A stretch of DNA of 64,000 nt, from the NCBI GenBank assembly GCA_032622095.1, contig CP136068.1, positions 132,935,989 through 132,999,988 of the forward strand. Reading direction: 5' to 3'. Position numbers and translations under genes: made by a program. How positions within the stretch are numbered: position 1 is the stretch's first letter; each line of letters opens with the position of its first letter. The notes beneath the pieces are model-generated. The model saw nothing but the letters and a program-made list of their open reading frames with translations, ran no database searches and was not told the origin of the DNA. Of this stretch, positions 1 through 64,000 are shown one piece after another. The stretch is from Siphonodentalium dalli. Its lineage: Eukaryota > Mollusca > Scaphopoda > Gadilida > Siphonodentaliidae.

Positions 1-863
1 TCCAATAAAAGCTGACTGCAGGGTGCGCCAATTGATTCAAATTCGAAATTTAACAGGGTGTACTGCTTGTGGCCATGTTTTCCCCGCAAATTTGATAGAC
101 TGATGGACAAAACCACTGAATCCGTTGAATCAATATACATGTATACATGGATTAATGTATATGCATTGTTATACACAGTACTGGTATATAAAGGTACTGA
201 AAATAACAATATTACTAGTATACACAAAATAAACCATATATCATGGCTATGGGTTCTAATATCCGAATATGACAGCTGATAACTTGGTGTGAATTGAAGA
301 GTGGTGGTGTCTCACGCATATCTAACCCTCCATGTTAGAAACATGCCATTAAATGTCATAAGTATAATCTAGCTTGAGGACAGAAGTTATCCATAAAAAC
401 CCCCCTTAATTCAACCAGGTCCTCGCGCGATGTATGGTCGATCACATGATGATCTAGGGGGGATTAGAATTGTTGTATAAAAACAGCACTGCATGTAAAT
501 ATAAAATAAAATAGTGCTACATCTTATTACAGATTATTGCCATATATAATCAGTGACTATACAGACAGTCTGACAAAATAAAGTTTCAGTGACACTCTAT
601 CCGAAGAGGGGAATAATTCCATCTGTTACAGTCAATGGAGCAATTATGAATTTGGAAAGGTGAAATTTCTAAGTAATACTAGATATCGACATGACGCGAT
701 AACATATAACGTAAATGCAATATGGCCGCTGGCGACCATTTTTTCCTATAAAATTAAAAAAATATTTGATAGCTCTCATCTGATAGATCAATATCAAGAT
801 AAATATGAAGTTTAGTGATGATCGGATGAGTGAAGTGGACTGTGCTAAACGGTTTAGTAATGC
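1..863. other. no gene seen
   Basis: AT-rich sequence with short open frames only. None has a recognisable motif or a convincing splice context. Confidence 0.5.
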
Positions 864-1163
864 TTAAAAAGATTTTTACCTTAATATGTTTATGTTCACT
901 TTATAAACTTCACTGAGTCATCTTTGTCATGTATTGAGTTTGATATCTTTTGTTAACAGTTTATAAATCATGTATGTCTCATGTTTGTTATTTTAATTTA
1001 TGTGTTTATTATCATTAAAGTTGAATTCCTTAAAAAGATTCTTACCTCAATGTTTTTATGTTCACTTTATAAACTCCACTGAGTCATCTTTGTCATGTAT
1101 TGAATTTGATATCTTTTGTTAACAGTTCATAAATTATGTATGTCTCGTGTTCGTTATTATATT
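864..1163. repeat. tandem duplication, about 165-bp period
   Basis: The block at 864-998 is repeated at 1029-1163 with only a few substitutions. Both copies contain the run from TTAAAAAGATT through CACTGAGTCATCTTTG to the TTTGTTAACAG stretch. It is a local two-copy duplication with no coding signal. Confidence 0.8.
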
Positions 1164-1808
1164 ATATACACTTTATAGTGTGTTTCAGAACGAAAACAAA
1201 ATGAATAAAATCAACAAATTTGTAAATTTAAAAACAATTCAAACGTTGTTGTATTCCATGTCCCAGCCCGGACATATACACCAAATTTCAATAATATTCA
1301 TTGAGAAACAACGGACCAAACGCCATATAACACCCCGTATGCATCTTTTATTCCGAGTTGGCCTTTTATTCCGAGTTGGCACCCGCCGATTGGGCGAGTT
1401 AGCCCTGGGGCGAGTACGCCGATTCCGACACCTTTTCTATTTGCAGCAGGTTAAGTTTACGCGTAATTTAATTTACAAAGTTCCCCAATTGGTATCGTAA
1501 ATAGAGCGACCTTATTTGACAGAGAATGCCTCTGTTATTGATTATAAAGTTGCTATACATTAAAAACGACAATTCACATGCTCGTTCAAGCGCAGTAGTC
1601 TATTTTCCCCATGTTAAATGACATCCACAAATACTAAATAACGCTAACTTACTGCCGAATGTTTTACACGACAACTGTTAACATATTTGGGCTGAATTCA
1701 TCTGACGCGGTATTATTCCTCAAAATAAACAACAAAACCATCGTTACTTGGAAATGTAGTTTGGGCTAACATTTATACGGCAGCGTAGAATGGCCACCTC
1801 CTCTTTTG

Positions 1809-2140
1809 TTACTAACTTGATTAAACAAGTTACTAACTTGTTTAATCAAGTTAGCTAACTTGTTTAATCAAGTTAGCTAACTTATTTAATCAAGTTACTA
1901 ACTTGTTTAATCCATTTAGCTAACTTGTTTAATCAAGTTAGCTAACTTGTTTAATCAAGTTAGCTAACTTGTTTAATCAAGTTACTAACTTGTTTAATCC
2001 ATTTAGCTAACTTGTTTAATCAAGTTACTAACTTGTTTAATCAAGTTAGCTAACTTGTTTAATCAAGTTACTAACTTGTTTAATCCAGTTAGCTAACTTG
2101 TTTAATCAAGTTAGCTAACTTGTTTAATCAAGTTAGCATC
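1809..2140. repeat. palindromic tandem repeat, left arm of foldback element
   Basis: About 14 head-to-tail copies of a 22-23-bp unit reading TTAGCTAACTTGTTTAATCA. Units vary mainly between AAGTTAGCTAACTTG, AAGTTACTAACTTG and CCATTTAGCTAACTTG. Each unit is itself nearly palindromic, so the array can form many alternative hairpins. Confidence 0.9.
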
Positions 2141-2319
2141 TGACCAATCACCAATATCCATTTTATGTCGGGTTATTCTATTGGTTGAAACATACTGATT
2201 TCTGATTTTCTTGTTGAAAATATTTATACGTTGTAACAAGATGGCAGCCACTGTGCGTTTTATTCAGCTGTACTTCTCTCTTGGTTTTTCACAAAAATAG
2301 GGCCGTAGAAATATCTACC

Positions 2320-3003
2320 CGTACTTCCAATGTACTTCCAATGTACTTCCACTAATATATTTCCAATGTACTTACAATGTACTTACAATGTACTTCCAAT
2401 ATACTTCGAATGTACTTCCACAATGTACTTCCACAATGTACTTTTACAATATACCTTTACAATGTACTTTCAGTGTACTTCCACAATGTACTTCCAATGT
2501 ACTTCCACTAATGTACTTCCAATGTACTTCCAATGTACTTCCAATGTACTTCCAATGTACTTCCACAATGTACTTCCACAATATACTTACAATGTACTTC
2601 CACAATGTACTTTACAATATACTTGTACAATGTACTTCCAATGTACTTCCAATGTACTTCCACTAATGTACTTCCAATGTACTTCCACAATGTACTTTTA
2701 CATTATACTTTTACAATGTATTTCCAATGTACTTCCAATGTACTTCCACTAATGTACGTCCAGTGTACTTCCACAATGTACTTCCAATGTACTTCCACTA
2801 ATATACTTCCAATGTACTTCCAATGTACTTCCAATGTACTTCCATAATATACTTCCCCAATGTACTTACAATGTACTTCCACAATGTACTTTTACAATAT
2901 ACTTTTACAATGTACTTCCAATGTACTTCCAATGTACTTCCACTAATGTACTTCCAATGTACTTCCAATGTACTTCCAATGTACTTCCACAATGTACTTT
3001 TAC
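2320..3003. repeat. TGTACTTCCAA minisatellite inside the foldback element
   Basis: Dense array of an 11-13-bp motif (AATGTACTTCC with A, AC, ACT or TTTAC insertions) filling most of the element interior. Several overlapping open frames on both strands arise purely because this motif lacks stop codons. They encode only repetitive peptides and are not genes. Confidence 0.95.
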
Positions 3004-3031
3004 CCCCCAAACCGGCCGGTATGCAGCAGCA

Positions 3032-3255
3032 GTAACTTGATTAATCAAGTTAGCTAACTTGATTAAACAAGTTAGTAACTTGATAAAGCAAGTTAGCTAA
3101 CTTGATTAAACAAGTTAGCTAACTGGATTAAACAAGTTAGCTAACTGGATTAAACAAGTTAGTAAATGGATTAAACAAGTTAGTAACTTGATTAATCAAG
3201 TTAGCTAACTTGATTAAACAAGTTAGTAACTTGTTTAATCAAGTTAGTAACAAAA
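3032..3255. repeat. palindromic tandem repeat, right arm of foldback element
   Basis: About ten copies of the inverted version of the left-arm unit (AGTTAGCTAACTTGATTAAACA). The array ends in GTTAGTAACAAAAGAAGAGGTGG, the reverse complement of the left terminal block with few mismatches. Confidence 0.9.
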
Positions 3256-3282
3256 GAAGAGGTGGCGGTTCTACGCTGCCGT

Positions 3283-5679
3283 ACATTTACATAAATCCTC
3301 CACATCATTATTCCGACACACACGTCAGATGAAAAATTCACATGAAGTAACCGGCCAAATTGGCCGAAATAATATAGACAAGGCCAGACAACTTTCGGTT
3401 TCCGATTCCCTAAATTCGTTGCATTTCTGACTCACTGAACCGATTATGGCCGCGTAAACGACATTGCCGCTTGTTTTTCTTCTTCCGAAAGTGAATCAAA
3501 ACCTCCTTACACTGTCAAATGCAGTGGAATGTCAAAAAACAACATTTGTATACTTTGAAGTGAGAAAATTGCTTCAAATCACAACATTAACATGCACTCT
3601 ACAGGAACTAATCAGCAGCAAATGTGACACTCGTTCTTTGGTCGATATTTAATATACATAATGTTTTTTTTCTGACCGTGTTTTCGTAAACAAAGCCACG
3701 TGAATATCGACCAATCAGAAAGAGGACATATTTTGCCACGATTAATGGCGAATCAGGCCATGTTTATGCTTTGATTAGAAAGATTTCTACCACTTGAAAG
3801 TATAAAACAGGTTTATATCAGCATTCTACAGCATTGTACATGGTAAGGATGGTTTCTATCACTTTTGGAAGTAGTAATATACGCGACAATACCATTTACC
3901 CGACCATAATCGGTGCAGTGAGTCAGAAAATCAACGGTACGGCCGTACTACGCTATTCCGTACCGAACACTGTCACCCCCTGTGGTATGTATATAAGGTA
4001 TATTTTCATAATATTTTTGTTACAAGCTCCCCATGGTATTACATGTAATGGTTAAACAAACTTTCAATTATTTTTCAATTGTCTAGGTACCGAACTAGCG
4101 AACGCTTTTGGTGCACTTTAAACACGTGTACTTTATTTCGCAATAGTAATAACATGTGGTATGACTTTATCGAGAAACACAAATACAGTCGTGGATTGTC
4201 AATAAATAATTTAATTCAAATAAGTCCCGTTCCATTTTCTCTCCATACAATCAAACAGAGGGTGTGCAGGCAATTAGGGGACTACAATAATTAATCAATT
4301 CACGGCAACTGTATTTTGTTACATTTTCTATTGACGCGAAGCGAATGTTATATGAAGCTAATTATACCACGGGTTTCTTAATTCTTGAACATACAGTACA
4401 GTAGGGTTAGTAGTATAGATATTTCTATTGACACAATCTGCCTAAATTATTAAAAGCTGTTGTTTAATCGTGGGAAAATGTGTCAATAAGGTTTTGTTTT
4501 ATATGTCGTGTCAGATCTTAGAAGAACCCATTACGTCAAGGGTACATTCACACATTGGGATTTTGCCAGGCAAATCGGGACAAAAGTTAGTAGCAAACTT
4601 GCTCGATCGGATTAACTTAGAGTATGGTCGTGGTGCCCCAAAAAGGGGGTCGACCCGGAAGATACTGGTACGAAAGCGATATTTGGTATCATTCTACGCG
4701 GAAAAACCCCCAGAATAATATATCCAAAGTCGGTTGAAATCAGCTTTGGGAAACATTCAGGAACCAACACGGGGTCCAACATAGTCGCCGTCTGTTTCAA
4801 AAGAGGCAATAAGTCAGTTTCATTCGAGTGTAGAGAGAAACCCGTGTGAAATGTATACAGCTATATATATATTTATGTGACATTATAACATATTAATACA
4901 TATAAGTGAAAACTTTAAACCCCCTAACCAAGATGGCTGACAAAATGACCACCTGATGTAGAAATAGCGACAGTTTTGTTTAGTCATTTCTTTTCAATCA
5001 GTCCTTGCTGTTTTCGATCTGGAGTATAAATATTGCATGTGTTTTCCATTCTCATATTAACTGACCATTCATGCAATGAAACTTGTCAACGTTTGGTTAT
5101 CAGTTCACCCTGGTTCCAAAACAAATTCTTTTTTTAAAGAACGAATTATTTTTAATTTCTATCCACATTTTAATGGGAAATTAGCAACAGTTGTGCAAGA
5201 TAAATGGAAGGTTTATTACTTTACTGTCCATCACAAACGAGACGACATTAATCACTGTAGTCTAACTTGGCCGCCAAAATGGCCGCCACAATATAGCAGT
5301 GGCCCATAATCGCTTGCGGTTGTGGTTAAAGGGTCAAATTAGCTAAAGCACCTTAAAAATTAAAACTATAATTTCTAATGCACTACTAATTGTATATTTT
5401 CTCAATTTAATTGGCTTCACTGGAATTTTTCCAATTGATTACCTCCTGAAATTCGCGAATATCCACTTGTTTTGGTTATACCATCATCTCGTGGGAAGTA
5501 TTCCACGGAAATTTTCGAAATCAGAGGTCACTGTTATTTTCCAACTCATAGAAGATGATACACACTGTAGAACTGTAGGATCTGGCTTCTATCTGATTGA
5601 ATAAAAATCTAAACACTGTTATATGTAATTAAACTGTAACAGAATGGTGTTTATAATATGTTACAAATCTAAACACTGT
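3283..5679. other. no confident gene; one short ATG-less open frame
   Basis: Mostly AT-rich noncoding sequence. From 4616 to 4850 (+) there is an open frame of about 77 codons without a usable ATG, containing the peptide SVEISFGKHSGTNTGSNIVA. I do not recognise it. It might be a remnant of a transposon ORF. Confidence 0.35.
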
Positions 5680-5845
5680 TATATAAGGATTAACTGTCAT
5701 GTGGACTGTTTTTATGGAGATGTAACGGTGAGGTAAGTGGACATAACTTGTGTAAAACCCGAAGGGTTTTACATACAAGTTATGTCCACTTACCTCACCG
5801 TTACATCTCCATAACAATAGTCCACATGACAATTAATCCTTATAT
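5680..5845. mobile_element. palindromic MITE, family P1
   Basis: A near-perfect 166-bp palindrome: ATATAAGGATTAA ... TGTAAAACCCGAAGGGTTTTACA ... TTAATCCTTATAT. A second copy lies at 29315-29478 and even shares its flank CTAAATGTATATAAATATAAG in inverse orientation. No coding capacity. A full-length palindrome fits a hairpin-type MITE mobilised by an unseen transposase. Confidence 0.8.
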
Positions 5846-6429
5846 TTATATACATTTAGCGAACAATCCTCATGATATCAGATATCGGGATTATGTTGGC
5901 ACAAATGGCCATTCAAACCAACAGTTTTCTTTAAAATGGAAACTAGCTGGTGAAATTTAGCGATAATTGCTCAATTTGACCACTTCCGGATTTTGTCATG
6001 ACAACAATAATAATTTGTTTTTGTTGCATGTTTCTGCCATCTTGTTAACTTAAATTTAAATTCTATTGAACATAATGATGTTTCCCAGATTCTGCCCGAC
6101 AAAATGACATAATAAATTATATATTATATCTTTTTTATCGCTTTTATGATAACTATGAAATGCCACGAGTAATTATTGCGCCATTGATTCTGACCAAGGA
6201 CCATACATTGCCTCCTACAACGAAATTCCGGTAAACTTGCCAGGTACATTTGACAGCTTGTGAACGTACGCGGTACATAACATTCGAATGTTTCATAATT
6301 TTCTACACCCTTGTCAATGAATTCGCCGGGTGATTTCGTGTTTTTACCATTTGGTATGTAACCAGTGATGATAGAGGAGGAATATTATGAAAGAAAATCA
6401 TCTTTGCATATACGGCATTGCAAAGTGAG

Positions 6430-6900
6430 CGATTTTTTCGGGTTTTGGTTGGATACTTTCAATCCCACCACCCCCTTCTAAAATTAAAACGCCACGGAAT
6501 TTCGTTTCTTAAACGATGTTTTATGACCAGCAATAGCAGGATAACTATTGAGGAAAAATCAGCTTTGTATTCGACGATATGTGCAAATAAAAGTAAAGTT
6601 TCAGGTATTTTGGGGTACTTTAAAAAAAAACCTTCTGAAATGAAAACTCCAGGAAATTTCGTTTCAGAAATTGTGTATTATTGATAAATGATGACTAGAG
6701 CACTATTAATAAATCAGCTGTATACTTGAAAGTACAATTGAGAGTCATTTTTGGGGTTTTGGGGGTACTTTCAAAAACCACTTCTGAAATGAAAACACCA
6801 GGAAATTTCGTTTCAGAAATTGTGTATTGTTGATCAGTGATTTCTAGAGCACTATTGATATAAAAATCAGCTTCGTACCTAAAAGTGTAAAATAGAGGTA
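6430..6900. repeat. three-copy tandem repeat, about 150 bp
   Basis: Copies start near 6430, 6600 and 6745. They share the run TTTTGGGGTACTTT ... CTTCTGAAATGAAAAC ... GGAAATTTCGTTTCAGAAATTG ... CTAGAGCACTATT. The two short open frames here are simply different reading frames of the repeat. Confidence 0.75.
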
Positions 6901-7120
6901 ATTTGGGGGGGGGTGTGGGGTCTCTGGCCCCTAAACGCCACAAATGTGGAAATTAAGAAATCGGATTTCTTTGAACGTTCCTGGGGTGAAACAAATTTGA
7001 GGCTTCAAACATTTCGTACGCGATTGTGCAAATAGAACCAGCATGTTCTCGGATTAATTCTTCTCCTGTGGCATTTCACTGGTCATTGTGAAATATTAGG
7101 ATCGATATAAAACTAAACCT

Positions 7121-7557
7121 TAAAGCGGAAAGTTCCCTCAATGGGATAGCGACCATATATAGCTTGCTCTCATCCCGATAAATTTAATGGAAATTCCAGC
7201 TCATTTCCTATTTTATCAAAAATAGTAGACACTTTTTGATGTTATGTAGTTCGTTTGAAACATATATAATTATCAGCAATTGACGGTGGATAATGCGTGT
7301 ATCAATAGAAAAATATATGTCTAATTAGTCATAAATTGTCTAGCCTACAGAGCAGTCCGCAAAAATACTATCAGCGACCATGTGTGGGTACCCACCACAA
7401 TTTCTGGTATCAAAGCCGCAGATCGATCCTGCGATGAGAAGTCGCAAAACCAGATTTGGAATGTCAAAGATGCGGATAATATACTTCGCATTTTGACCGT
7501 TTCTGCTTGAAAATATCCCATTATCATTCGGATAGGCCGGCACATGGACCATCTTGG
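7121..7557 (+). repeat. third copy of the foldback arm repeat (family F)
   Basis: About 430 bp closely match 15037-15450 and, inverted, 17795-18190. Shared landmarks are GTTCCCTCAATGGGATAGCG, TAATGCGTGTATCAATAG and GATATTTTCAAGCAGAAACG read on the other strand. The minus strand keeps an open frame with SSRNGQNAKYIIRIFDIP that is also open at 17800-18000, but DNA identity is too high for that to prove coding. It runs straight into a partial MITE at 7558. Confidence 0.8.
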
Positions 7558-7643
7558 TGAGAGCTTTCCGACTAAATCCTGCAAAATTACCCATAATTAT
7601 GCTGTGGTTAAGGAGTCGATTATTTATGGCATTACTGTTCATG
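7558..7643. mobile_element. partial copy of TA-flanked palindromic MITE (family M)
   Basis: Half of the palindrome found complete at 8336-8552: GAGAGCTTTCCGACTAAATCCTG ... TTACCCATAATTATGCTGTGG ... ending GGCATTACTGT. The left half is missing, being replaced by the family F repeat. Confidence 0.75.
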
Positions 7644-8335
7644 TATGAATGTTTTGCTATCTTTTCAAGAGGTCTGGGTTGCTTTAGATATAGACCGGGT
7701 TCGATGTATTCCAATGAGCATGTTATCATATGAGTTCGCGCATGAGATGTAGAGGGAAAATGAGCCTTCCCAATGTTCGTGAATTCGTATATGAGCTCAT
7801 ATAAGTTTCAACAATTATCAGTTAACGGAAAACTTGATAAGGGACAGCTTTCCGAATTGTTGTGACAAATCTCTGCTCACAAATTCTTGTCCTTGTGTGC
7901 TTTTATTTGTTCTTTTGTGTTGACGTGGAAGGACTTCATGGTGCCGATTTGACTTGATGATTGTTTTTACCTATACACAATATGTGTCTTCTTTATGTAT
8001 TAATTATGGCTGTCACTATTCGCCCCTGCTATCAATAGGGACAGCCATTAACTTAGGCCCGCTGGCTTTATGTGGAATAATGGGTATAATTGCTATGTTT
8101 TAAGAAATGCATTTAAAGAACATTTAAGATAACTAAAGTAGAACAATGCAATCCAATGACATTAATGTTCTCTGATTGACCTGCTACAATGAAGATTTGA
8201 GTACTCATGTACTCAAGTGTCGCGTGAAAATATAGTTCATGGTGTTTCGAACCATATTGTTTGAATGACGGTAAACATGTATAGTGGATCGCATATGGTT
8301 GGGGCAAGGATTGAGCTTGATTGGTTAAAGATACA

Positions 8336-8552
8336 TACAGTAATGCCCAAAGTAATTGACCACTTAACCACATCATAATTATGGGTAATTTTTCAGGATT
8401 TAGTCGGAAATATTGCTTGTTGCCATTCATCGGAAAGCTCTCGCCGAGAGCTTTCCTATGAATGGCAACAAGCCATATTTCCGACTAAATCCTGAAAAAT
8501 TACCCATAATTCTGCTGTGGTTAAGTGGTCAATTACTTTGGGCATTACTGTA
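8336..8552. mobile_element. complete palindromic MITE, family M (TA target)
   Basis: The ends are TACAGTAATGCCC and its inverse GGGCATTACTGTA, and nearly the whole 217 bp folds back on itself around CTCTCGCCGAGAG. The TA at each edge fits a Tc1/mariner-type target duplication. Related copies lie at 7558-7643 (half) and 41362-41540. The minus-strand open frame overlapping it at 8113-8430 is an artefact. Confidence 0.85.
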
Positions 8553-9308
8553 ATTCGAATAACGTTCCTAAATTACTGTTTCTTTGGCTTCGGGGGAAAA
8601 ACATATTTGATTCGAGTCGATGAACCCACCCATCAAAGCTCAGACTTATCAGAAATCTATTTTTTAAATCTTTTATTTTTCACCACATAGAATATTTGAC
8701 GGCCTAGCAAATATTCGACGAGCCAACCGACATACTTGCGATACTAAATTGCGTTTAACAAAATGTTGATATATAACACGTGTTGGAAAAATTTATACTA
8801 TAGTTGACAGTGGCTATATTATTTATTGGTAATTATTCGATTCTGATAACTAAAGCGTCTTTTGAATAAATGTTGTTGTTCGAATCTGATGATACGGGGA
8901 CGATAGAATCTGATTGTGTACCTTTATATTCCACGAAAATTGTCATTTCACCTCGCAGTCCCTATGTTCATTCCATTTTGTGGTAGCAACTTATTTCGAT
9001 CCCAGAACGTCAGATAAAGACACAAGAATTTATTGTAAAACACCCGTCAATGGGATACTGGTGAGTATGATACATGTATATATAAATACATAATACATAA
9101 ATACATAAATAAATGCATACAACATCTGATGTAGATATACCTTACGCAAACAAATAGTTCTTATCAACATTATCTCGACAATTTCATCAAGTTTTATGTT
9201 TCCGTGGAAGGAAGAATATCCGGAGTATGTTGTTCATAATTTACCTTAATATTATCCTTTCTCATAATAGTGCAGTGCAAATACACCTGCGTCATTCAAA
9301 TTATTGAA
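8553..9308. other. no gene seen
   Basis: AT-rich sequence with no motif-bearing open frame and no obvious repeat structure. Confidence 0.5.
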
Positions 9309-9707
9309 TTAACCCTTTACCCCACAAAACGGCCAAAACCGGCCAAATAAAGCTTCAACAGCCTAAAATATCTTCGGTCTCCCTCAATAGAACCATACAA
9401 ATATGGATATCATTGGAACCGGCTCCTTGACCACATTGTGATAGTTACAGTTATGCCCTGTGCCAATGCATTCTCTTATATATGCGAGTCGACCATAGGT
9501 CGCCTCGCATATATAAGAGAATGCATTGGCCTAAAAAAATCTTTTTTTAACACTTTTTACCATTTTTTCTTACATTCTTTAACAATTTTATAATTTTTAA
9601 TGTGTTAAGCCAATGCATTCTCTTATATATGCGAGGCGACCTATGGTCGACTCGCATATATAAGAGAATGCATTGGCACAGGGCCGTTCTGTTGGGTAAA
9701 GGGTTAA
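9309..9707. mobile_element. 400-bp TTAA-flanked element with two internal hairpins (copy 1)
   Basis: Bounded by TTAACCCTTTACC and GGTAAAGGGTTAA, so TTAA is both target and edge, as in piggyBac-type elements. Inside are two copies, in opposite orientation, of a 68-bp hairpin running from CCAATGCATTCTCTTATATA through the centre CGACCTATGGTCG. They are separated by a T-rich spacer. One side carries an extra arm with AAAACGGCCAAAACCGGCC. Copies 2 and 3 at 43156 and 46285 have the same size and architecture. No ORF, so non-autonomous. Confidence 0.85.
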
Positions 9708-10248
9708 GTCTTCGTATTCATTTCTTTTACATGGTAAATTTCATTTCACACTGTTTGTCACAAATGTGACATAGTCGATGTTCTAATGGTATACGGGTTG
9801 TCGATGTCTACCTTTTTTTTCTATTTTAATACGTTGTTGATCATTCGCAATCTTGAAGTGTTGCTGAATACCACTTTGTATTGATCCGCGATTTATTTTT
9901 AACTGAAGTACGCAAAAACTATTATATACGAACCCAAATGAATTTAAGTTATACGAGCTATTTAATTCTTGACATTAAAATACGAATGATGGTCTCGCAC
10001 TATGCTGTTAAACACCTCAAAGGCTTACACATTTATGTGTGCATCCGGAGGGGGAATATGCGATGACTAATTATCTAGATATAATAATAATAATAATAAT
10101 TGATGAATATCGTCACATTATGCTGTTCTATGTATTATAAGATAGTATCTCTTATGTCAATATTGATAAGGGGCGATAAACTTGGAACTTGAAAACATTT
10201 CGTGGGCAATTATAATTTGCGATCGAAAAATGAGATGTTCAAAAATTT
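9708..10248. other. no gene seen
   Basis: AT-rich, with a short ATA trinucleotide run near 10080. No supported feature. Confidence 0.5.
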
Positions 10249-10345
10249 GTGATGCGGACGCCAAGCCGATCCAGTCCGGTCCGGTCCAGGCCATTCCGGT
10301 CCGGTACTTATGCCTGAACCGGTCCAAAACGGTCCGGTTCACCTA
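10249..10345 (+). mobile_element. CGGTCC-rich short element, copy 1
   Basis: Begins GTGATGCGGAC and consists of repeated GGTCCGGTCC / CCGGTCCGGT modules. It is strikingly GC-rich against an AT-rich background. The same leading sequence, inverted, ends the copy at 11085-11231. A leading GTGATGCGG is compatible with a hAT-type terminal repeat, but the class is a guess. Confidence 0.55.
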
Positions 10346-11084
10346 TAATAGGCTATATGTTAATGAATTCTCTGTTTTCTCAAAGTTTTTACTCTGTATA
10401 GTACAAACTATAAGGTTACTGAGTTCAGTGCATTGCAGTGAGTCCATATATGTTAAAACTTACATTGTTTCCGATTGTTTGCATCATTGTCTGTCTCTGG
10501 TGGGATATACTGGGAACGATGCACGATAATAGTATTTCTAGTAATTCGAACATGCACTAATAAAATGTATTGGACAGATATATAGCTAGGGCCAGAATGT
10601 GTTATAACCAATCTAACATAGCACTCAACTGATCGTATGCATGATTCGTGTCATACTTATTTTCATTAAATTGAAATTTAAACGAAATAACTATACTGAT
10701 GACAATTATACAAATGTTTACTAATATGACTACTACATTCATATTGGAGTCTTGGAGATTGTGATGGCTGATTGTATAGTCCTGACAATTACAGCTATAT
10801 ACCTAAGTACAACTACTATTGGATTAATGTGACTGTCTTGTGTATGTACTATGTGTTGTGGTTTGCATGTTTCTTCGATAATTATAACTGTGAAAAACAA
10901 TAGAATACTCGATTCGATATCCATCCAAATTGATTAGTTGACGCCATGTAGTACATCCATACATTGTTTTTTGTGGCATCAAACGTTTAATAGAAATTAA
11001 CCACTTGAATGCGTCAATACATCGTTGCTAATTTATATGACGGGAAATACGCAATAATATTCGCGATAGTTTATTATAACTGAA

Positions 11085-11231
11085 GTAAAATAGTGGACCG
11101 GACCGGAGAGTACCGGATCGGCGGCAAAAAGCGGTCCGGTCCGGTCCTGTGACACCCGGTCCGGACCGGATCGCGGTCCACCCCTGGACCGCGGACCGGA
11201 CCGGTCCAAAGCGGTCCGGTCCGCATCACTA
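11085..11231 (-). mobile_element. CGGTCC-rich short element, copy 2
   Basis: Reads, on the minus strand, GTGATGCGGACCGGACCG followed by further GGTCCGGTCC modules and ends near GGTCCGGTCCAC. It is self-complementary over most of its length because CCGG and GGACC modules pair. It sits directly against the SINE that starts near 11238. Confidence 0.6.
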
Positions 11232-11237
11232 GTTCAA

Positions 11238-11440
11238 ATTGGAGCTTGCAGATCATACGTGGCTTCACCATATTTATAAATAATTAAAGTACATTCATTT
11301 TTGAAAGGGGCACCTAGTGGATCAGTTGGTAAGTTGCATGGCACAATATGCCTACATAAGCCGTCCAGCGATGGCGAGCTGGTTTTAATTCCGATAAGCG
11401 CTGATTTGTAATCCACTCATGTCGAGTTCGTGTATCTGGG
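11238..11440 (+). mobile_element. tRNA-derived SINE, copy 1
   Basis: A polymerase III A-box-like sequence (GTGGATCAGTTGG near 11317) and a B-box-like sequence (GGTTTTAATTCC near 11382) are spaced as in a tRNA. A second copy on the minus strand at 33055-33255 has the better boxes (AGACCAGTTGGTAAG and GGTTCTAATGCC). Both copies share a leader upstream of the A box with CAGATCATACGTGGCTTCACC in copy 1, so the mobile unit includes more than the tRNA part. Confidence 0.7.
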
Positions 11441-11529
11441 CATGTTTGTCAGTGGGTCGGTGGTTTCTATGTGCAATTGTGTGGCACGTGTTACTGCGAT
11501 TGAATATCAATCGCTATCGAATCGTATCT

Positions 11530-13640
11530 CTTTAATACCCCCTCCAAATATGTTGACCAATCAAAAATAAGAACGCATCCAATATCGACGAACTCAAAAG
11601 ATTCAATAAGTCTTCGCCGAAGGAGTTTTGGAAAGAACTCAATAGACTTTCGAGTTCTGGCGCCAACGCAAATGATAGTCATAAACAATGTCACGTGCCC
11701 CCAAATTTGTTTCATTATCATTTCAAAAAAATACATGCCTCGAACACAGCGACGACTATCTGAGCAGACGTGTTGATTCTGAGATTGATTTATCAAACTC
11801 GACTTATCTCAATGACTCGATAACTGATGAAGCGGTACAAAGGGCAATAATTAAAACTCGGAATAATAAAGCCCCGGCATCCGACATGGTTCTCAACGAG
11901 TATATAAAGTCGTCTTTAGACCAGCTGTTGCCATTGTATACTAAATAGTTCAATGTGATATTAAATTCAGGTATATTTCCGACAGATTGGGCGATTGGAA
12001 TGGTCCAGCCGGTATACAAACAATCGGGTGAACCCGGAAGTCCGGATTCATATCGTGGAATAACATTACTTAGTTGTCTATCAAAAGTTTTTACAACTAT
12101 ATTGAATACTAGATTAGTTTCGTACTCGGATGACAATGAGACGATAAGTAAATTCCAGACTGGTTTCAGAAGTGGCCATTCTACAATTGACAATATGTTT
12201 GTATTACATAGTATTATAAATTTATACCTGTCGTCTGGTTGAAAGTTATTGTGTGCCTTTATCGACTTTCGCAAGGCTTTTGATTTAGTATGCATGGCAT
12301 GATGCATGGTTTAGTATGCAACGTCGTTCACGAATGATTGTGCCATCAAAAGCCTCGATTTTCTAGATGATATACTTATGGACAATGCGGGTGTATATAT
12401 ACGACTGTTTTGTTTGTTTTATGCTGATGATACAGTTATATACTTAGTGAAAGCGAAGATGAAATGCATGGAGCGTTACAGGATTTCGCAGATTATGCGG
12501 ATGCGTGGAAGCTCCAGGTGAACACAAAAAAGACGAAAATAATGATATTCTGTAAAAAGTTACATAAATGCATACCAATATTCATATACAGGGGGGTTGA
12601 ACTCCAAGTAGTTACGGAATTTGTTTACCTAGGTGTAGAATTTTGCTATACTGGCAGATTTTGTAGCACCATAAAGCGCACATTTAATCTGGCCACACGT
12701 GCAATGTACGGACTGTTAAATAAAGTTAGACATCTCTCTTTACCACCAGAGTTGATGCTTAAGCTGTTTGATTACATGGTAGCACCGGTAATCCTATACG
12801 GCAGTGAAATATAGATTACAGAAAAAATACAGAGTCTTGAAACATTACATATGAAATTTTGCACAAATATTATTAGGAATGAAATCTAGTACACCAAACT
12901 ACATGGTATAATTATGGGAAGCTTGGTAGACACCCACTTATAATTTAAATTAAATGCAGACTATTATCATATATTGGTCAAAGTTGGTACCCACAGATGG
13001 ATCTGAACTCACAAAAAAACATGCACCTTAGTTTGAGACTTGTATACGACAACAAACCAAGCCAGTCGGCTGAATTCAAATGGCTGAATCTTGTGAAGGG
13101 TGAAGGAATCTCTGCGCGAAGTAGGACTAACATCTATATGGGAAACCCAATCCTCTCTTACGAAATCTGAAATCCGAAATTGTAAATCAAACATGATCGA
13201 TTCAGATTCATCCAGAGCAATTATGTACAGTAATATAAAATCTCATTATGGTATATGCCGATATTTGTTTTATCTCCCTAAACACCTGACAGCACCATTA
13301 GTGAAAATCAGAACATCAAACCATAGATTAACAATCGAAAAAGCGCGATGGCATAAAACAGAGAGTAAGATGTGCGATACATGTAAATCTGACACAATCG
13401 GAGACAAGTATCATTTTGTACTCGTCTGTGACAAATATAAATGTCTACGTGAGCTCTATATACCAAAATATTACTGGGAAAATCCTTCGCGCGAAAAGTT
13501 TCATGGGCTCCTGTCAATAGAAAATGTCTCTCGTTTGAAACAACTCTCTATTTTTCTAAAAGAAAAAATGCCTTTAGAGAAGTCTCTTAATTGCAATTAA
13601 TTGTATACCTTGTGGAAAGCAGCTGAATTAGCTCATTGCA
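11530..13640 (+). mobile_element. decayed non-LTR retrotransposon, family A copy 1
   Basis: Reverse transcriptase pieces lie in order: KTRNNKAPASD (about 11850), SYRGITLLSCLSKVF (about 12050), FQTGFRSGHSTIDN (about 12150), FIDFRKAFDLV (about 12265) and the active-site box FYADDTVIY (12417-12443). Then come LQVNTKKTKIMIF and VILYGSEI. The C-terminal part has a CDTCK...YHFVLVC zinc-knuckle-like motif and LYIPKYYWENP. Stops and frameshifts break the frame (stop at 11946, at 12241 and after 12812). Only about 50 codons separate the FDLV and YADD boxes, less than usual, and a repeated TTTAGTATGCA marks the junction, so there is probably an internal deletion. It is 5'-truncated, with no endonuclease. 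The clade is not assigned. Confidence 0.85.
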
Positions 13641-13850
13641 TGGTCAAAAATTCAAAATTATAGTCAAAAGGACATTGAAAACATAAGGAAAAATATAACT
13701 TATATAAACACACACGATTTTTAAAAGAACAAAATAAGGAAATAACAAGGAAAAAAAACAAACAACACGTTTGTAGGGAGGGGTCTCATATTCATTGTGT
13801 ACATATTGTATATAAAATATTGTAATTGTGTTTTGCATGTTACTCATTAA
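13641..13850. other. noncoding flank of LINE
   Basis: A-rich sequence after the LINE 3' end. No gene seen. Confidence 0.4.
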
Positions 13851-13859
13851 TTTGTGTCT

Positions 13860-14880
13860 TCGCAATAAAGCCGGTGAAGCATTGGACTGACTGCAAAATG
13901 GAACCCCAAAACCCACTCTCCCTGTCCGGTTTATTTTTAATTGTGTTTCTTTTTTCAATAGTGTGAATTTTATACATGCCTGGAATTTTAAAAGTTAAAT
14001 AACGGGCATCTTGAAGGTATCTCTCATCTTTGCATTAAAACAAACATTGGGGGCTACGAGAGAGCTAATCTCATACCATGCCTAATAGTCTTGTCATAAT
14101 AGATTTGTTTAATTCCTCTTGGGCTGAGAAGTATTACTAACGTAAACCCCTTAACTTGATAACAGACTAAATATATTACTTTATAGTACCATCGCTGAAA
14201 GCAACAAACGTAACAAATTACATTATGTTTATATTAATGATAACGCATGTACATGCATTTATTTCGCGCTCCGCGTGTATAATGTTTCGCTGATTCTTGG
14301 TATACATTGGGCCATGGGCGTTTTATTTATAGAAATGGGAAATTTTGGGACCGATTAAAAGTCGAACTGCGACCCGGATGCCGAGTCCGATGAAAGGTTT
14401 AGTTGGGAATTCTGCTGAGATGCATGAGAAAACTTCAGTGATAAGCCGTATATAGTTGTTGCAATAATTTGAAGGATTAGTTGTTTTAACGGAATTATTC
14501 GTGAAACCAATGATCTTGAACGCGTTACCATTTATGACATTGGTTTTTGGTTTATATATGTATCCAAATTTGATATAATCTGTAATATCACTATCATGAT
14601 GATCAGAATATAATTTAAATTGAATTTAACATGAACTCACCAGCAGATTGACCAACAGCCGTCATTAAAAACAACAGTGTCCCGAATTGATGCATACGAC
14701 GGTCCATTCCGTTAGTCCCAAAACGAACACGCCGATGCCATACGATGCAGCCAATAACACTGACTGTCGCGATAAACACTTTTTTAAACAATTACAATTT
14801 TGCACAAGCACAGTTCTGTTCAAATGCATACGCACATAAAGGCCAGTATCGATTATTGAATGAATTTTGTCACTGCGAGA
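13860..14880 (-). repeat. inverted duplicate of the receptor gene 5' region
   Basis: On the minus strand this matches 31900-32610 of the + strand. The match covers the region upstream of the start codon (TTTATCGCGACAGTCAGTGT), the signal-peptide exon, its donor, and part of intron 1 (GATGCCCGTTATTTAACTTTT and CCAATGCTTCACC-type landmarks). It is a segmental inverted duplication with many substitutions, so it is not recent. The homology is cut at about 14880 by the family F inverted repeat. Confidence 0.8.
14641..14707 (-). CDS. Cys-loop receptor paralogue, signal-peptide exon
   Basis: Read on the minus strand from the ATG at 14707, this encodes MDRRMHQFGTLLFLMTAVGQ followed by SA and a phase-1 donor G|GTGAGT at 14640. 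The + strand exon at 32049-32115 differs at only three residues (LLTIV versus LMTAV). Arg-rich start, hydrophobic core and small residues at the end are typical of a signal peptide. Downstream exons of this copy should lie to the left. I searched the minus strand for the receptor motifs and did not find them within 14 kb, so the copy may have a long intron, continue outside the window, or be a broken gene. Confidence 0.6.
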
Positions 14881-15830
14881 GAAGAGGTACAACACCCCCG
14901 TGTACGTGGTATCGCCAAACCCGAGGGTATCACCAAACCAGACCACGCGGTTTTGATAAATGAACATATCTTCACTCAGTTAAATCTGTATATCTCCCAG
15001 TTAAATGGTGATATCCACTATTCAAAACATAATTTCGCAAAGCGGAATGTTCCCTCAATGGGATAGCGACCATAGCTTGCTCTCACCCCGATAAATTTAA
15101 TAGAAATTCCGGCTCATTTACGATTTTATTATAAATAGTAGACACGTCCTGATGTTAGGTAGTTCGTTTGAAACATAATTATCAGACATAGATGGCGGAT
15201 AATGCGTGTATCAATAGAAAAATATATGTGTAATTAGCCATAAAATGTTCTAGCCTGCAGAACGGTTCGCAACAAGACTATTGCGTCCAAGTGTGGATAC
15301 CCACCAAAATTTCGGGTATCAACGCCGCAGATCGAGATGTCACCAAACCAGATCTGGGATGTCAAAGATGCGAATGATATACTTCACATTTTGACCGTTT
15401 CTGCTTGAAAATATCCCAATTATCATTCGGACAGGCTGGCACATGGATCATCTTTAGGGTGGGTGCATTTGCAAGGGTGAAAACGTGTATGTTTGTTTGT
15501 GTTTTATGTTCCAATGTCATATTAATATAGTATAGGCTATTCTGTGTTATTCGACATTATAGACCCGAAATGTACAGCGAATGGAAACATTAAATCAGTG
15601 TAAATCATGAGTTAGCAGGGACTTTGCTAGAGGGTCAGTTGGGGTGTTCACCTATAGTTTCTTAATGCACCCCTTCCAGTAACTTCTGTTTGCACCTCCA
15701 TGTTAGGTTCGAGTTTTCATCGAGTTTACAACGGGTTCTTCCAACTGTTGGATATGACAACCCCTAAGTTTAGATTTTTTCATCTGGTGACCATTTCAGT
15801 TCACAAATTTGGCCGAAATTATTTAAATTA
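14880..15830 (+). repeat. left arm of large inverted repeat (family F)
   Basis: About 900 bp are repeated in inverted orientation at 17440-18320, landmark by landmark: TATCACCAAACCAGACC, CTCAATGGGATAGCG, CATTTTGACCGTTTCTGC, CCAACTGTTGGATATGACAA and CATCTGGTGACCATTTC. The arms diverge by several percent with small indels. The spacer is about 1.6 kb. The arm includes a stretch with weak A/B-box likeness (15630-15715) that I did not call a SINE. Confidence 0.85.
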
Positions 15831-17439
15831 TCTGAATATGCGGGTTTTTGTCTGAAATCTATTTACACACTAAATATTAAAAAAAAGTGTCAGGGACCGG
15901 TTGAAGGGACTGATTAAAGGATTAGTTATAATATATTTAAGCCTTCCGCGCCCCGTGATTTCATGCGGAGTGGCTGTTTTTGCTTTGTTCACAGAGATAA
16001 TTGTGATTATAGCTCCACTCGTGCAAAACGAACACGAGACCTGATGATGAGTATAACGTTTCATGTATCTTCAGGGATATGATTTGTTGGGGGTGTAAAG
16101 CAACCTCGGTCAACCATTCAACAGAGAAAAATGTATGCAATAGCACGTGGTGGCAATCAAGCGAGCAATATGCAATGATAATTATGATACAAAACATCGC
16201 AAGAAAGGATAAATAGTTATGCGTGCTCTATATCCACGAACATACTGGGCTACATCCGAAGATCACATGTTCTGTTCTCTTGGTCAGGTAATTCATCGAC
16301 TCATTACGTGCGCTCGCGCAACAGTATGGCGATCAGACAGAATCGTAGATTGGTGTCACCCTACTCCGTTTCACTCCATGACGTCACCAAAAACGACGTA
16401 AAACCTCGTGGCGTTCTGACATTTTTACTGTGCCGCGTTTTTGCTATGTTGATTTTATGTGTTGTTTTCGATTATTTGTTTGTCGCCGATATCGCCATTT
16501 GTCGGGATTCCCTGTTCCTATATTTAAAACTGGCATGCTCGTAGTGAGCCTAGATTTCGACTTTTTCTCCCAGGTCAAAATACGTCAAAGTTCTGACAAT
16601 AATAGATCGACCTACATTTTTTCCATCAGAACTCTACATCAAGGAGTCTATAGACTCCTTCGGGACCTACATAGACTCCTTCATTTGGGTATTTTTACTT
16701 ATAATTGGGAAGTTTTATCATTTTTGGTTCGTGCGAAGACCTCTTTTTATCGTGCGGGAAAAGAGAGACATTCAAAACGCGATTTCGTAATTCGACGCAA
16801 TAGGCTGAATAGCCTAACCTTCAGCCGAGTTCCGGGTCAAATACGACGAATGACATAACACAAAACAAAACGCATTTGTTGACACAAACACCGCTTGAAG
16901 AGTTTATTATTACACACAATGATCGTTATTGATTAATTATTGATTAATTATTGATATTTATTGTTGCATATTGGCTGCTATCAATATTTACACAAATAGT
17001 ATTAATTATTTCTTATAATTGCTCCTTTGGTCAACTTTGACTATCTGAAAATGAAAATGAAAATATGCCGCTGAAAAAAATGTAATCGATATTAAAGTCT
17101 CATCCTTTCGGCAACATGGAATTGGTTTTAATTACTTAAATGATTAATATAGTAATTTGCCTTTTATCTGTGATGAAATGAGAAATGGTAATTGTCTTTT
17201 TTTGCTAACATTAAATTAAATTAAATAAATTAAGTAAAATACAGTGAAATTATTTTTTAAATTATTGTTTATTACATTTTTGCGCACGTTGGCATCTCTC
17301 TGAGTGCATTCTAGTTCACTTATAGGGATGCGGCAGTGGTGTGTTGGTGTAACATAACACCTCCCCCACACTTTCAACATTTGGAAATGTCTTGCCCAAC
17401 ATAATCTCAGTTGGAAATTTCATTCCAAAACTTGGTCAA
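15831..17439. other. spacer of the inverted repeat; no gene recognised
   Basis: Contains open frames up to 142 codons (16219-16858, +), including the peptide SLGQVIHRLITCARA. I see no family motif or splice context. If the inverted repeat is a transposon, this is its cargo. Confidence 0.4.
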
Positions 17440-18320
17440 CATTTTTTAAGTATTTAGTTATTTGAAATGGTCACCAGATGAAAAAATCTAAACTTAGGGG
17501 TTGTCATATCCAACAGTTGGACGAACCAGCTGTAAACTCGATGAAAACTCGAACCTAAAATGGGGGTGCAAATATAAGTTACTGGAAGGGGTGCATTTAG
17601 AAACTATAGGTGGACACCCCTAACAGCCACGTCCCTGCTAACCGATTATTTACACTGATTTAATGTTTGCATTCGTTGTACAGTTCAGGGCCTATAATGT
17701 CGAATACCACAGCATTGCCTATACCATTAATATGACATTAGAACATAAAACACAACAAGCATACACGCATGCACCCCACCCTAATGATGATCCGTGTGCC
17801 GGCCTGTACGAATGATAATTGGGATATTTTCAAGCAGAAACGGTCAAAATGTGAAGTATATCATTCGCATCTTTGACAACCAAATCTGGTTTGACGACAT
17901 CTCGATCTGCGGCTTTGATACCCGAAATTATGGTGGGTACCCACACTTGGATGCAGATAGTATTTTTTGCGAACCGCTCTGCGGGCTAGACAATTTTCTG
18001 GTTAATTAAACATATATTTTTTATATTGATACACGCATTATCCGCCAACTATGGCTGATAATTATGTTTCAAACGAACTACCTAACGTCAAAAAGTGTCT
18101 ACTTTTTATGATAAAATCGTAAATGAGCCGGAATTTCTATTAAATTTATCGGGATGAGAGCAAGCTATTGTCTTATTATGTTTCGAATAGTGGATATCGC
18201 CCTTTAACTGAGAGATATATAGATTCAACTGAGGGAAGATATGTTCATTTATCAAATCGTATGGTCTGGTTTGGTGATACTCTCGGGTTTGGCGATACCA
18301 TGTACAAGGGGGTGTACAAC
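17440..18320 (-). repeat. right arm of large inverted repeat (family F)
   Basis: Reverse complement of 14880-15830. The 71-codon open frame at 17794-18009 lies wholly in this arm. Its peptide (SSRNGQNVKYIIRIFDNQ, GFDTRNYGGYPHLDADSIF) resembles the minus-strand frame of the third copy at 7340-7557. Confidence 0.85.
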
Positions 18321-18410
18321 AGCCATATCAATATAGACCGGTATCGCTATTCTACCCCGAATATGGGGTAATATGTAGACAATTGCTATATTTTAAGAAA
18401 TGCGTTATAT

Positions 18411-18540
18411 ATACTAGCAGGTGGACCCGACTTCGTCCGGGCTGTTTCCCCTCTGCTTTTCGGCGATTGCGCGATATGACCTTGAATTGTCCATTTTGAA
18501 GGTCAAGATGAGGTGGGGTCCACGGAAAAATCTAAACATT
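18411..18540 (+). repeat. head repeat of a dispersed element (copy 1)
   Basis: Starts TATATACTAGCAGGTGGACC and continues for about 120 bp with near identity to 20288-20405, ending in GGTCAAGATGAGGTGGGGT. The two heads flank the retroelement ORF region as direct repeats. Confidence 0.8.
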
Positions 18541-18557
18541 CGAACCTAGCTTGCTTC

Positions 18558-18582
18558 CTGAAGAAGGTAATTCTACCGAAAC
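18558..18582 (+). other. hammerhead-ribozyme-like core motif
   Basis: The order CTGAAGA, then a possible GGTA/TACC stem with an ATTC loop, then GAAAC matches the layout of a hammerhead core (CTGATGA - stem II - GAAA), with A for the conserved T. I could not trace convincing stems I and III by eye. Hammerheads are known in Penelope-like retroelements and in related retroelement termini. Confidence 0.3.
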
Positions 18583-18717
18583 GTTGAGGCAACTTGACAG
18601 TGCGCTCCTAAGTACCTTTTTATTTTTTATTTTATATCTTCGCGTTCCGTTCTTTGTGTATTATATGTTACCAATCATTACCTTTATTCACAGCCAAAAT
18701 TCGAGTCCTGTATCAAA

Positions 18718-18996
18718 ATGACTCAACCAAAACAACCTAAACGTGGAAAAACTAACCGCCCAGAGCGGCAAAAAGACCAGGCTTATTTAGACCATTCAAA
18801 TCTAGTAAAGTTGCTGTACAAAATTCTACAACTTTGGCACCATATTAATTTTTTACAGGACCGTTTGGAGAAGAAGGTCCTTCCGAAAGGCTTTTCTGCC
18901 ATCGTAGAGTCAGGGCGAAAAAAGACATCCCGACCAGTGCTCCCCTGTGAGGATTCTTCAATTCGCTTAAAGCGGACGCTTTTGAGTGGGGTTTAA
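18718..18996 (+). pseudogene. N-terminal part of retroelement ORF
   Basis: Ninety-two codons from an ATG, basic and Lys/Arg-rich at the start (MTQPKQPKRGKTNRPERQKD), then a helical segment (LVKLLYKILQLWHHINFLQDRL) and LPKGFSAIVESGRKK. It stops at 18994 just before the long ORF. The frame probably continued into the next ORF before a frameshift. I do not recognise a specific domain. Confidence 0.45.
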
Positions 18997-19044
18997 ATTC
19001 CATGTAAACTTTGGTCAAGTATTATCGGAAAACGGAATCAGAAA

Positions 19045-20100
19045 TTGAAGTCAAGGTTCTTTCGGCTCTTTCTTCTAAAAACCCTTGACTTCAACCGAGC
19101 ACGTGACATGGCATTAAAATGGGGACTGAAGAATTTTGGCACCAAATTAACTAATGAGACAAAATCAAAGTTATTGAGCATCTGTGGTAATCGTCAGTCC
19201 TCGATAGGTACACGAGTTGGCGTCCTAACTCATAAAAACAAACGTGGTCGGTCACCCTCCCCTCCCCCACTAATCGCTCGCCAGCTTCAATTTCAGGATA
19301 GTCCAGCCAGGGATCAGACAACGTCGTCGTCTGTGAGATCCACACCAAAACGCCTCAAAGCCACACCACAGCCACAGCGACCTGCACCAAAACCACGGAC
19401 GTCACGCATATCCACTCCACTAAATACATCACTTCCAAATTCACCAGCCAAGAGAACAACACCACCAAAGCACATCTCTTCCAGCCCTCCTTCGCCTGTT
19501 GGTTCCATTGCTTCGATGACATCGCCAGCGATTTCAACATCATCACCATCGTATGCCGAGGTATTATCAACATCACCTAAGGTATCCAAATTTTATAAAT
19601 TTCGTCAATCTGACCCTAAGAATGATTGGTCCTTCCCTAAACAGATCAAAAACCCTGTTGTTATTTTAGGCTCTACTAATGTGTCCCGGATCGATGTCGA
19701 TCCTCCCAAAAATGTTTGTATTGCTTCTTACCCAGGTGGCAATTTAGGCCATTTCGGCAACATCGCCCACAAACTGAAGTCGAAGCCAGAAAAGACACAT
19801 CGACACGTCGAAGACCAAACCGATTCAATACGCCTAGAACGCGAAAATCATTGGATGGGCGTACTTAAAAGATATCTTCCGTTCGGACTTAACATTGACT
19901 ACAAAGGTGTTTCTCGAAATTTCGTGTGCTTTCCTCTGATCTACAATCGTAGAAATGTTGAAATCGCAAACATTTTCAGAAAAAACTTTGCATTATTAAA
20001 CACTAAATTGACCGAGCCTCTCGACAAACGGGTGATAATTGCCTACAAGAAAAATCCCAGTTTGAGAGATATGCTCGTTCGATCTATACTCAGACCTTGA
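19045..20100 (+). CDS. retroelement protein, Penelope-like C terminus (tentative)
   Basis: Uninterrupted 351-codon frame, the longest in the window. Residues about 20-60 hold a short helical region with FGTKLTNETKSKLLSI. Residues about 65-175 are a low-complexity Ser/Thr/Pro-rich linker. Residues about 195-245 read PVVILGSTNVSRIDVDPP and ASYPGGNLGHF, resembling the GDSN..R block of SGNH-like domains in animal retroelements, though the catalytic-type Asp-Ser is Ser-Thr here. Residues about 265-351 (ERENHWMGVLKRYLPFGLN, AYKKNPSLRDMLVRS) resemble the end of Penelope-like/GIY-YIG ORFs. The reverse transcriptase that should lie between the last two blocks is absent, suggesting a large in-frame internal deletion. 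The ATG at 19045 is simply the first in frame, and the true start may be upstream. It is flanked by direct head repeats. Confidence 0.5.
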   Translation: MKSRFFRLFLLKTLDFNRARDMALKWGLKNFGTKLTNETKSKLLSICGNRQSSIGTRVGVLTHKNKRGRSPSPPPLIARQLQFQDSPARDQTTSSSVRSTPKRLKATPQPQRPAPKPRTSRISTPLNTSLPNSPAKRTTPPKHISSSPPSPVGSIASMTSPAISTSSPSYAEVLSTSPKVSKFYKFRQSDPKNDWSFPKQIKNPVVILGSTNVSRIDVDPPKNVCIASYPGGNLGHFGNIAHKLKSKPEKTHRHVEDQTDSIRLERENHWMGVLKRYLPFGLNIDYKGVSRNFVCFPLIYNRRNVEIANIFRKNFALLNTKLTEPLDKRVIIAYKKNPSLRDMLVRSILRP

Positions 20101-20284
20101 TTAACACGCAGTTCAATTAGCTTTTTAGCAATTTCAACATCATTATCCTTTGTTAGTGCTCAACACAATATTTTATGTCAATTTCCGACACAACCTAACA
20201 AAATTTAGCTAGTTCCATAGAAATAATTACATAATAAATCAGATAACCGACCTGTGCCAGTGCTCTCCACACTTTCCAAATATA

Positions 20285-21125
20285 TATATACTAGCAGGTG
20301 GACCCGACTTCGTCCGGGCTGTTTCCCCTCTGATTTTCGGGGAATTGCGCGATTTGACCTTGAATTGTCCATTTTGAAGGTCAAGATGAGGTGGGGTAAC
20401 GATTTGACACGTCCAAAAAAACTGCCTGGACAAAAGTACCCGACAAAAGTACCCGTCGAAATCCATCCGGTTTTACCCGATTTTACCTTGAATTGGTCCG
20501 GACTGTTTTCCCTCTGCTTTTCGGCGAATTGCGCGATTTTACCTTGAATTGTCCATTTTTAAGGTCAAGTTGAGGTGGGGTCACGATTTGACCCGTCCAA
20601 AACACTGCCCGGACAAAAGTACCCGACAAAAGTACCCGTCGAAATCCATCCGGTTTTACTCGATTTGACCTCGAATTGATCATTTTGAAGGACAAGGTCA
20701 GGTCGGGGTCACGATTTGACCCGTCCAAAACAACCAATGGACAAAAGTAACCCTACGTATAAAATTTCGTCGAAATCCCATCAAAATTCGCGATTCGACC
20801 TTGAATTGACCCGATTTCAAGGCCAAGGTCACGTCGCACGGGCAAACGCATAGGCTTACGACACTCCCCATACGAAAGTATCCGCAGACACTAATTTTCA
20901 TCGAAATCCCGTGATACTCGGGCGTTCGACCTTGAAATGACCCGATTTCAAAGTCAATGTCACGTCGCACGGGCAAATTAACAGGCCCATGCCACTTCCC
21001 GGTCGAAAGTATCCCCACATACCAAGTTTCATTGAAATCGGTTCGGCGGTTCTCAAGTCCATCGCGAACAGACAGACAGACACACACACACAGACAGACA
21101 GATTTCCCAAAATACATAATAGATA
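20285..21125 (+). mobile_element. dispersed element with TACTAGC head, internal subrepeats and CAGACAGA tail
   Basis: Head TATATACTAGCAGGTGGACC, then three to four imperfect copies of a roughly 150-180-bp module (GACCTTGAATTG..CATTTT.AAGGTCAAG, CACGATTTGACCCGTCCAAAA, AAGTACCCGTCGAAATCCAT). It ends with a GACAGACAGACACACA run and an A/T-rich end. Head-and-tail structures of this kind are widespread in invertebrate genomes. Long open frames on both strands (to 139 codons) come from the modules and are not genes. Confidence 0.75.
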
Positions 21126-22029
21126 ATTTTTGTTTTCATAAAGTATATCAATGCGTTCTTGGCGGATAAACAGCTTTAAAACATATAGTTCGTTAAACCA
21201 ATACAGTTACGACGTCGCCCCAACGGATATACTGAAGGAAAGTAGTGTTGTTTCGATAAGAGGCATGTGTGTATATATATATACCTTTGTAGAAATTACC
21301 AAGTAGCACCTGTGCGTGAGAAAGGTGAAAATTCGGGAAGATATTGTCGTCAAGATATAAATTATTACCGTTCACTCGAACAAATACAAGCGCTAGAAAC
21401 GGTCAGAGATATGCGGTATATTTTCCCAATCAGAACCTTGCAGTATATACACCTACTGGTAATGCATCAATATCAGAACACTGTCGACTCAGTTCCGTGC
21501 CGCAAAGTTACTCTGGGAGAAAACCTTCAGTACCTGGCAAGAAGGTGGTGGTAAATACGCAGCCACTGGATCTAAGTTCTGTCAGCAGGGAAAACATTAT
21601 ATATTATATTATATTATATATCATATATTAGCTCAATTTCCACACAATAGGACAGGTGCTGTGAACCAAGCTCTATAACTAAAATGCAAGAGAGCATTCA
21701 AGTAAGTCTTCTTTTTTCTCAAAGCTGGGTTTGAAAGGTTTATGTTTAAATGTATGTGACATTATTTATAAAGGGGACCCGATGCCTATCGACAATCCCG
21801 ATAGCTATATAGGGCAGTCACATTGCTACCTGTCACTTTCAAATAATTTGAAACAATTCTCCTCGTTAGGCTTCTGCACTCGGCGCTCTTTCAAAATGTC
21901 CCGTACAAACTTCAAAATGGCTTCCAGAAAGATGTCGGGTGCATAGTAACATCTTTCTTTTTGCAGTAAAGTATAGAGTTTGCATTCAGTACTATATGCC
22001 GCTTTTCGAGACTAACAATTTTTTTTCGA
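21126..22029. other. no gene seen
   Basis: AT-rich sequence with a TATAT-type simple repeat near 21600-21625. Open frames up to 95 codons (21267-21631) carry no recognised motif. Confidence 0.4.
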
Positions 22030-23745
22030 TCGCGTTTGGCATGATGGCTTGATATATAAATGGTACAGCAAAGGTCTCGCGGGACAGATACTGAGAGTTA
22101 TTGCTGACATGTACACCGACCTGAAGAGTGTTGTGAGATACAACGGTCTTCATTCCGAGTCACTCGATGTAGAACAATGGACTAGGCAGGGTGATTAATG
22201 TCACCTTTTCGGTACCTTGTCTATATCCATGACCTTCTAGATACTTTATCAGACGCACCAGAAGGGCTCCACATCGACGCTGTCTCATGCAGTTGCCATA
22301 CCACTGCCGGTGATATATGTTTGTTATCTTATTCTGAAGGATGCTTGAAGAACATGTTACGAACATGTCACAACTAAAGTATTACCTGGAAGTTCGAGTA
22401 ATCTTTTTTCCAAAAGCGAGGTAGTTGTCTTCGGGCCAAAAACATACCGCTCAAGGCAAGCACGAGACAGCTCGATGTGGAAACTCGGCGAAAACAAACT
22501 CAATGAAGTGGAGAGCGTGGTACATATTGGGATACCCCAACAGCAGAAGTCCGATCGTCAACCAAATATAGACAGAGCATGTGAACTAAAACCTTTTTCC
22601 GTGCGTGAGGTCGGCCACCACAAAATATCTATTGCCAATCTCTCAGCTGATCATACTAAAGCATGCTGTTCTCCCAAAAGTTTTATATGGCTGTGATATG
22701 TGGTATCAGAAACAAATTTCCTGCAACTCGAACGATCTTACCGAATGTATCTCAAAACCACTCAGTGTTTACCGACAAAGACACGCATGGAAATGATCCT
22801 GTCCCTTTTGGGTCTCAACCCACAGAGAGTAGAAATTAAGAAAAGGAAACCCCTTTTCATGGGTACCCCGATAAATTGACCATGCACCCATCGACAAGCT
22901 CTTCGATTTTTTCTGTTCAAACTTCACGGGTATTTAGTGCGTAATCGCCCTCCTTTTGCATTTCTGGGAGATATTATCCCCAATCTGGGGAAACATAACT
23001 AGTATGAGTACCTGACCACGTGTGCGAAACGGGCTTCATTCCCAACCAATCACAATGGAAGGCTACCGTGAAACAAGATATGACGTCTTCGTCCGAAAAA
23101 CACTTCAAGTGAACAATGTATAGCTTCTCTCGATTTCTTTCGGAATGTGAAGCCACGTGGCACGTCGGGGCTGAGAGTTATGTTGGGCCAGTCTTAAGTA
23201 CCTCACAATATCAGTTCGAAGGACTAACATCCTCAACAGGACGACTTACGACAACAATTATCTTTGCAAACATTGCGGGCGATTGTACCATAATCAAGTA
23301 GATCATATGTTCTTGCACTGCTTCTCTCCGTATATCACTGATCTAAAAAAAACACTTCTGGTATCGAATAATAAATATCTTAGATTTATCAACGTTCATA
23401 ATTCTGAATCGCCTATCGCCACAAGATTTATTGGTGTATTCATTTGACTGCCAGTCGATGAGTGGGTTGGTTTCCTCAACCAGAAACAACGAGGGTGAAC
23501 TTTATGTAGAATTGTTTTCGTTCATATATATATATATGCATTTTGTGCACAATTTAGTCCTCGTGTGTACCATCACAAACGTGGAGTGAGAACCAGCATT
23601 GTTATAGGAAATGCATGTGTATAATGTTATCCTGAATAGCAACCCATCCGCTTATTGTCTCTATATTATGTAATTGTATATATTGTTGTCTATAACGTCT
23701 CCTTGAATGGAGGAATAAACAATCTCTCTCTCTCAACCCCTTTAC
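22030..23745 (+). mobile_element. decayed non-LTR retrotransposon, family C
   Basis: Across three frames it reads RVWHDGLIYKWYSKGLAGQI (from about 22035), then EQWTRQGD (about 22170-22200, the G-V-R-Q-G box), SKSEVVVFGPKTYRS, VLPKVLYGCDMWYQ (about 22665) and LLGLNPQRVEIKKRKP (about 22805). A C-terminal histidine/cysteine region follows near 23280-23330. Frameshifts and stops are frequent. Its vocabulary differs from family A and resembles RTE/BovB-like or I-like RTs, but I cannot assign a clade. It ends in a TCTC run near 23730-23740, probably its 3' tail. Confidence 0.75.
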
Positions 23746-24170
23746 TATTATCAGAAATAGAAGAGGAATTAATAAATACAATTGGAAATATGAGATGTGT
23801 AAGTATTATGGGAGATTTTAACTCGCGTATTGGCCACCCAACTGATCCCCACGACTGTGATGACATCCCCGCCTTGCGTGTACCGTTATCTTATAATAGA
23901 GTTACTGCGCTTGCATTGTGTTGCGATGTGAGATACTTGCATGATCGAACGGTCAATTCACACGGTCGAAAATTTATATGCTTCTGCAAACAAAATGGTC
24001 TCCGAATTGTGAATGGGCGAATTGAAGGGACAAGTTTGATGGTATAAGGTTACATCCAAGAGCGGCAGTTTGATTGATTACTTTATTTCTTCAATTTACT
24101 ACGTTTTACCGTTTGAACCCCTGTTTTCATTATCTCACTCTGGCATAGCATTGACATTAAAATGCCCCTT
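23746..24170 (+). mobile_element. LINE endonuclease fragment
   Basis: Open from about 23746 to 24047 and encoding VSIMGDFNSRIGHPTDP and FCKQNGLRIVNGRIEGTS. After a frameshift it continues as VTSKSGSLIDYFISSIYYVL and FSLSHSGIALTLKCP. These are the GDFN, N-G-R and S-D-H-type (here SHSGI) blocks of apurinic-type endonucleases of non-LTR retrotransposons. The RT part does not follow. It may belong to family A. Confidence 0.75.
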
Positions 24171-24354
24171 AGATAGAAATATTAATATATAAATATAACT
24201 ATTTCAAATAAAACAAATACATTTAAAGCAGGTGTATAACCTTAATTTAAGCTTTGGTCGGAATCACAGTTCATACTCAATTTCTTGAAAGGGACCAACT
24301 TTATTTGTGTGGCAACACACCTGATGAGTATATGATATAGAGACTCAAATACTA

Positions 24355-26130
24355 TTGAATTGAATTGTTTTATTTACAAAGTCAACATCGAAGTGTAACA
24401 TGCTACAACGTATACACATATATACAAACAATACATAACATGTATGTACATCAATAAATTCTTCAATCATAGTATACGGCATTAAAAATAAGGGCAAATA
24501 ATGCTGATACATTCAGGAATATGTTTTCTTAAATGGTATATAAATAAGTCTTAAAATATTTATATTATATATAATATAATATAATACTTGCGTCATGGTA
24601 ACACCTTAAACACTAATTTTAAGAAAATGCTCACTCTTTTCAATATACTTGTATTTAGCTGTGACAACAATCTGTATAATTTATTTATGTTAGGATTTTC
24701 CCAGGAATACTTCGGGATATAGATTTCTCGCAGGTCGTTAAGTTCTGTACAAAAATAACAAAATGGTATTCATCACAGACATTTTCGCCACATAACGTGC
24801 ATTTCGTGTCCTTACATGTAGTCACCGGTAGTCTGTGATTGGCTGTTCTAAATTTCAGAAAATATATAGCCAGATGAGAGGGCATATATACTAAGTATCG
24901 ACTCAATACCACATAATCCTTTATGTTTCGATAAACTATGGCACGGCTTGAAGTAGACATATTTAGATTGCCGTAGAGGCAACTTGCGTGTTGTTCTATT
25001 AAAGTATTCCATGCGTTTCGTGTATGACGTGCTTAGTGGTGACGGATTCTGCCACGCACTTTCCAAAATTATTTAATTCGCGGAGCGTTTCTTCGATAAA
25101 ATAAATCCATTTAATCTTGTTTTGTTGTAAATCCATTTAATCTTGTTTTGTTGTAAATCCATTTAATCTTGTTTTGTTGTAAATCCATTTAATCTTGTTT
25201 TGTAGTAAATCCATTTAATCGTGTTTTGTAGTAAATCCATTTAATCTTGTTTTGTAGTAAATCCATTTAATCTTGTTTTGTAGTAAATCCATTTAATCTT
25301 GTTTTGTAGTAAATCCATTTAATCTTGTTTTGTAGTAAATCCATTTAATCTTGTTTTGTAGTAAATCCATTTAATCTTGTTTTGTAGTAAATCCATTTAA
25401 TCTTGTTTTGTAGTAAATCCATTTAATCTTGTTTTGTAGTAAATCCATTTAATCTTGTTTTGTATGGCATCACTATCTTTGAGATACCTGAGTAGAAGCA
25501 ATACATTCTTAGCTAATTCTGATCCTTCCTGTAATACTAGTTTTGACCAATATGATATTGCTCTGCACTTAATTTCGAGCATTACGGGATATCTGCCCCA
25601 CCCAATTCTGCAAATATCATATCGTTTGGTGTTCTAGACTTCATTGTTGTGTTAATTTTGCAGAATTTAAGATGAATGGCCTCCAAAATTTGGGCTTTCT
25701 CGAAACACCAAACTTCATCACCATACAGCATAATCGGCATGGTCATAGAATCAAACAATTTAAACATAATATCTATATAGAGGCGACTTCAGCTTTCTTG
25801 TTCTATTCAAAACGCCATACATGTATGATTATCGCTGTTGTATTCTGGGTCTGCTTAATCGGTTGACAAAATATACCATTGTAAAAGAATTTAATACCAA
25901 GGTATTTAAACTCTTTTAGAATTTGTATTTCTTGGCCCCGATACGTGAATATTGGTAAGTTATTCGACAATTTATTAGTAAAAAAAACAGTGTTGTTGTC
26001 TTAAATTTGTATTAACTTGGAGGTTCCATGCCTCGGCATAATCTGCGAATGCTAAAAGTGCATGATTCTTATTGTCCTCCGAGTCTGAGAGGATTACGAT
26101 ATCGTCTGCGTATGATAAACACAATATAAA
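24355..26130 (-). mobile_element. decayed non-LTR retrotransposon, family A copy 2
   Basis: On the minus strand, starting at the active-site box LSYADDIVILSDSEDN (YADD at 26101-26112), it continues through FADYAEAWNLQVNTNL, FKYLGIKF and PIMLYGDEVWCFEKAQILE. Next come SDAIQNKIKWIY (interrupted by a minisatellite at 25102-25464), HLAIYFLKFRTANHRLPV and a TLCG...EYHFVIF zinc-knuckle-like motif. It ends with an AATTC-type tail near 24355. Copies 1 and 4 share the C-terminal PKYYW-type block (PKYSW here). It is 5'-truncated within the RT and carries several stops. Confidence 0.8.
25102..25464. repeat. 26-bp minisatellite within a LINE ORF
   Basis: Fourteen head-to-tail copies of AAATCCATTTAATCTTGT + TTTGTAGT. 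The first few copies (left end) have TTGT and the rest TAGT. On the minus strand each unit is the LINE coding sequence for QNKIKWIY. The sequence outside the array continues the LINE protein on both sides (SDAIQNK before, WIYFIEETLRELNNF after). The array therefore grew from the ORF itself. Confidence 0.9.
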
Positions 26131-26289
26131 TATAAACAGCCAATATGTTCAAAATATTTCTCATCGAAAAAATTCAAGTTTGAGATTGCGCAGTCGCCTA
26201 GAAAACTTTGTATATCGTTCAGAAACAAATTTTAATTTAATTAAACAAACGAATTTTAAACGTCATCATCAATATTTATGACGAAAAAT

Positions 26290-27400
26290 ATCTTGTGTGT
26301 TTTCTAGTGGCGTATATTCTTCACTATATTCAATTGTAATACTGGTGTCCGACAAGATGATATCTGACACGTATTTTATTTTCATTATACACGAACGATT
26401 TAGAGGATCATCTTAGGTCCTATTTAGGGGGTGGCTTCCAAATTTCCCGGTTACATAACAACATAAATTTCGGTTACCTGAAGCTATTTTGTCTATTCTA
26501 TGCAGACGACGCCGTACTTTCTCGCAAGGCGCATTCCATTTACAGCATGTGCTCAATGATTATGCACAATACTGTAATTACAGGAAGTTATCGATAAACA
26601 ACACCAAAAGTAACGTCGTAGTATTTCGTAATAAATCGGATCAAGAAGCAATACAAATCATTTCACACTAAACAATTGGACTATTAATGTTACTGACGAA
26701 TACAAGTACCTCGGCGTTACGTTTTCACATGATGGTTCATTCCTTACCGAGAAGTAGCTCAGATGTGAGCAGGCTAAGGAAGCAATGTTTGGTCTCATAT
26801 GCAAAATGCGAAAATTTAAGTTATCGATCCCAACTGTAAGAGAACTTTATCACACAACGGTTGAACTAATATTATTGTACGGCTCTGAAATTTGGGGTTT
26901 CGGAAATGTGAACCTTATAAGTCGGGTGAAACTATGGTTCTTGAAGTTTATTCTTCGTCTCAAAACATCTACCCATACGAGTATGGTGTATGGTGAACTC
27001 GGTATGGTCCCCATTGAAAGAAAAATAAAGGAAAGAATTTTGAATTTTTGGGCAAAACAAAAATTTGTTTTATGATTTATTGTTCATTGTACAGTTGTAA
27101 GCGACGAACTTATTAGATGATATTGGAATGAGCTTTTTGTTTGTATCACACTTTGGTTCATACCTTCTATACTAAACTGAAATTGCGTGATACATACCTC
27201 CAGGAAAGGTATGGATCTTTTAGTTCATCCAAGTATGCGTTTTACCGTACAGAGAAGACAACATTCGAATGTGAATCTTACTTTAACGTGCTTTACCATA
27301 AATATGTTGAAGTTTTATCAATATTCCGAACACGAAATCATCGATTACCAATGGAAGTTGGGTATTGGCATGACATATATATGAATAATAGACTGTGTAC
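26290..27400 (+). mobile_element. decayed non-LTR retrotransposon, family A-like copy 3
   Basis: Begins in the RT at GVRQ-like sequence (about 26345), LFSLYTNDLEDHLR, then the active-site box LFYADDAVLSRK (YADD at 26499-26510). It continues LNDYAQYCNYRKLSINNTKSN, YKYLGVTFSHDG, LILLYGSEIWGFGNV, SMVYGELGMVPIERKIKERI and FRTRNHRLPMEVGYW. Frameshifts and stops occur. It lies immediately beside copy 2 in opposite orientation, giving a tail-out arrangement with the two YADD boxes only about 390 bp apart. Confidence 0.8.
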
Positions 27401-27480
27401 ACTATAATAATAATAGTAATATTTATATAGCGCCTATCCCCCGCAAGGGGCCCTAAGCGCTTTACACATTACATAAATAC
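27400..27480 (+). repeat. short dispersed repeat, ATAGCGCC...AAGCGCTTTACA
   Basis: Runs from an ATAATAATAATAG start through TTTATATAGCGCCTATCCCC and GGGGCCCTAAGCGCTTTACA. The combination of an ATA run, a GCGCC block and AAGCGCTTTACA is a pattern I associate with dispersed repeats of marine invertebrates. Only one copy is in the window. Confidence 0.45.
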
Positions 27481-28228
27481 ACAAGAAATGCACATGGAAA
27501 ATAATCATTAGATATGTGGAATTATATATAATCAGATTTTGTTAGTTTTCTTTGTGTCGGGGTAGCAACAATTGGTGACGAATTTAATGTATTATTAGTA
27601 TGCGATAAATTAGAACAGGACAGGCGGACATACACTGTATATAGCCAGTTACTATTATACTAATCCTACGACAATAAAAATGTCTCAACTGATGAACATC
27701 CGGCGACCAGTAGTTTTGCGCAACATATGTAAGTTCCTTCTCTTAGTGAATCGTACGTTAAACGAGACATGTTCCTAATTACTCATACAATTATACTGAG
27801 GGCCCCCGAGCCCCCACCATCATGACCAAGTTCCGACCATATTGTCGGACGAGGACTACTCCCTTTAGTTACTCGCTGTAATGGTTGGGGACGAATCTCC
27901 TTCCAATCACATATATGTACCTTTATGATGCAAAAAATATTTTGCATGGTCATATATCATCATGTTTAATGTAATGTGTGGACTGTATATTATGTAGTAT
28001 GTATATTGTAAATTGTGTTGGAAGAAGACCTCTTTTTGTGTTTATTAACACTGTATGTTATACAGTTTAAAAGAATAAACAATATACAAAGAAAATACAT
28101 TGGTTCACCTTGAAATAAGCCTATCTGGCTGATAAAGAAGTTTGATTGCGAATTATTGTTTTTCACACATAATTTGCTTCACACATTACATGCTTCGTAT
28201 TACCCGTATAATCTGACCGTTTATATCT
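27481..28228. other. no gene seen
   Basis: AT-rich sequence without motif-bearing open frames. Confidence 0.45.
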
Positions 28229-28322
28229 ATGTCCTGCTAATGTGCTATGATGCTGATGGGTCCTGCTAATGTGCTATGATGCTGGTGGGTCCTGCTAATG
28301 TGCTATGATACTGATGGGTCCT
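28229..28322. repeat. 30-bp minisatellite, three copies
   Basis: Three units of TCCTGCTAATGTGCTATGAT + GCTGATGGGT, differing by single bases. Noncoding. Confidence 0.9.
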
Positions 28323-29314
28323 GTGGAATTTATATGATGCTGTTGGGGCAAACTGGTGCTGTTTAGAGAAACTACCGTTACCTTTTCTAAGGTTGTCATT
28401 GTCGCGGTCTTCGGATAATTTGAACATAACCAGTAAAAGCTACTAGAGGATTTTCGAATTTCCAGAGGAAATTCGTATACTTCCATGTATAATGATGTTA
28501 ATAATGATCGTTTTACATAGATTGCGCTTCATCACTCCCTATTTCTTCGCCTCTCTTCCTATTTCTTGTGTTGACGCCTACTTTCATGTTTTGATTCTCG
28601 TGAGATCCAACTTCGCCAAAGTATAGACATGCTACATGTATATCAATGTATCAGAATTCAGAAAAATAGTTAAGTGCACAACTATTCAAACTATTTCTCT
28701 TGCTCAAAATCTTTTAGCCGATTGTTTCATTTCCACATAAAAATACAAGTTACAGATACTGTGACTGAACTTGGTTATATGCTTACCCTGTTGACACATT
28801 GTATTTCACTTATAGTGTTAACTAATTGAGTTGCCTTATCATGTACCAGCTGGGGTACCCTGTGTTGTTCGCGTAAAGACGTTTAGAATTTGATTTAGAC
28901 ATATTTATTGTCATGTTAAATGAATGTATTAATACATAAATATCAGGGATTGGCGGACAAGTTCTGGAAACCTAGCTGGATCTCCGCTCCCTACAACAAA
29001 TATAAATGCAAACACAAATGAACAGAGTAATATTTAGAAACAGGTTTATAAACGGGCATGAGGTGTCAAATGTGTATATTTACATACTAAGTGTGATCAT
29101 CACTAAATCCAGCATTCCGATTGGTCGGCGCCCATGTGGCTAGTTGCAATTATTTCTCGGTGAACGCGCAACAGCTCATAACTGCAGCCTCATAATTACA
29201 TCGACACGTCATCAGTTTCGGAAAGAAGAACGCGTAATGTTTTGGGTTTTGTCACGATACACTTTTCGATTTAAATACATTTACAAAAGTGGCTTTTTCG
29301 CTAAATGTATATAA
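28323..29314. other. no gene seen
   Basis: No motif-bearing open frame or clear repeat apart from the flank of the palindrome that follows. Confidence 0.45.
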
Positions 29315-29478
29315 ATATAAGGATTAACTGTCATGTGGACTGTTTTTATGGAGATGTAACCGTGAGGAAGTGGTCATAACTTGTGCAAAACCCGAAGGGT
29401 TTTACATACAAGTTATGACCACTTACCTCACGGTTACATCTCAATAAAAACAGTCCACATGACAGTTAATCCTTATAT
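29315..29478. mobile_element. palindromic MITE, family P1 copy 2
   Basis: Same palindrome as 5680-5845, including the central TGCAAAACCCGAAGGGTTTT. Arms are nearly perfect, with one missing T in the left arm (GTGAGGAAGTGG for GTGAGGTAAGTGG). Confidence 0.85.
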
Positions 29479-29839
29479 AATAATTCGAACTTGGTTAAGT
29501 ATGATTTTCGTAAAAGAATCGAAGAACGATGACGGGTTTTTTTTTTATAAATATTACTATTTGGATGGGGCATGACTATAGGAGGGTTATTAAATAGAAA
29601 GTATGTGTGTTGTCACGTTGGGAGGACAACTAAATAGCGGAGGGTTCGATCTTGTTACGATGGGCGGACGGTAAAATAACAGGCGGTGTGTGGGGTCATA
29701 ACAAGGGGTCAAACGTATTGGTGGATTAACGGGAGGTTATTCGCAACAAGTCGCAAACCTTAGAGACAATTTTATAGATATTATAGCTGCTTCTATAATA
29801 CTGGTGTTCTCGTTATGTGTTAGGGTAATATCTCCTTTG

Positions 29840-31760
29840 ATAAGCGCTTCATGTGATACGCGATCTCATGGTTTGCACCAAATCCGTACGATGATGCATA
29901 TAAAAACAATTCAGGTCGCTACAAATGTTTCTGATTCGACAATGTACGTATGATATTAATCTTACGGTCGCCGAGATGAACGTGTAACGGAATCTTGGTC
30001 TTGGGACAATTGTAGATTTAAAAGTGTCATATGATTTACTTTTTATTTCGTCTGACAAGGCATTCCAGACACCAATCGTGCTCGGGAAGAATGTTTTCTT
30101 GAAACTTCGAGATAACAAAAGTAGTTTTCTAAATCATCTGAATTGCGTAAAAAATAACGGCTGATATCTCCGACACGAGGTAGGAGAGGTTCGGTTATAA
30201 ATAGGGGGGCTTTGTTGTTAACAATTTTATGCATTATACATAGTTTTTGTGCATCTCTACGTCGCTGCAGCGGCTGCCATCCAAGTTCCTTTAACAATGT
30301 CGCGTTTGATGAAGATCTCATTAGACCTAAAACCACTCGCGCTGTATCGCAGTAAAGTTTCTCCAATGTTGATTTAATACTGCCAGGGACAGACTCCCGG
30401 ACACAGTTGCCATATTATAATATAGGTAATACGTGAGCTTTAACATGGTATCGAGGGTTTTTCTTGATAACAAATATTTTAATTTGTGTATCTGTGAGAG
30501 CGAAGCGCGTGCATTCTTGTAGATGTTAGCAAGGTTCCAATTGAGATCGGATTGTAAAATTACTCCAAGTTGTCGGTGGTCCTCAACTATGTCAAGTTTG
30601 TTAGAACAAAATATAAGATCTGATGTGCGCTGGCATATTGATTGCTGACCCTGGAATATCATGGCTTTCGTTTTCGATTCGTTAAGGGAAACCAGCCATG
30701 TGTTAGTCCATGTATCGAGTGACTAACGTCGTTGTTCATGTGAATCACGAGGTCTTCAAGTGGTGGTAGTGAATACAATATACAAGTATCATCAAGATGG
30801 ACCCCTGTGGAACACCAGATGATGGCTGTCACGGGCTAGAAAACACCGATCCGACTAGAACGCGTTGAAATCGATTACTGATGTAGTCATTGAACCAGGA
30901 AAGTAGTTTACCGTTTATACCATAATTATGTATTTTGTGAATTAGTCCTTTATGCCAAACTCGTTCAAATATTTTAGATATGTCACAGCATATATATCCT
31001 CGACTCACTCCTACTTTTGCTCAGGTAATGAAATATTTCCATTAATTGGTGGGTAATGCTGTTTCCTGGGCGAAAACCAGACTGATGTTTATATAATAGG
31101 CTGTTCTCCATAAAGTTGTACAGTATGTTTTCTGAAAAACTATCTTTTCTAGTATTTTGCTCACACACGATAGAAGTGATATTGGCCTGTAATTGCATTG
31201 GTCGGTTTTCTCACCTTTTTTAAAGATTGGAATTACGGTAGCAACTTTCCATTGAGATGGAAAAGTGCATGTTTCCATGGAGTGCCTGAAGAGAATATAC
31301 AGCGGCAACGAGAGTGTTTTGTGACAATATTAGAAAGTGTATTGCTTATACCATCTGGGCTTTGTTTGTATTCAATTACCTGAGATTTTTCTCCACATCA
31401 TCTTGTGTGGTCGAGATTTACTTTAGTTCATTATCTGTTCGTTTTGGGAAAATCTGGAATAGGCTGACCATGGTCGTTAATTTTGCTATTATTTATAAAG
31501 ATTCCATTCAAGATATTTGCTTTGCCTGCGTCATTGTAGATAAATTTAGCGTCCAGTTGTAGCGGTGGTAAGGTAGTTGATTTATGTTTCTCATGGAGAT
31601 TTTCATTTGTGATTTTCCAAAACGATTTCGAATCATGGGCGTGATTGAGATTTGTTTGAATTTCATCTTAATATCATTTTTTTGTTTTTTTGTTTTTTAA
31701 TTTGTTCATATTATTAACAGAGTTTCGGAATTTTTTATACTTTGCCCAGTGATTGGGAAG
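29840..31760 (-). mobile_element. decayed non-LTR retrotransposon, family B (jockey/CR1-like)
   Basis: On the minus strand, in order: AKFIYNDAGKANILNGIF (about 31540), SQWKVATVIPIFKKGEK, NYRPISLLSCVSKILEK, YKHQSGFRPGNSITHQL and SSGVPQGSIL (about 30810). Then, directly fused, come DDTCILY, HRQLGVILQSDLNW, LKELGWQPLQRRRDAQKLC and FFPSTIGVWNALSDEIKS. The last two blocks are typical ends of jockey/CR1-type polymerases. The stretch normally between GSIL and the YADD box is missing, so the active site is cut. Stops and frameshifts occur throughout. It ends only about 290 bp before the receptor start codon on the opposite strand. Confidence 0.85.
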
Positions 31761-31852
31761 ATTTGTTTTCTGGGATCTCTTTCGCCACCTGTCTCGCCGT
31801 CTAATTTACAGTCTCAAGCGACTGTCAAACCAAGGTTTATCGTTCGGTCTAT

Positions 31853-32012
31853 GTTTATCGCGACTGTGAGTGCGATCGGCTGCATCTCTCATGGTGACAA
31901 AATACGTTCAAGAATCGATACTGGCGTATTAATTTAAACAGAACTTTACTAGTGCAAAATAGTCAATGTTTAAAAAGTGTTTATCGCGACAGTCAGTGTT
32001 ATCGGCTGCATC
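31853..32012 (+). repeat. short tandem duplication upstream of receptor exon 1
   Basis: TTTATCGCGACTGTGAGTGC near 31855 recurs as TTTATCGCGACAGTCAGTGT near 31979, each followed by ATCGGCTGCATC. The inverted copy at 14 kb has the second of these. It lies in the probable 5' untranslated or promoter region. Confidence 0.65.
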
Positions 32013-32048
32013 GTATGGCACCGGCGTGTTCGTTTTGGGGTTAACGGA

Positions 32049-32115
32049 ATGGACCGTCGCATGCATCAATTCGGGACACTGTTGTTTTTACTGACGATTG
32101 TTGGACAATCTGCTG
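32049..32115 (+). CDS. Cys-loop receptor, exon 1 (signal peptide)
   Basis: The ATG at 32049 opens MDRRMHQFGTLLFLLTIVGQ plus SA, with an Arg-containing start, hydrophobic core and small residues before the cut: a textbook secretory signal. It ends G|GTGAGT (donor at 32116) in phase 1, which fits the phase-1 acceptor of exon 2 at 41215. The inverted duplicate at 14641-14707 keeps reading frame, start and donor, which argues for selection on this exon. The ATG was chosen because it is the first one giving a signal peptide. The link to exon 2, 9.1 kb away, is inferred from phase and from the need for a leader. Confidence 0.7.
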
Positions 32116-33054
32116 GTGAGTTCATGTTAAATTCAATTCAATTGATCATCATGACAGTGATATTACACATTATATCAAATTGGGATACATATGTACAAAA
32201 AGCATGTACATGAGTTATTATTAATATAATGCAAATATGATATATAATGTACTTTTGTTGCTTTTAGCGATGGTAGTAATAATACTATACAGTAATGTAT
32301 TTATTCTCTGTTGTCACGTTAGCGGGGTTTATGTTATTAATACAGCTCAGCCTCAAGAGGAACTACACAAGTTTATTACGTGGTAAGAACATTTGGTATA
32401 TATGAGATTAGCCCTCTCGTAGCTCAAGTGTTTGTTTTGAAAGATGACTGATATATAAGATGCCCGTTATTTAACTTTTGTTTAATTACAGGGCATGTAT
32501 CAAATTCACACCGCTGAAAAACAAAACACTATTGAAAATAAACCGAACACAGTGGGTGGGTTTGGGGTTCAAATTTGCAAAGCCAACCAAATGCTTCACC
32601 CAAGAGGCCTAAGCCCATACATGGCCAACAAGTTATTTCACCATATGATTCGAGAACTTATATGTACATACATGTACACCCACAAACTCACTCACTCATC
32701 CGTCAAAACCATCGATACGAAACCAGTTGGCTGTTATCCATCTGTACGATCTACTAAATAATACTACTTCAAATCCATATTCCCCATTTTTGTTTGGGTA
32801 ACTAAGTATATATAATATTTACATGTAGCTGTTGTTTATTTTGTAATTCATGATATATGTGGTATCCTCCAGTTCCATAAGTAATGGACGGAGTAATAAA
32901 CTATTTTGATTCTGGTTTATTGGGGTTTATCGTCTCTTCAGCTATAGGTCACATGACGACGTTGACAAATTTAAAGGTGTATGAAAGACCGCGCAAAGTG
33001 TTAGCTTCACTGAGAACTAACACAATTACACGTAGAAGCCACAGCCTTGCCCTG
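32116..33054. other. intron 1, first part
   Basis: Homology to the 13.86-14.64 kb region continues to about 32610. The open frame at 32495-32761 crosses the end of that homology and is not conserved as a frame, so I do not call it. Confidence 0.45.
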
Positions 33055-33255
33055 ATACGTGGACCCGATTTCCTTCCCTGTGCATGAATTAAAAATTCGC
33101 GCTTATCGGCATTAGAACCAGCCTCGCCATCGACGATATATATTCGCGTAATACCTTACCAACTGGTCTACCCGGTCCAGGGGTCCTCTTCAAAATTAAT
33201 GGACTTCAATGATTTATGAATATGGTGAAGCCACGTATGATCTTCAAACTCCAAT
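33055..33255 (-). mobile_element. tRNA-derived SINE, copy 2
   Basis: Minus-strand copy of the element at 11238-11440, sharing GATCATACGTGGCTTCACCA upstream of the tRNA part. A box AGACCAGTTGGTAAG and B box GGTTCTAATGCC are clearer than in copy 1. It lies in intron 1 of the receptor gene. Confidence 0.75.
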
Positions 33256-33445
33256 GGGAACGTATGATTTTTTTCGAAATGTTTTCAATTTTCAAGTTTA
33301 TCTCTCCTTATCAAAATTGACAAAAGAGACAATTACATATATAATACATGTAATAGCATAATGTGATGATATTCATCAATGCATGAGCTTGGAAGCAATT
33401 TTGTTTGTTTTGCACAGCTCTGGTCGGAGTCTTGATATGTAATCA

Positions 33446-33510
33446 AACCTTGAAATAGGGTGTCTGTCATTTGCAGAATGAGGTCCCCAGAGGGTAAATT
33501 TAGTGATGAA
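33446..33510 (+). repeat. partial copy of a palindromic element (family Q)
   Basis: CTTGAAATAGGGTGTCTGTC through TTTGCAGAATGAGGT and CCCAGAGGGTAAATTTAGTG matches the left half of the palindrome at 40521-40643. Confidence 0.7.
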
Positions 33511-34207
33511 AGCCACTTTCTTTTACGCTGCCCTCTGTACACACACTTAAATTCTCGCCTCCTGAATTATATTCCAGTTTATATTTCTATTATACTGATG
33601 AAAATAACAATTATGCACTGATTCAAATAATGTCATATCCACATCAGTTAGCAAAATTCCTTTTTGACGCCTTTTTGAAAAGAAAACAAATTGTCTTTAT
33701 AAATAACTCTTGAAATAGTAAACTCCTACTATATATATATTATATCTCACTTGACTTTCTCGCATTCTGATTGGCTGCAAACTGCTATATCATTTTACCA
33801 TAGTACCCCAGTAGGATTCCTACATGCCTACTATTCTTTTTTCTATTTATAGTAACAAACTCATTTCGTGAAATCGGGTTGCTGCCTGCATGAAGATACG
33901 GCCAATTGAAACTAATACCTTGTACAATACTTGTTGCAATATCGGTATACCATTAGAATTATTGGTGAGTTGTAATGATCTTACAAATGTCTGATCATAT
34001 CAAGTCTATGTATTTAATAGTTTGTCCGTTTAGTTGGCAAGCAGCCAGTCCTAATTTTGTAATGCCAGTGGACGTCATTTAAAATGTCCTTTTCCGTTTT
34101 AATCGAAGTTTAGCAAGTTAACTTCTAAAATTTCGCCAAAATGTCTTTGCTAATGACGTATTTATAGAAATTAAAAAAATGAACGAATCATGAAGAGAAG
34201 CTGTTAG

Positions 34208-35109
34208 ATGTAACTAATAACATAGGTATGTTCCCCTGCCATCGTCATATATGTAACTAATAACATAGGTATGTTCCCCTGCCATCATCATAGATGTAAC
34301 TAATAACATAGGTATGTTCCCCTGCCATCATCATAGATGTAACTAATAACATAGGTATGTTCCCCTGCCATCATCATATATGTAACTAATAACATAGGTA
34401 TGTTCCCCTGCCATCATCATAGATGTAACTAATAACATAGGTATGTTCCCCTGCCATCATCATAGATGTAACTAATAACATAGGTATGTTCCCCTGCCAT
34501 CATCATAGATGTAACTAATAACATAGGTATGTTCCCCTGCCATCATCATAGATGTAACTAATAACATAGGTATGTTCCCCTGCCATCATCATAGATGTAA
34601 CTAATAACATAGGTATGTTCCCCTGCCATCATCATAGATGTAACTAATAACATAGGTATGTTCCCCTGCCATCGTCATAGATGTAACTAATAACATAGGT
34701 ATGTTCCCCTGCCATCGTCATATATGTAACTAATAACATAGGTATGATCCCCTGCCATCGTCATAGATGTAACTAATAACATAGGTATGTTCCCCTGCCA
34801 TCGTCATAGATGTAACTAATAACATAGGCATGTTCCCCTGCCATCGTCATAGATGTAACTAATAACATAGGTATGTTCCCCTGCCATCGTCATAGATGTA
34901 ACTAATAACATAGGTATGTTCCCCTGCCATCGTCATAGATGTAACTAATAACATAGGTATGTTCCCCTGCCATCGTCATAGATGTAACTAATAACATAGG
35001 TATGTTCCCCTGCCATCGTCATAGATGTAACTAATAACATAGGTATGTTCCCCTGCCATCGTCATAGATGTAACTAATAACATAGGTATGTTCCCCTGCC
35101 ATCGGCATA
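34208..35109. repeat. 43-bp minisatellite, 21 copies
   Basis: Unit begins ATGTAACTAATAACATAGGT, continues ATGTTCCCCTGCCATC and ends ATCATAG or GTCATAG. Copies 2-11 are mostly the ATCATAG type and copies 12-21 the GTCATAG type, so variants are segregated in blocks. Near-identical units indicate recent expansion. There are no spacers, so it is not CRISPR. Confidence 0.95.
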
Positions 35110-35684
35110 AGATTGCCGTAAATTGTAAAATCTGCGAACCGATTTCCAAAATTCACGGTAATTAAAAATGTGACAAAATCAGACACAGTAATTGTGTGAC
35201 GATTGGCACCAATGTTCGATATAATATAATAAATAATGAATGTCTTGTCGTTGACTATGCCAAAATGCAATGTAGTTGTCCGAGAGGGAGAATAGTCAAC
35301 TCCAAGTCATTCATTATCTATATAATATATATATATATATGTAAATGACCATTCTCATGATATAATTATATTCGTTTTCCGATATACACGGATGAACGAT
35401 TAATCCCATTAATTTCCAACGCAATGCCTCTTAACATATCATTTACATAATATAAGTGGGACTTAAAGGCCCCATGTGGTCTGGTGCAATATCACTATTT
35501 GTCCATGTAATAAATGAATTTATTATATACTTGCCCATGAATTATAAGGTTTTAGCAGTGAGATATAAGTGATATCCTACTCTAGAGTGATCTCCCACTA
35601 GTGAGTGATATCAGCTTGAAATTTCTGATGTATTGAGATTCATTGGGGGTTATAGACAAGTAACTAAAGTATATAATAAACAGA
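35110..35684. other. intronic sequence, no gene seen
   Basis: Contains an AT dinucleotide run near 35320-35340. No motif-bearing open frame. Confidence 0.5.
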
Positions 35685-35837
35685 ATATCCACACGTTTTC
35701 AGTGGATATGGGTTAAATCTCATTCGTGATGACAAAACATTTGAATTTCCACACGTGGCTAAAGCCACTCGTGGAAATTCAATGCTTTGTCATCACTCAT
35801 GAGATATAAACCATATCCACTGAAAAAGTGTGGATAT
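35685..35837. mobile_element. 150-bp palindromic hairpin element
   Basis: ATATCCACACGTTTTCAGTGG ... CACACGTGGCTAAAGCCACTCGTG ... CCACTGAAAAAGTGTGGATAT: the arms pair over their whole length with few mismatches. This is the structure of a hairpin MITE. No second copy is in the window. Confidence 0.7.
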
Positions 35838-36500
35838 CCTCTATGTATTGTGGGTGCACATGTCACGTTAACAAAAGATTATCTCTCTCTTATATCTCTG
35901 TATATCTACCAACGATGGATTACCTCGATATATCACGACCGGAAGTGATCAGATTGTTTATGGTTGACTACTGTGGGTAGTTCATATATTCTCTGTGGAA
36001 AACATCATCAGATATTGATCATAGAGAACATAACACAACTGATTAACAAGAAAACCATAGTCAGAAATGGTAACGCCCTAAAAATCATGTTAGACATATA
36101 TAAAATGTATTGGTTTCAGGAATGCAGCACCTCAGGATTCCATAAGAACAACTAGTTCTTCAAATTATTACAACGTCTACTACGGCTTACCACTGAATGT
36201 TTCTCATTCGCCACACCAGAAAGCCTCTAAATGCAGACCAAAAATCTACTAATCTGATTAAATACACTCCCGATACTTCGCAATACGACCTTTAGTCTGC
36301 ATCCCAACTGAGACATATATTATCAGCAATATATATATATCTTTATTCCTCCATATAATGAAGAGCATATATATAAACATTATAAATAAATTGAGAACAC
36401 AAATATATCCTGCATGCAGGAATTTGGCTATACAATATAGAGGGTTATATAATTTGACTGACAAAGACAAATACGAACATATTTGAGGGCATATAAGTAT
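35838..36500. other. intronic sequence, no gene seen
   Basis: No motif or repeat recognised. Confidence 0.45.
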
Positions 36501-36529
36501 GCATACCCTCACGAGCACCGGCACGATCA

Positions 36530-36660
36530 CACATCCGCACACTCACATACACGCCCACCCTCACACACATACATACACATACATACACACATACATACAT
36601 ATACATACACATGTATATACTCATATATACATATATATACGAAAATATACATGAAAACAC
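36530..36660. repeat. CA/CATA microsatellite region
   Basis: Imperfect run of CACACATACATA and ATATAC units. Overlapping open frames on both strands up to 118 codons are compositional artefacts. Confidence 0.85.
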
Positions 36661-37257
36661 ATATAAATGCGCGCGAGAGCGCAAATGCACGTACACAGCC
36701 GCGCCAGAAGTTACATACTGCAACAATGAGACATCCGCGAATACATACATCCTGCAAAAATGTTACACTAAAGGTAGCTCCGTTTGGTGACGTTTTATTT
36801 ACAAAGCTCGACATCAGTGGACGTGATGGTCGCAACTGACTTTTGCGCTCTTAGATCAACAGTTTATGTTTACCCTTAACATATACCTGTTTAGAGAAAA
36901 ATAGTACACACTTATTGTTCAGAGTATCATACACATTGGCTGTTCACTAGTGAGCAGTGAGTGTCGGCTGGTGGCGAGCATCTGCAGGATGGATTTTGAT
37001 GGACAGTGTTGATATGAATGTCAGTCAGGACATCTGATTATGGATATGGTTGTTCGAAGTTGTAAAACTCACTCTCAAAAAAATTGAATTTGAATCTATT
37101 GGATTGGAGTCACTTGGCAAAACACATTCCCTGTAAATGCCTATCAAACTTCAGTCAACGAAATCAGAGTGGTTTGAACATGAGGTCAGAATTTCAAATA
37201 TTTTATTCAGTTCTTGTGTATATCATTGGTAAAATTATCCAACCGATGGGCATCGTT

Positions 37258-37350
37258 TTAAGTGTTGTGTTGTTTTGTTGTTATGTTGTTATGTTGTTTT
37301 GTTGTTTTGTTGTTATGTTGTTATGGTGTTTGTTGTTATGTTGTGTATGT
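37258..37350. repeat. TTGTT-type simple repeat
   Basis: Alternating GTTGTTATGTTGTTTTGTTG units. Noncoding. Confidence 0.8.
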
Positions 37351-37509
37351 GTTGTGTTGAGCTCGTACCCGTCCGACATGTATCGCTAACTCGCTATTTG
37401 TGCATGTACATTGTGGAAATACATGATTAATATGATGCTAATGCTGATGCTGATGAGTGAGATATTCACTAAATGTCTCCAACTAAAATTGTTTCTCTTT
37501 GATCAACAG

Positions 37510-37620
37510 AAGAAACAACACTACCGCGGATGACAAGCAAAGCAGCAGCAACAACATCAGCAACAACAACAACATCAGCAACAACAACAACAACAACAAC
37601 AACAGCAGCAACAACAACAA
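37510..37620 (+). CDS. candidate Thr-rich optional exon, copy 1 (111 nt, phase 1-1)
   Basis: Bounded by acceptor TTTGATCAACAG and donor GTATGT. In the phase dictated by exon 1 it is open and reads EETTLPRMTSKAAATTSA followed by Thr-rich sequence. Its length is divisible by three, so inclusion would insert a mucin-like, potentially O-glycosylated stalk between the signal peptide and the ligand-binding domain. Copy 2 at 39058-39120 keeps both splice sites and the frame. Against it: CAA repeats are open in several frames by chance. Confidence 0.35.
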
Positions 37621-37791
37621 GTATGTTAGTGTATACAATATTCACAATGTCCAAGTTATACCGTGGTCCATACATAAATAATCACAAAAAACGTGGTGAT
37701 AAATACATTTGATCAAGGATTATATAAATGCTTCCCGAGTTATTTCAGTGGCCATTTCATATCAGTATAAGTTATTTTATTGTAATGTTTA

Positions 37792-38128
37792 TACATGATT
37801 GTGTGCCTTATAGGATTATGGTATATTATACATGATTGTGTTCCTTATAGGATTATGGTATATTATACATGATTGTGTGCCTTATAGGATTATGGTATAT
37901 TATAAAATGAGTGTGTGCCTTATATGATTATGGTATATTATACATGATTGTGTGCCTTATAGGATTATGGTATATTATACATGATTGTGTGCCTTATAGG
38001 ATTATGGTATATTATACATGACTGTGTGCCTTATAGGATTATGGTATATTATACATGAATGTGTGCCTTATAGGATTATGGTATATTATACATGATTGTG
38101 TGCCTTATATGATTATGGTATATTATAA
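37792..38128. repeat. 37-bp minisatellite, about nine copies
   Basis: Unit TACATGATTGTGTGCCTTAT + AGGATTATGGTATATTA, with minor variants. A single copy survives in the second duplication unit near 39300-39335. Confidence 0.9.
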
Positions 38129-38385
38129 AATTGGTGACCAGGCTCTTGGAGGACATTTTGGATTGTCTCACCGAGGATCATAATGGTTCTAAGAGGATAT
38201 AATCCGCAATACCCACCACGTGCCAGGTCATCATTATTTTATTATACCGAATAACAGTATGTATCTACTTGTACGATATAACGGGTTATCATCTACAACA
38301 CTATATTGCATACTAGCTGAAGCAGGCGCCCATCGGGAGCCTTTATTCAGCATCGGAGAAGCCAGCGGTATCAGCATAACAATGT

Positions 38386-38995
38386 GTGTTAGGGGCCTGC
38401 GGTATCATCATATCAATGTGCGCTAGGGGCCTGCGGTATCATCATATCAATGTGCTAGGGGCCTGCGGTATCATCATATCAATGTGCGCTAGGGGCCTGC
38501 GGTATCAGCATATCAATGTGCGTTATGGGCATGCGGTATCATCTTATCAATGTGCGGTAGGGGCCTGCAGTATCATCATATCAATGTGCTAGGGCCCTGT
38601 GGTATCATCATATGAATGTGCGCTAGGGGCCTGTGGTATCAGCATATCAATGTGCGCTATGGGCCTGCGGTATCATCTTATCAATGTGCGCTAGGGACCT
38701 GCAGTATCATCATATCAATGTGCTAGGGCCCTGTGATATCATCATATGAATGTGCGCTATGGGCCTGCGGTATCATCATATCAATTCGCGCTATGGGCCT
38801 GCGGTATCATCATACCATTGTGCGCTAGGGGCCTGCAGTATCATCATATCAATGTGCTAGGGCCCTGCGGTATCATCATATCAATGTGTGCTAGGGGCCT
38901 GCGGTATCATCATATCAATGTGCGTTAGGGGCCTGTGGTATCATCATATCAATGTGCGCTAGGGGCCTGCGGTATCATAATATCAATGTGCGCCA
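38386..38995. repeat. 34/31-bp minisatellite, about 18 copies
   Basis: Unit GGGGCCTGCGGTATCATCAT + ATCAATGTGCGCTA. Some copies lack three bases (TGTGCTAGGG). GC-rich relative to its surroundings. One isolated unit lies at 39628-39665 in the second duplication unit. Open frames across it (38386-38928) are artefacts. Confidence 0.95.
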
Positions 38996-39009
38996 TTGCC
39001 AGCGTATGA

Positions 39010-39640
39010 ACATACCCTAAATGTCTCCAACTAAAATTGTTTCTCTTTTATCAACAGCAGAAACAACACTGCCGCCGGCGACGAGCGCAGCAGCAACAAC
39101 AATAGAAACAACAACAACAAGTATGTTAGTGTAAACAATATTCATATATATGTCCAAGATATACCAAGTAGCATACATAAATAGTCACAAAAAGCTTGTT
39201 GATATATGTACATTGGATCAAGGATTAAATAAATGCCACCCGAGTTATTTCAGTGGCCATTTCATATTAGTATTAGTATAAGTTATTTTATTGTAATGAT
39301 TATACATGATTGTGTGCTTATACGATTATGGTATATTATAAAATTGATGACTTGGCTCATGGAGGACAATGTGGATTGGTTCACCAGGAACATAATGGTT
39401 CTAAGGGGATATAATCCGCAATACTCACCTCGTGCCAGGTCATCATTATTTTATTATACCGAATAACAGTATGTAATTTACTATGTATCTAGTTGTAAGA
39501 TATAATGTTTTATCATCTACACCACTATATTGCATACCAGCTGAAGCAGGAGGAACAGGATTTGCGTGCCCGCCCGAAGGGCGGCACGAGGACGGTGTGG
39601 GCGGGGGCCTTTATTCAGCATCGGAGGGGCCTGCGGTATC
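39010..39640 (+). repeat. second unit of the roughly 1.5-kb tandem duplication
   Basis: Colinear with 37470-38395 but with only one unit of the 37-bp minisatellite. Divergence is moderate, so the duplication is not very recent. Confidence 0.85.
39058..39120 (+). CDS. candidate Thr-rich optional exon, copy 2 (63 nt, phase 1-1)
   Basis: Acceptor TTTATCAACAG and donor GTATGT as in copy 1. In exon-1 phase it reads AETTLPPATSAAATTIETTT. It is 48 nt shorter than copy 1, exactly 16 codons, so the CAA expansion in copy 1 kept the frame. Both copies end in phase 1 and can join each other or exon 2. Confidence 0.35.
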
Positions 39641-40520
39641 ATCATATCAATGTGCGTTATGGGCCTGTACCCCATGTGTGCACTTCGCGCACATTTTGAT
39701 CCAATATAGAGTCTTTGTTCATCGGTGCACACATGTTGATCGTTTATATTATGATCTTCATAAATTCATTTTCATTATAATTACCATATTGTTTGCATCG
39801 TACATAGAGCACGCGAATGTATTTTGCTGCAAAAATCCATGGCTCAAATTCACACATTTGTTGCTTATATTCTGTTGAGTATAAAATGAGATAGTTACCT
39901 TATGTATGGACATGTGGTTTACATACAATTCTACACATAATTAAAAAACATGGTCCGATTTGACAATTTGACAATGTAATTTTCAGCTTACCAGGTAAAT
40001 ACAAACAAAATATTCTTGCAACCACCACCATTTGTATGGCACAACCATCGCAGGAATCCATCAGTATACATCAATTTACGTAGAAAACCACTAACATGCA
40101 ACAATCTTGATCATGTCTTAACTACCGGTTTTGGAAAAGAACGCAAGGATGTTCTTTATCAAAACCAATTTTTGCTACCCTGACTATACTTGCTCTTTGG
40201 TCAGTTGTGATAAGACAATCAATATTCATTTTTGATTAACCCCAGCGGTTTCGAGATCGTTTTCCTTGCTGAATTGTGATTGTGTGATAAAAACCTTGTC
40301 CACTATATTCGATTCGAGCTTCGCTAAAGGTTGGTTCGAACCGCATATAGTGCATTCGGTTAATAAATTAGAGATACTCTATATATTGAACATCTGCTTG
40401 AAATGAAGATGAAGTCTCATATAGAGTTTATGATATACTTCATATGTATTGAGACACTTAGAATGTTCTACAGACACGATTACTACAGCGTCAGGAATAG
40501 AACACGCTCTGTAAAACAAG
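39641..40520. other. intronic sequence, no gene seen
   Basis: A stretch at about 40245-40365 (TTTTCCTTGCTGAATTGTGA, AGTGCATTCGGTTAATAAATT) resembles parts of 42539-42679 and 43015-43160, so it is probably another decayed repeat. Confidence 0.45.
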
Positions 40521-40643
40521 TAGCATCCAAGCCTTGAAATAGTGTGTCTGTCATTTGCAGAATGAGGTTCCCAGAGGGTGAATTTAGTGATGCTACCCGC
40601 ATTCCGCAAATGACAGACACACTATTTCAAGGCTTGCTAGCAT
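40521..40643. mobile_element. palindromic element, family Q
   Basis: TAGCATCCAAGCCTTGAAAT ... CATTTGCAGAATG on the left pairs with CATTCCGCAAATGACAGACA ... CAAGGCTTGCTAGCATC on the right. A half copy lies at 33446-33510. Confidence 0.7.
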
Positions 40644-41214
40644 CAACAAGTACATGAATAAAACTAGATTTACTTTCTTCTTCTTTCCATTATTAATAAC
40701 TCTGCAATAATATGATTTCGTAAATCAAAACCATTGTTTTGTAAACATTACTGTTACAGTCGAATTACCGAAAAAAGTTCAATTAGTCCAATAAGATACA
40801 AATGTTTAATAAAAACACCAAAATGCCAAGTATTGAAAAAAAATATTCTGAAAATCATACATAGACTAACATATTTGATCTTTCTACACGATTAGCGATA
40901 TTTCTTGATAAATCACTGTAACATAATTGTTTACTTATTAACAATAGTTTTAACAAATACAATTTCTCGTCATGGGAGGACAGTACAGTCAATAACGAAC
41001 ATACGAACAACGTTTATCTATTTCTCCATGTTCGTCTTAGTGGTGACTTTTATATTTTTTGCATATTTACCCACAGCGACTGCCTTTGGTCCCTTTAATA
41101 AAGACGATTGAAGATGCTGTTAGGCATGCATTGATCGCACATGTCATCCGATCCGAAGGTCAATGTGTATTGAAATACTTATTGGTAATAAATATGTTTA
41201 CATCAAACCAACAG

Positions 41215-41354
41215 CAAATGCAACTGACCCAGTGGCAGTTGAAATGGAGTTACGAGCCTCTCTGTTCAACGTCTCTACATACACCAACGCAGTTAAGCCA
41301 GCAGCTACGATCACAGTCAATATATCCCTGGATCTCCGAGCGCTTCACGAAGTG
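41215..41354 (+). CDS. Cys-loop receptor, exon 2 (N-terminal helix and first strand)
   Basis: Acceptor CATCAAACCAACAG, phase 1, so the junction codon is GCA. It encodes NATDPVAVEMELRASLFN, then STYTNAVKPAATITVNIS and LDLRALHEV, ending GTG|GTAAGT in phase 0. The layout matches the start of nicotinic receptor ligand-binding domains: N-terminal helix, Y-N-x-x-V-x-P, then T-x-x-V-x-x-x-L-x-L. It has three N-glycosylation sequons (NAT, NVS, NIS). The 140-nt size is similar to exon 2 of vertebrate nicotinic subunit genes. An upstream acceptor at 41077 is in phase but leads to a stop at 41109, so 41215 was preferred. A MITE begins seven bases past the exon. Confidence 0.85.
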
Positions 41355-41361
41355 GTAAGTA

Positions 41362-41540
41362 TACAGTAATGCCCTAAATAATCGACTCCTTAACCACAGC
41401 ATAATTATGGGTAACTTTTCTGGATTTAGTCACTGAGAGCTTTCCGATGTATGGCAACAAGCCATATTTCCGACTAAATCCTGAAAAGTTACCCATAATT
41501 CTGCTGTGGTTAAGGAGTCGATTATTTACGACATTACGTA
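41362..41540. mobile_element. palindromic MITE, family M, next to a splice donor
   Basis: TACAGTAATGCCC left end and ACATTACGTA right end, with the TTACCCATAATT and CCGACTAAATCCTG blocks of the 8336-8552 copy. The centre is shortened asymmetrically. The left TA is at 41362-41363, immediately after the exon-2 donor GTAAGTA. Confidence 0.85.
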
Positions 41541-42538
41541 GTTGGTCTCAGAATTGGGCTTATTCGAGGATTAGTGCTTCAACGGTACTTTTCGACGAGG
41601 AATTTGATGGTGCCGGCTGAATTTTGAAGAAAAAAAATAGGGTACCCAAATTTGGCTTCTCTCATAAAATTGGCAACATCACAGCTTCAAATGATCTATA
41701 CATGCTCTAGCCATGCTTAGTATTAGTTGGTTGATCAATTCTGTAAACATTGGTTTGCGTAATCACAAGTTTCTGTCGATTTTTCAAAAAATCAGTCGGC
41801 ACTGGATTAAAAGTTACGTTTACAGACATGGCGATATCACACATTTCCATGTATCGAATATACGCGACATTTATGGCACATAATTATATTTTAAAATGTG
41901 AAAAATTCCGTAGCCTTGTCTATATATTACTGCAAGTTGTAACAACTGCGTGGTGATAGCTAACTGACTACCGCGCGTGTTACATACCTCATGTCTCTGT
42001 TAAAGTGTTTAAAATTTACTAGACTTCCCGCTGAGTTACTAACACCTGTGTATGACGAACAGGCATGAACAGAAAGCAGTCAGTCTTTCATCACACGATA
42101 GACGAGTTTCAAAGACACCAGATAGGTAATTGATCTAGATGATCCATTATCATTTTGCTAGCGGTTTGGGAGGGGTGTGATGTAGCAAGTCGGGGCCTGC
42201 TGTGTCAAACTTCCATGTAGAAAAGGAATTCATTCACACAGACTTTAGACTCGATAATCAAGCTGTGAAATGATGCACAATACACTCTCGATCATAACAG
42301 TTAATTTAAAGTGATGGTGAACAGATGTAGAAATTTATGCAATTTGTAATATATGTTTATCACATAATTTGCCCATAAAAGCAGTTTCATAATTATCGAT
42401 AAGAGACACGTTTAATATCAGCGCGTGCGATGACGTCACATCGTTCTTCAAATGACTTGCGATCGCCGCGGTTTTTATCGTTGTTTTCGATGGATATTTC
42501 GCATTGCTTTGCGTTTATTTGATCATGTGATAAAAAGT
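41541..42538. other. intron 2, no gene seen
   Basis: No motif-bearing open frame or obvious repeat. Confidence 0.5.
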
Positions 42539-42679
42539 ATCTCACACTCGTCCTATTTTATACGTAATTTATCAACCTCGTCCACTAAATTCTATTTGAG
42601 CCTCGGTAAACCTCGGCTCAAATCGAATTTAGTGAACTCGGTTGATAAATTCCGTATAAAATAGAAACTCATGTGAGAT
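42539..42679. mobile_element. 140-bp palindromic hairpin element
   Basis: ATCTCACACTCGTCCTATTTTA ... GAGCCTCGGTAAACCTCGGCTC ... TAAAATAGAAACTCATGTGAGAT: the arms pair along most of their length. Related fragments near 40250-40365 and 43020-43155 share the ..GTGCACTCGGTTAA end. Confidence 0.7.
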
Positions 42680-43155
42680 CCTCTATGTTTGTCCCACCAA
42701 CAGGTTGTAACTAGCAATTTGACTGGCTACAACACCACGTTTAAATTACCATACCCCAGTCACCCTTGACAGCGGGGTATAAGAGAATGTGCGCGAAACA
42801 TCGGCTAATTAGAATATAATTATGATATTCAATTTGTGTTGGGTTATTTAGTGTTGACTGTGAAATAAAAATGGGTGATAAGGGTGGTTGAAAAATTTTG
42901 GCAACATGAAAAGACACATTTCAAATGGAACTATATTTTTTTTATTGAAGGTGTCTTTACTTCATCACTAGTTGTGATAAGGAAATAGATATTAATTTTT
43001 AAATCCAGGCCGTTTCGAGATAATTTTTTCCTTGCTAAAATGTGATTTTAATGGATAACAAATTCGTCGCAATTCTACAGGAAATGTATTACCCAATAAT
43101 TAATTATTTTCAAGCCTCGCTAAAGCTACGCTGGAATCGAATTTAGTGCACTCGG

Positions 43156-43556
43156 TTAACCCTTTATCCAACAGAACGGCCCTGTGCCAATGCATTCTCT
43201 TATATATGCGAGTCGACCATAGGTCGCCTCGCATATATAAGAGAATGCATTGGCTTAACACATATTAAAAATGATAACATTGTCAAAGAATGTAGAAAAA
43301 TATTATAAAAATTGTTAAAAAATGTAAGAAAATATTATAAAATTGTTAAAGAATGTAAGAAAAAATGGTAAAAAGTGTTTAAAAAAGATTTGTTTTAGGC
43401 CAATGCCTTCTCTTGTATATGCGAGGCGACCTATGGTCGACTCGCATATATAAGAGAATGCATTAGCACAGGGCATAACTGTAACCATCACAATGTGGTC
43501 AATGAACCGGTTCCAATGATATCCATATTTTTGTTTTTTGTTGGGTAAAGGGTTAA
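43156..43556. mobile_element. 400-bp TTAA-flanked element with two internal hairpins (copy 2)
   Basis: TTAACCCTTTATCCAACAGAACGGCC start and TTGTTGGGTAAAGGGTTAA end. It has the same paired 68-bp hairpins as copies 1 and 3, separated by a roughly 130-bp A/T spacer that contains an internal near-duplication (AAAATTGTTAAA.AATGTAAGAAAA). It lies in intron 2. The minus-strand open frame at 43315-43797 overlaps it and is not supported. Confidence 0.85.
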
Positions 43557-43671
43557 TAAATTTCGTGTATAATTGCGACTCATTAGATACCCTGTATATA
43601 CAAATTAAGAACATCGAAAAATAGAAGTAATTTATTCTTATTTTCATTACTAATGTGCCCACAATGACGAG

Positions 43672-44055
43672 ATTCCTCGTGTTTATAGTGACGTGGAACA
43701 CTCCTGTATGGTGATCAAATAGAAATGGACAATAATCTTGTTCAAAGTAGTAATTTTTTACAAATACTATAGGCAAATTGACAACACACACCGTCATTCT
43801 TATATATGAATTAAATACAGTGATTCTCGATGGCGGAATCGTTTTCGTTAGTTTATTGCCGATAGATGCTTCCCGAATTGAGTAGTAAATATTTAAATTG
43901 AGCGTAGATCTGACGATGTGTTCTATGGAGTGGTACGGTCAATTTGCTTCAAATTTTCGGCGATGTTAGTAGAATGTTACATTCCTCCAGTTGTCATAGC
44001 GCCTGAATACTAACATCAGTTTCGCGCACCGAACAAGAACATAATATGTCTTTAA
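43672..44055 (+). repeat. dispersed 380-bp repeat, copy 1
   Basis: Directly repeated at 60772-61145. Shared landmarks are GGACAATAATCTTGTTCAA, CATTCTTATATAT.AATTAAAT, GAGTAGTAAATATTTA and ACATTCCTCCAGTTG. Noncoding, with no terminal structure noticed. Confidence 0.85.
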
Positions 44056-44992
44056 AGTATTGTTTTTAAATTGGAACTGTTAAAGTAAGGCATGTTTACA
44101 ATGTCAGCAATACCTCTAAAATACAGATAACGCCGATTATGATCAGTTGTAGTGCGATGCGTATTTCGCCATAAACTTATTTTCATCAGCAATGCATGGT
44201 AGCGTTCAATTCGCCTTTTATTTTATCGTGGTAAGAAAAACAATAGAAAACATTAGGTTCTGGCAATCACCGCAGTGAGTAAACTGTGGACAGCCCGTGA
44301 AGCAGATATGTTTTCAGGTGATATAATCTTTATGCTGGTACGCATGCAGGGTTGGCACCAGGTTTCCCTCCTTTGGTGCCACCCCTGCTGGTATGGTATC
44401 AAGCCAATATGATGTAGAATATATCTGGATCGTTTCGAACACCTTGGGGCTGAGCATCACTACTTCACATTTGCACTAGTTATTGTTTGTTAATTGATCG
44501 TTTTTTTATAATTATCTATTCTCACTGCGAACGACTTAAGGGGGTTATAATAGGACATGTAATGACCATAACTAAGATTGGCCGGGCATGTAGAGTGCCA
44601 CCTAGGTTCATCAGGTTTAGGGCTACGCAATACATTTGGTCACGATACGATACATATCATGAAAACTAAATTAGTGTTTTCGAATAATTTACCGCCTAAT
44701 TGATTAGAACCGACATGCTATAACTGGAAATAGAGCTCATTTTAATTAAAATGCAGGTTAATAGTTAGCTAGATGAGATATATATACACATATTAGACAT
44801 GTAAACTTGAGATAAAATTGCGTATTTTTGCTCATTTACACATGCCGACCTTAAGAAGACCTGATTCTTTGTGTCACGATACATATGTTGTGATACGACA
44901 CCCCTATCGATTGAAAGTGTATCGCGACACATTGATTTGGGGATGAATGAGCATATACATCTTGCATATCTTCCATTATCGTTAATTTGCAG
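44056..44992. other. intron 2, last part
   Basis: No gene or repeat recognised. The acceptor tract before exon 3 reads ATCGTTAATTTGCAG. Confidence 0.5.
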
Positions 44993-45037
44993 GACATAGA
45001 ACAACAAGTTGTGAAGTTCCAAGCCTTCATTGGATTG
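44993..45037 (+). CDS. Cys-loop receptor, exon 3 (45 nt, loop D strand)
   Basis: Encodes DIEQQVVKFQAFIGL between acceptor TTTGCAG and donor GTGAGT, phase 0 at both ends. A 45-nt exon at exactly this place (aligning with DEKNQ..T...W) is a hallmark of nicotinic receptor genes. The Trp of loop D aligns with Phe here. It joins exon 2 (HEV) to give HEVDIEQQ. Confidence 0.8.
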
Positions 45038-45420
45038 GTGAGTAGTATTGACCTAAATAGAATGCATGCATTGGATTTACCTATAGCCTTATACATATAT
45101 TCTTATGCACTTACGTCAGATGGAAGTTTGGGTATATTTAACCCTTTCATGACGGGAGCTGCAGCATTAAAGATCATCAGCCAGTGCATTGGATCGAGGT
45201 TTTAGCAAAACTTCAGGAATCTCCAGTCAGGGAAGAGTTAAGATATAACTCTTGTTTCTGTTTAAGTGATGCATTAATAATTTAATCATACACGTAAATT
45301 CACTATTCACTGGAATACGACATGTATGTTTCCTGTACTCTGTTGTTGTCTTTCCGTGGATCAGCTGATTGGTAATATAATTTAATCATAAGCTACACAG
45401 AGCTGCATGTCATACACCCT
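45038..45420. other. intron 3, no gene seen
   Basis: AT-rich. A TTTAACCCTTTCATGACGGG ... GAAGAGTTAA stretch at 45138-45241 resembles TTAA-edged short repeats, but no second copy was found. Confidence 0.4.
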
Positions 45421-46030
45421 AAATCTAGTTGGATAAGAAGTTATCCAACAGTCAATCAACCGTTGTATGCCCACAGCACCTATCTACGTTGTGTGAAAAG
45501 TTGAATGACAATTTTGTTGGATACACTTTTACACAACGTTGCATATATATGTACTACCAACGGTATGAGTGTACTGCATGCTTTAGTCAAATTAGTGCAG
45601 TCAGCAGTTGTGTAAATTTGTAAACTTCAAAATTTGGCAAATATAAAAAAATATACACTCAATACATAAAGCCTACATAATCAGTGTATCGTACAAAGAA
45701 TAATTATAACAAAGGTATATTATACCAGCAATGCTATCCACGACGTCTTGTCCCATTTTCCAGTCGCTCAGGAGTTTTTTCACGCAGTCGTTCATCTTGT
45801 TTTGAAATATTTCGAGCCAAAAACTCGCATGCTCGCCCGCACCGGAAACGCGCTGCTATTGGATGACCAGGTCACGTGGCGGTTTTATCCAATGTGGTAT
45901 GAAAGTAAAACCACAGAAGACAGATCACGCAATCAGTTGTGTACATCGTACTAAACTGTTGGATAATAAGTACACAACAAATTCGCACCAACGAGTTGTA
46001 TACAACGTTCATCCAACTAGATTTAGTGTG
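45421..46030. mobile_element. possible 610-bp element with short terminal inverted repeats
   Basis: TAAATCTAGTTGGAT at the left is inverted as ATCCAACTAGATTTA at the right. Subterminal sequences also partly mirror each other (GTTATCCAACAG near 45440 and CTGTTGGATAA near 45956). No transposase is seen, and no target duplication was clear. Confidence 0.45.
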
Positions 46031-46284
46031 TATTCACGGTATATTGTAAACAATTGGGTTGTCACTTTATTATACATTAGGTTATTTTCCGATATTCTTA
46101 ATCAGCGTCGGTCATTCTTCCAGAAGTCACAGGTGTACGAGGACATCACTGTTTGGCACGATACCAGTATTGCTGATTGCAACTGACCGATCGACGAACA
46201 TGATCAAAATGAAGTTTCTCTTCAACTTGATGCGATGTGATTGACAGATGTCTCTTCCCATGAATGTAGATCACAGAGAATGTA

Positions 46285-46684
46285 TTAACCCTTTACCCAA
46301 CAGAAGGGCCCTGTCCCAATGCATTCTCTTATATATGCGAGTCGACCATAGGTCGCCTCGCATATATAAGAGAATGCATTGGCTTAACACATTAAAAATT
46401 ATAAAATTGTTAAAGAATGTAAGAAAAAATGGTAAAAAGTGTTAAAAAAAGTTTTTTTTTAGGCCAATGCATTCTCTTATATATGCGAGGCGACCTATGG
46501 TCGACTCGCATATATAAGAGAATGCATTGGTACAGGGCATAACTGTAACTATCACAATGTGGTCAAGGAGCCGGTTCCAATGATATCCATATTTGTATGG
46601 TTCTATTGAGACAGACCGAAGATATTTTAGGCTGTTGAAGCTTTATTTGCCCGGTTATGGCCGGTTTGTTGGGTAAAGGGCTAA
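46285..46684. mobile_element. 400-bp TTAA-flanked element with two internal hairpins (copy 3)
   Basis: TTAACCCTTTACCCAACAGA start and TTGTTGGGTAAAGGGCTAA end (TTAA decayed to CTAA). It has the two opposed 68-bp hairpins and the long side arm with CAAATATGGATATC on the reverse strand, as in copy 1 but in opposite orientation. It lies in intron 3. Confidence 0.85.
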
Positions 46685-47214
46685 TATAGTGGTGAACATA
46701 TTTTGTTTTACCAGAGATTAAATTATAATAAATAACTTTTGTTTAGATTAAATGGATACAAGGCACTCGAAGTGGGTAAATGTGCAAAACATACCAAGTC
46801 TGTAAAAACATCACCACAAAAACAACATGGTGAAATGTCGCGTGTTCAAGCTATTGTCCTGTTAATAAAATTGTTACAGTGATTTATTAACAAACATCAC
46901 TAACATGAAGTAAGTTCAAATATTTTAGTCTGGATATGTTTTTCAGAATATATTTCAATGCTGTTGTCACAGACATGGAATATATCTTATATAGGGAATG
47001 ATAGACGAAATTCTCATAGATACGCGACACCCCGCATTGTATAGAAGTCGGCGAGTTATTATCTGACTGTATCGGCAGCGATGCATTAACTGTCCTATTT
47101 ATAGAAAATCAAAACGTTTGGGTTTCTCGCATTCTGATTGGTCAATGTCGGATATAAAAGGCAGAGTTTCATGGATTTCGACAGAATGGGATTAAGGAAA
47201 CGGGCCTCTCAGAT

Positions 47215-47545
47215 ACATTACCGTCACGTCAAAATACCATCAGACCAAAATAAACACGATTTTGTGACTTTAGTAACTAAAACTTGATATTTCACATATA
47301 TCTAGCTTAGTTATAGTGGACATTGTTTGGACAGGGTGCCCAAATGAGGGGGCATGTTTCTGGATATAATATGGTTTCCATGGCAAATATTTGGAGAAAT
47401 GTTGAAAAATCCCACTGTTGGCAACCCGATGAGCCTTGTGGTTGAATAAATGATGTGAACTCATAGTGCAATCAATGGTCCATCAAATGAACTGGGCCAC
47501 TAGGACATATATGATCAAGGTCAATTGCTAAGGTCAAGGTATTTG
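47215..47545 (-). repeat. dispersed copy of the 520-bp repeat (family W), inverted
   Basis: On the minus strand: TTGATGGACCATTGATTGCA, CCACAAGGCTCATCGGGTTG, TTGCCATGGAAACCATA and TTATTTTGGTCTGATGGT, as in the + strand copies at 56030-57500. Confidence 0.8.
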
Positions 47546-47984
47546 GGAACAAAAATTCAATCTATTGGTCTATTTTATATTAATTGTCTCATATTCCGCC
47601 AAACCGAGTGCGTTATTCCTGAAAGCAATCCCCATAATAAGCGAGATCACTGAGTCGCTACCATATTGGACCCAACCAGCCCAATTCCGTGCATTCAGTG
47701 CTGCACGTTAACGTTCTGGCGTATATATATAGCTTTTGAATATTTATGAATTCCATGAAATTCGTGAATATTCAAAACTCCATATATGGCATGCTACTCC
47801 AGAACTTTGACCTGTAGCTATTAACTGCGGAATCGGGGCTGGATGGATCAAATATGGTACCGAATCAGTTATCTCACTTATAATGCACACCAATTAGGCC
47901 ACCATCATCGCGTTCAATGTGATATCACACACTTTATTATCTAAGATGGATAATGTCTACATTTGACAACAATCTATATCTATA

Positions 47985-50830
47985 TTTGCGAATGTATGTC
48001 TGTCTGTCTGTCTGTGTTCTATAGAAATTCACAGGGGACCACCTAGATGACACAAAAGGGGTCTAATAGGGGTAACTTTTTACGAGAAAGATAATGGCGA
48101 GGGTTAGAATTTTCTAAAGTGACGCCGTTGTTGTCAGGGGCAGAAAAGGGGGAGGGGCAGAACAAAATTTGTCGCCGATTGCCACCAAACTTATATATAA
48201 TCATCCCCATAATATGAGGAATCTAATGGTGTTTTAGCGCCGAATTCCACCAAATTGACGCACATTATTCTGAGATCTTCTCCATGATACAATCTTATGT
48301 GTGATTTAAAGACGCCAAATTGGTGTCATTGGGATGAGATATTTGGGGGGGGGGGGGCGGTGGGTGGGTACTAAATATGATAAGATTTGGTTTAGTCGCC
48401 GATTGCCACGAAACTTATACAAATTCATCCCCATGGTATCAGGTGTATAATGGCGTGGCTTAAAGCTGTCAAAAGTGGCATCATTCGAGTCAGGGGTGCA
48501 CTGAAAGGGAGAGGGGCGCCAAATTGATACACAATATTTTTAGCGCCAATTTCCACCAAATTGATACACATTCTTATCCATGATATGAGGAATCTAATCG
48601 TGTGATTTTAAAGAATTCATATTGGTGCTGCTTTGGTGAGAGATGGGGGTTGGGTAGGGTTGTCACTAAATTTGATAACAAATTGTTTAGTCGCGGATTA
48701 GCACCAAAATTACAAATAATAATCTCCATGATATCAGGAGTCTACTTGTGTGGTTTAAAGATGTCAAAAGTGGGGCCATTCGAATCAGGGGTGCCTAGAG
48801 GGTGAGAGGGACACAAACATTGATCAACAATATGTTTAGCGCCGATTTCCACCTGATTGATACATATTCTTCTCCGTGGTACGAATAATCTAATCGTGTT
48901 GTTTAAATGCGCCAAATTGGTGTCTTTTGGGTGAGAGATATGCAATAGTGCCCTTAAATGTGATAGGAATTTGTATACACGCCAATTTTCATAAATTTTA
49001 TATATATTCATCCCTATAATGAGTCTAAGTGTGTTGTTTAATGATGTCAAAAATTGCACCGCTTGAGTCAGAAATAGGGACGGGAGGGTCACCAAAAACT
49101 TCTAAAAATATGTTTAGCGCCAATTACCACTAAACTCATACACATTCTTCTCAAATGATACAATGAATCAAATATTTGCGAATATATGTCTGTGTTCTAT
49201 ATATAACTTTAAGGGTACAATCGAGATGACACCAAGGCGGTTTAACATGGGTAACTTTTTACGAGTAAGATAATGGTGTGGGTTAAAAGGTGATGTTGTT
49301 GGTTTCAGGGGAGGGGCTATTTTTAGCGCAGATTTCGACCAAATTTATGTTATTCTTCTCCGTCATACGAGGAATATAAACGTGTGATTTAAAGACGCGA
49401 AATTGGTGCTGTTTGGGTGAGAGATGGGGGGGGTAATAACTATGATAAGAATTTATTTAGTTGCCGATTACCACCAAACTTATATATACTACGTCTCCAT
49501 TATATAATGCATGCATGAGTCTAATAGACGTGGTTTAAATATGACAAAAGTGGCGCGGTTCAAGTCATGCATGAGGGGAGTTGCACCAAAGTTGATACAA
49601 ATATATTTAGCACTGATTCCACCAAATTCATGCACGTTCTTCTCTAATGATATGATGAATTAAATCACATTTGGTGTCGTTTGGGTCATGGATGGCGAGA
49701 GGAGATTCACTAGCATTTATAAGATTGTTCAATTCGCCGATATCCAAAGTTATATATATAGTCATCTCCATGTCGTTCTAAGGAGTATTTGGCATTCCAA
49801 TTTCACAATTTCGACAAAATGTTTTAATGGTGACCGAAATGAGTCACTTGAACAATTATATCTTCTCAACTGTATTTATATGGGGCTGGAAATCAGGGCA
49901 TTCCTATGATGATATTGCAACACAGATAAATAACAGAAAGCAATTAAAAGTATATTTATATCAATCTATTTAAGAGTTACATATATTCATTCAAACTTAG
50001 GGACCTTGAATCGGCAGAGGATTGCATATTAGAATGGCTCATATATATTATAACACGATTGAGTCTGTACCATTCAATATAGTTTCCACAAAAACAGTTA
50101 CAATTGCCAAGAGATATGGAAATGTAGAGCAGGCCTGTTCAAAAATAGTGGTCACAGTGTGCAGTCAAATATGGTTACTTCTGAGATAAAGGAAAACGCA
50201 GTCCGTAGCACATGACTTTTCAGGATCCTCCAATAGTGACATCTGACAAGGGTATATATGCCCGATACAGAGGATTTCCTTCATTTTCAAGAACAGACTC
50301 ATCGCCTAACATAAACAACTCAAAATATCGCTGTGTCGGACACATGTAGCTGCTATACTGCATAACATCATATCTTTTAAGCTGAAAATGATTAGCCAGT
50401 ATATAGCACCAGAACAGAGGAGCACCTGGACATATCTTTAAAATATCTGTATCTTCATGAAGATATGATAAACTAGTAGATTGATTGATTGATTGATTGA
50501 TTGATACATCTCTATGTAAAACACAATTGTCGTCTTTTATTTTTTCGAACTAATGTGTTTATGATGTTCATGTTTCATACTGTAACGTCTGAAGTATGTG
50601 CAGTTGTAAATAACTAAATACTTCTTTATTGGTGGGACGGATTAAACGCGATAAACAAAATGATAATCGCTCCGACCTGACAAGGTGAGCCACTACTTAT
50701 ATTTATGAGAATACGTGTAACACTTTGAGGGCAAGAGTATTTTATATTCCCACCAAATATCCACAGAGGGTTTCACATAACTTTAACCTGGACAACGCGG
50801 GTAATCCTGCTAGTAATATATATAATCACA
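47985..50830 (-). mobile_element. composite dispersed element with internal subrepeats
   Basis: On the minus strand it starts TATTACTAGCAGGATTACCC (right edge) and ends in repeated CAGACAGA (left edge, near 48000). It is the same head-and-tail design as 20285-21125. Inside are roughly 300-bp modules repeated about seven times (GCCGATT.CCACCAAA, CACATTCTTCTCCATGATA, TAATCGTGTGATTTAAAGAC, TTGGTGTCATTTGGGTGAGA). A second tail sequence at 49170-49280 (TTTGCGAATATATGTCTGTG, GGGTAACTTTTTACGAG) shows that two elements are joined in tandem. No ORF of interest. Confidence 0.7.
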
Positions 50831-52766
50831 TTTTAAGTACTACATTTTGGTTTAGCAATATCTATTTCTTCCCCAAAATATAATTAAAGTACTACTTGTT
50901 CATGGTACATGTGGCAAAACGGCCTGCATAATTCGTTAACGATAAATCAGGTGATTGTTAAGTTTATTCTTATGAACAAAACATTTAAAGAGCCATATAA
51001 CATACATTTAAAGCGAATATGTTTTATTATTATATTTTTTAGGTTGGGTTATAATTTTCTTAACCATGGCAACTGTAACATTTTCGATTGAAATTAATGT
51101 TAACAACTGGTCATATGTGAGAGGTCCATTCACTTCGCAACAAAAATGTGGACGTGCATAGAATATAATCTCGTTTCCATAGCAACCATTAGCACATATA
51201 CTGTCGAAATTGTCATTTTAGTTAACTTTATGCTGTATTAATACTATCTCAATTTCGTTCAGAAATATAGAATACAATCCACTGCGCTGTATAACTTAGA
51301 CGTACTTTTCCATACAAAATTATATGTTGAGTGGTGGATACAATGCTCCTGTTTCCATAGAACTGTTCCAAATGTTATCAAATTGGTAACTTTTGAGTGT
51401 TCTGTTCACAGAGGGGTGGAATAGGAATAGGTAATATTCACTTCATTCACACCCATCTGCTCGTGTTATGGTTATAATAACAGAAGAATTTCGCGACTAT
51501 GATGCAAACCACATTATTCAAAATATATTTATGTAAGATTGCTCCGAAATGGTAATTGTGTAACGTCTCAAATTATTGATTGATCAGCTAACATGATCAC
51601 TAGTAAACTAAATAGCTGAATGAGACAAAGATTTATCATGACAATTTGATTAAGAATATTCCATTACTCAATGACCGTAGCTAGATATAGAACTCTGTAA
51701 TTTATGGCCATGAGAATGATATTCATTACTTAAAATTGGAGAACGGAATTCACATGTAAGACACCGTTTTTTCTAGTTGTTTTTCAAATATGTACATATG
51801 TGATTGTAGAATAACTTGTCCCAAATGAACATTATTACATTTTTTGACAAGGTACCTCCGAAAAGTCTGAGAATCATATATTGTAATACCTTATGGTACA
51901 ATATACAAGATTGACCTCCAATGTATGTCTCCATGGTTCTAATATCACAACTATATGGGAGTTTTACCATTTTTACAAATAAGGCAACTGACATAGATCA
52001 TATTTGGGATTTTAAAGATTTTAAATAGAAATACAAGCGGGTGTAAAAAATGGTTTTGGCTACTTTGAGACCCCCAAAAACCCTGTCATACATTTCTGAT
52101 TATGTTTAAAAATCCCCACCATCGCTCTTTTTAGCTCAACTTGCACCTACAAGCCACTTCCCTCGTCTGATCATCAACATACTCTATGTGTGTCTTCGTG
52201 GTGATCTCTGCATGGGAGCAATATATTCCCCCCCGAAATTAGTTTTAAATTATGGCAGCCATTTTGATTTTCACATTTGAATCCATCGGCACACTCTGCA
52301 GCCAACATTATTGGAGAAACTTTCTTACAATTTACAGTCATGTTCAGGTTCATGTTTGGATGGACGTTATCGAATTTGAACGATTTTTGAACAAAAACAT
52401 GGCTGCCGGCAGCCATCTTTTATTTTACTCTTTGCACAACTAAATCCAGCCAGCCAGTGCATATCAGCTTTAATTGAAATTATAGTTTCTGGGTGTGACA
52501 GCCCTGTTGAATGTTCAGAATGGTGTGTGATAACTAATTTGTTTCAAACCAAATGATCAATATTGGTATATTCATAGATATAACTGTTGCCCCCAAGGGT
52601 GGATGTGACAGTTAGGCCATTAAAACATAAATACCTGTATCATTGGGTAGTTATATATGGGATACTTGATGAGGGTAGATGCCTTTTATCACTCATCTTC
52701 CATCCGTCAACATCTTTTCAGGAACCGCAAGTCAGAATTGAGTTATATATATTGTGGATGGTCCCC
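50831..52766. other. intron 3, no gene seen
   Basis: AT-rich with no recognised motif. The complementary open frames at 52174-52443 are short and unsupported. Confidence 0.5.
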
Positions 52767-53340
52767 AGGTGACTGAGATTCTGATTTGTTCAAATGGTGC
52801 CGCCAGGTCGAAAAGGGACCAAGCTTGGGGCGTAACCATTCCTGTCCATATTAATTCTTAAAACATTTTCTCAAGAATCATCGGGGCTATTTAGCTTATA
52901 TTTGGTATGGAGGGTCCTTGGGTGACAGGGATAACGATTTGTTCATATTGGATCACCGGCTCAAATAAGGGCGGAGCCAGGGACATAATCTGTTCTATCC
53001 ATAGTAATTCTCAAGAACCATCATGCATATTCAGCTTACAGCTGGTATGGAATTGAGTGACTGTGATTCACATTGGTTCAAATGAGGTCACCAGGTCAAA
53101 CAGTGGTGGAGCTAGGTTTATAACTCTTTCCCTCAATACTATTTCTTTCAACACCTTCTCAAGAACCATCAGGCATATTCAGCCTGTATTTGGTAAGGAC
53201 CCTTGGGTGACTGTTTCAGATTTGTTCAAATTGGATCACTGTGTCCAATATGGGCAGAGCCAGGTACATATTCTTAAAACAGTTTCTCAAGAGCCATCAG
53301 TCCTATTTGATGTAAACAGTATTTATTCCATATAATTCAA
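52767..53340 (+). repeat. degenerate tandem repeat, about 150 bp, four copies
   Basis: Each copy holds GGGTGACTGT.ATT..GATTTGTTCAAAT, a GTCACCAGGTCAAA block and TTCTCAAGAACCATCAG. Copies start near 52767, 52917, 53052 and 53203. Open frames inside are not consistent between copies. Confidence 0.75.
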
Positions 53341-55105
53341 ATATAGTGCATTTTACAAAATATGAAGCAAGAATATTGGTTGTATGGAGGGGATCCGACA
53401 TCAAGCATAAAGCTTATGGGGCTCGTTTCCGATTACGTGTAATAGGCCCACGCTGTGAGACTGATGGCATATTATTAGATAATTGTGTTCATAATAATTT
53501 TAGAAGATCGTTATTGGTATATATGTTACTCAACTACTCACAGTGTGGGATGGATCGATATATATATCAAAATGAGATTTTTAAATCTAAGTAATAGAAA
53601 GAAAATGATTGAAAATAGATTTAGTGAACGGAACGAAGTATAGATCTGCATAGACAAGAGTGTGAGGTGACATATCAAACATTTGGGTGAGTCTGAGTAC
53701 TATTTAGCCTACATGTATATATAGTATGGAAGGTCCTTGGGTTAGGTTTGTTAAAATGGGTCCGACCAGCCAAGAAATTGAGTTTTGGTGTTTAGGGTAC
53801 ATGGACATTTGGGAAGCATATATGTTTGAATGTGGTCGGCCTTTAAAAAAGGAAGAGGGCATGTAAGGTTGGAGGCATCACTTCCAATCTAAGGGGGATG
53901 TGCAAAGGAATTTTACGAACTTGGGAGTATGTTTGCTCCCGTTGGGAGGGGACATCATATGGACTATGTTGGGGGTCAGACTTGCATTTGAAAGTTTCAA
54001 GGTGGAAACTCCACTGCTCAACGGATACCATCTAGCGACGTCCCAGTTTAGAACTACTTAAGTTATTTTGACATGTTCTATCTGTTATAATTTTCAGAGT
54101 CCGAGTATTCTCAGTCTTTACAGTCAGGCGAGCGACTCAACGGTCATCAATTGACTATCTTCTACCACTGAGACCTCACATTATGCCAGTAGCCTTTTCG
54201 CCAACCCCTAAGAGTCGCAAAGCATTATATTATCTCAATCCGTGGTACCAAAGGCCACTTTATATTCATAATAATACACACTGCCTGATAGCACAGCCGT
54301 TTTTCCGCAAGCACCTCACTGTCTTTTAGTGGCTTCCCATGGTTTGCTTGGGTATTTGAATGAGACAATGAAAAACATAAAACAAATTGTGGTTGTTCAA
54401 GTTCCAGCCGGGTTTTGTAAATGGTCCATGGTGTCAGAGAAAGTTGAATATATCCCATATTTCAATTAAACGCCTAAAAATGTTAAAAGTATAAGGGGGA
54501 AATGTTGACATAGATTATGTTGAGCTGAGCTTGATCAATCTCATCCCATCCGGATAACCACCTTCAACAATGTTCAGCATGATGTCACTCGACCAATATG
54601 CCAAGTTTCATGCTTTAGATACAAAAGGCATGATTCATGCGATTCTTAAGGGACCCCGCTATGTGTAAGGATTCCGAATATGCATTGATGCCAGTTAGAT
54701 GTGAGAATATGGTAAAAGTTGCATGATAATTCCTCTCTGTATAATATTGACTCTGCGTGGTCGTGTTATAATATATATCCTAATTTGGCCCCGGAAACCA
54801 TTCCCACTGTTAGTAACCATGACATATGTGGACTAGCATAGGCGTAGCTATTGTTTCCATGAGGCGGCTTCGTCGTGTGATTGCAACGGCATAATTGATG
54901 CGGGGAGCGCATTGGATGGTGCGATATTAGCCCATGCAACATGACCTGGTGACGGACTAATCGCACAACAAAACGTTCAGACTTCTTGATGACGAACATT
55001 ATGAATCATTAACTTTCATTTCCCTCCCATGAGCTATAATCGAACCACTGCACGGGTGGTTCGTGTACCACATATGTATATACTATGCAAGTATTGTCTA
55101 AGTGG
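53341..55105. other. intron 3, no gene seen
   Basis: No motif-bearing open frame. No clear repeat was noticed. Confidence 0.45.
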
Positions 55106-55345
55106 ATTAACGCCAATAGTTCAGTAGGCGTGAACGGTTCTGGACGCCTGCCGATTCTTCAGTTCGCGAACCAAATATCGCGATCCCCCACTAAGCGCAA
55201 GCATCACAAGAGCAGACTCCAACTGTTCTAACTTGGATATTTATTCCCCAATAGTTCAGTACGAAACGTTCTGGTCTTCTTCCGATTCTTCAGCGCGATT
55301 CCCCCTACTGAGCGTAAGCGTCCTACGAGAAGACTCAAACTGCTT
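55106..55345 (+). repeat. tandem duplication, about 125 bp
   Basis: CCAATAGTTCAGTA ... GGTTCTGGACGCCTGCCGATT at 55112 recurs in altered form as CCAATAGTTCAGTACGAAACG ... CTTCCGATTCTTCAG at 55240. Both are followed by a CCCAC/TACTGAGCG/CAAGC block. Confidence 0.75.
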
Positions 55346-56029
55346 CGAACTTGAATCGGATAATGTTTTTGTCTATTCTGTAAATCGAAAATATGTCACG
55401 TGGAGCACGGTGTTCCAGTACTCAGCGTGTCTTCGCTGTCATCATAAATAAATTAGTTCGCAGCCCGCGGTGGTTTAATGTGAATTCACACAACATTGGC
55501 TTGTGTCGACTTCGCACCATTCGTGCGGTATACTAGTACTAGTACCAGTACCGTTCAGCTTGTCATACTTGTACACAATACCATGGCAGGGGTTCACTGG
55601 ATGGCTTGTACAAATGACTGGGCTAATAGTGTAAATAAAAGCGTCTTAGAACAATATTACTGAGCGCTATATAAAACCGCCATGTATTAATTGACATTAA
55701 TGTAATTTTGGTAACACACAATATCATGTATGTTGTGATAACGTGCATAGTATAGACAGTGCATGTTCGCACAATAGCGCATTGTCCTTCACAGGTCGGG
55801 TTCGTCCGAACCCATCGAACCCTAGCTATTTACCCCCATGTGGACTATCCTGATTCGCTGAAAACAATTAGGGCACTAATATGCGGATTTGCGATGGTTG
55901 AAAGGTATTGTGGGGCATATAGTACCAATAACATAATTTAGCCACAACACAACAGCAGTTATTTTATCATTATGGCATTTGGTATTTGACCTTTGTCCTC
56001 TGATCTTGAAATACAACTCCCCCATCGGA

Positions 56030-57500
56030 CATCACATCACAAAAGTGCTTCTATAACTAAGCATCCAATATGTGAAGTTTCATGCTTTAGAATAAACATA
56101 AACATATAGAATCGTGTTTATTTGAGCCTGATGGTCCCTTAATTCGGAGTTGGATCGTGACTTTTGTATTTGAATAGCAACAAGGCTCAACGGATTTCCA
56201 CAGTGGGCCTTTTTTTTTTTTTACTTTTCTCAGAATATTTTGCCATGGAAACCATATTTTATCCTGACACATGCAGCCATCCCAATCCAAAAAGTCCCAC
56301 TATAACTAAGCAACATATTTGTGAAGTACAGTGCTTAATAAAGTTAATAAAGTCACACAATCGTGTTTATTTTGGTCTGATGGTCTCTAAAGGGTAATGC
56401 ACCGTTACTTAAGTACTGCCTCAAATACTATAAAACTTAAAATGTGATTAAATATAAACTATAAATGTTGTGGCATGTTGGCTGTGATCGTCTTGTATCA
56501 AGTATATCATACCAAATTGAACTTGATGATGGTGTTCAAGTGTATTAAGAAATGGATAGATTTTATGACTGACACATGTGCTATGCGTAGCGGAATATGA
56601 GAAATATATAAAAAATATATATACAATTACCTTTTTCCAATGACCTTGACCTTAGCAATTGACCTTGACCCTATATGTACTATGGCCTATTCCATTTAAT
56701 GGACCATTATTGGCACTATGAGTTCACATCATTTCTTCAAACACAAGGCTCATCAGGTTACCAACAGGGGCTTTTTCAACTTTTCTCCAAATATTTGATG
56801 CCGTTGCCATGGAAACCGGATTTGATCGTGATACATGATCCCCCACCAAGGAACCTCCCTCCAAAACGTTTCCACTATAACTAAGCAACACATATGGTGA
56901 AGTGTCATGTTTAGTGCTAAAGTCACAAAATCATATTTAGTTGGTCTGATGGTCTCAGGGTAATGTGTCGTGACACAAATACATTAAAATTTAGTACTTA
57001 AAATGTGATTATGTATCAACTAAATGCTGTCACCTGTTGACAGTTACTGTAGTATACCAAATGCATCATATATAAAATTGAACACCGTGATTTATGCATT
57101 TATGGTGGGGGCTGCTCTCGAGACTAAGTCACTAGGGGTAGCAGAATATAAGACAATTACACAAAAATAGACCAAAATATCACATGTTTTCAATGACCTT
57201 GACCTTAGTAATTTACCTTGACCCTATATGTCATAGTGGCTCAGTCTGTTTGATGGACCATTATTGGCACTATGAGTTAACATCATTTCTTCAAACAGAA
57301 GGCTTGTTTGTTCTCAACGGTGGCCTTTTTCAACTTTTATCCCAATACTATTTGATGCCGTTGCCATGGAAACCCCATTTTATCATGACACAGAACCCCC
57401 CACCCGGGCACCCCCCTCCAAAAAGTTTTTCCTATGAATAAGCAACATATCTTTAAAGTTTCATGCTTTAGTCACTATAGTCACGATTAAACCCCTAAGG
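56030..57500 (+). repeat. 520-bp repeat (family W), three tandem copies
   Basis: Copies occupy about 56030-56400 (partial), 56640-56970 and 57190-57500. They share CCTTGACCTTAG.AATT, GGACCATTATTGGCACTATG, TTTTTCAACTTTT, GCCATGGAAACC, CTATAACTAAGCAACATAT and TTGGTCTGATGGTCTC. A fourth, inverted copy is at 47215-47545. Translated by chance, one copy reads LPWKPDLIV, which mimics a receptor motif, but the other copies do not. Confidence 0.85.
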
Positions 57501-57659
57501 GACTCCACTATCAACCCCGTGAGCAACTCATGATATGCCAACCATCGGAAACCTATTCATACCTGACATGTGCAGAGATATTGACGAAGACAATGTCGAA
57601 TTATACCACCTGGTTGACGGGACCAGAGTCACACCAGCCTGGACACCCTAAGGTATTAG

Positions 57660-57775
57660 TATAGTAGGCTCCTATAAAAGCTGTACAGACGAGATACGCA
57701 GAAGACCGAGAGATGTGTCCAGGCTGGATGTACCGGTATGTGTCGCCAACATGGTGAGTTAGTCACATTTTAAAT
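57660..57775 (+). promoter_or_regulatory. possible TATA box with first-exon-like donor
   Basis: CTCCTATAAAAGC at about 57668 is followed, about 85-95 bases on, by CCAACATG|GTGAGT. An inverted repeat, CAGCCTGGACACC / GTGTCCAGGCTGG, flanks the box. It might be a promoter of an unseen transcript or chance. Confidence 0.2.
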
Positions 57776-59440
57776 AGAGAAACTGCGGCATGATAACGTC
57801 TCCAGATGTGCGCCTTTTGTTTTATGAAGATGAGAAAGTGAATAATCATGCCGTAATGCCTCGGCCATGTGGTTTTGACGGTGGGATCTGGAGCTAATAA
57901 TACTATGGCCAGGTGGGAAATGTGGTTTCTCCCCTTAGTATGTGGTAGAGACTAGGGCCGAGATGGGAATATAATGTTCCTCCTTAGTGGTCCAACTGTC
58001 ACAACCTATGATAATACAAATCTTTCATCAAACAAAGGTTGGCGTCGCGGATTCCTTCCCTTGTGGTGCACATCTGGGTCTGATGGAAATTTACAAATGT
58101 GAGGGTCCTAACCTATAGATTATGATGTATCAACGGTTGTATTCATACTATACAACGCCCTGGACCACTTCAGGCTTGCGAATGCAGCAATTGTTTCTCT
58201 GCACATGGTCGGGTAGATAGGCGATTTCGGTCATAGAAGTCAAGGAGAAAACTGACTCAAGACAAATAAATTGGTTGACAAATCGATATTTGGCTGCTGA
58301 TATGCAGTTGGCGTGACAGTCTAGATGTACTGTTCGAGTGTCCGTGAATTACAACCTGGCTGGGTTCTGCCCCTTAAACTATCAGTAGACGGCACAGCCG
58401 TCCAGCTAAATTGTTACGGAACATTCTACTTTCCGGAAGTTAACGTAAAAGGGACGCCGTTCTGTTTTAAAGGTCCAATTTAAATTCCGGGGTGACCAGC
58501 TGGGGTGACATGTACATTGGCAGAGATCTCAGCAAAGAATCTGAGGGGGCTCACTCCAAAAGGATTAGATTTTATTTGGCACACTACCATTTATCGGAAT
58601 AATTAGTTTTTGGCTCGTGACATTGGACGCGTAATATAGTTCCGATGGATTTGCAGATTTGGCGGTTACGTGTTGCAAATTTGAAACCCCGTGTGCGTTA
58701 CACTGTGACCTTTTCAAATGTTTGCTGTCAATATTTTAATAAACTTTGGTATCTTATTATCTTATTATACTTTTACTTTTAATTCCACTGTAACAGTAAT
58801 GTTTACGCCACAACGGTTTTGACTTGCCCATTATTGTCATTTTGCTTTGTTATTACTCTCTATTTATTTGTAAGAGATTGGAGAGGGGTACCCATACGTA
58901 GGACATCAGTTGTCCTCCAATCACACTATCTGCATAAAAAAGTACGTGCCATCTCATACATTACGTATTGCATGATATATAGACGCAATCTTCTCGGTCA
59001 CAATAGTTTGGAATATCGGTTGAGTTGATGCTGTTTTGGACCGAGTCCCATCCCGTTAATCTTTCGTTTAAAAGACGTACTGCATTTACCTGTGGGGCCG
59101 GGGACATTCAAGTGGACCAATGAATATGATTAATCGTCCGACATTTCCCTGATTGATCTGTCTTCAAAATGATATAGCATTTACCCTGATAGAACGTGGT
59201 AAAGTTGTGATACGATCGTTTAATATATTGTTTACATAGATTCTCTGATGGTGCGACAAATCGAAATTCTCTGGAAAACAAGGCTTTCTTTAATTATAAA
59301 TATCGTTGCTTTGACATTCGACGGACTTCTGATATACGCATGTTTGATATCGTCATGCTTGGGAAAGGCTGTCCTCTTATGTTCATGCACGCAAAGCGTC
59401 CATTTGACCTAATCGGAAGACATAGGCAAGATTAATATTA
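57776..59440. other. intron 3, no gene seen
   Basis: No motif-bearing open frame or clear repeat. Confidence 0.5.
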
Positions 59441-59441
59441 T

Positions 59442-59591
59442 CCATCATGACCTGGGATGTGGGACGGAAAAATCGCACCGAGGGTCCAGATATTTGGGCC
59501 GGACACGAGGCTTGCCGATCGCGAGTGTCCGGACGAAATATCTGACCCCAAGGGTGAGATTTTTCCATGCCCACATCCCAGGTTATGATGT
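59442..59591. mobile_element. 150-bp palindromic hairpin element
   Basis: ATCATGACCTGGGATGTGGG pairs with CCCACATCCCAGGTTATGAT. Further in, AAAAATC.CACC..GGGTC.AGATAT pairs with ATATCTGACCCCAAGGGTGAG, and the centre pairs CGGACAC with GTGTCCG. A single copy. Confidence 0.7.
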
Positions 59592-60641
59592 ATCATTTTT
59601 CTCCCAACACAAGAGCCTCATTCAGCTTTTGTATACCAATCTTTGACACATTCCAGTAGCTTCGTAACGGTACATCTTGTGAGAAACCTGATGCGATATT
59701 CGTTATTATCTGGGATCATGCTGTAAAAGGTGTATACTGTAAAACAAAGCGTGTTACCCGTACGCACATTAGTGTGAAATCGATAGGGGCTTGAGAAAGC
59801 GACATTAATGTCCATATCGGTACCATTTTAAAGGAAACAGACAAATGATATTTAAACGTGTTCGACAATTTATTGCAACGATGATAACAACTGTTCAAAT
59901 GAGGAACTATTTCGTTCGTCATTTGTGAAGCGATTACTGTTTATGTGTTTAGAAATGTGCAAGTGATGCCAGTTTCGCTTTGGGCCTTCCGTTTGATGGA
60001 ATGTGTTCTCACAACTAGTCGTTTATATTGCATGTTATGCAAATCTGCGTTTGCAAGTGAGGTTGTTGAAGGTTCTTCGTGTTTAACGCGTTGGAGTCGT
60101 ATTTCCATTTGTATTAGCGTCCACGAATTCGTCTGTATTTATTTACTCGAAACGTGATTAAGCGTAAATGGTTGGTCGCGATTGTTTTAGCTGACACCAA
60201 CATCATGACGGATTGTTAAACAAGTTCCGGCTCTGAATTAAATAGGTAAAGTAGTCACGTGGGTAGGGTGAGATAGCTGGTCACGTGTTGGGCGAGACAG
60301 GGAAATCTCACCCAACTATCCACACGAGCTGCCTGTGCTAAAATGTGTCGGGGTGGGAGAAAACTCCCGTCCACGGTTCTGGGCGTAACGTCTGTCACAG
60401 AAGAGTAACGGATGGGTCAAAAACAACATTAACCCAACCGATATCCAAATATGGTGAGGACCGTGAAGACTTCATATTAGACTTGATCGACATATCGAAT
60501 GGTATTCATTTCAGGAGAAGACAGTAAGGCAGACCGACATGGCTATAAGACACTATCTATATTATATTTTACTGTTATTGTACTAATCATGTGATATATT
60601 GTAAATTATCCTGTCCTATCAAACGTTTACCACGAATGCAG

Positions 60642-60745
60642 ACATGGGAAGACTCACGACTGAGTTGGGATATGTCGAGCTCGGTTGGTGTCATCTATGA
60701 TTCGAATGGTGAGGCATGGACGCCGCCGGTTATACATAGCAACAG
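60642..60745 (+). CDS. Cys-loop receptor, exon 4
   Basis: Between acceptor TACCACGAATGCAG and donor G|GTAAAT, starting in phase 0 and ending in phase 2, it encodes TWEDSRLSWDMSSSVGV and then SNGEAWTPPVIHSN. W-x-D-x-R-L-x-W followed by W-x-P at this spacing is the family signature between strands 2 and 4. Exon 4 of vertebrate nicotinic genes is 110 nt with the same phases. This one is 104 nt, two codons shorter. In loop A the aligned segment WTPPVIHS has Pro for the usual Asp and Ser for the usual Tyr. It is too short to stand out as an open frame and was found from the motif and flanking splice sites. Confidence 0.88.
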
Positions 60746-60771
60746 GTAAATATGCGTTGGTTGCTGGTTTA

Positions 60772-61145
60772 AAGTGATGTGAAACACTCCGGTGTGGTGA
60801 TCAAATATACATGGACAATAATCTTGTTCAAGGTAGTAATTTGTACATATATTATATCCAAATTGACAACACACATAGTCATTCTTATATATTAATTAAA
60901 TGCAGTGACTCTCGATGGCGAAATAATTTACGTTAGTTTATCGCCGATAGAATTGTCCCGAATCGAGTAGTAAATATTTACAATTGAGCGTAGTTCAGAC
61001 GATGTTTTCTATGGAGTGGTATGGTCGATTTGCTTCCGATTTTGGGCAATGTTAGTAGAATGCTACATTCCTCCAGTTGGAATAGCTTCAGAATACTAAG
61101 TTATCAGTTTCATTCACCAGAACAAGTACATAATATGACTTTAAA
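60772..61145 (+). repeat. dispersed 380-bp repeat, copy 2
   Basis: Direct repeat of 43672-44055, starting 27 bases after exon 4, so it lies at the start of intron 4. Confidence 0.85.
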
Positions 61146-62029
61146 TGTATAATCATATATAATGTATTTCACGGAACGAATCTGAGATTCCGCATCGTCC
61201 CAGTCGGTCTTTGGCGATCGAAAAAAAGTCTCTTTATTGTGTAAATGTTTTTGTTGATAGGTTAAACTTGTTTAGGTTGTACGTGAAGATCCAGCAAACG
61301 GTGTCAACTTGTCATTTCGTATAAATGTGATCTATTATAGGGTACGTTCATACGCTGGCAAGTTTGCACAGTATGTTTTTGCGGGAATTTCGTCATAGAA
61401 AACCACATTGTGCCAGAATATGAACGGAACCGTGCACATAACATGTATCTTCACCAAAGCGAACGGCATGATAAGTAACATTTATGTAGTTCCACTTGTA
61501 ACAGTGCTACTGGAATGTTCCTTCAAATACCTGTACGATTTATTCTTGCCAGAAAATTGCATATTTACAGGCAAATTCCGGTAGCATCGTTACTAGTGGA
61601 ACTACAGAGATTTTACTTCGCAGGTAGTTAGCTATGGCACAGATGCACTTTATGTGCTTGTTTCCGTTCATGTTATGGTACCATATCGTTTTCTACGACA
61701 AAATACCTGCAAACCATACCGTGCAAAATTGCCAGTGTATGAACGCACCCTTATACATACAAGGTGAGGCTGCGTTATATACGTAATAATTACGCCCACT
61801 TAATTGTCTATGGTACTTTGCCATTAATTTAATTTCCAACAAGCTACTGTATTCAAAATAGGATAAATACATTAGGGTGGAAGTGAACGTTGGATTAGGA
61901 ATTTTGCCACGAAAACAGGTGAAAAAGGAACAACGTCACTATAATGTTCCTACCATTTAGTGATATTTCCAAATTAAATGTAGTTTTATGTTGATATTCT
62001 TTACTGATATGCAATTATAAGGAATAAAC
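61146..62029. other. intron 4, no gene seen
   Basis: Contains a loose long inverted repeat. GGGTACGTTCATACGCTGGCA at 61340 is mirrored by TGCCAGTGTATGAACGCACCC at 61731, with ATTCCGGTAGCA and TGCTACTGGAAT further in. It is probably an old palindromic element of about 410 bp. No coding signal. Confidence 0.55.
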
Positions 62030-62310
62030 ATCATTGATTGATTGTTTATTTGCAAAGCCAACATTTAAGTTGGAACATAGCCAAACATTATTAAGTATAT
62101 TAAGTAATCTTTTTCATTGCCAATTTAATAAATATGCTCAGTCTTTTCAGTACGCTCATGTTTTCAAGAGAAAGTAGTCCATGGCATTTCTTGCGGTTCG
62201 GATTATCCCAGTAATATTTTGGAATATTTAATTCGCGTAAATCTTTCAGCTCTTGGCATATGATCATAAAATGGTACTCATCCCATGGCCTATTGCTGCA
62301 CAAAACGCAG
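62030..62310 (-). mobile_element. 3' fragment of LINE family A (copy 4)
   Basis: The minus strand encodes DEYHFMIICQELKDLREL, NIPKYYWDNPNRKKCHGLLS and LKRLSIFIKLAMKK, the C-terminal end seen in copy 1. A short tail containing CAATCAATCA follows. 5'-truncation leaves only the last 80 codons. Confidence 0.85.
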
Positions 62311-63147
62311 TTTAAATCATTACTATCTCTTCATTGTGTCCATATATTCTTTTCAACTTGCAACTTATGGTTGCATGTTCGTATTTTCAGTGAGAAGTTA
62401 GATAAATGGGTTGGCAAATGTACTAGATATCGGTTCATTTTAATCGTAACATAATTACACATTTAAATACATTTGTGCTGATCACGACCCAAATATATTT
62501 TACAGTGTAATTATATATCATGAAATGAAGATTATCTCTTACATAAATAAATTGTCTCATGTCGATATGCGATGGGCATGCATGAGGATGCCATAGGCAT
62601 ATAGTTATTAAGTCACACACATGAAATACCAATTGGGAAAATAATCTTCGGTTATCAAGTTAAAACTGAAGAAATCGCGTTATGAAAAATGAAAACAAGT
62701 TAACTGAATGCACTAAGTAGCGCGACTGCTATGTTGACTTCATCGAAAGGTTGTATTTTATTTTATTTACCAGTGAACCGATTATCCCGCAGAACATACA
62801 AGTAGAGTGATGTAGTCTGTTCATGCATGAAGTCCGATATTTATGTTTTCTAAACTGAACCTCTCATAAATACGGGACTTGTGAGCCTCGTCTCTCGTAT
62901 GGTAAATACATTTATTATATGCTTGGCTATAAAATAGTGCGAAATTACCGAAAAGTAGATATGTGTATGTATCTCTTAGAAGCCACAGTGAAGTACGATT
63001 TCGTTATTTCACTGTAGGTTTAGTTATATTTCACTGCAGCCTGTCGGTGGTTTACGCAAGCGAAAAATTTGAAGACAAATTCTATAACTGCATTACTAAC
63101 AGTTGGTTTTACTGTTATATAAAGTCAATTATTGTTGTACGTTCCAG
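62311..63147. other. intron 4, last part
   Basis: No gene seen. The frame that is open from 62963 into exon 5 is intronic readthrough before the acceptor TACGTTCCAG at 63147. Confidence 0.5.
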
Positions 63148-63417
63148 TTTTGGGTCGCTAACATTGCTCAGAGCACCAGCTGTGCCAATAAAGATCAGTT
63201 CCAGCGGAACAATGGAATGGAAGTTTCTGGGAAACATCATGACGTCATGCGAAATGGCGGCTAACATTTTCCCGTTTGACGATCACCAATGCGAGATACA
63301 ATTAGAGGTTGTTGGTTACAATTCTGATTTCATCAAGATCGGAGTACCAAACGGATTGGATACTGGCAGCTTAAGGTACAAATATATTCCTCATTTACCA
63401 GACATTCGTAAGCAGGA
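63148..63417 (+). CDS. Cys-loop receptor, exon 5 (Cys-loop), 3' border uncertain
   Basis: Phase-2 acceptor, so exon 4's last two bases plus T give Ser, then FGSLTLLRAPAVPIKISS, GTMEWKFLGNIMTS and CEMAANIFPFDDHQC. The two Cys codons at 63248 and 63290 enclose exactly 13 residues with the canonical FPFD, which defines the family. LEVVGYNSDFIKI follows, where the loop-B Trp of nicotinic receptors aligns with Val. The exon may end at C|GTAAGC (63417) or earlier at AAG|GTACAA (63375). An in-frame TGA at 63420 means splicing must occur before it. The remaining ligand-binding domain and membrane helices lie outside the window. Confidence 0.9.
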
Positions 63418-64000
63418 ATGAATGTACATGTATTAATAGTTTTTGTGATACCCATAATATATGAGCAGGTGGATGCACGCACCCCGGTCCCACATATAGA
63501 GGCACCCCTGTCTTGAACTTCGATAGTAGAAACTTCACTAGTGATGTCCAGAGCAGTCTACCTTGCGGCAGTTTACAAAATGTCAAGATAAGAGTAACAC
63601 AGGTATAGAATATACGTCTAGACTTCCTTGGATTAACCGATCTTATCATATTCCCGTGTAAAAACTAATAAATTAAAGCTTTTTATATGGGCGTCATATA
63701 TTGACTCAGAAGTAATATCCCGATGTGATAACACATGTAAAACCCTCGGGTAGGACTCCAAGCTCGAACCCAACCTGCACCCCGGGCCAGTAATCCCAGT
63801 AAAACAGTTGGGACTTATCAATGCCGTCCATAGAAGGAAATCCCAACACAAAGGGGGGGGTGGCCGGCGGTCACCGAACATGCGGCCCCGGCCTGCACTC
63901 TATGTTAGAAAACCCAAACACTAGATTATAGTTTTTCCAGTTGATACTTATCTTAAGCCACCACACATAAACCAAGACCGAATGATGGATGGACAGACGG
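63418..64000. other. intron 5, no gene seen
   Basis: Includes a run of G near 63850 and a stretch at 63745-63780 with a weak B-box resemblance on the minus strand (GGTTCGAGCTTGG), not enough for a SINE call. Confidence 0.4.

Follow-up and report, generated by a model that had tools for sequence, protein, structure and literature searches.

Exon structure of gene B

The window, that is, the whole stretch of 64,000 nucleotides of DNA analysed here, contains the first five exons of a gene, gene B, which is predicted to consist of seven exons spread over 38.8 kb and to code for a 437-amino acid subunit of the Cys-loop receptor family. The features on this locus are as follows.

14641..14707, minus strand: exon 1 of gene A, which lies head-to-head with gene B; MDRRMHQFGTLLFLMTAVGQSA
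32049..32115, plus strand: gene B exon 1, 67 nt, carrying the start codon and what looks by eye like a signal peptide, MDRRMHQFGTLLFLLTIVGQSA; ends in phase 1, donor GTGAGT
41215..41354, plus strand: gene B exon 2, 140 nt, beginning of the ligand-binding domain; ends in phase 0, donor GTAAGT
43330..43530, plus strand: dispersed repeat in gene B intron 2, 40 copies scored
44993..45037, plus strand: gene B exon 3, 45 nt, phase 0-0; DIEQQVVKFQAFIGL
60642..60745, plus strand: gene B exon 4, 104 nt, codes for the loop D Trp and the WTPP segment; ends in phase 2, donor GTAAAT
63148..63375, plus strand: gene B exon 5, 228 nt, codes for the Cys-loop CEMAANIFPFDDHQC; ends in phase 2, donor AAG|GTACAA
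63376..64000, plus strand: beginning of gene B intron 5, with the in-frame stop (63419-63421) that closes the naive open reading frame
C8:133004037-133004329 (window-equivalent 68049-68341), plus strand: gene B exon 6, pre-M1, M1 and M2; outside the window, 4.0 kb past its end
C8:133006401-133006837 (window-equivalent 70413-70849), plus strand: gene B exon 7, M3 and M4; outside the window, 6.4 kb past its end

The seven exons join in phase into an open frame of 437 amino acids with a ligand-binding domain, a Cys-loop and a membrane region. A preliminary description of the window had drawn five exons over 31 kb, and for exons 1-4 its lengths (67, 140, 45 and 104 nt) and phases (1, 0, 0 and 2) were borne out, with GT/AG flanks. 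Its fifth exon, put at about 270 nt with a border near 63417, is corrected to 228 nt (63148-63375), and with exons 6 and 7 found past the window the five-exon, ligand-binding domain-sized product is the window-limited portion of a seven-exon channel gene. The four introns lying in the window measure 9.1, 3.6, 15.6 and 2.4 kb, so that the range of 3.6 to 15.6 kb given earlier had the wrong minimum because of the 2.4-kb intron 4. Reading raw sequence can detect a gene whose exons are mostly too short to be found by ORF length; where it failed was in mistaking the window edge and an in-frame intronic stop for the end of the gene.

The exon 5 donor after 63375 is common to all five genes of the cluster described below (by alignment), and the junction of exon 5 with exon 6 is in phase; by this model, the codons between 63375 and the stop at 63419-63421 would be intron. 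The donor GTAAGC at 63408 was rejected as the end of exon 5: it leaves phase 1 when exon 6 requires phase 2, and among the four other cluster genes a similar site occurs in gene A only. The donor after 63375 leaves phase 2 and is present in the other cluster genes. In our judgement, made with no tool score, the exon 5 donor (GTACAA) and the exon 6 acceptor (TTAAG) are weak relative to consensus.

As the frame continues from exon 5 to the stop at 63419-63421, and as AChBPs are known from gastropods, the locus might instead encode a secreted, channel-less AChBP-like ligand-binding protein ending at the stop near 63420. This we regard as extremely improbable, given that such a product would end before loop C, that the tail past the exon 5 donor varies between genes, being a 30-nt minisatellite in C and D, and that each of the five genes continues in phase into exons 6-7. 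Moreover, the product that includes exons 6-7 matches a membrane-region model above cut-off, unlike an AChBP, a protein with no transmembrane region.

That gene B belongs to the Cys-loop receptors is argued by several profile matches. The call of a nicotinic-type ligand-binding domain held up, since the five spliced exons match Neur_chan_LBD with an E-value of 1.4e-24. Homology of exons 2-4 to the family, whose absence had been named as a point of refutation, was likewise found, because these exons on their own match Neur_chan_LBD at 6.3e-10, with 39.3 bits where the cut-off is 26. The 437-amino acid protein matches PF02931 (2.2e-24, 86.6 bits, cut-off 26) and, above cut-off, PF02932 for the membrane region (1.1e-7); the latter match spans the M1-M2 part alone (54 of 233 positions), and M3 and M4 in exon 7 were judged by eye. 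The Cys-loop cysteines stand 13 residues apart and enclose FPFD, and both cysteine columns are kept in 40 of 40 aligned rows.

As a chance control, 20 first-order Markov surrogates were used. AG-to-GT stretches that stay open occur in the window 10, 32 and 15 times for lengths of 140, 45 and 104 nt, and the surrogates average 5.0, 34.7 and 10.9. In-phase joining is therefore not beyond chance and is weak evidence when taken alone; the predicted exon chain is carried by homology and by the paralogues. Exon 1 lies inside a 178-nt inverted repeat, and the idea that it is a stray repeat was ruled out because all five of its genome matches are exon 1 of cluster genes.

The introns had been described as packed with mobile elements. 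This stands in part: they contain satellite arrays and the dispersed repeat of intron 2 (of 1611 candidates, 40 copies were scored, and each was at least 97% identical across 197 or more of 201 bases). Of 26 ORFs of at least 80 amino acids wholly within introns 1-4, six were tested against protein families and none of the six matched a transposon family, while one gave a sub-cut-off match to an unrelated family (16.4 bits against 25).

A cluster of five paralogues

The five genome matches of the exon 1 region all fall within one 240-kb stretch of C8, and the seven exons were located in order in each of the genes A to E, those of gene A from exon 2 to exon 7 lying left of the window. Exon 1 length and donor are identical in all five genes, and by alignment with gene B the exon lengths in A, C, D and E are equal to its own. 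All 24 donors carry GT, and 22 of the 24 aligned acceptors carry AG. The exceptions are exon 2 of genes D and E, in which the acceptor is shifted 3 nt inside and 27 nt upstream, respectively, with the frame kept; this acceptor is not strictly conserved across the cluster. The genes span about 36-81 kb, and exon 7 of the four paralogues is 70-86% identical to that of gene B.

The cluster genes are under purifying selection. Pairwise dS among the five is 0.15-0.26, and dN/dS is 0.33-0.47 in all ten pairs, with 0.21-0.38 for codons 1-330 and 0.57-1.38 in the M3-M4 loop (codons 331-400), which is therefore a loop with little or no constraint. Long introns with repeats and some weak splice sites would be in keeping with a cluster of pseudogenes retained merely as DNA. 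We think this very unlikely, in view of the fact that all five copies hold the 437-codon frame open at this dS and that dN/dS stays in the same range in every pair. The genome has many receptor copies. We are highly confident that gene B is a functional, intron-rich subunit gene of nicotinic descent within the Cys-loop (pentameric ligand-gated ion channel) receptors. It belongs to a cluster of five copies, and five farther relatives lie elsewhere in the genome.

Binding pocket and pore

In all 7 family rows Ser stands in place of Tyr93 of loop A and Val in place of Trp149 of loop B. The same seven lack the YxCC motif and Tyr of loop C, as read, like the other loop residues, from alignments whose low identity leaves room for an error of a residue or two. 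The CC pair is missing also from all 22 intronless receptor rows sampled. Loop D Trp55 is retained in 7 of 7 family rows, as is the Glu at -1' of M2 (GER). Thus, nicotinic-type holds for this family by descent and fails by ligand, because the principal-face acetylcholine-binding residues are missing. With the -1' Glu kept and Y93, W149 and YxCC missing, the family probably represents a cation channel that is not gated by acetylcholine as a principal subunit.

The transcript of gene B is predicted to be spliced into the seven exons as drawn, five subunits would assemble into a channel, and the -1' Glu of M2 would confer cation selectivity. Because Y93, W149 and the loop C YxCC are missing, a ligand that is not acetylcholine may gate the channel, or the subunit may act as a non-alpha partner.

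Relation to other nicotinic-like receptors

Octopus CRT1, a cephalopod chemotactile receptor (CR), is the top solved-structure match of the 437-amino acid protein (89.7 bits vs 81.9 for nAChR beta-4). CRT1 and CRB1 (PDB 9e6b, 8eis, 8eiz) share nicotinic descent with our family, lack W149 and YxCC as it does, and have a few motifs in common with it, WTPP and FD(D/E)H(Q/T)CEI. The family could accordingly belong to the CRs, or be sister to them, and have kept its introns. However, the top match of the five-exon protein is an nAChR beta subunit (54.5 bits), with CRT1 lower at 48.9, and in the best tree the two groups stand apart: six other receptor fragments from the same genome group with the family (94/96; four of them at 98/94), whereas the partners of CRT1 and CRB1 are two intronless receptors (94/74). 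Moreover, the CRs are intronless according to a review (PMC11526382), in contrast to the seven exons found here. One clade of the family and the CRs is not rejected by the AU test (p 0.058). Kinship drawn from the best database match has no support in the tree, and altogether we consider membership or sisterhood unlikely.

The same review describes the CRs as an expanded family in octopus, as ours is expanded here. Among the papers listed by a literature search for such receptors together with nAChRs in gastropods and bivalves, none contained the term chemotactile receptor. It is also doubtful, if a little less so, that the cluster represents intron-bearing, non-cephalopod chemoreceptors, i.e., nicotinic-derived cation channels whose acetylcholine pocket was lost and which were turned to environmental sensing through local duplication, either on the CR stem or by a parallel route. 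Were the ligand environmental, the cluster would be another case, this time with introns, in which a nicotinic receptor has become a chemoreceptor.

Mollusc nAChR genes include some with more than two introns, alongside numerous copies without introns in the same genome, and they occur in local arrays within a large lophotrochozoan expansion (Jiao et al. 2019, PMC6896357). The cluster resembles the intron-rich genes among them in its more than two introns, the intronless copies alongside and the local array. It differs in that the principal-face aromatics and the vicinal cysteines are missing, as read in the cluster genes alone, and in the spans of about 36-81 kb, which were likewise measured in the cluster genes alone. 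A very large known receptor expansion would thereby gain one intron-rich cluster lacking the acetylcholine pocket. In the worm Alvinella, Alpo4 is a nicotinic-like lophotrochozoan orphan without the loop C vicinal disulfide (PMC10338036). Our family is like it in these respects; unlike it, the family has Val at the loop B position, where Alpo4 keeps Trp among its key aromatics. Lastly, exon 3 of gene B (45 nt) is of the same size as exon 3 of an insect nAChR alpha6 gene, 45 nt or 15 codons (PMC5111602), and it is the one exon for which a match to nAChR exon sizes in the literature was confirmed.

Exon chain and completion of the receptor gene

The preliminary description had proposed a five-exon receptor gene (gene B, plus strand) at window positions 32049-63417, and its lengths and phases for exons 1-4 proved exact when all AG-to-GT open stretches of 140, 45 and 104 nt across window positions 32116-63000 were listed. 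The window itself corresponds to C8:132935989-132999988. Three of the listed stretches, 41215-41354, 44993-45037 and 60642-60745, translate in a single reading frame when joined to exon 1 (32049-32115) and to exon 5, which starts at 63148. Phase agreement by itself is little proof, because open stretches of these lengths occur often (10, 32 and 15 observed versus means of 5.0, 34.7 and 10.9 in 20 Markov surrogate sequences). Homology, unlike phase agreement, does prove the predicted exon chain: kinship to the receptor family was present in exons 2-4, which alone matched the nicotinic-type ligand-binding domain (LBD) model at 6.3e-10. The five-exon protein matched this domain at 1.4e-24, covering only positions 7-157 of 216, and the remaining domain therefore had to be elsewhere. 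Comparison of the DNA past the window end with the region behind a paralogue located two further exons, so that the gene as first described was incomplete because the window ends:

C8:133004037-133004329, plus strand, exon 6 (pre-M1 and the transmembrane segments M1 and M2)
C8:133006401-133006837, plus strand, exon 7 (M3 and M4 as read by eye, with the loop between them, and stop)

The last border proposed earlier was also wrong. The donor AAG/GTAC after 63375 puts exon 5 in phase with exon 6, which leaves the in-frame stop at 63419-63421 inside the intron; an alternative donor at 63408 was rejected for its wrong phase. A GTAGGT donor closes exon 6 in phase 1, exon 7 is preceded by CTTACAG, and the product of 437 residues matched both Cys-loop models above their cut-offs. 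The finding of real exons was correct and skilful, but gene B itself is ordinary and belongs, as one of the intron-rich members, to a known and hugely expanded family.

A cluster of five paralogues and its relatives

Searching at DNA or protein level with the exons as queries recovered all seven of them, in unchanged order, in each of five genes (A-E) within one 360-kb stretch of C8. Gene A, on the minus strand, spans 81 kb head to head with gene B and begins inside the window:

14641-14707, minus strand, exon 1 of gene A

The two first exons lie 17 kb apart (14641-32115), and intron 1 of gene A is about 53 kb long. Aligned to gene B, all five genes have exons of 67, 140, 45, 104, 228, 293 and 437 nt and an open frame of 437 codons. 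In genes A, C, D and E, all 24 introns have GT donors and 22 of 24 have AG acceptors at the aligned border; both exceptions concern exon 2 and keep the frame, with CAG 3 nt further in (gene D) and AACAG 27 nt upstream (gene E). For the whole frame, pairwise dS is 0.15-0.26 and dN/dS is 0.33-0.47; dN/dS is 0.21-0.38 in codons 1-330 and 0.57-1.38 in codons 331-400 (M3-M4 loop). More distant relatives, with 60-66% identity over exon 5, occur at C3:58.6 and C7:152.8 Mb and at three sites close to C8:159 Mb; two to five additional exons were found beside each, giving partial gene models.

Repeats lie across the 5' splice sites of three exon ends in the family. Where exon 2 of gene C meets intron 2 (C8:133033421-133033984), a 54-nt unit stands eight times in tandem, its first unit being the exon's own end; each unit holds the exon 3' end and a donor, which is GTAGGT in the eighth unit and GTAAGT in the other seven, and since the second unit contains an in-frame stop, the first donor alone yields the full frame. 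A relative at C8:159123216-159123510 (minus) has tandem copies of 55-nt period comprising the exon 4 3' end and donor, and the exon 4 end of gene E is doubled. In genes C and D a 30-nt minisatellite starts exactly at the exon 5 donor and adds repeats such as NYIPYVSGRH to the naive ORF.

Pocket residues, kinship and receptor abundance

Residues were compared in a 40-receptor alignment with columns set by aligning to alpha7, using the general residue numbering and residue roles of nicotinic receptors. All seven family rows have kept both Cys-loop cysteines, the Trp of loop D and the -1' Glu of M2, and all seven lack the loop A Tyr (Ser instead), the loop B Trp (Val instead) and the loop C YxCC. 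We infer that the family would be a cation channel subunit without acetylcholine binding on its principal face. Judged from the alignment, such pocket losses are common in this genome (the CC pair occurs in 0 of 22 sampled intronless rows, and the loop B Trp is missing in 5 of those 22 and in 4 of 6 other receptor fragments), and pocket loss by itself thus does not distinguish this family.

Among solved structures, the 437-residue protein matched the octopus chemotactile receptor CRT1 best (1.6e-24, 89.7 bits) and nAChR beta-4 second (81.9 bits), whereas the ranking was reversed for the five-exon protein (nAChR beta 54.5 bits, CRT1 48.9 bits). In a maximum-likelihood tree built from 40 rows over 386 of 589 alignment columns, in which CRB1 (another cephalopod chemotactile receptor) and five intronless rows were flagged as long branches, the family groups with six other receptor fragments of the same genome (94/96), two of which cover less than half of the columns, and with four of the six at 98/94. 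Because every match falls within an open stretch, some 190-260 aa long, that includes the Cys-loop and M2, these fragments are taken as probable exons of multi-exon genes. The two chemotactile receptors adjoin two intronless receptors (94/74), and a tree constrained to unite the family with the chemotactile receptors was 16.9 log units worse (p-AU 0.058), an arrangement unrejected at 0.05 and unsupported. In our reading, the CRT1 database match reflects a common loss of the acetylcholine pocket to a greater degree than close kinship.

The Pfam LBD model gave 822 candidate places in the 2.2-Gb genome (9 contigs), and all 150 scored ones match, most of them, by eye, with the whole domain within a single open frame. 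The Cys-loop receptor gene set is very large. This abundance fits the known lophotrochozoan expansion, in which an intron-rich class is described apart from intronless copies and tandem arrays (PMC6896357).

Repeats and other elements in the window

The introns of gene B had been described as packed with mobile elements, which finds partial support. They do hold a dispersed repeat (43330-43530; of 1611 candidate copies, 40 were scored, all with at least 97% identity) and satellite arrays. Introns 1-4 wholly contain 26 ORFs of at least 80 aa, and none of the six put through a family search matched a transposon protein family, one of them hitting an unrelated family below its cut-off. The satellite arrays include:

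34205-35109, intron 1, 43-nt unit, 21 very even copies (98% match)
37789-38127, satellite array
38361-38993, satellite array

Elsewhere, a reverse transcriptase fragment (PF00078, 3.1e-7, just over the cut-off) lies at 11949-12242. A stop-to-stop frame of 367 aa (18997-20100) and two ORFs that look alike by eye (30043-30414 and 31042-31329, minus) had no Pfam match at 0.01. At 1769-3283, short tandem repeats of about 22-nt period stand opposite an inverted array at a distance of roughly 1 kb and may form a fold-back. Upstream of exon 1, at 31854-32012, two copies of a roughly 32-nt block (tttatcgcgac...cggctgcat) were seen by eye, 126 nt apart.
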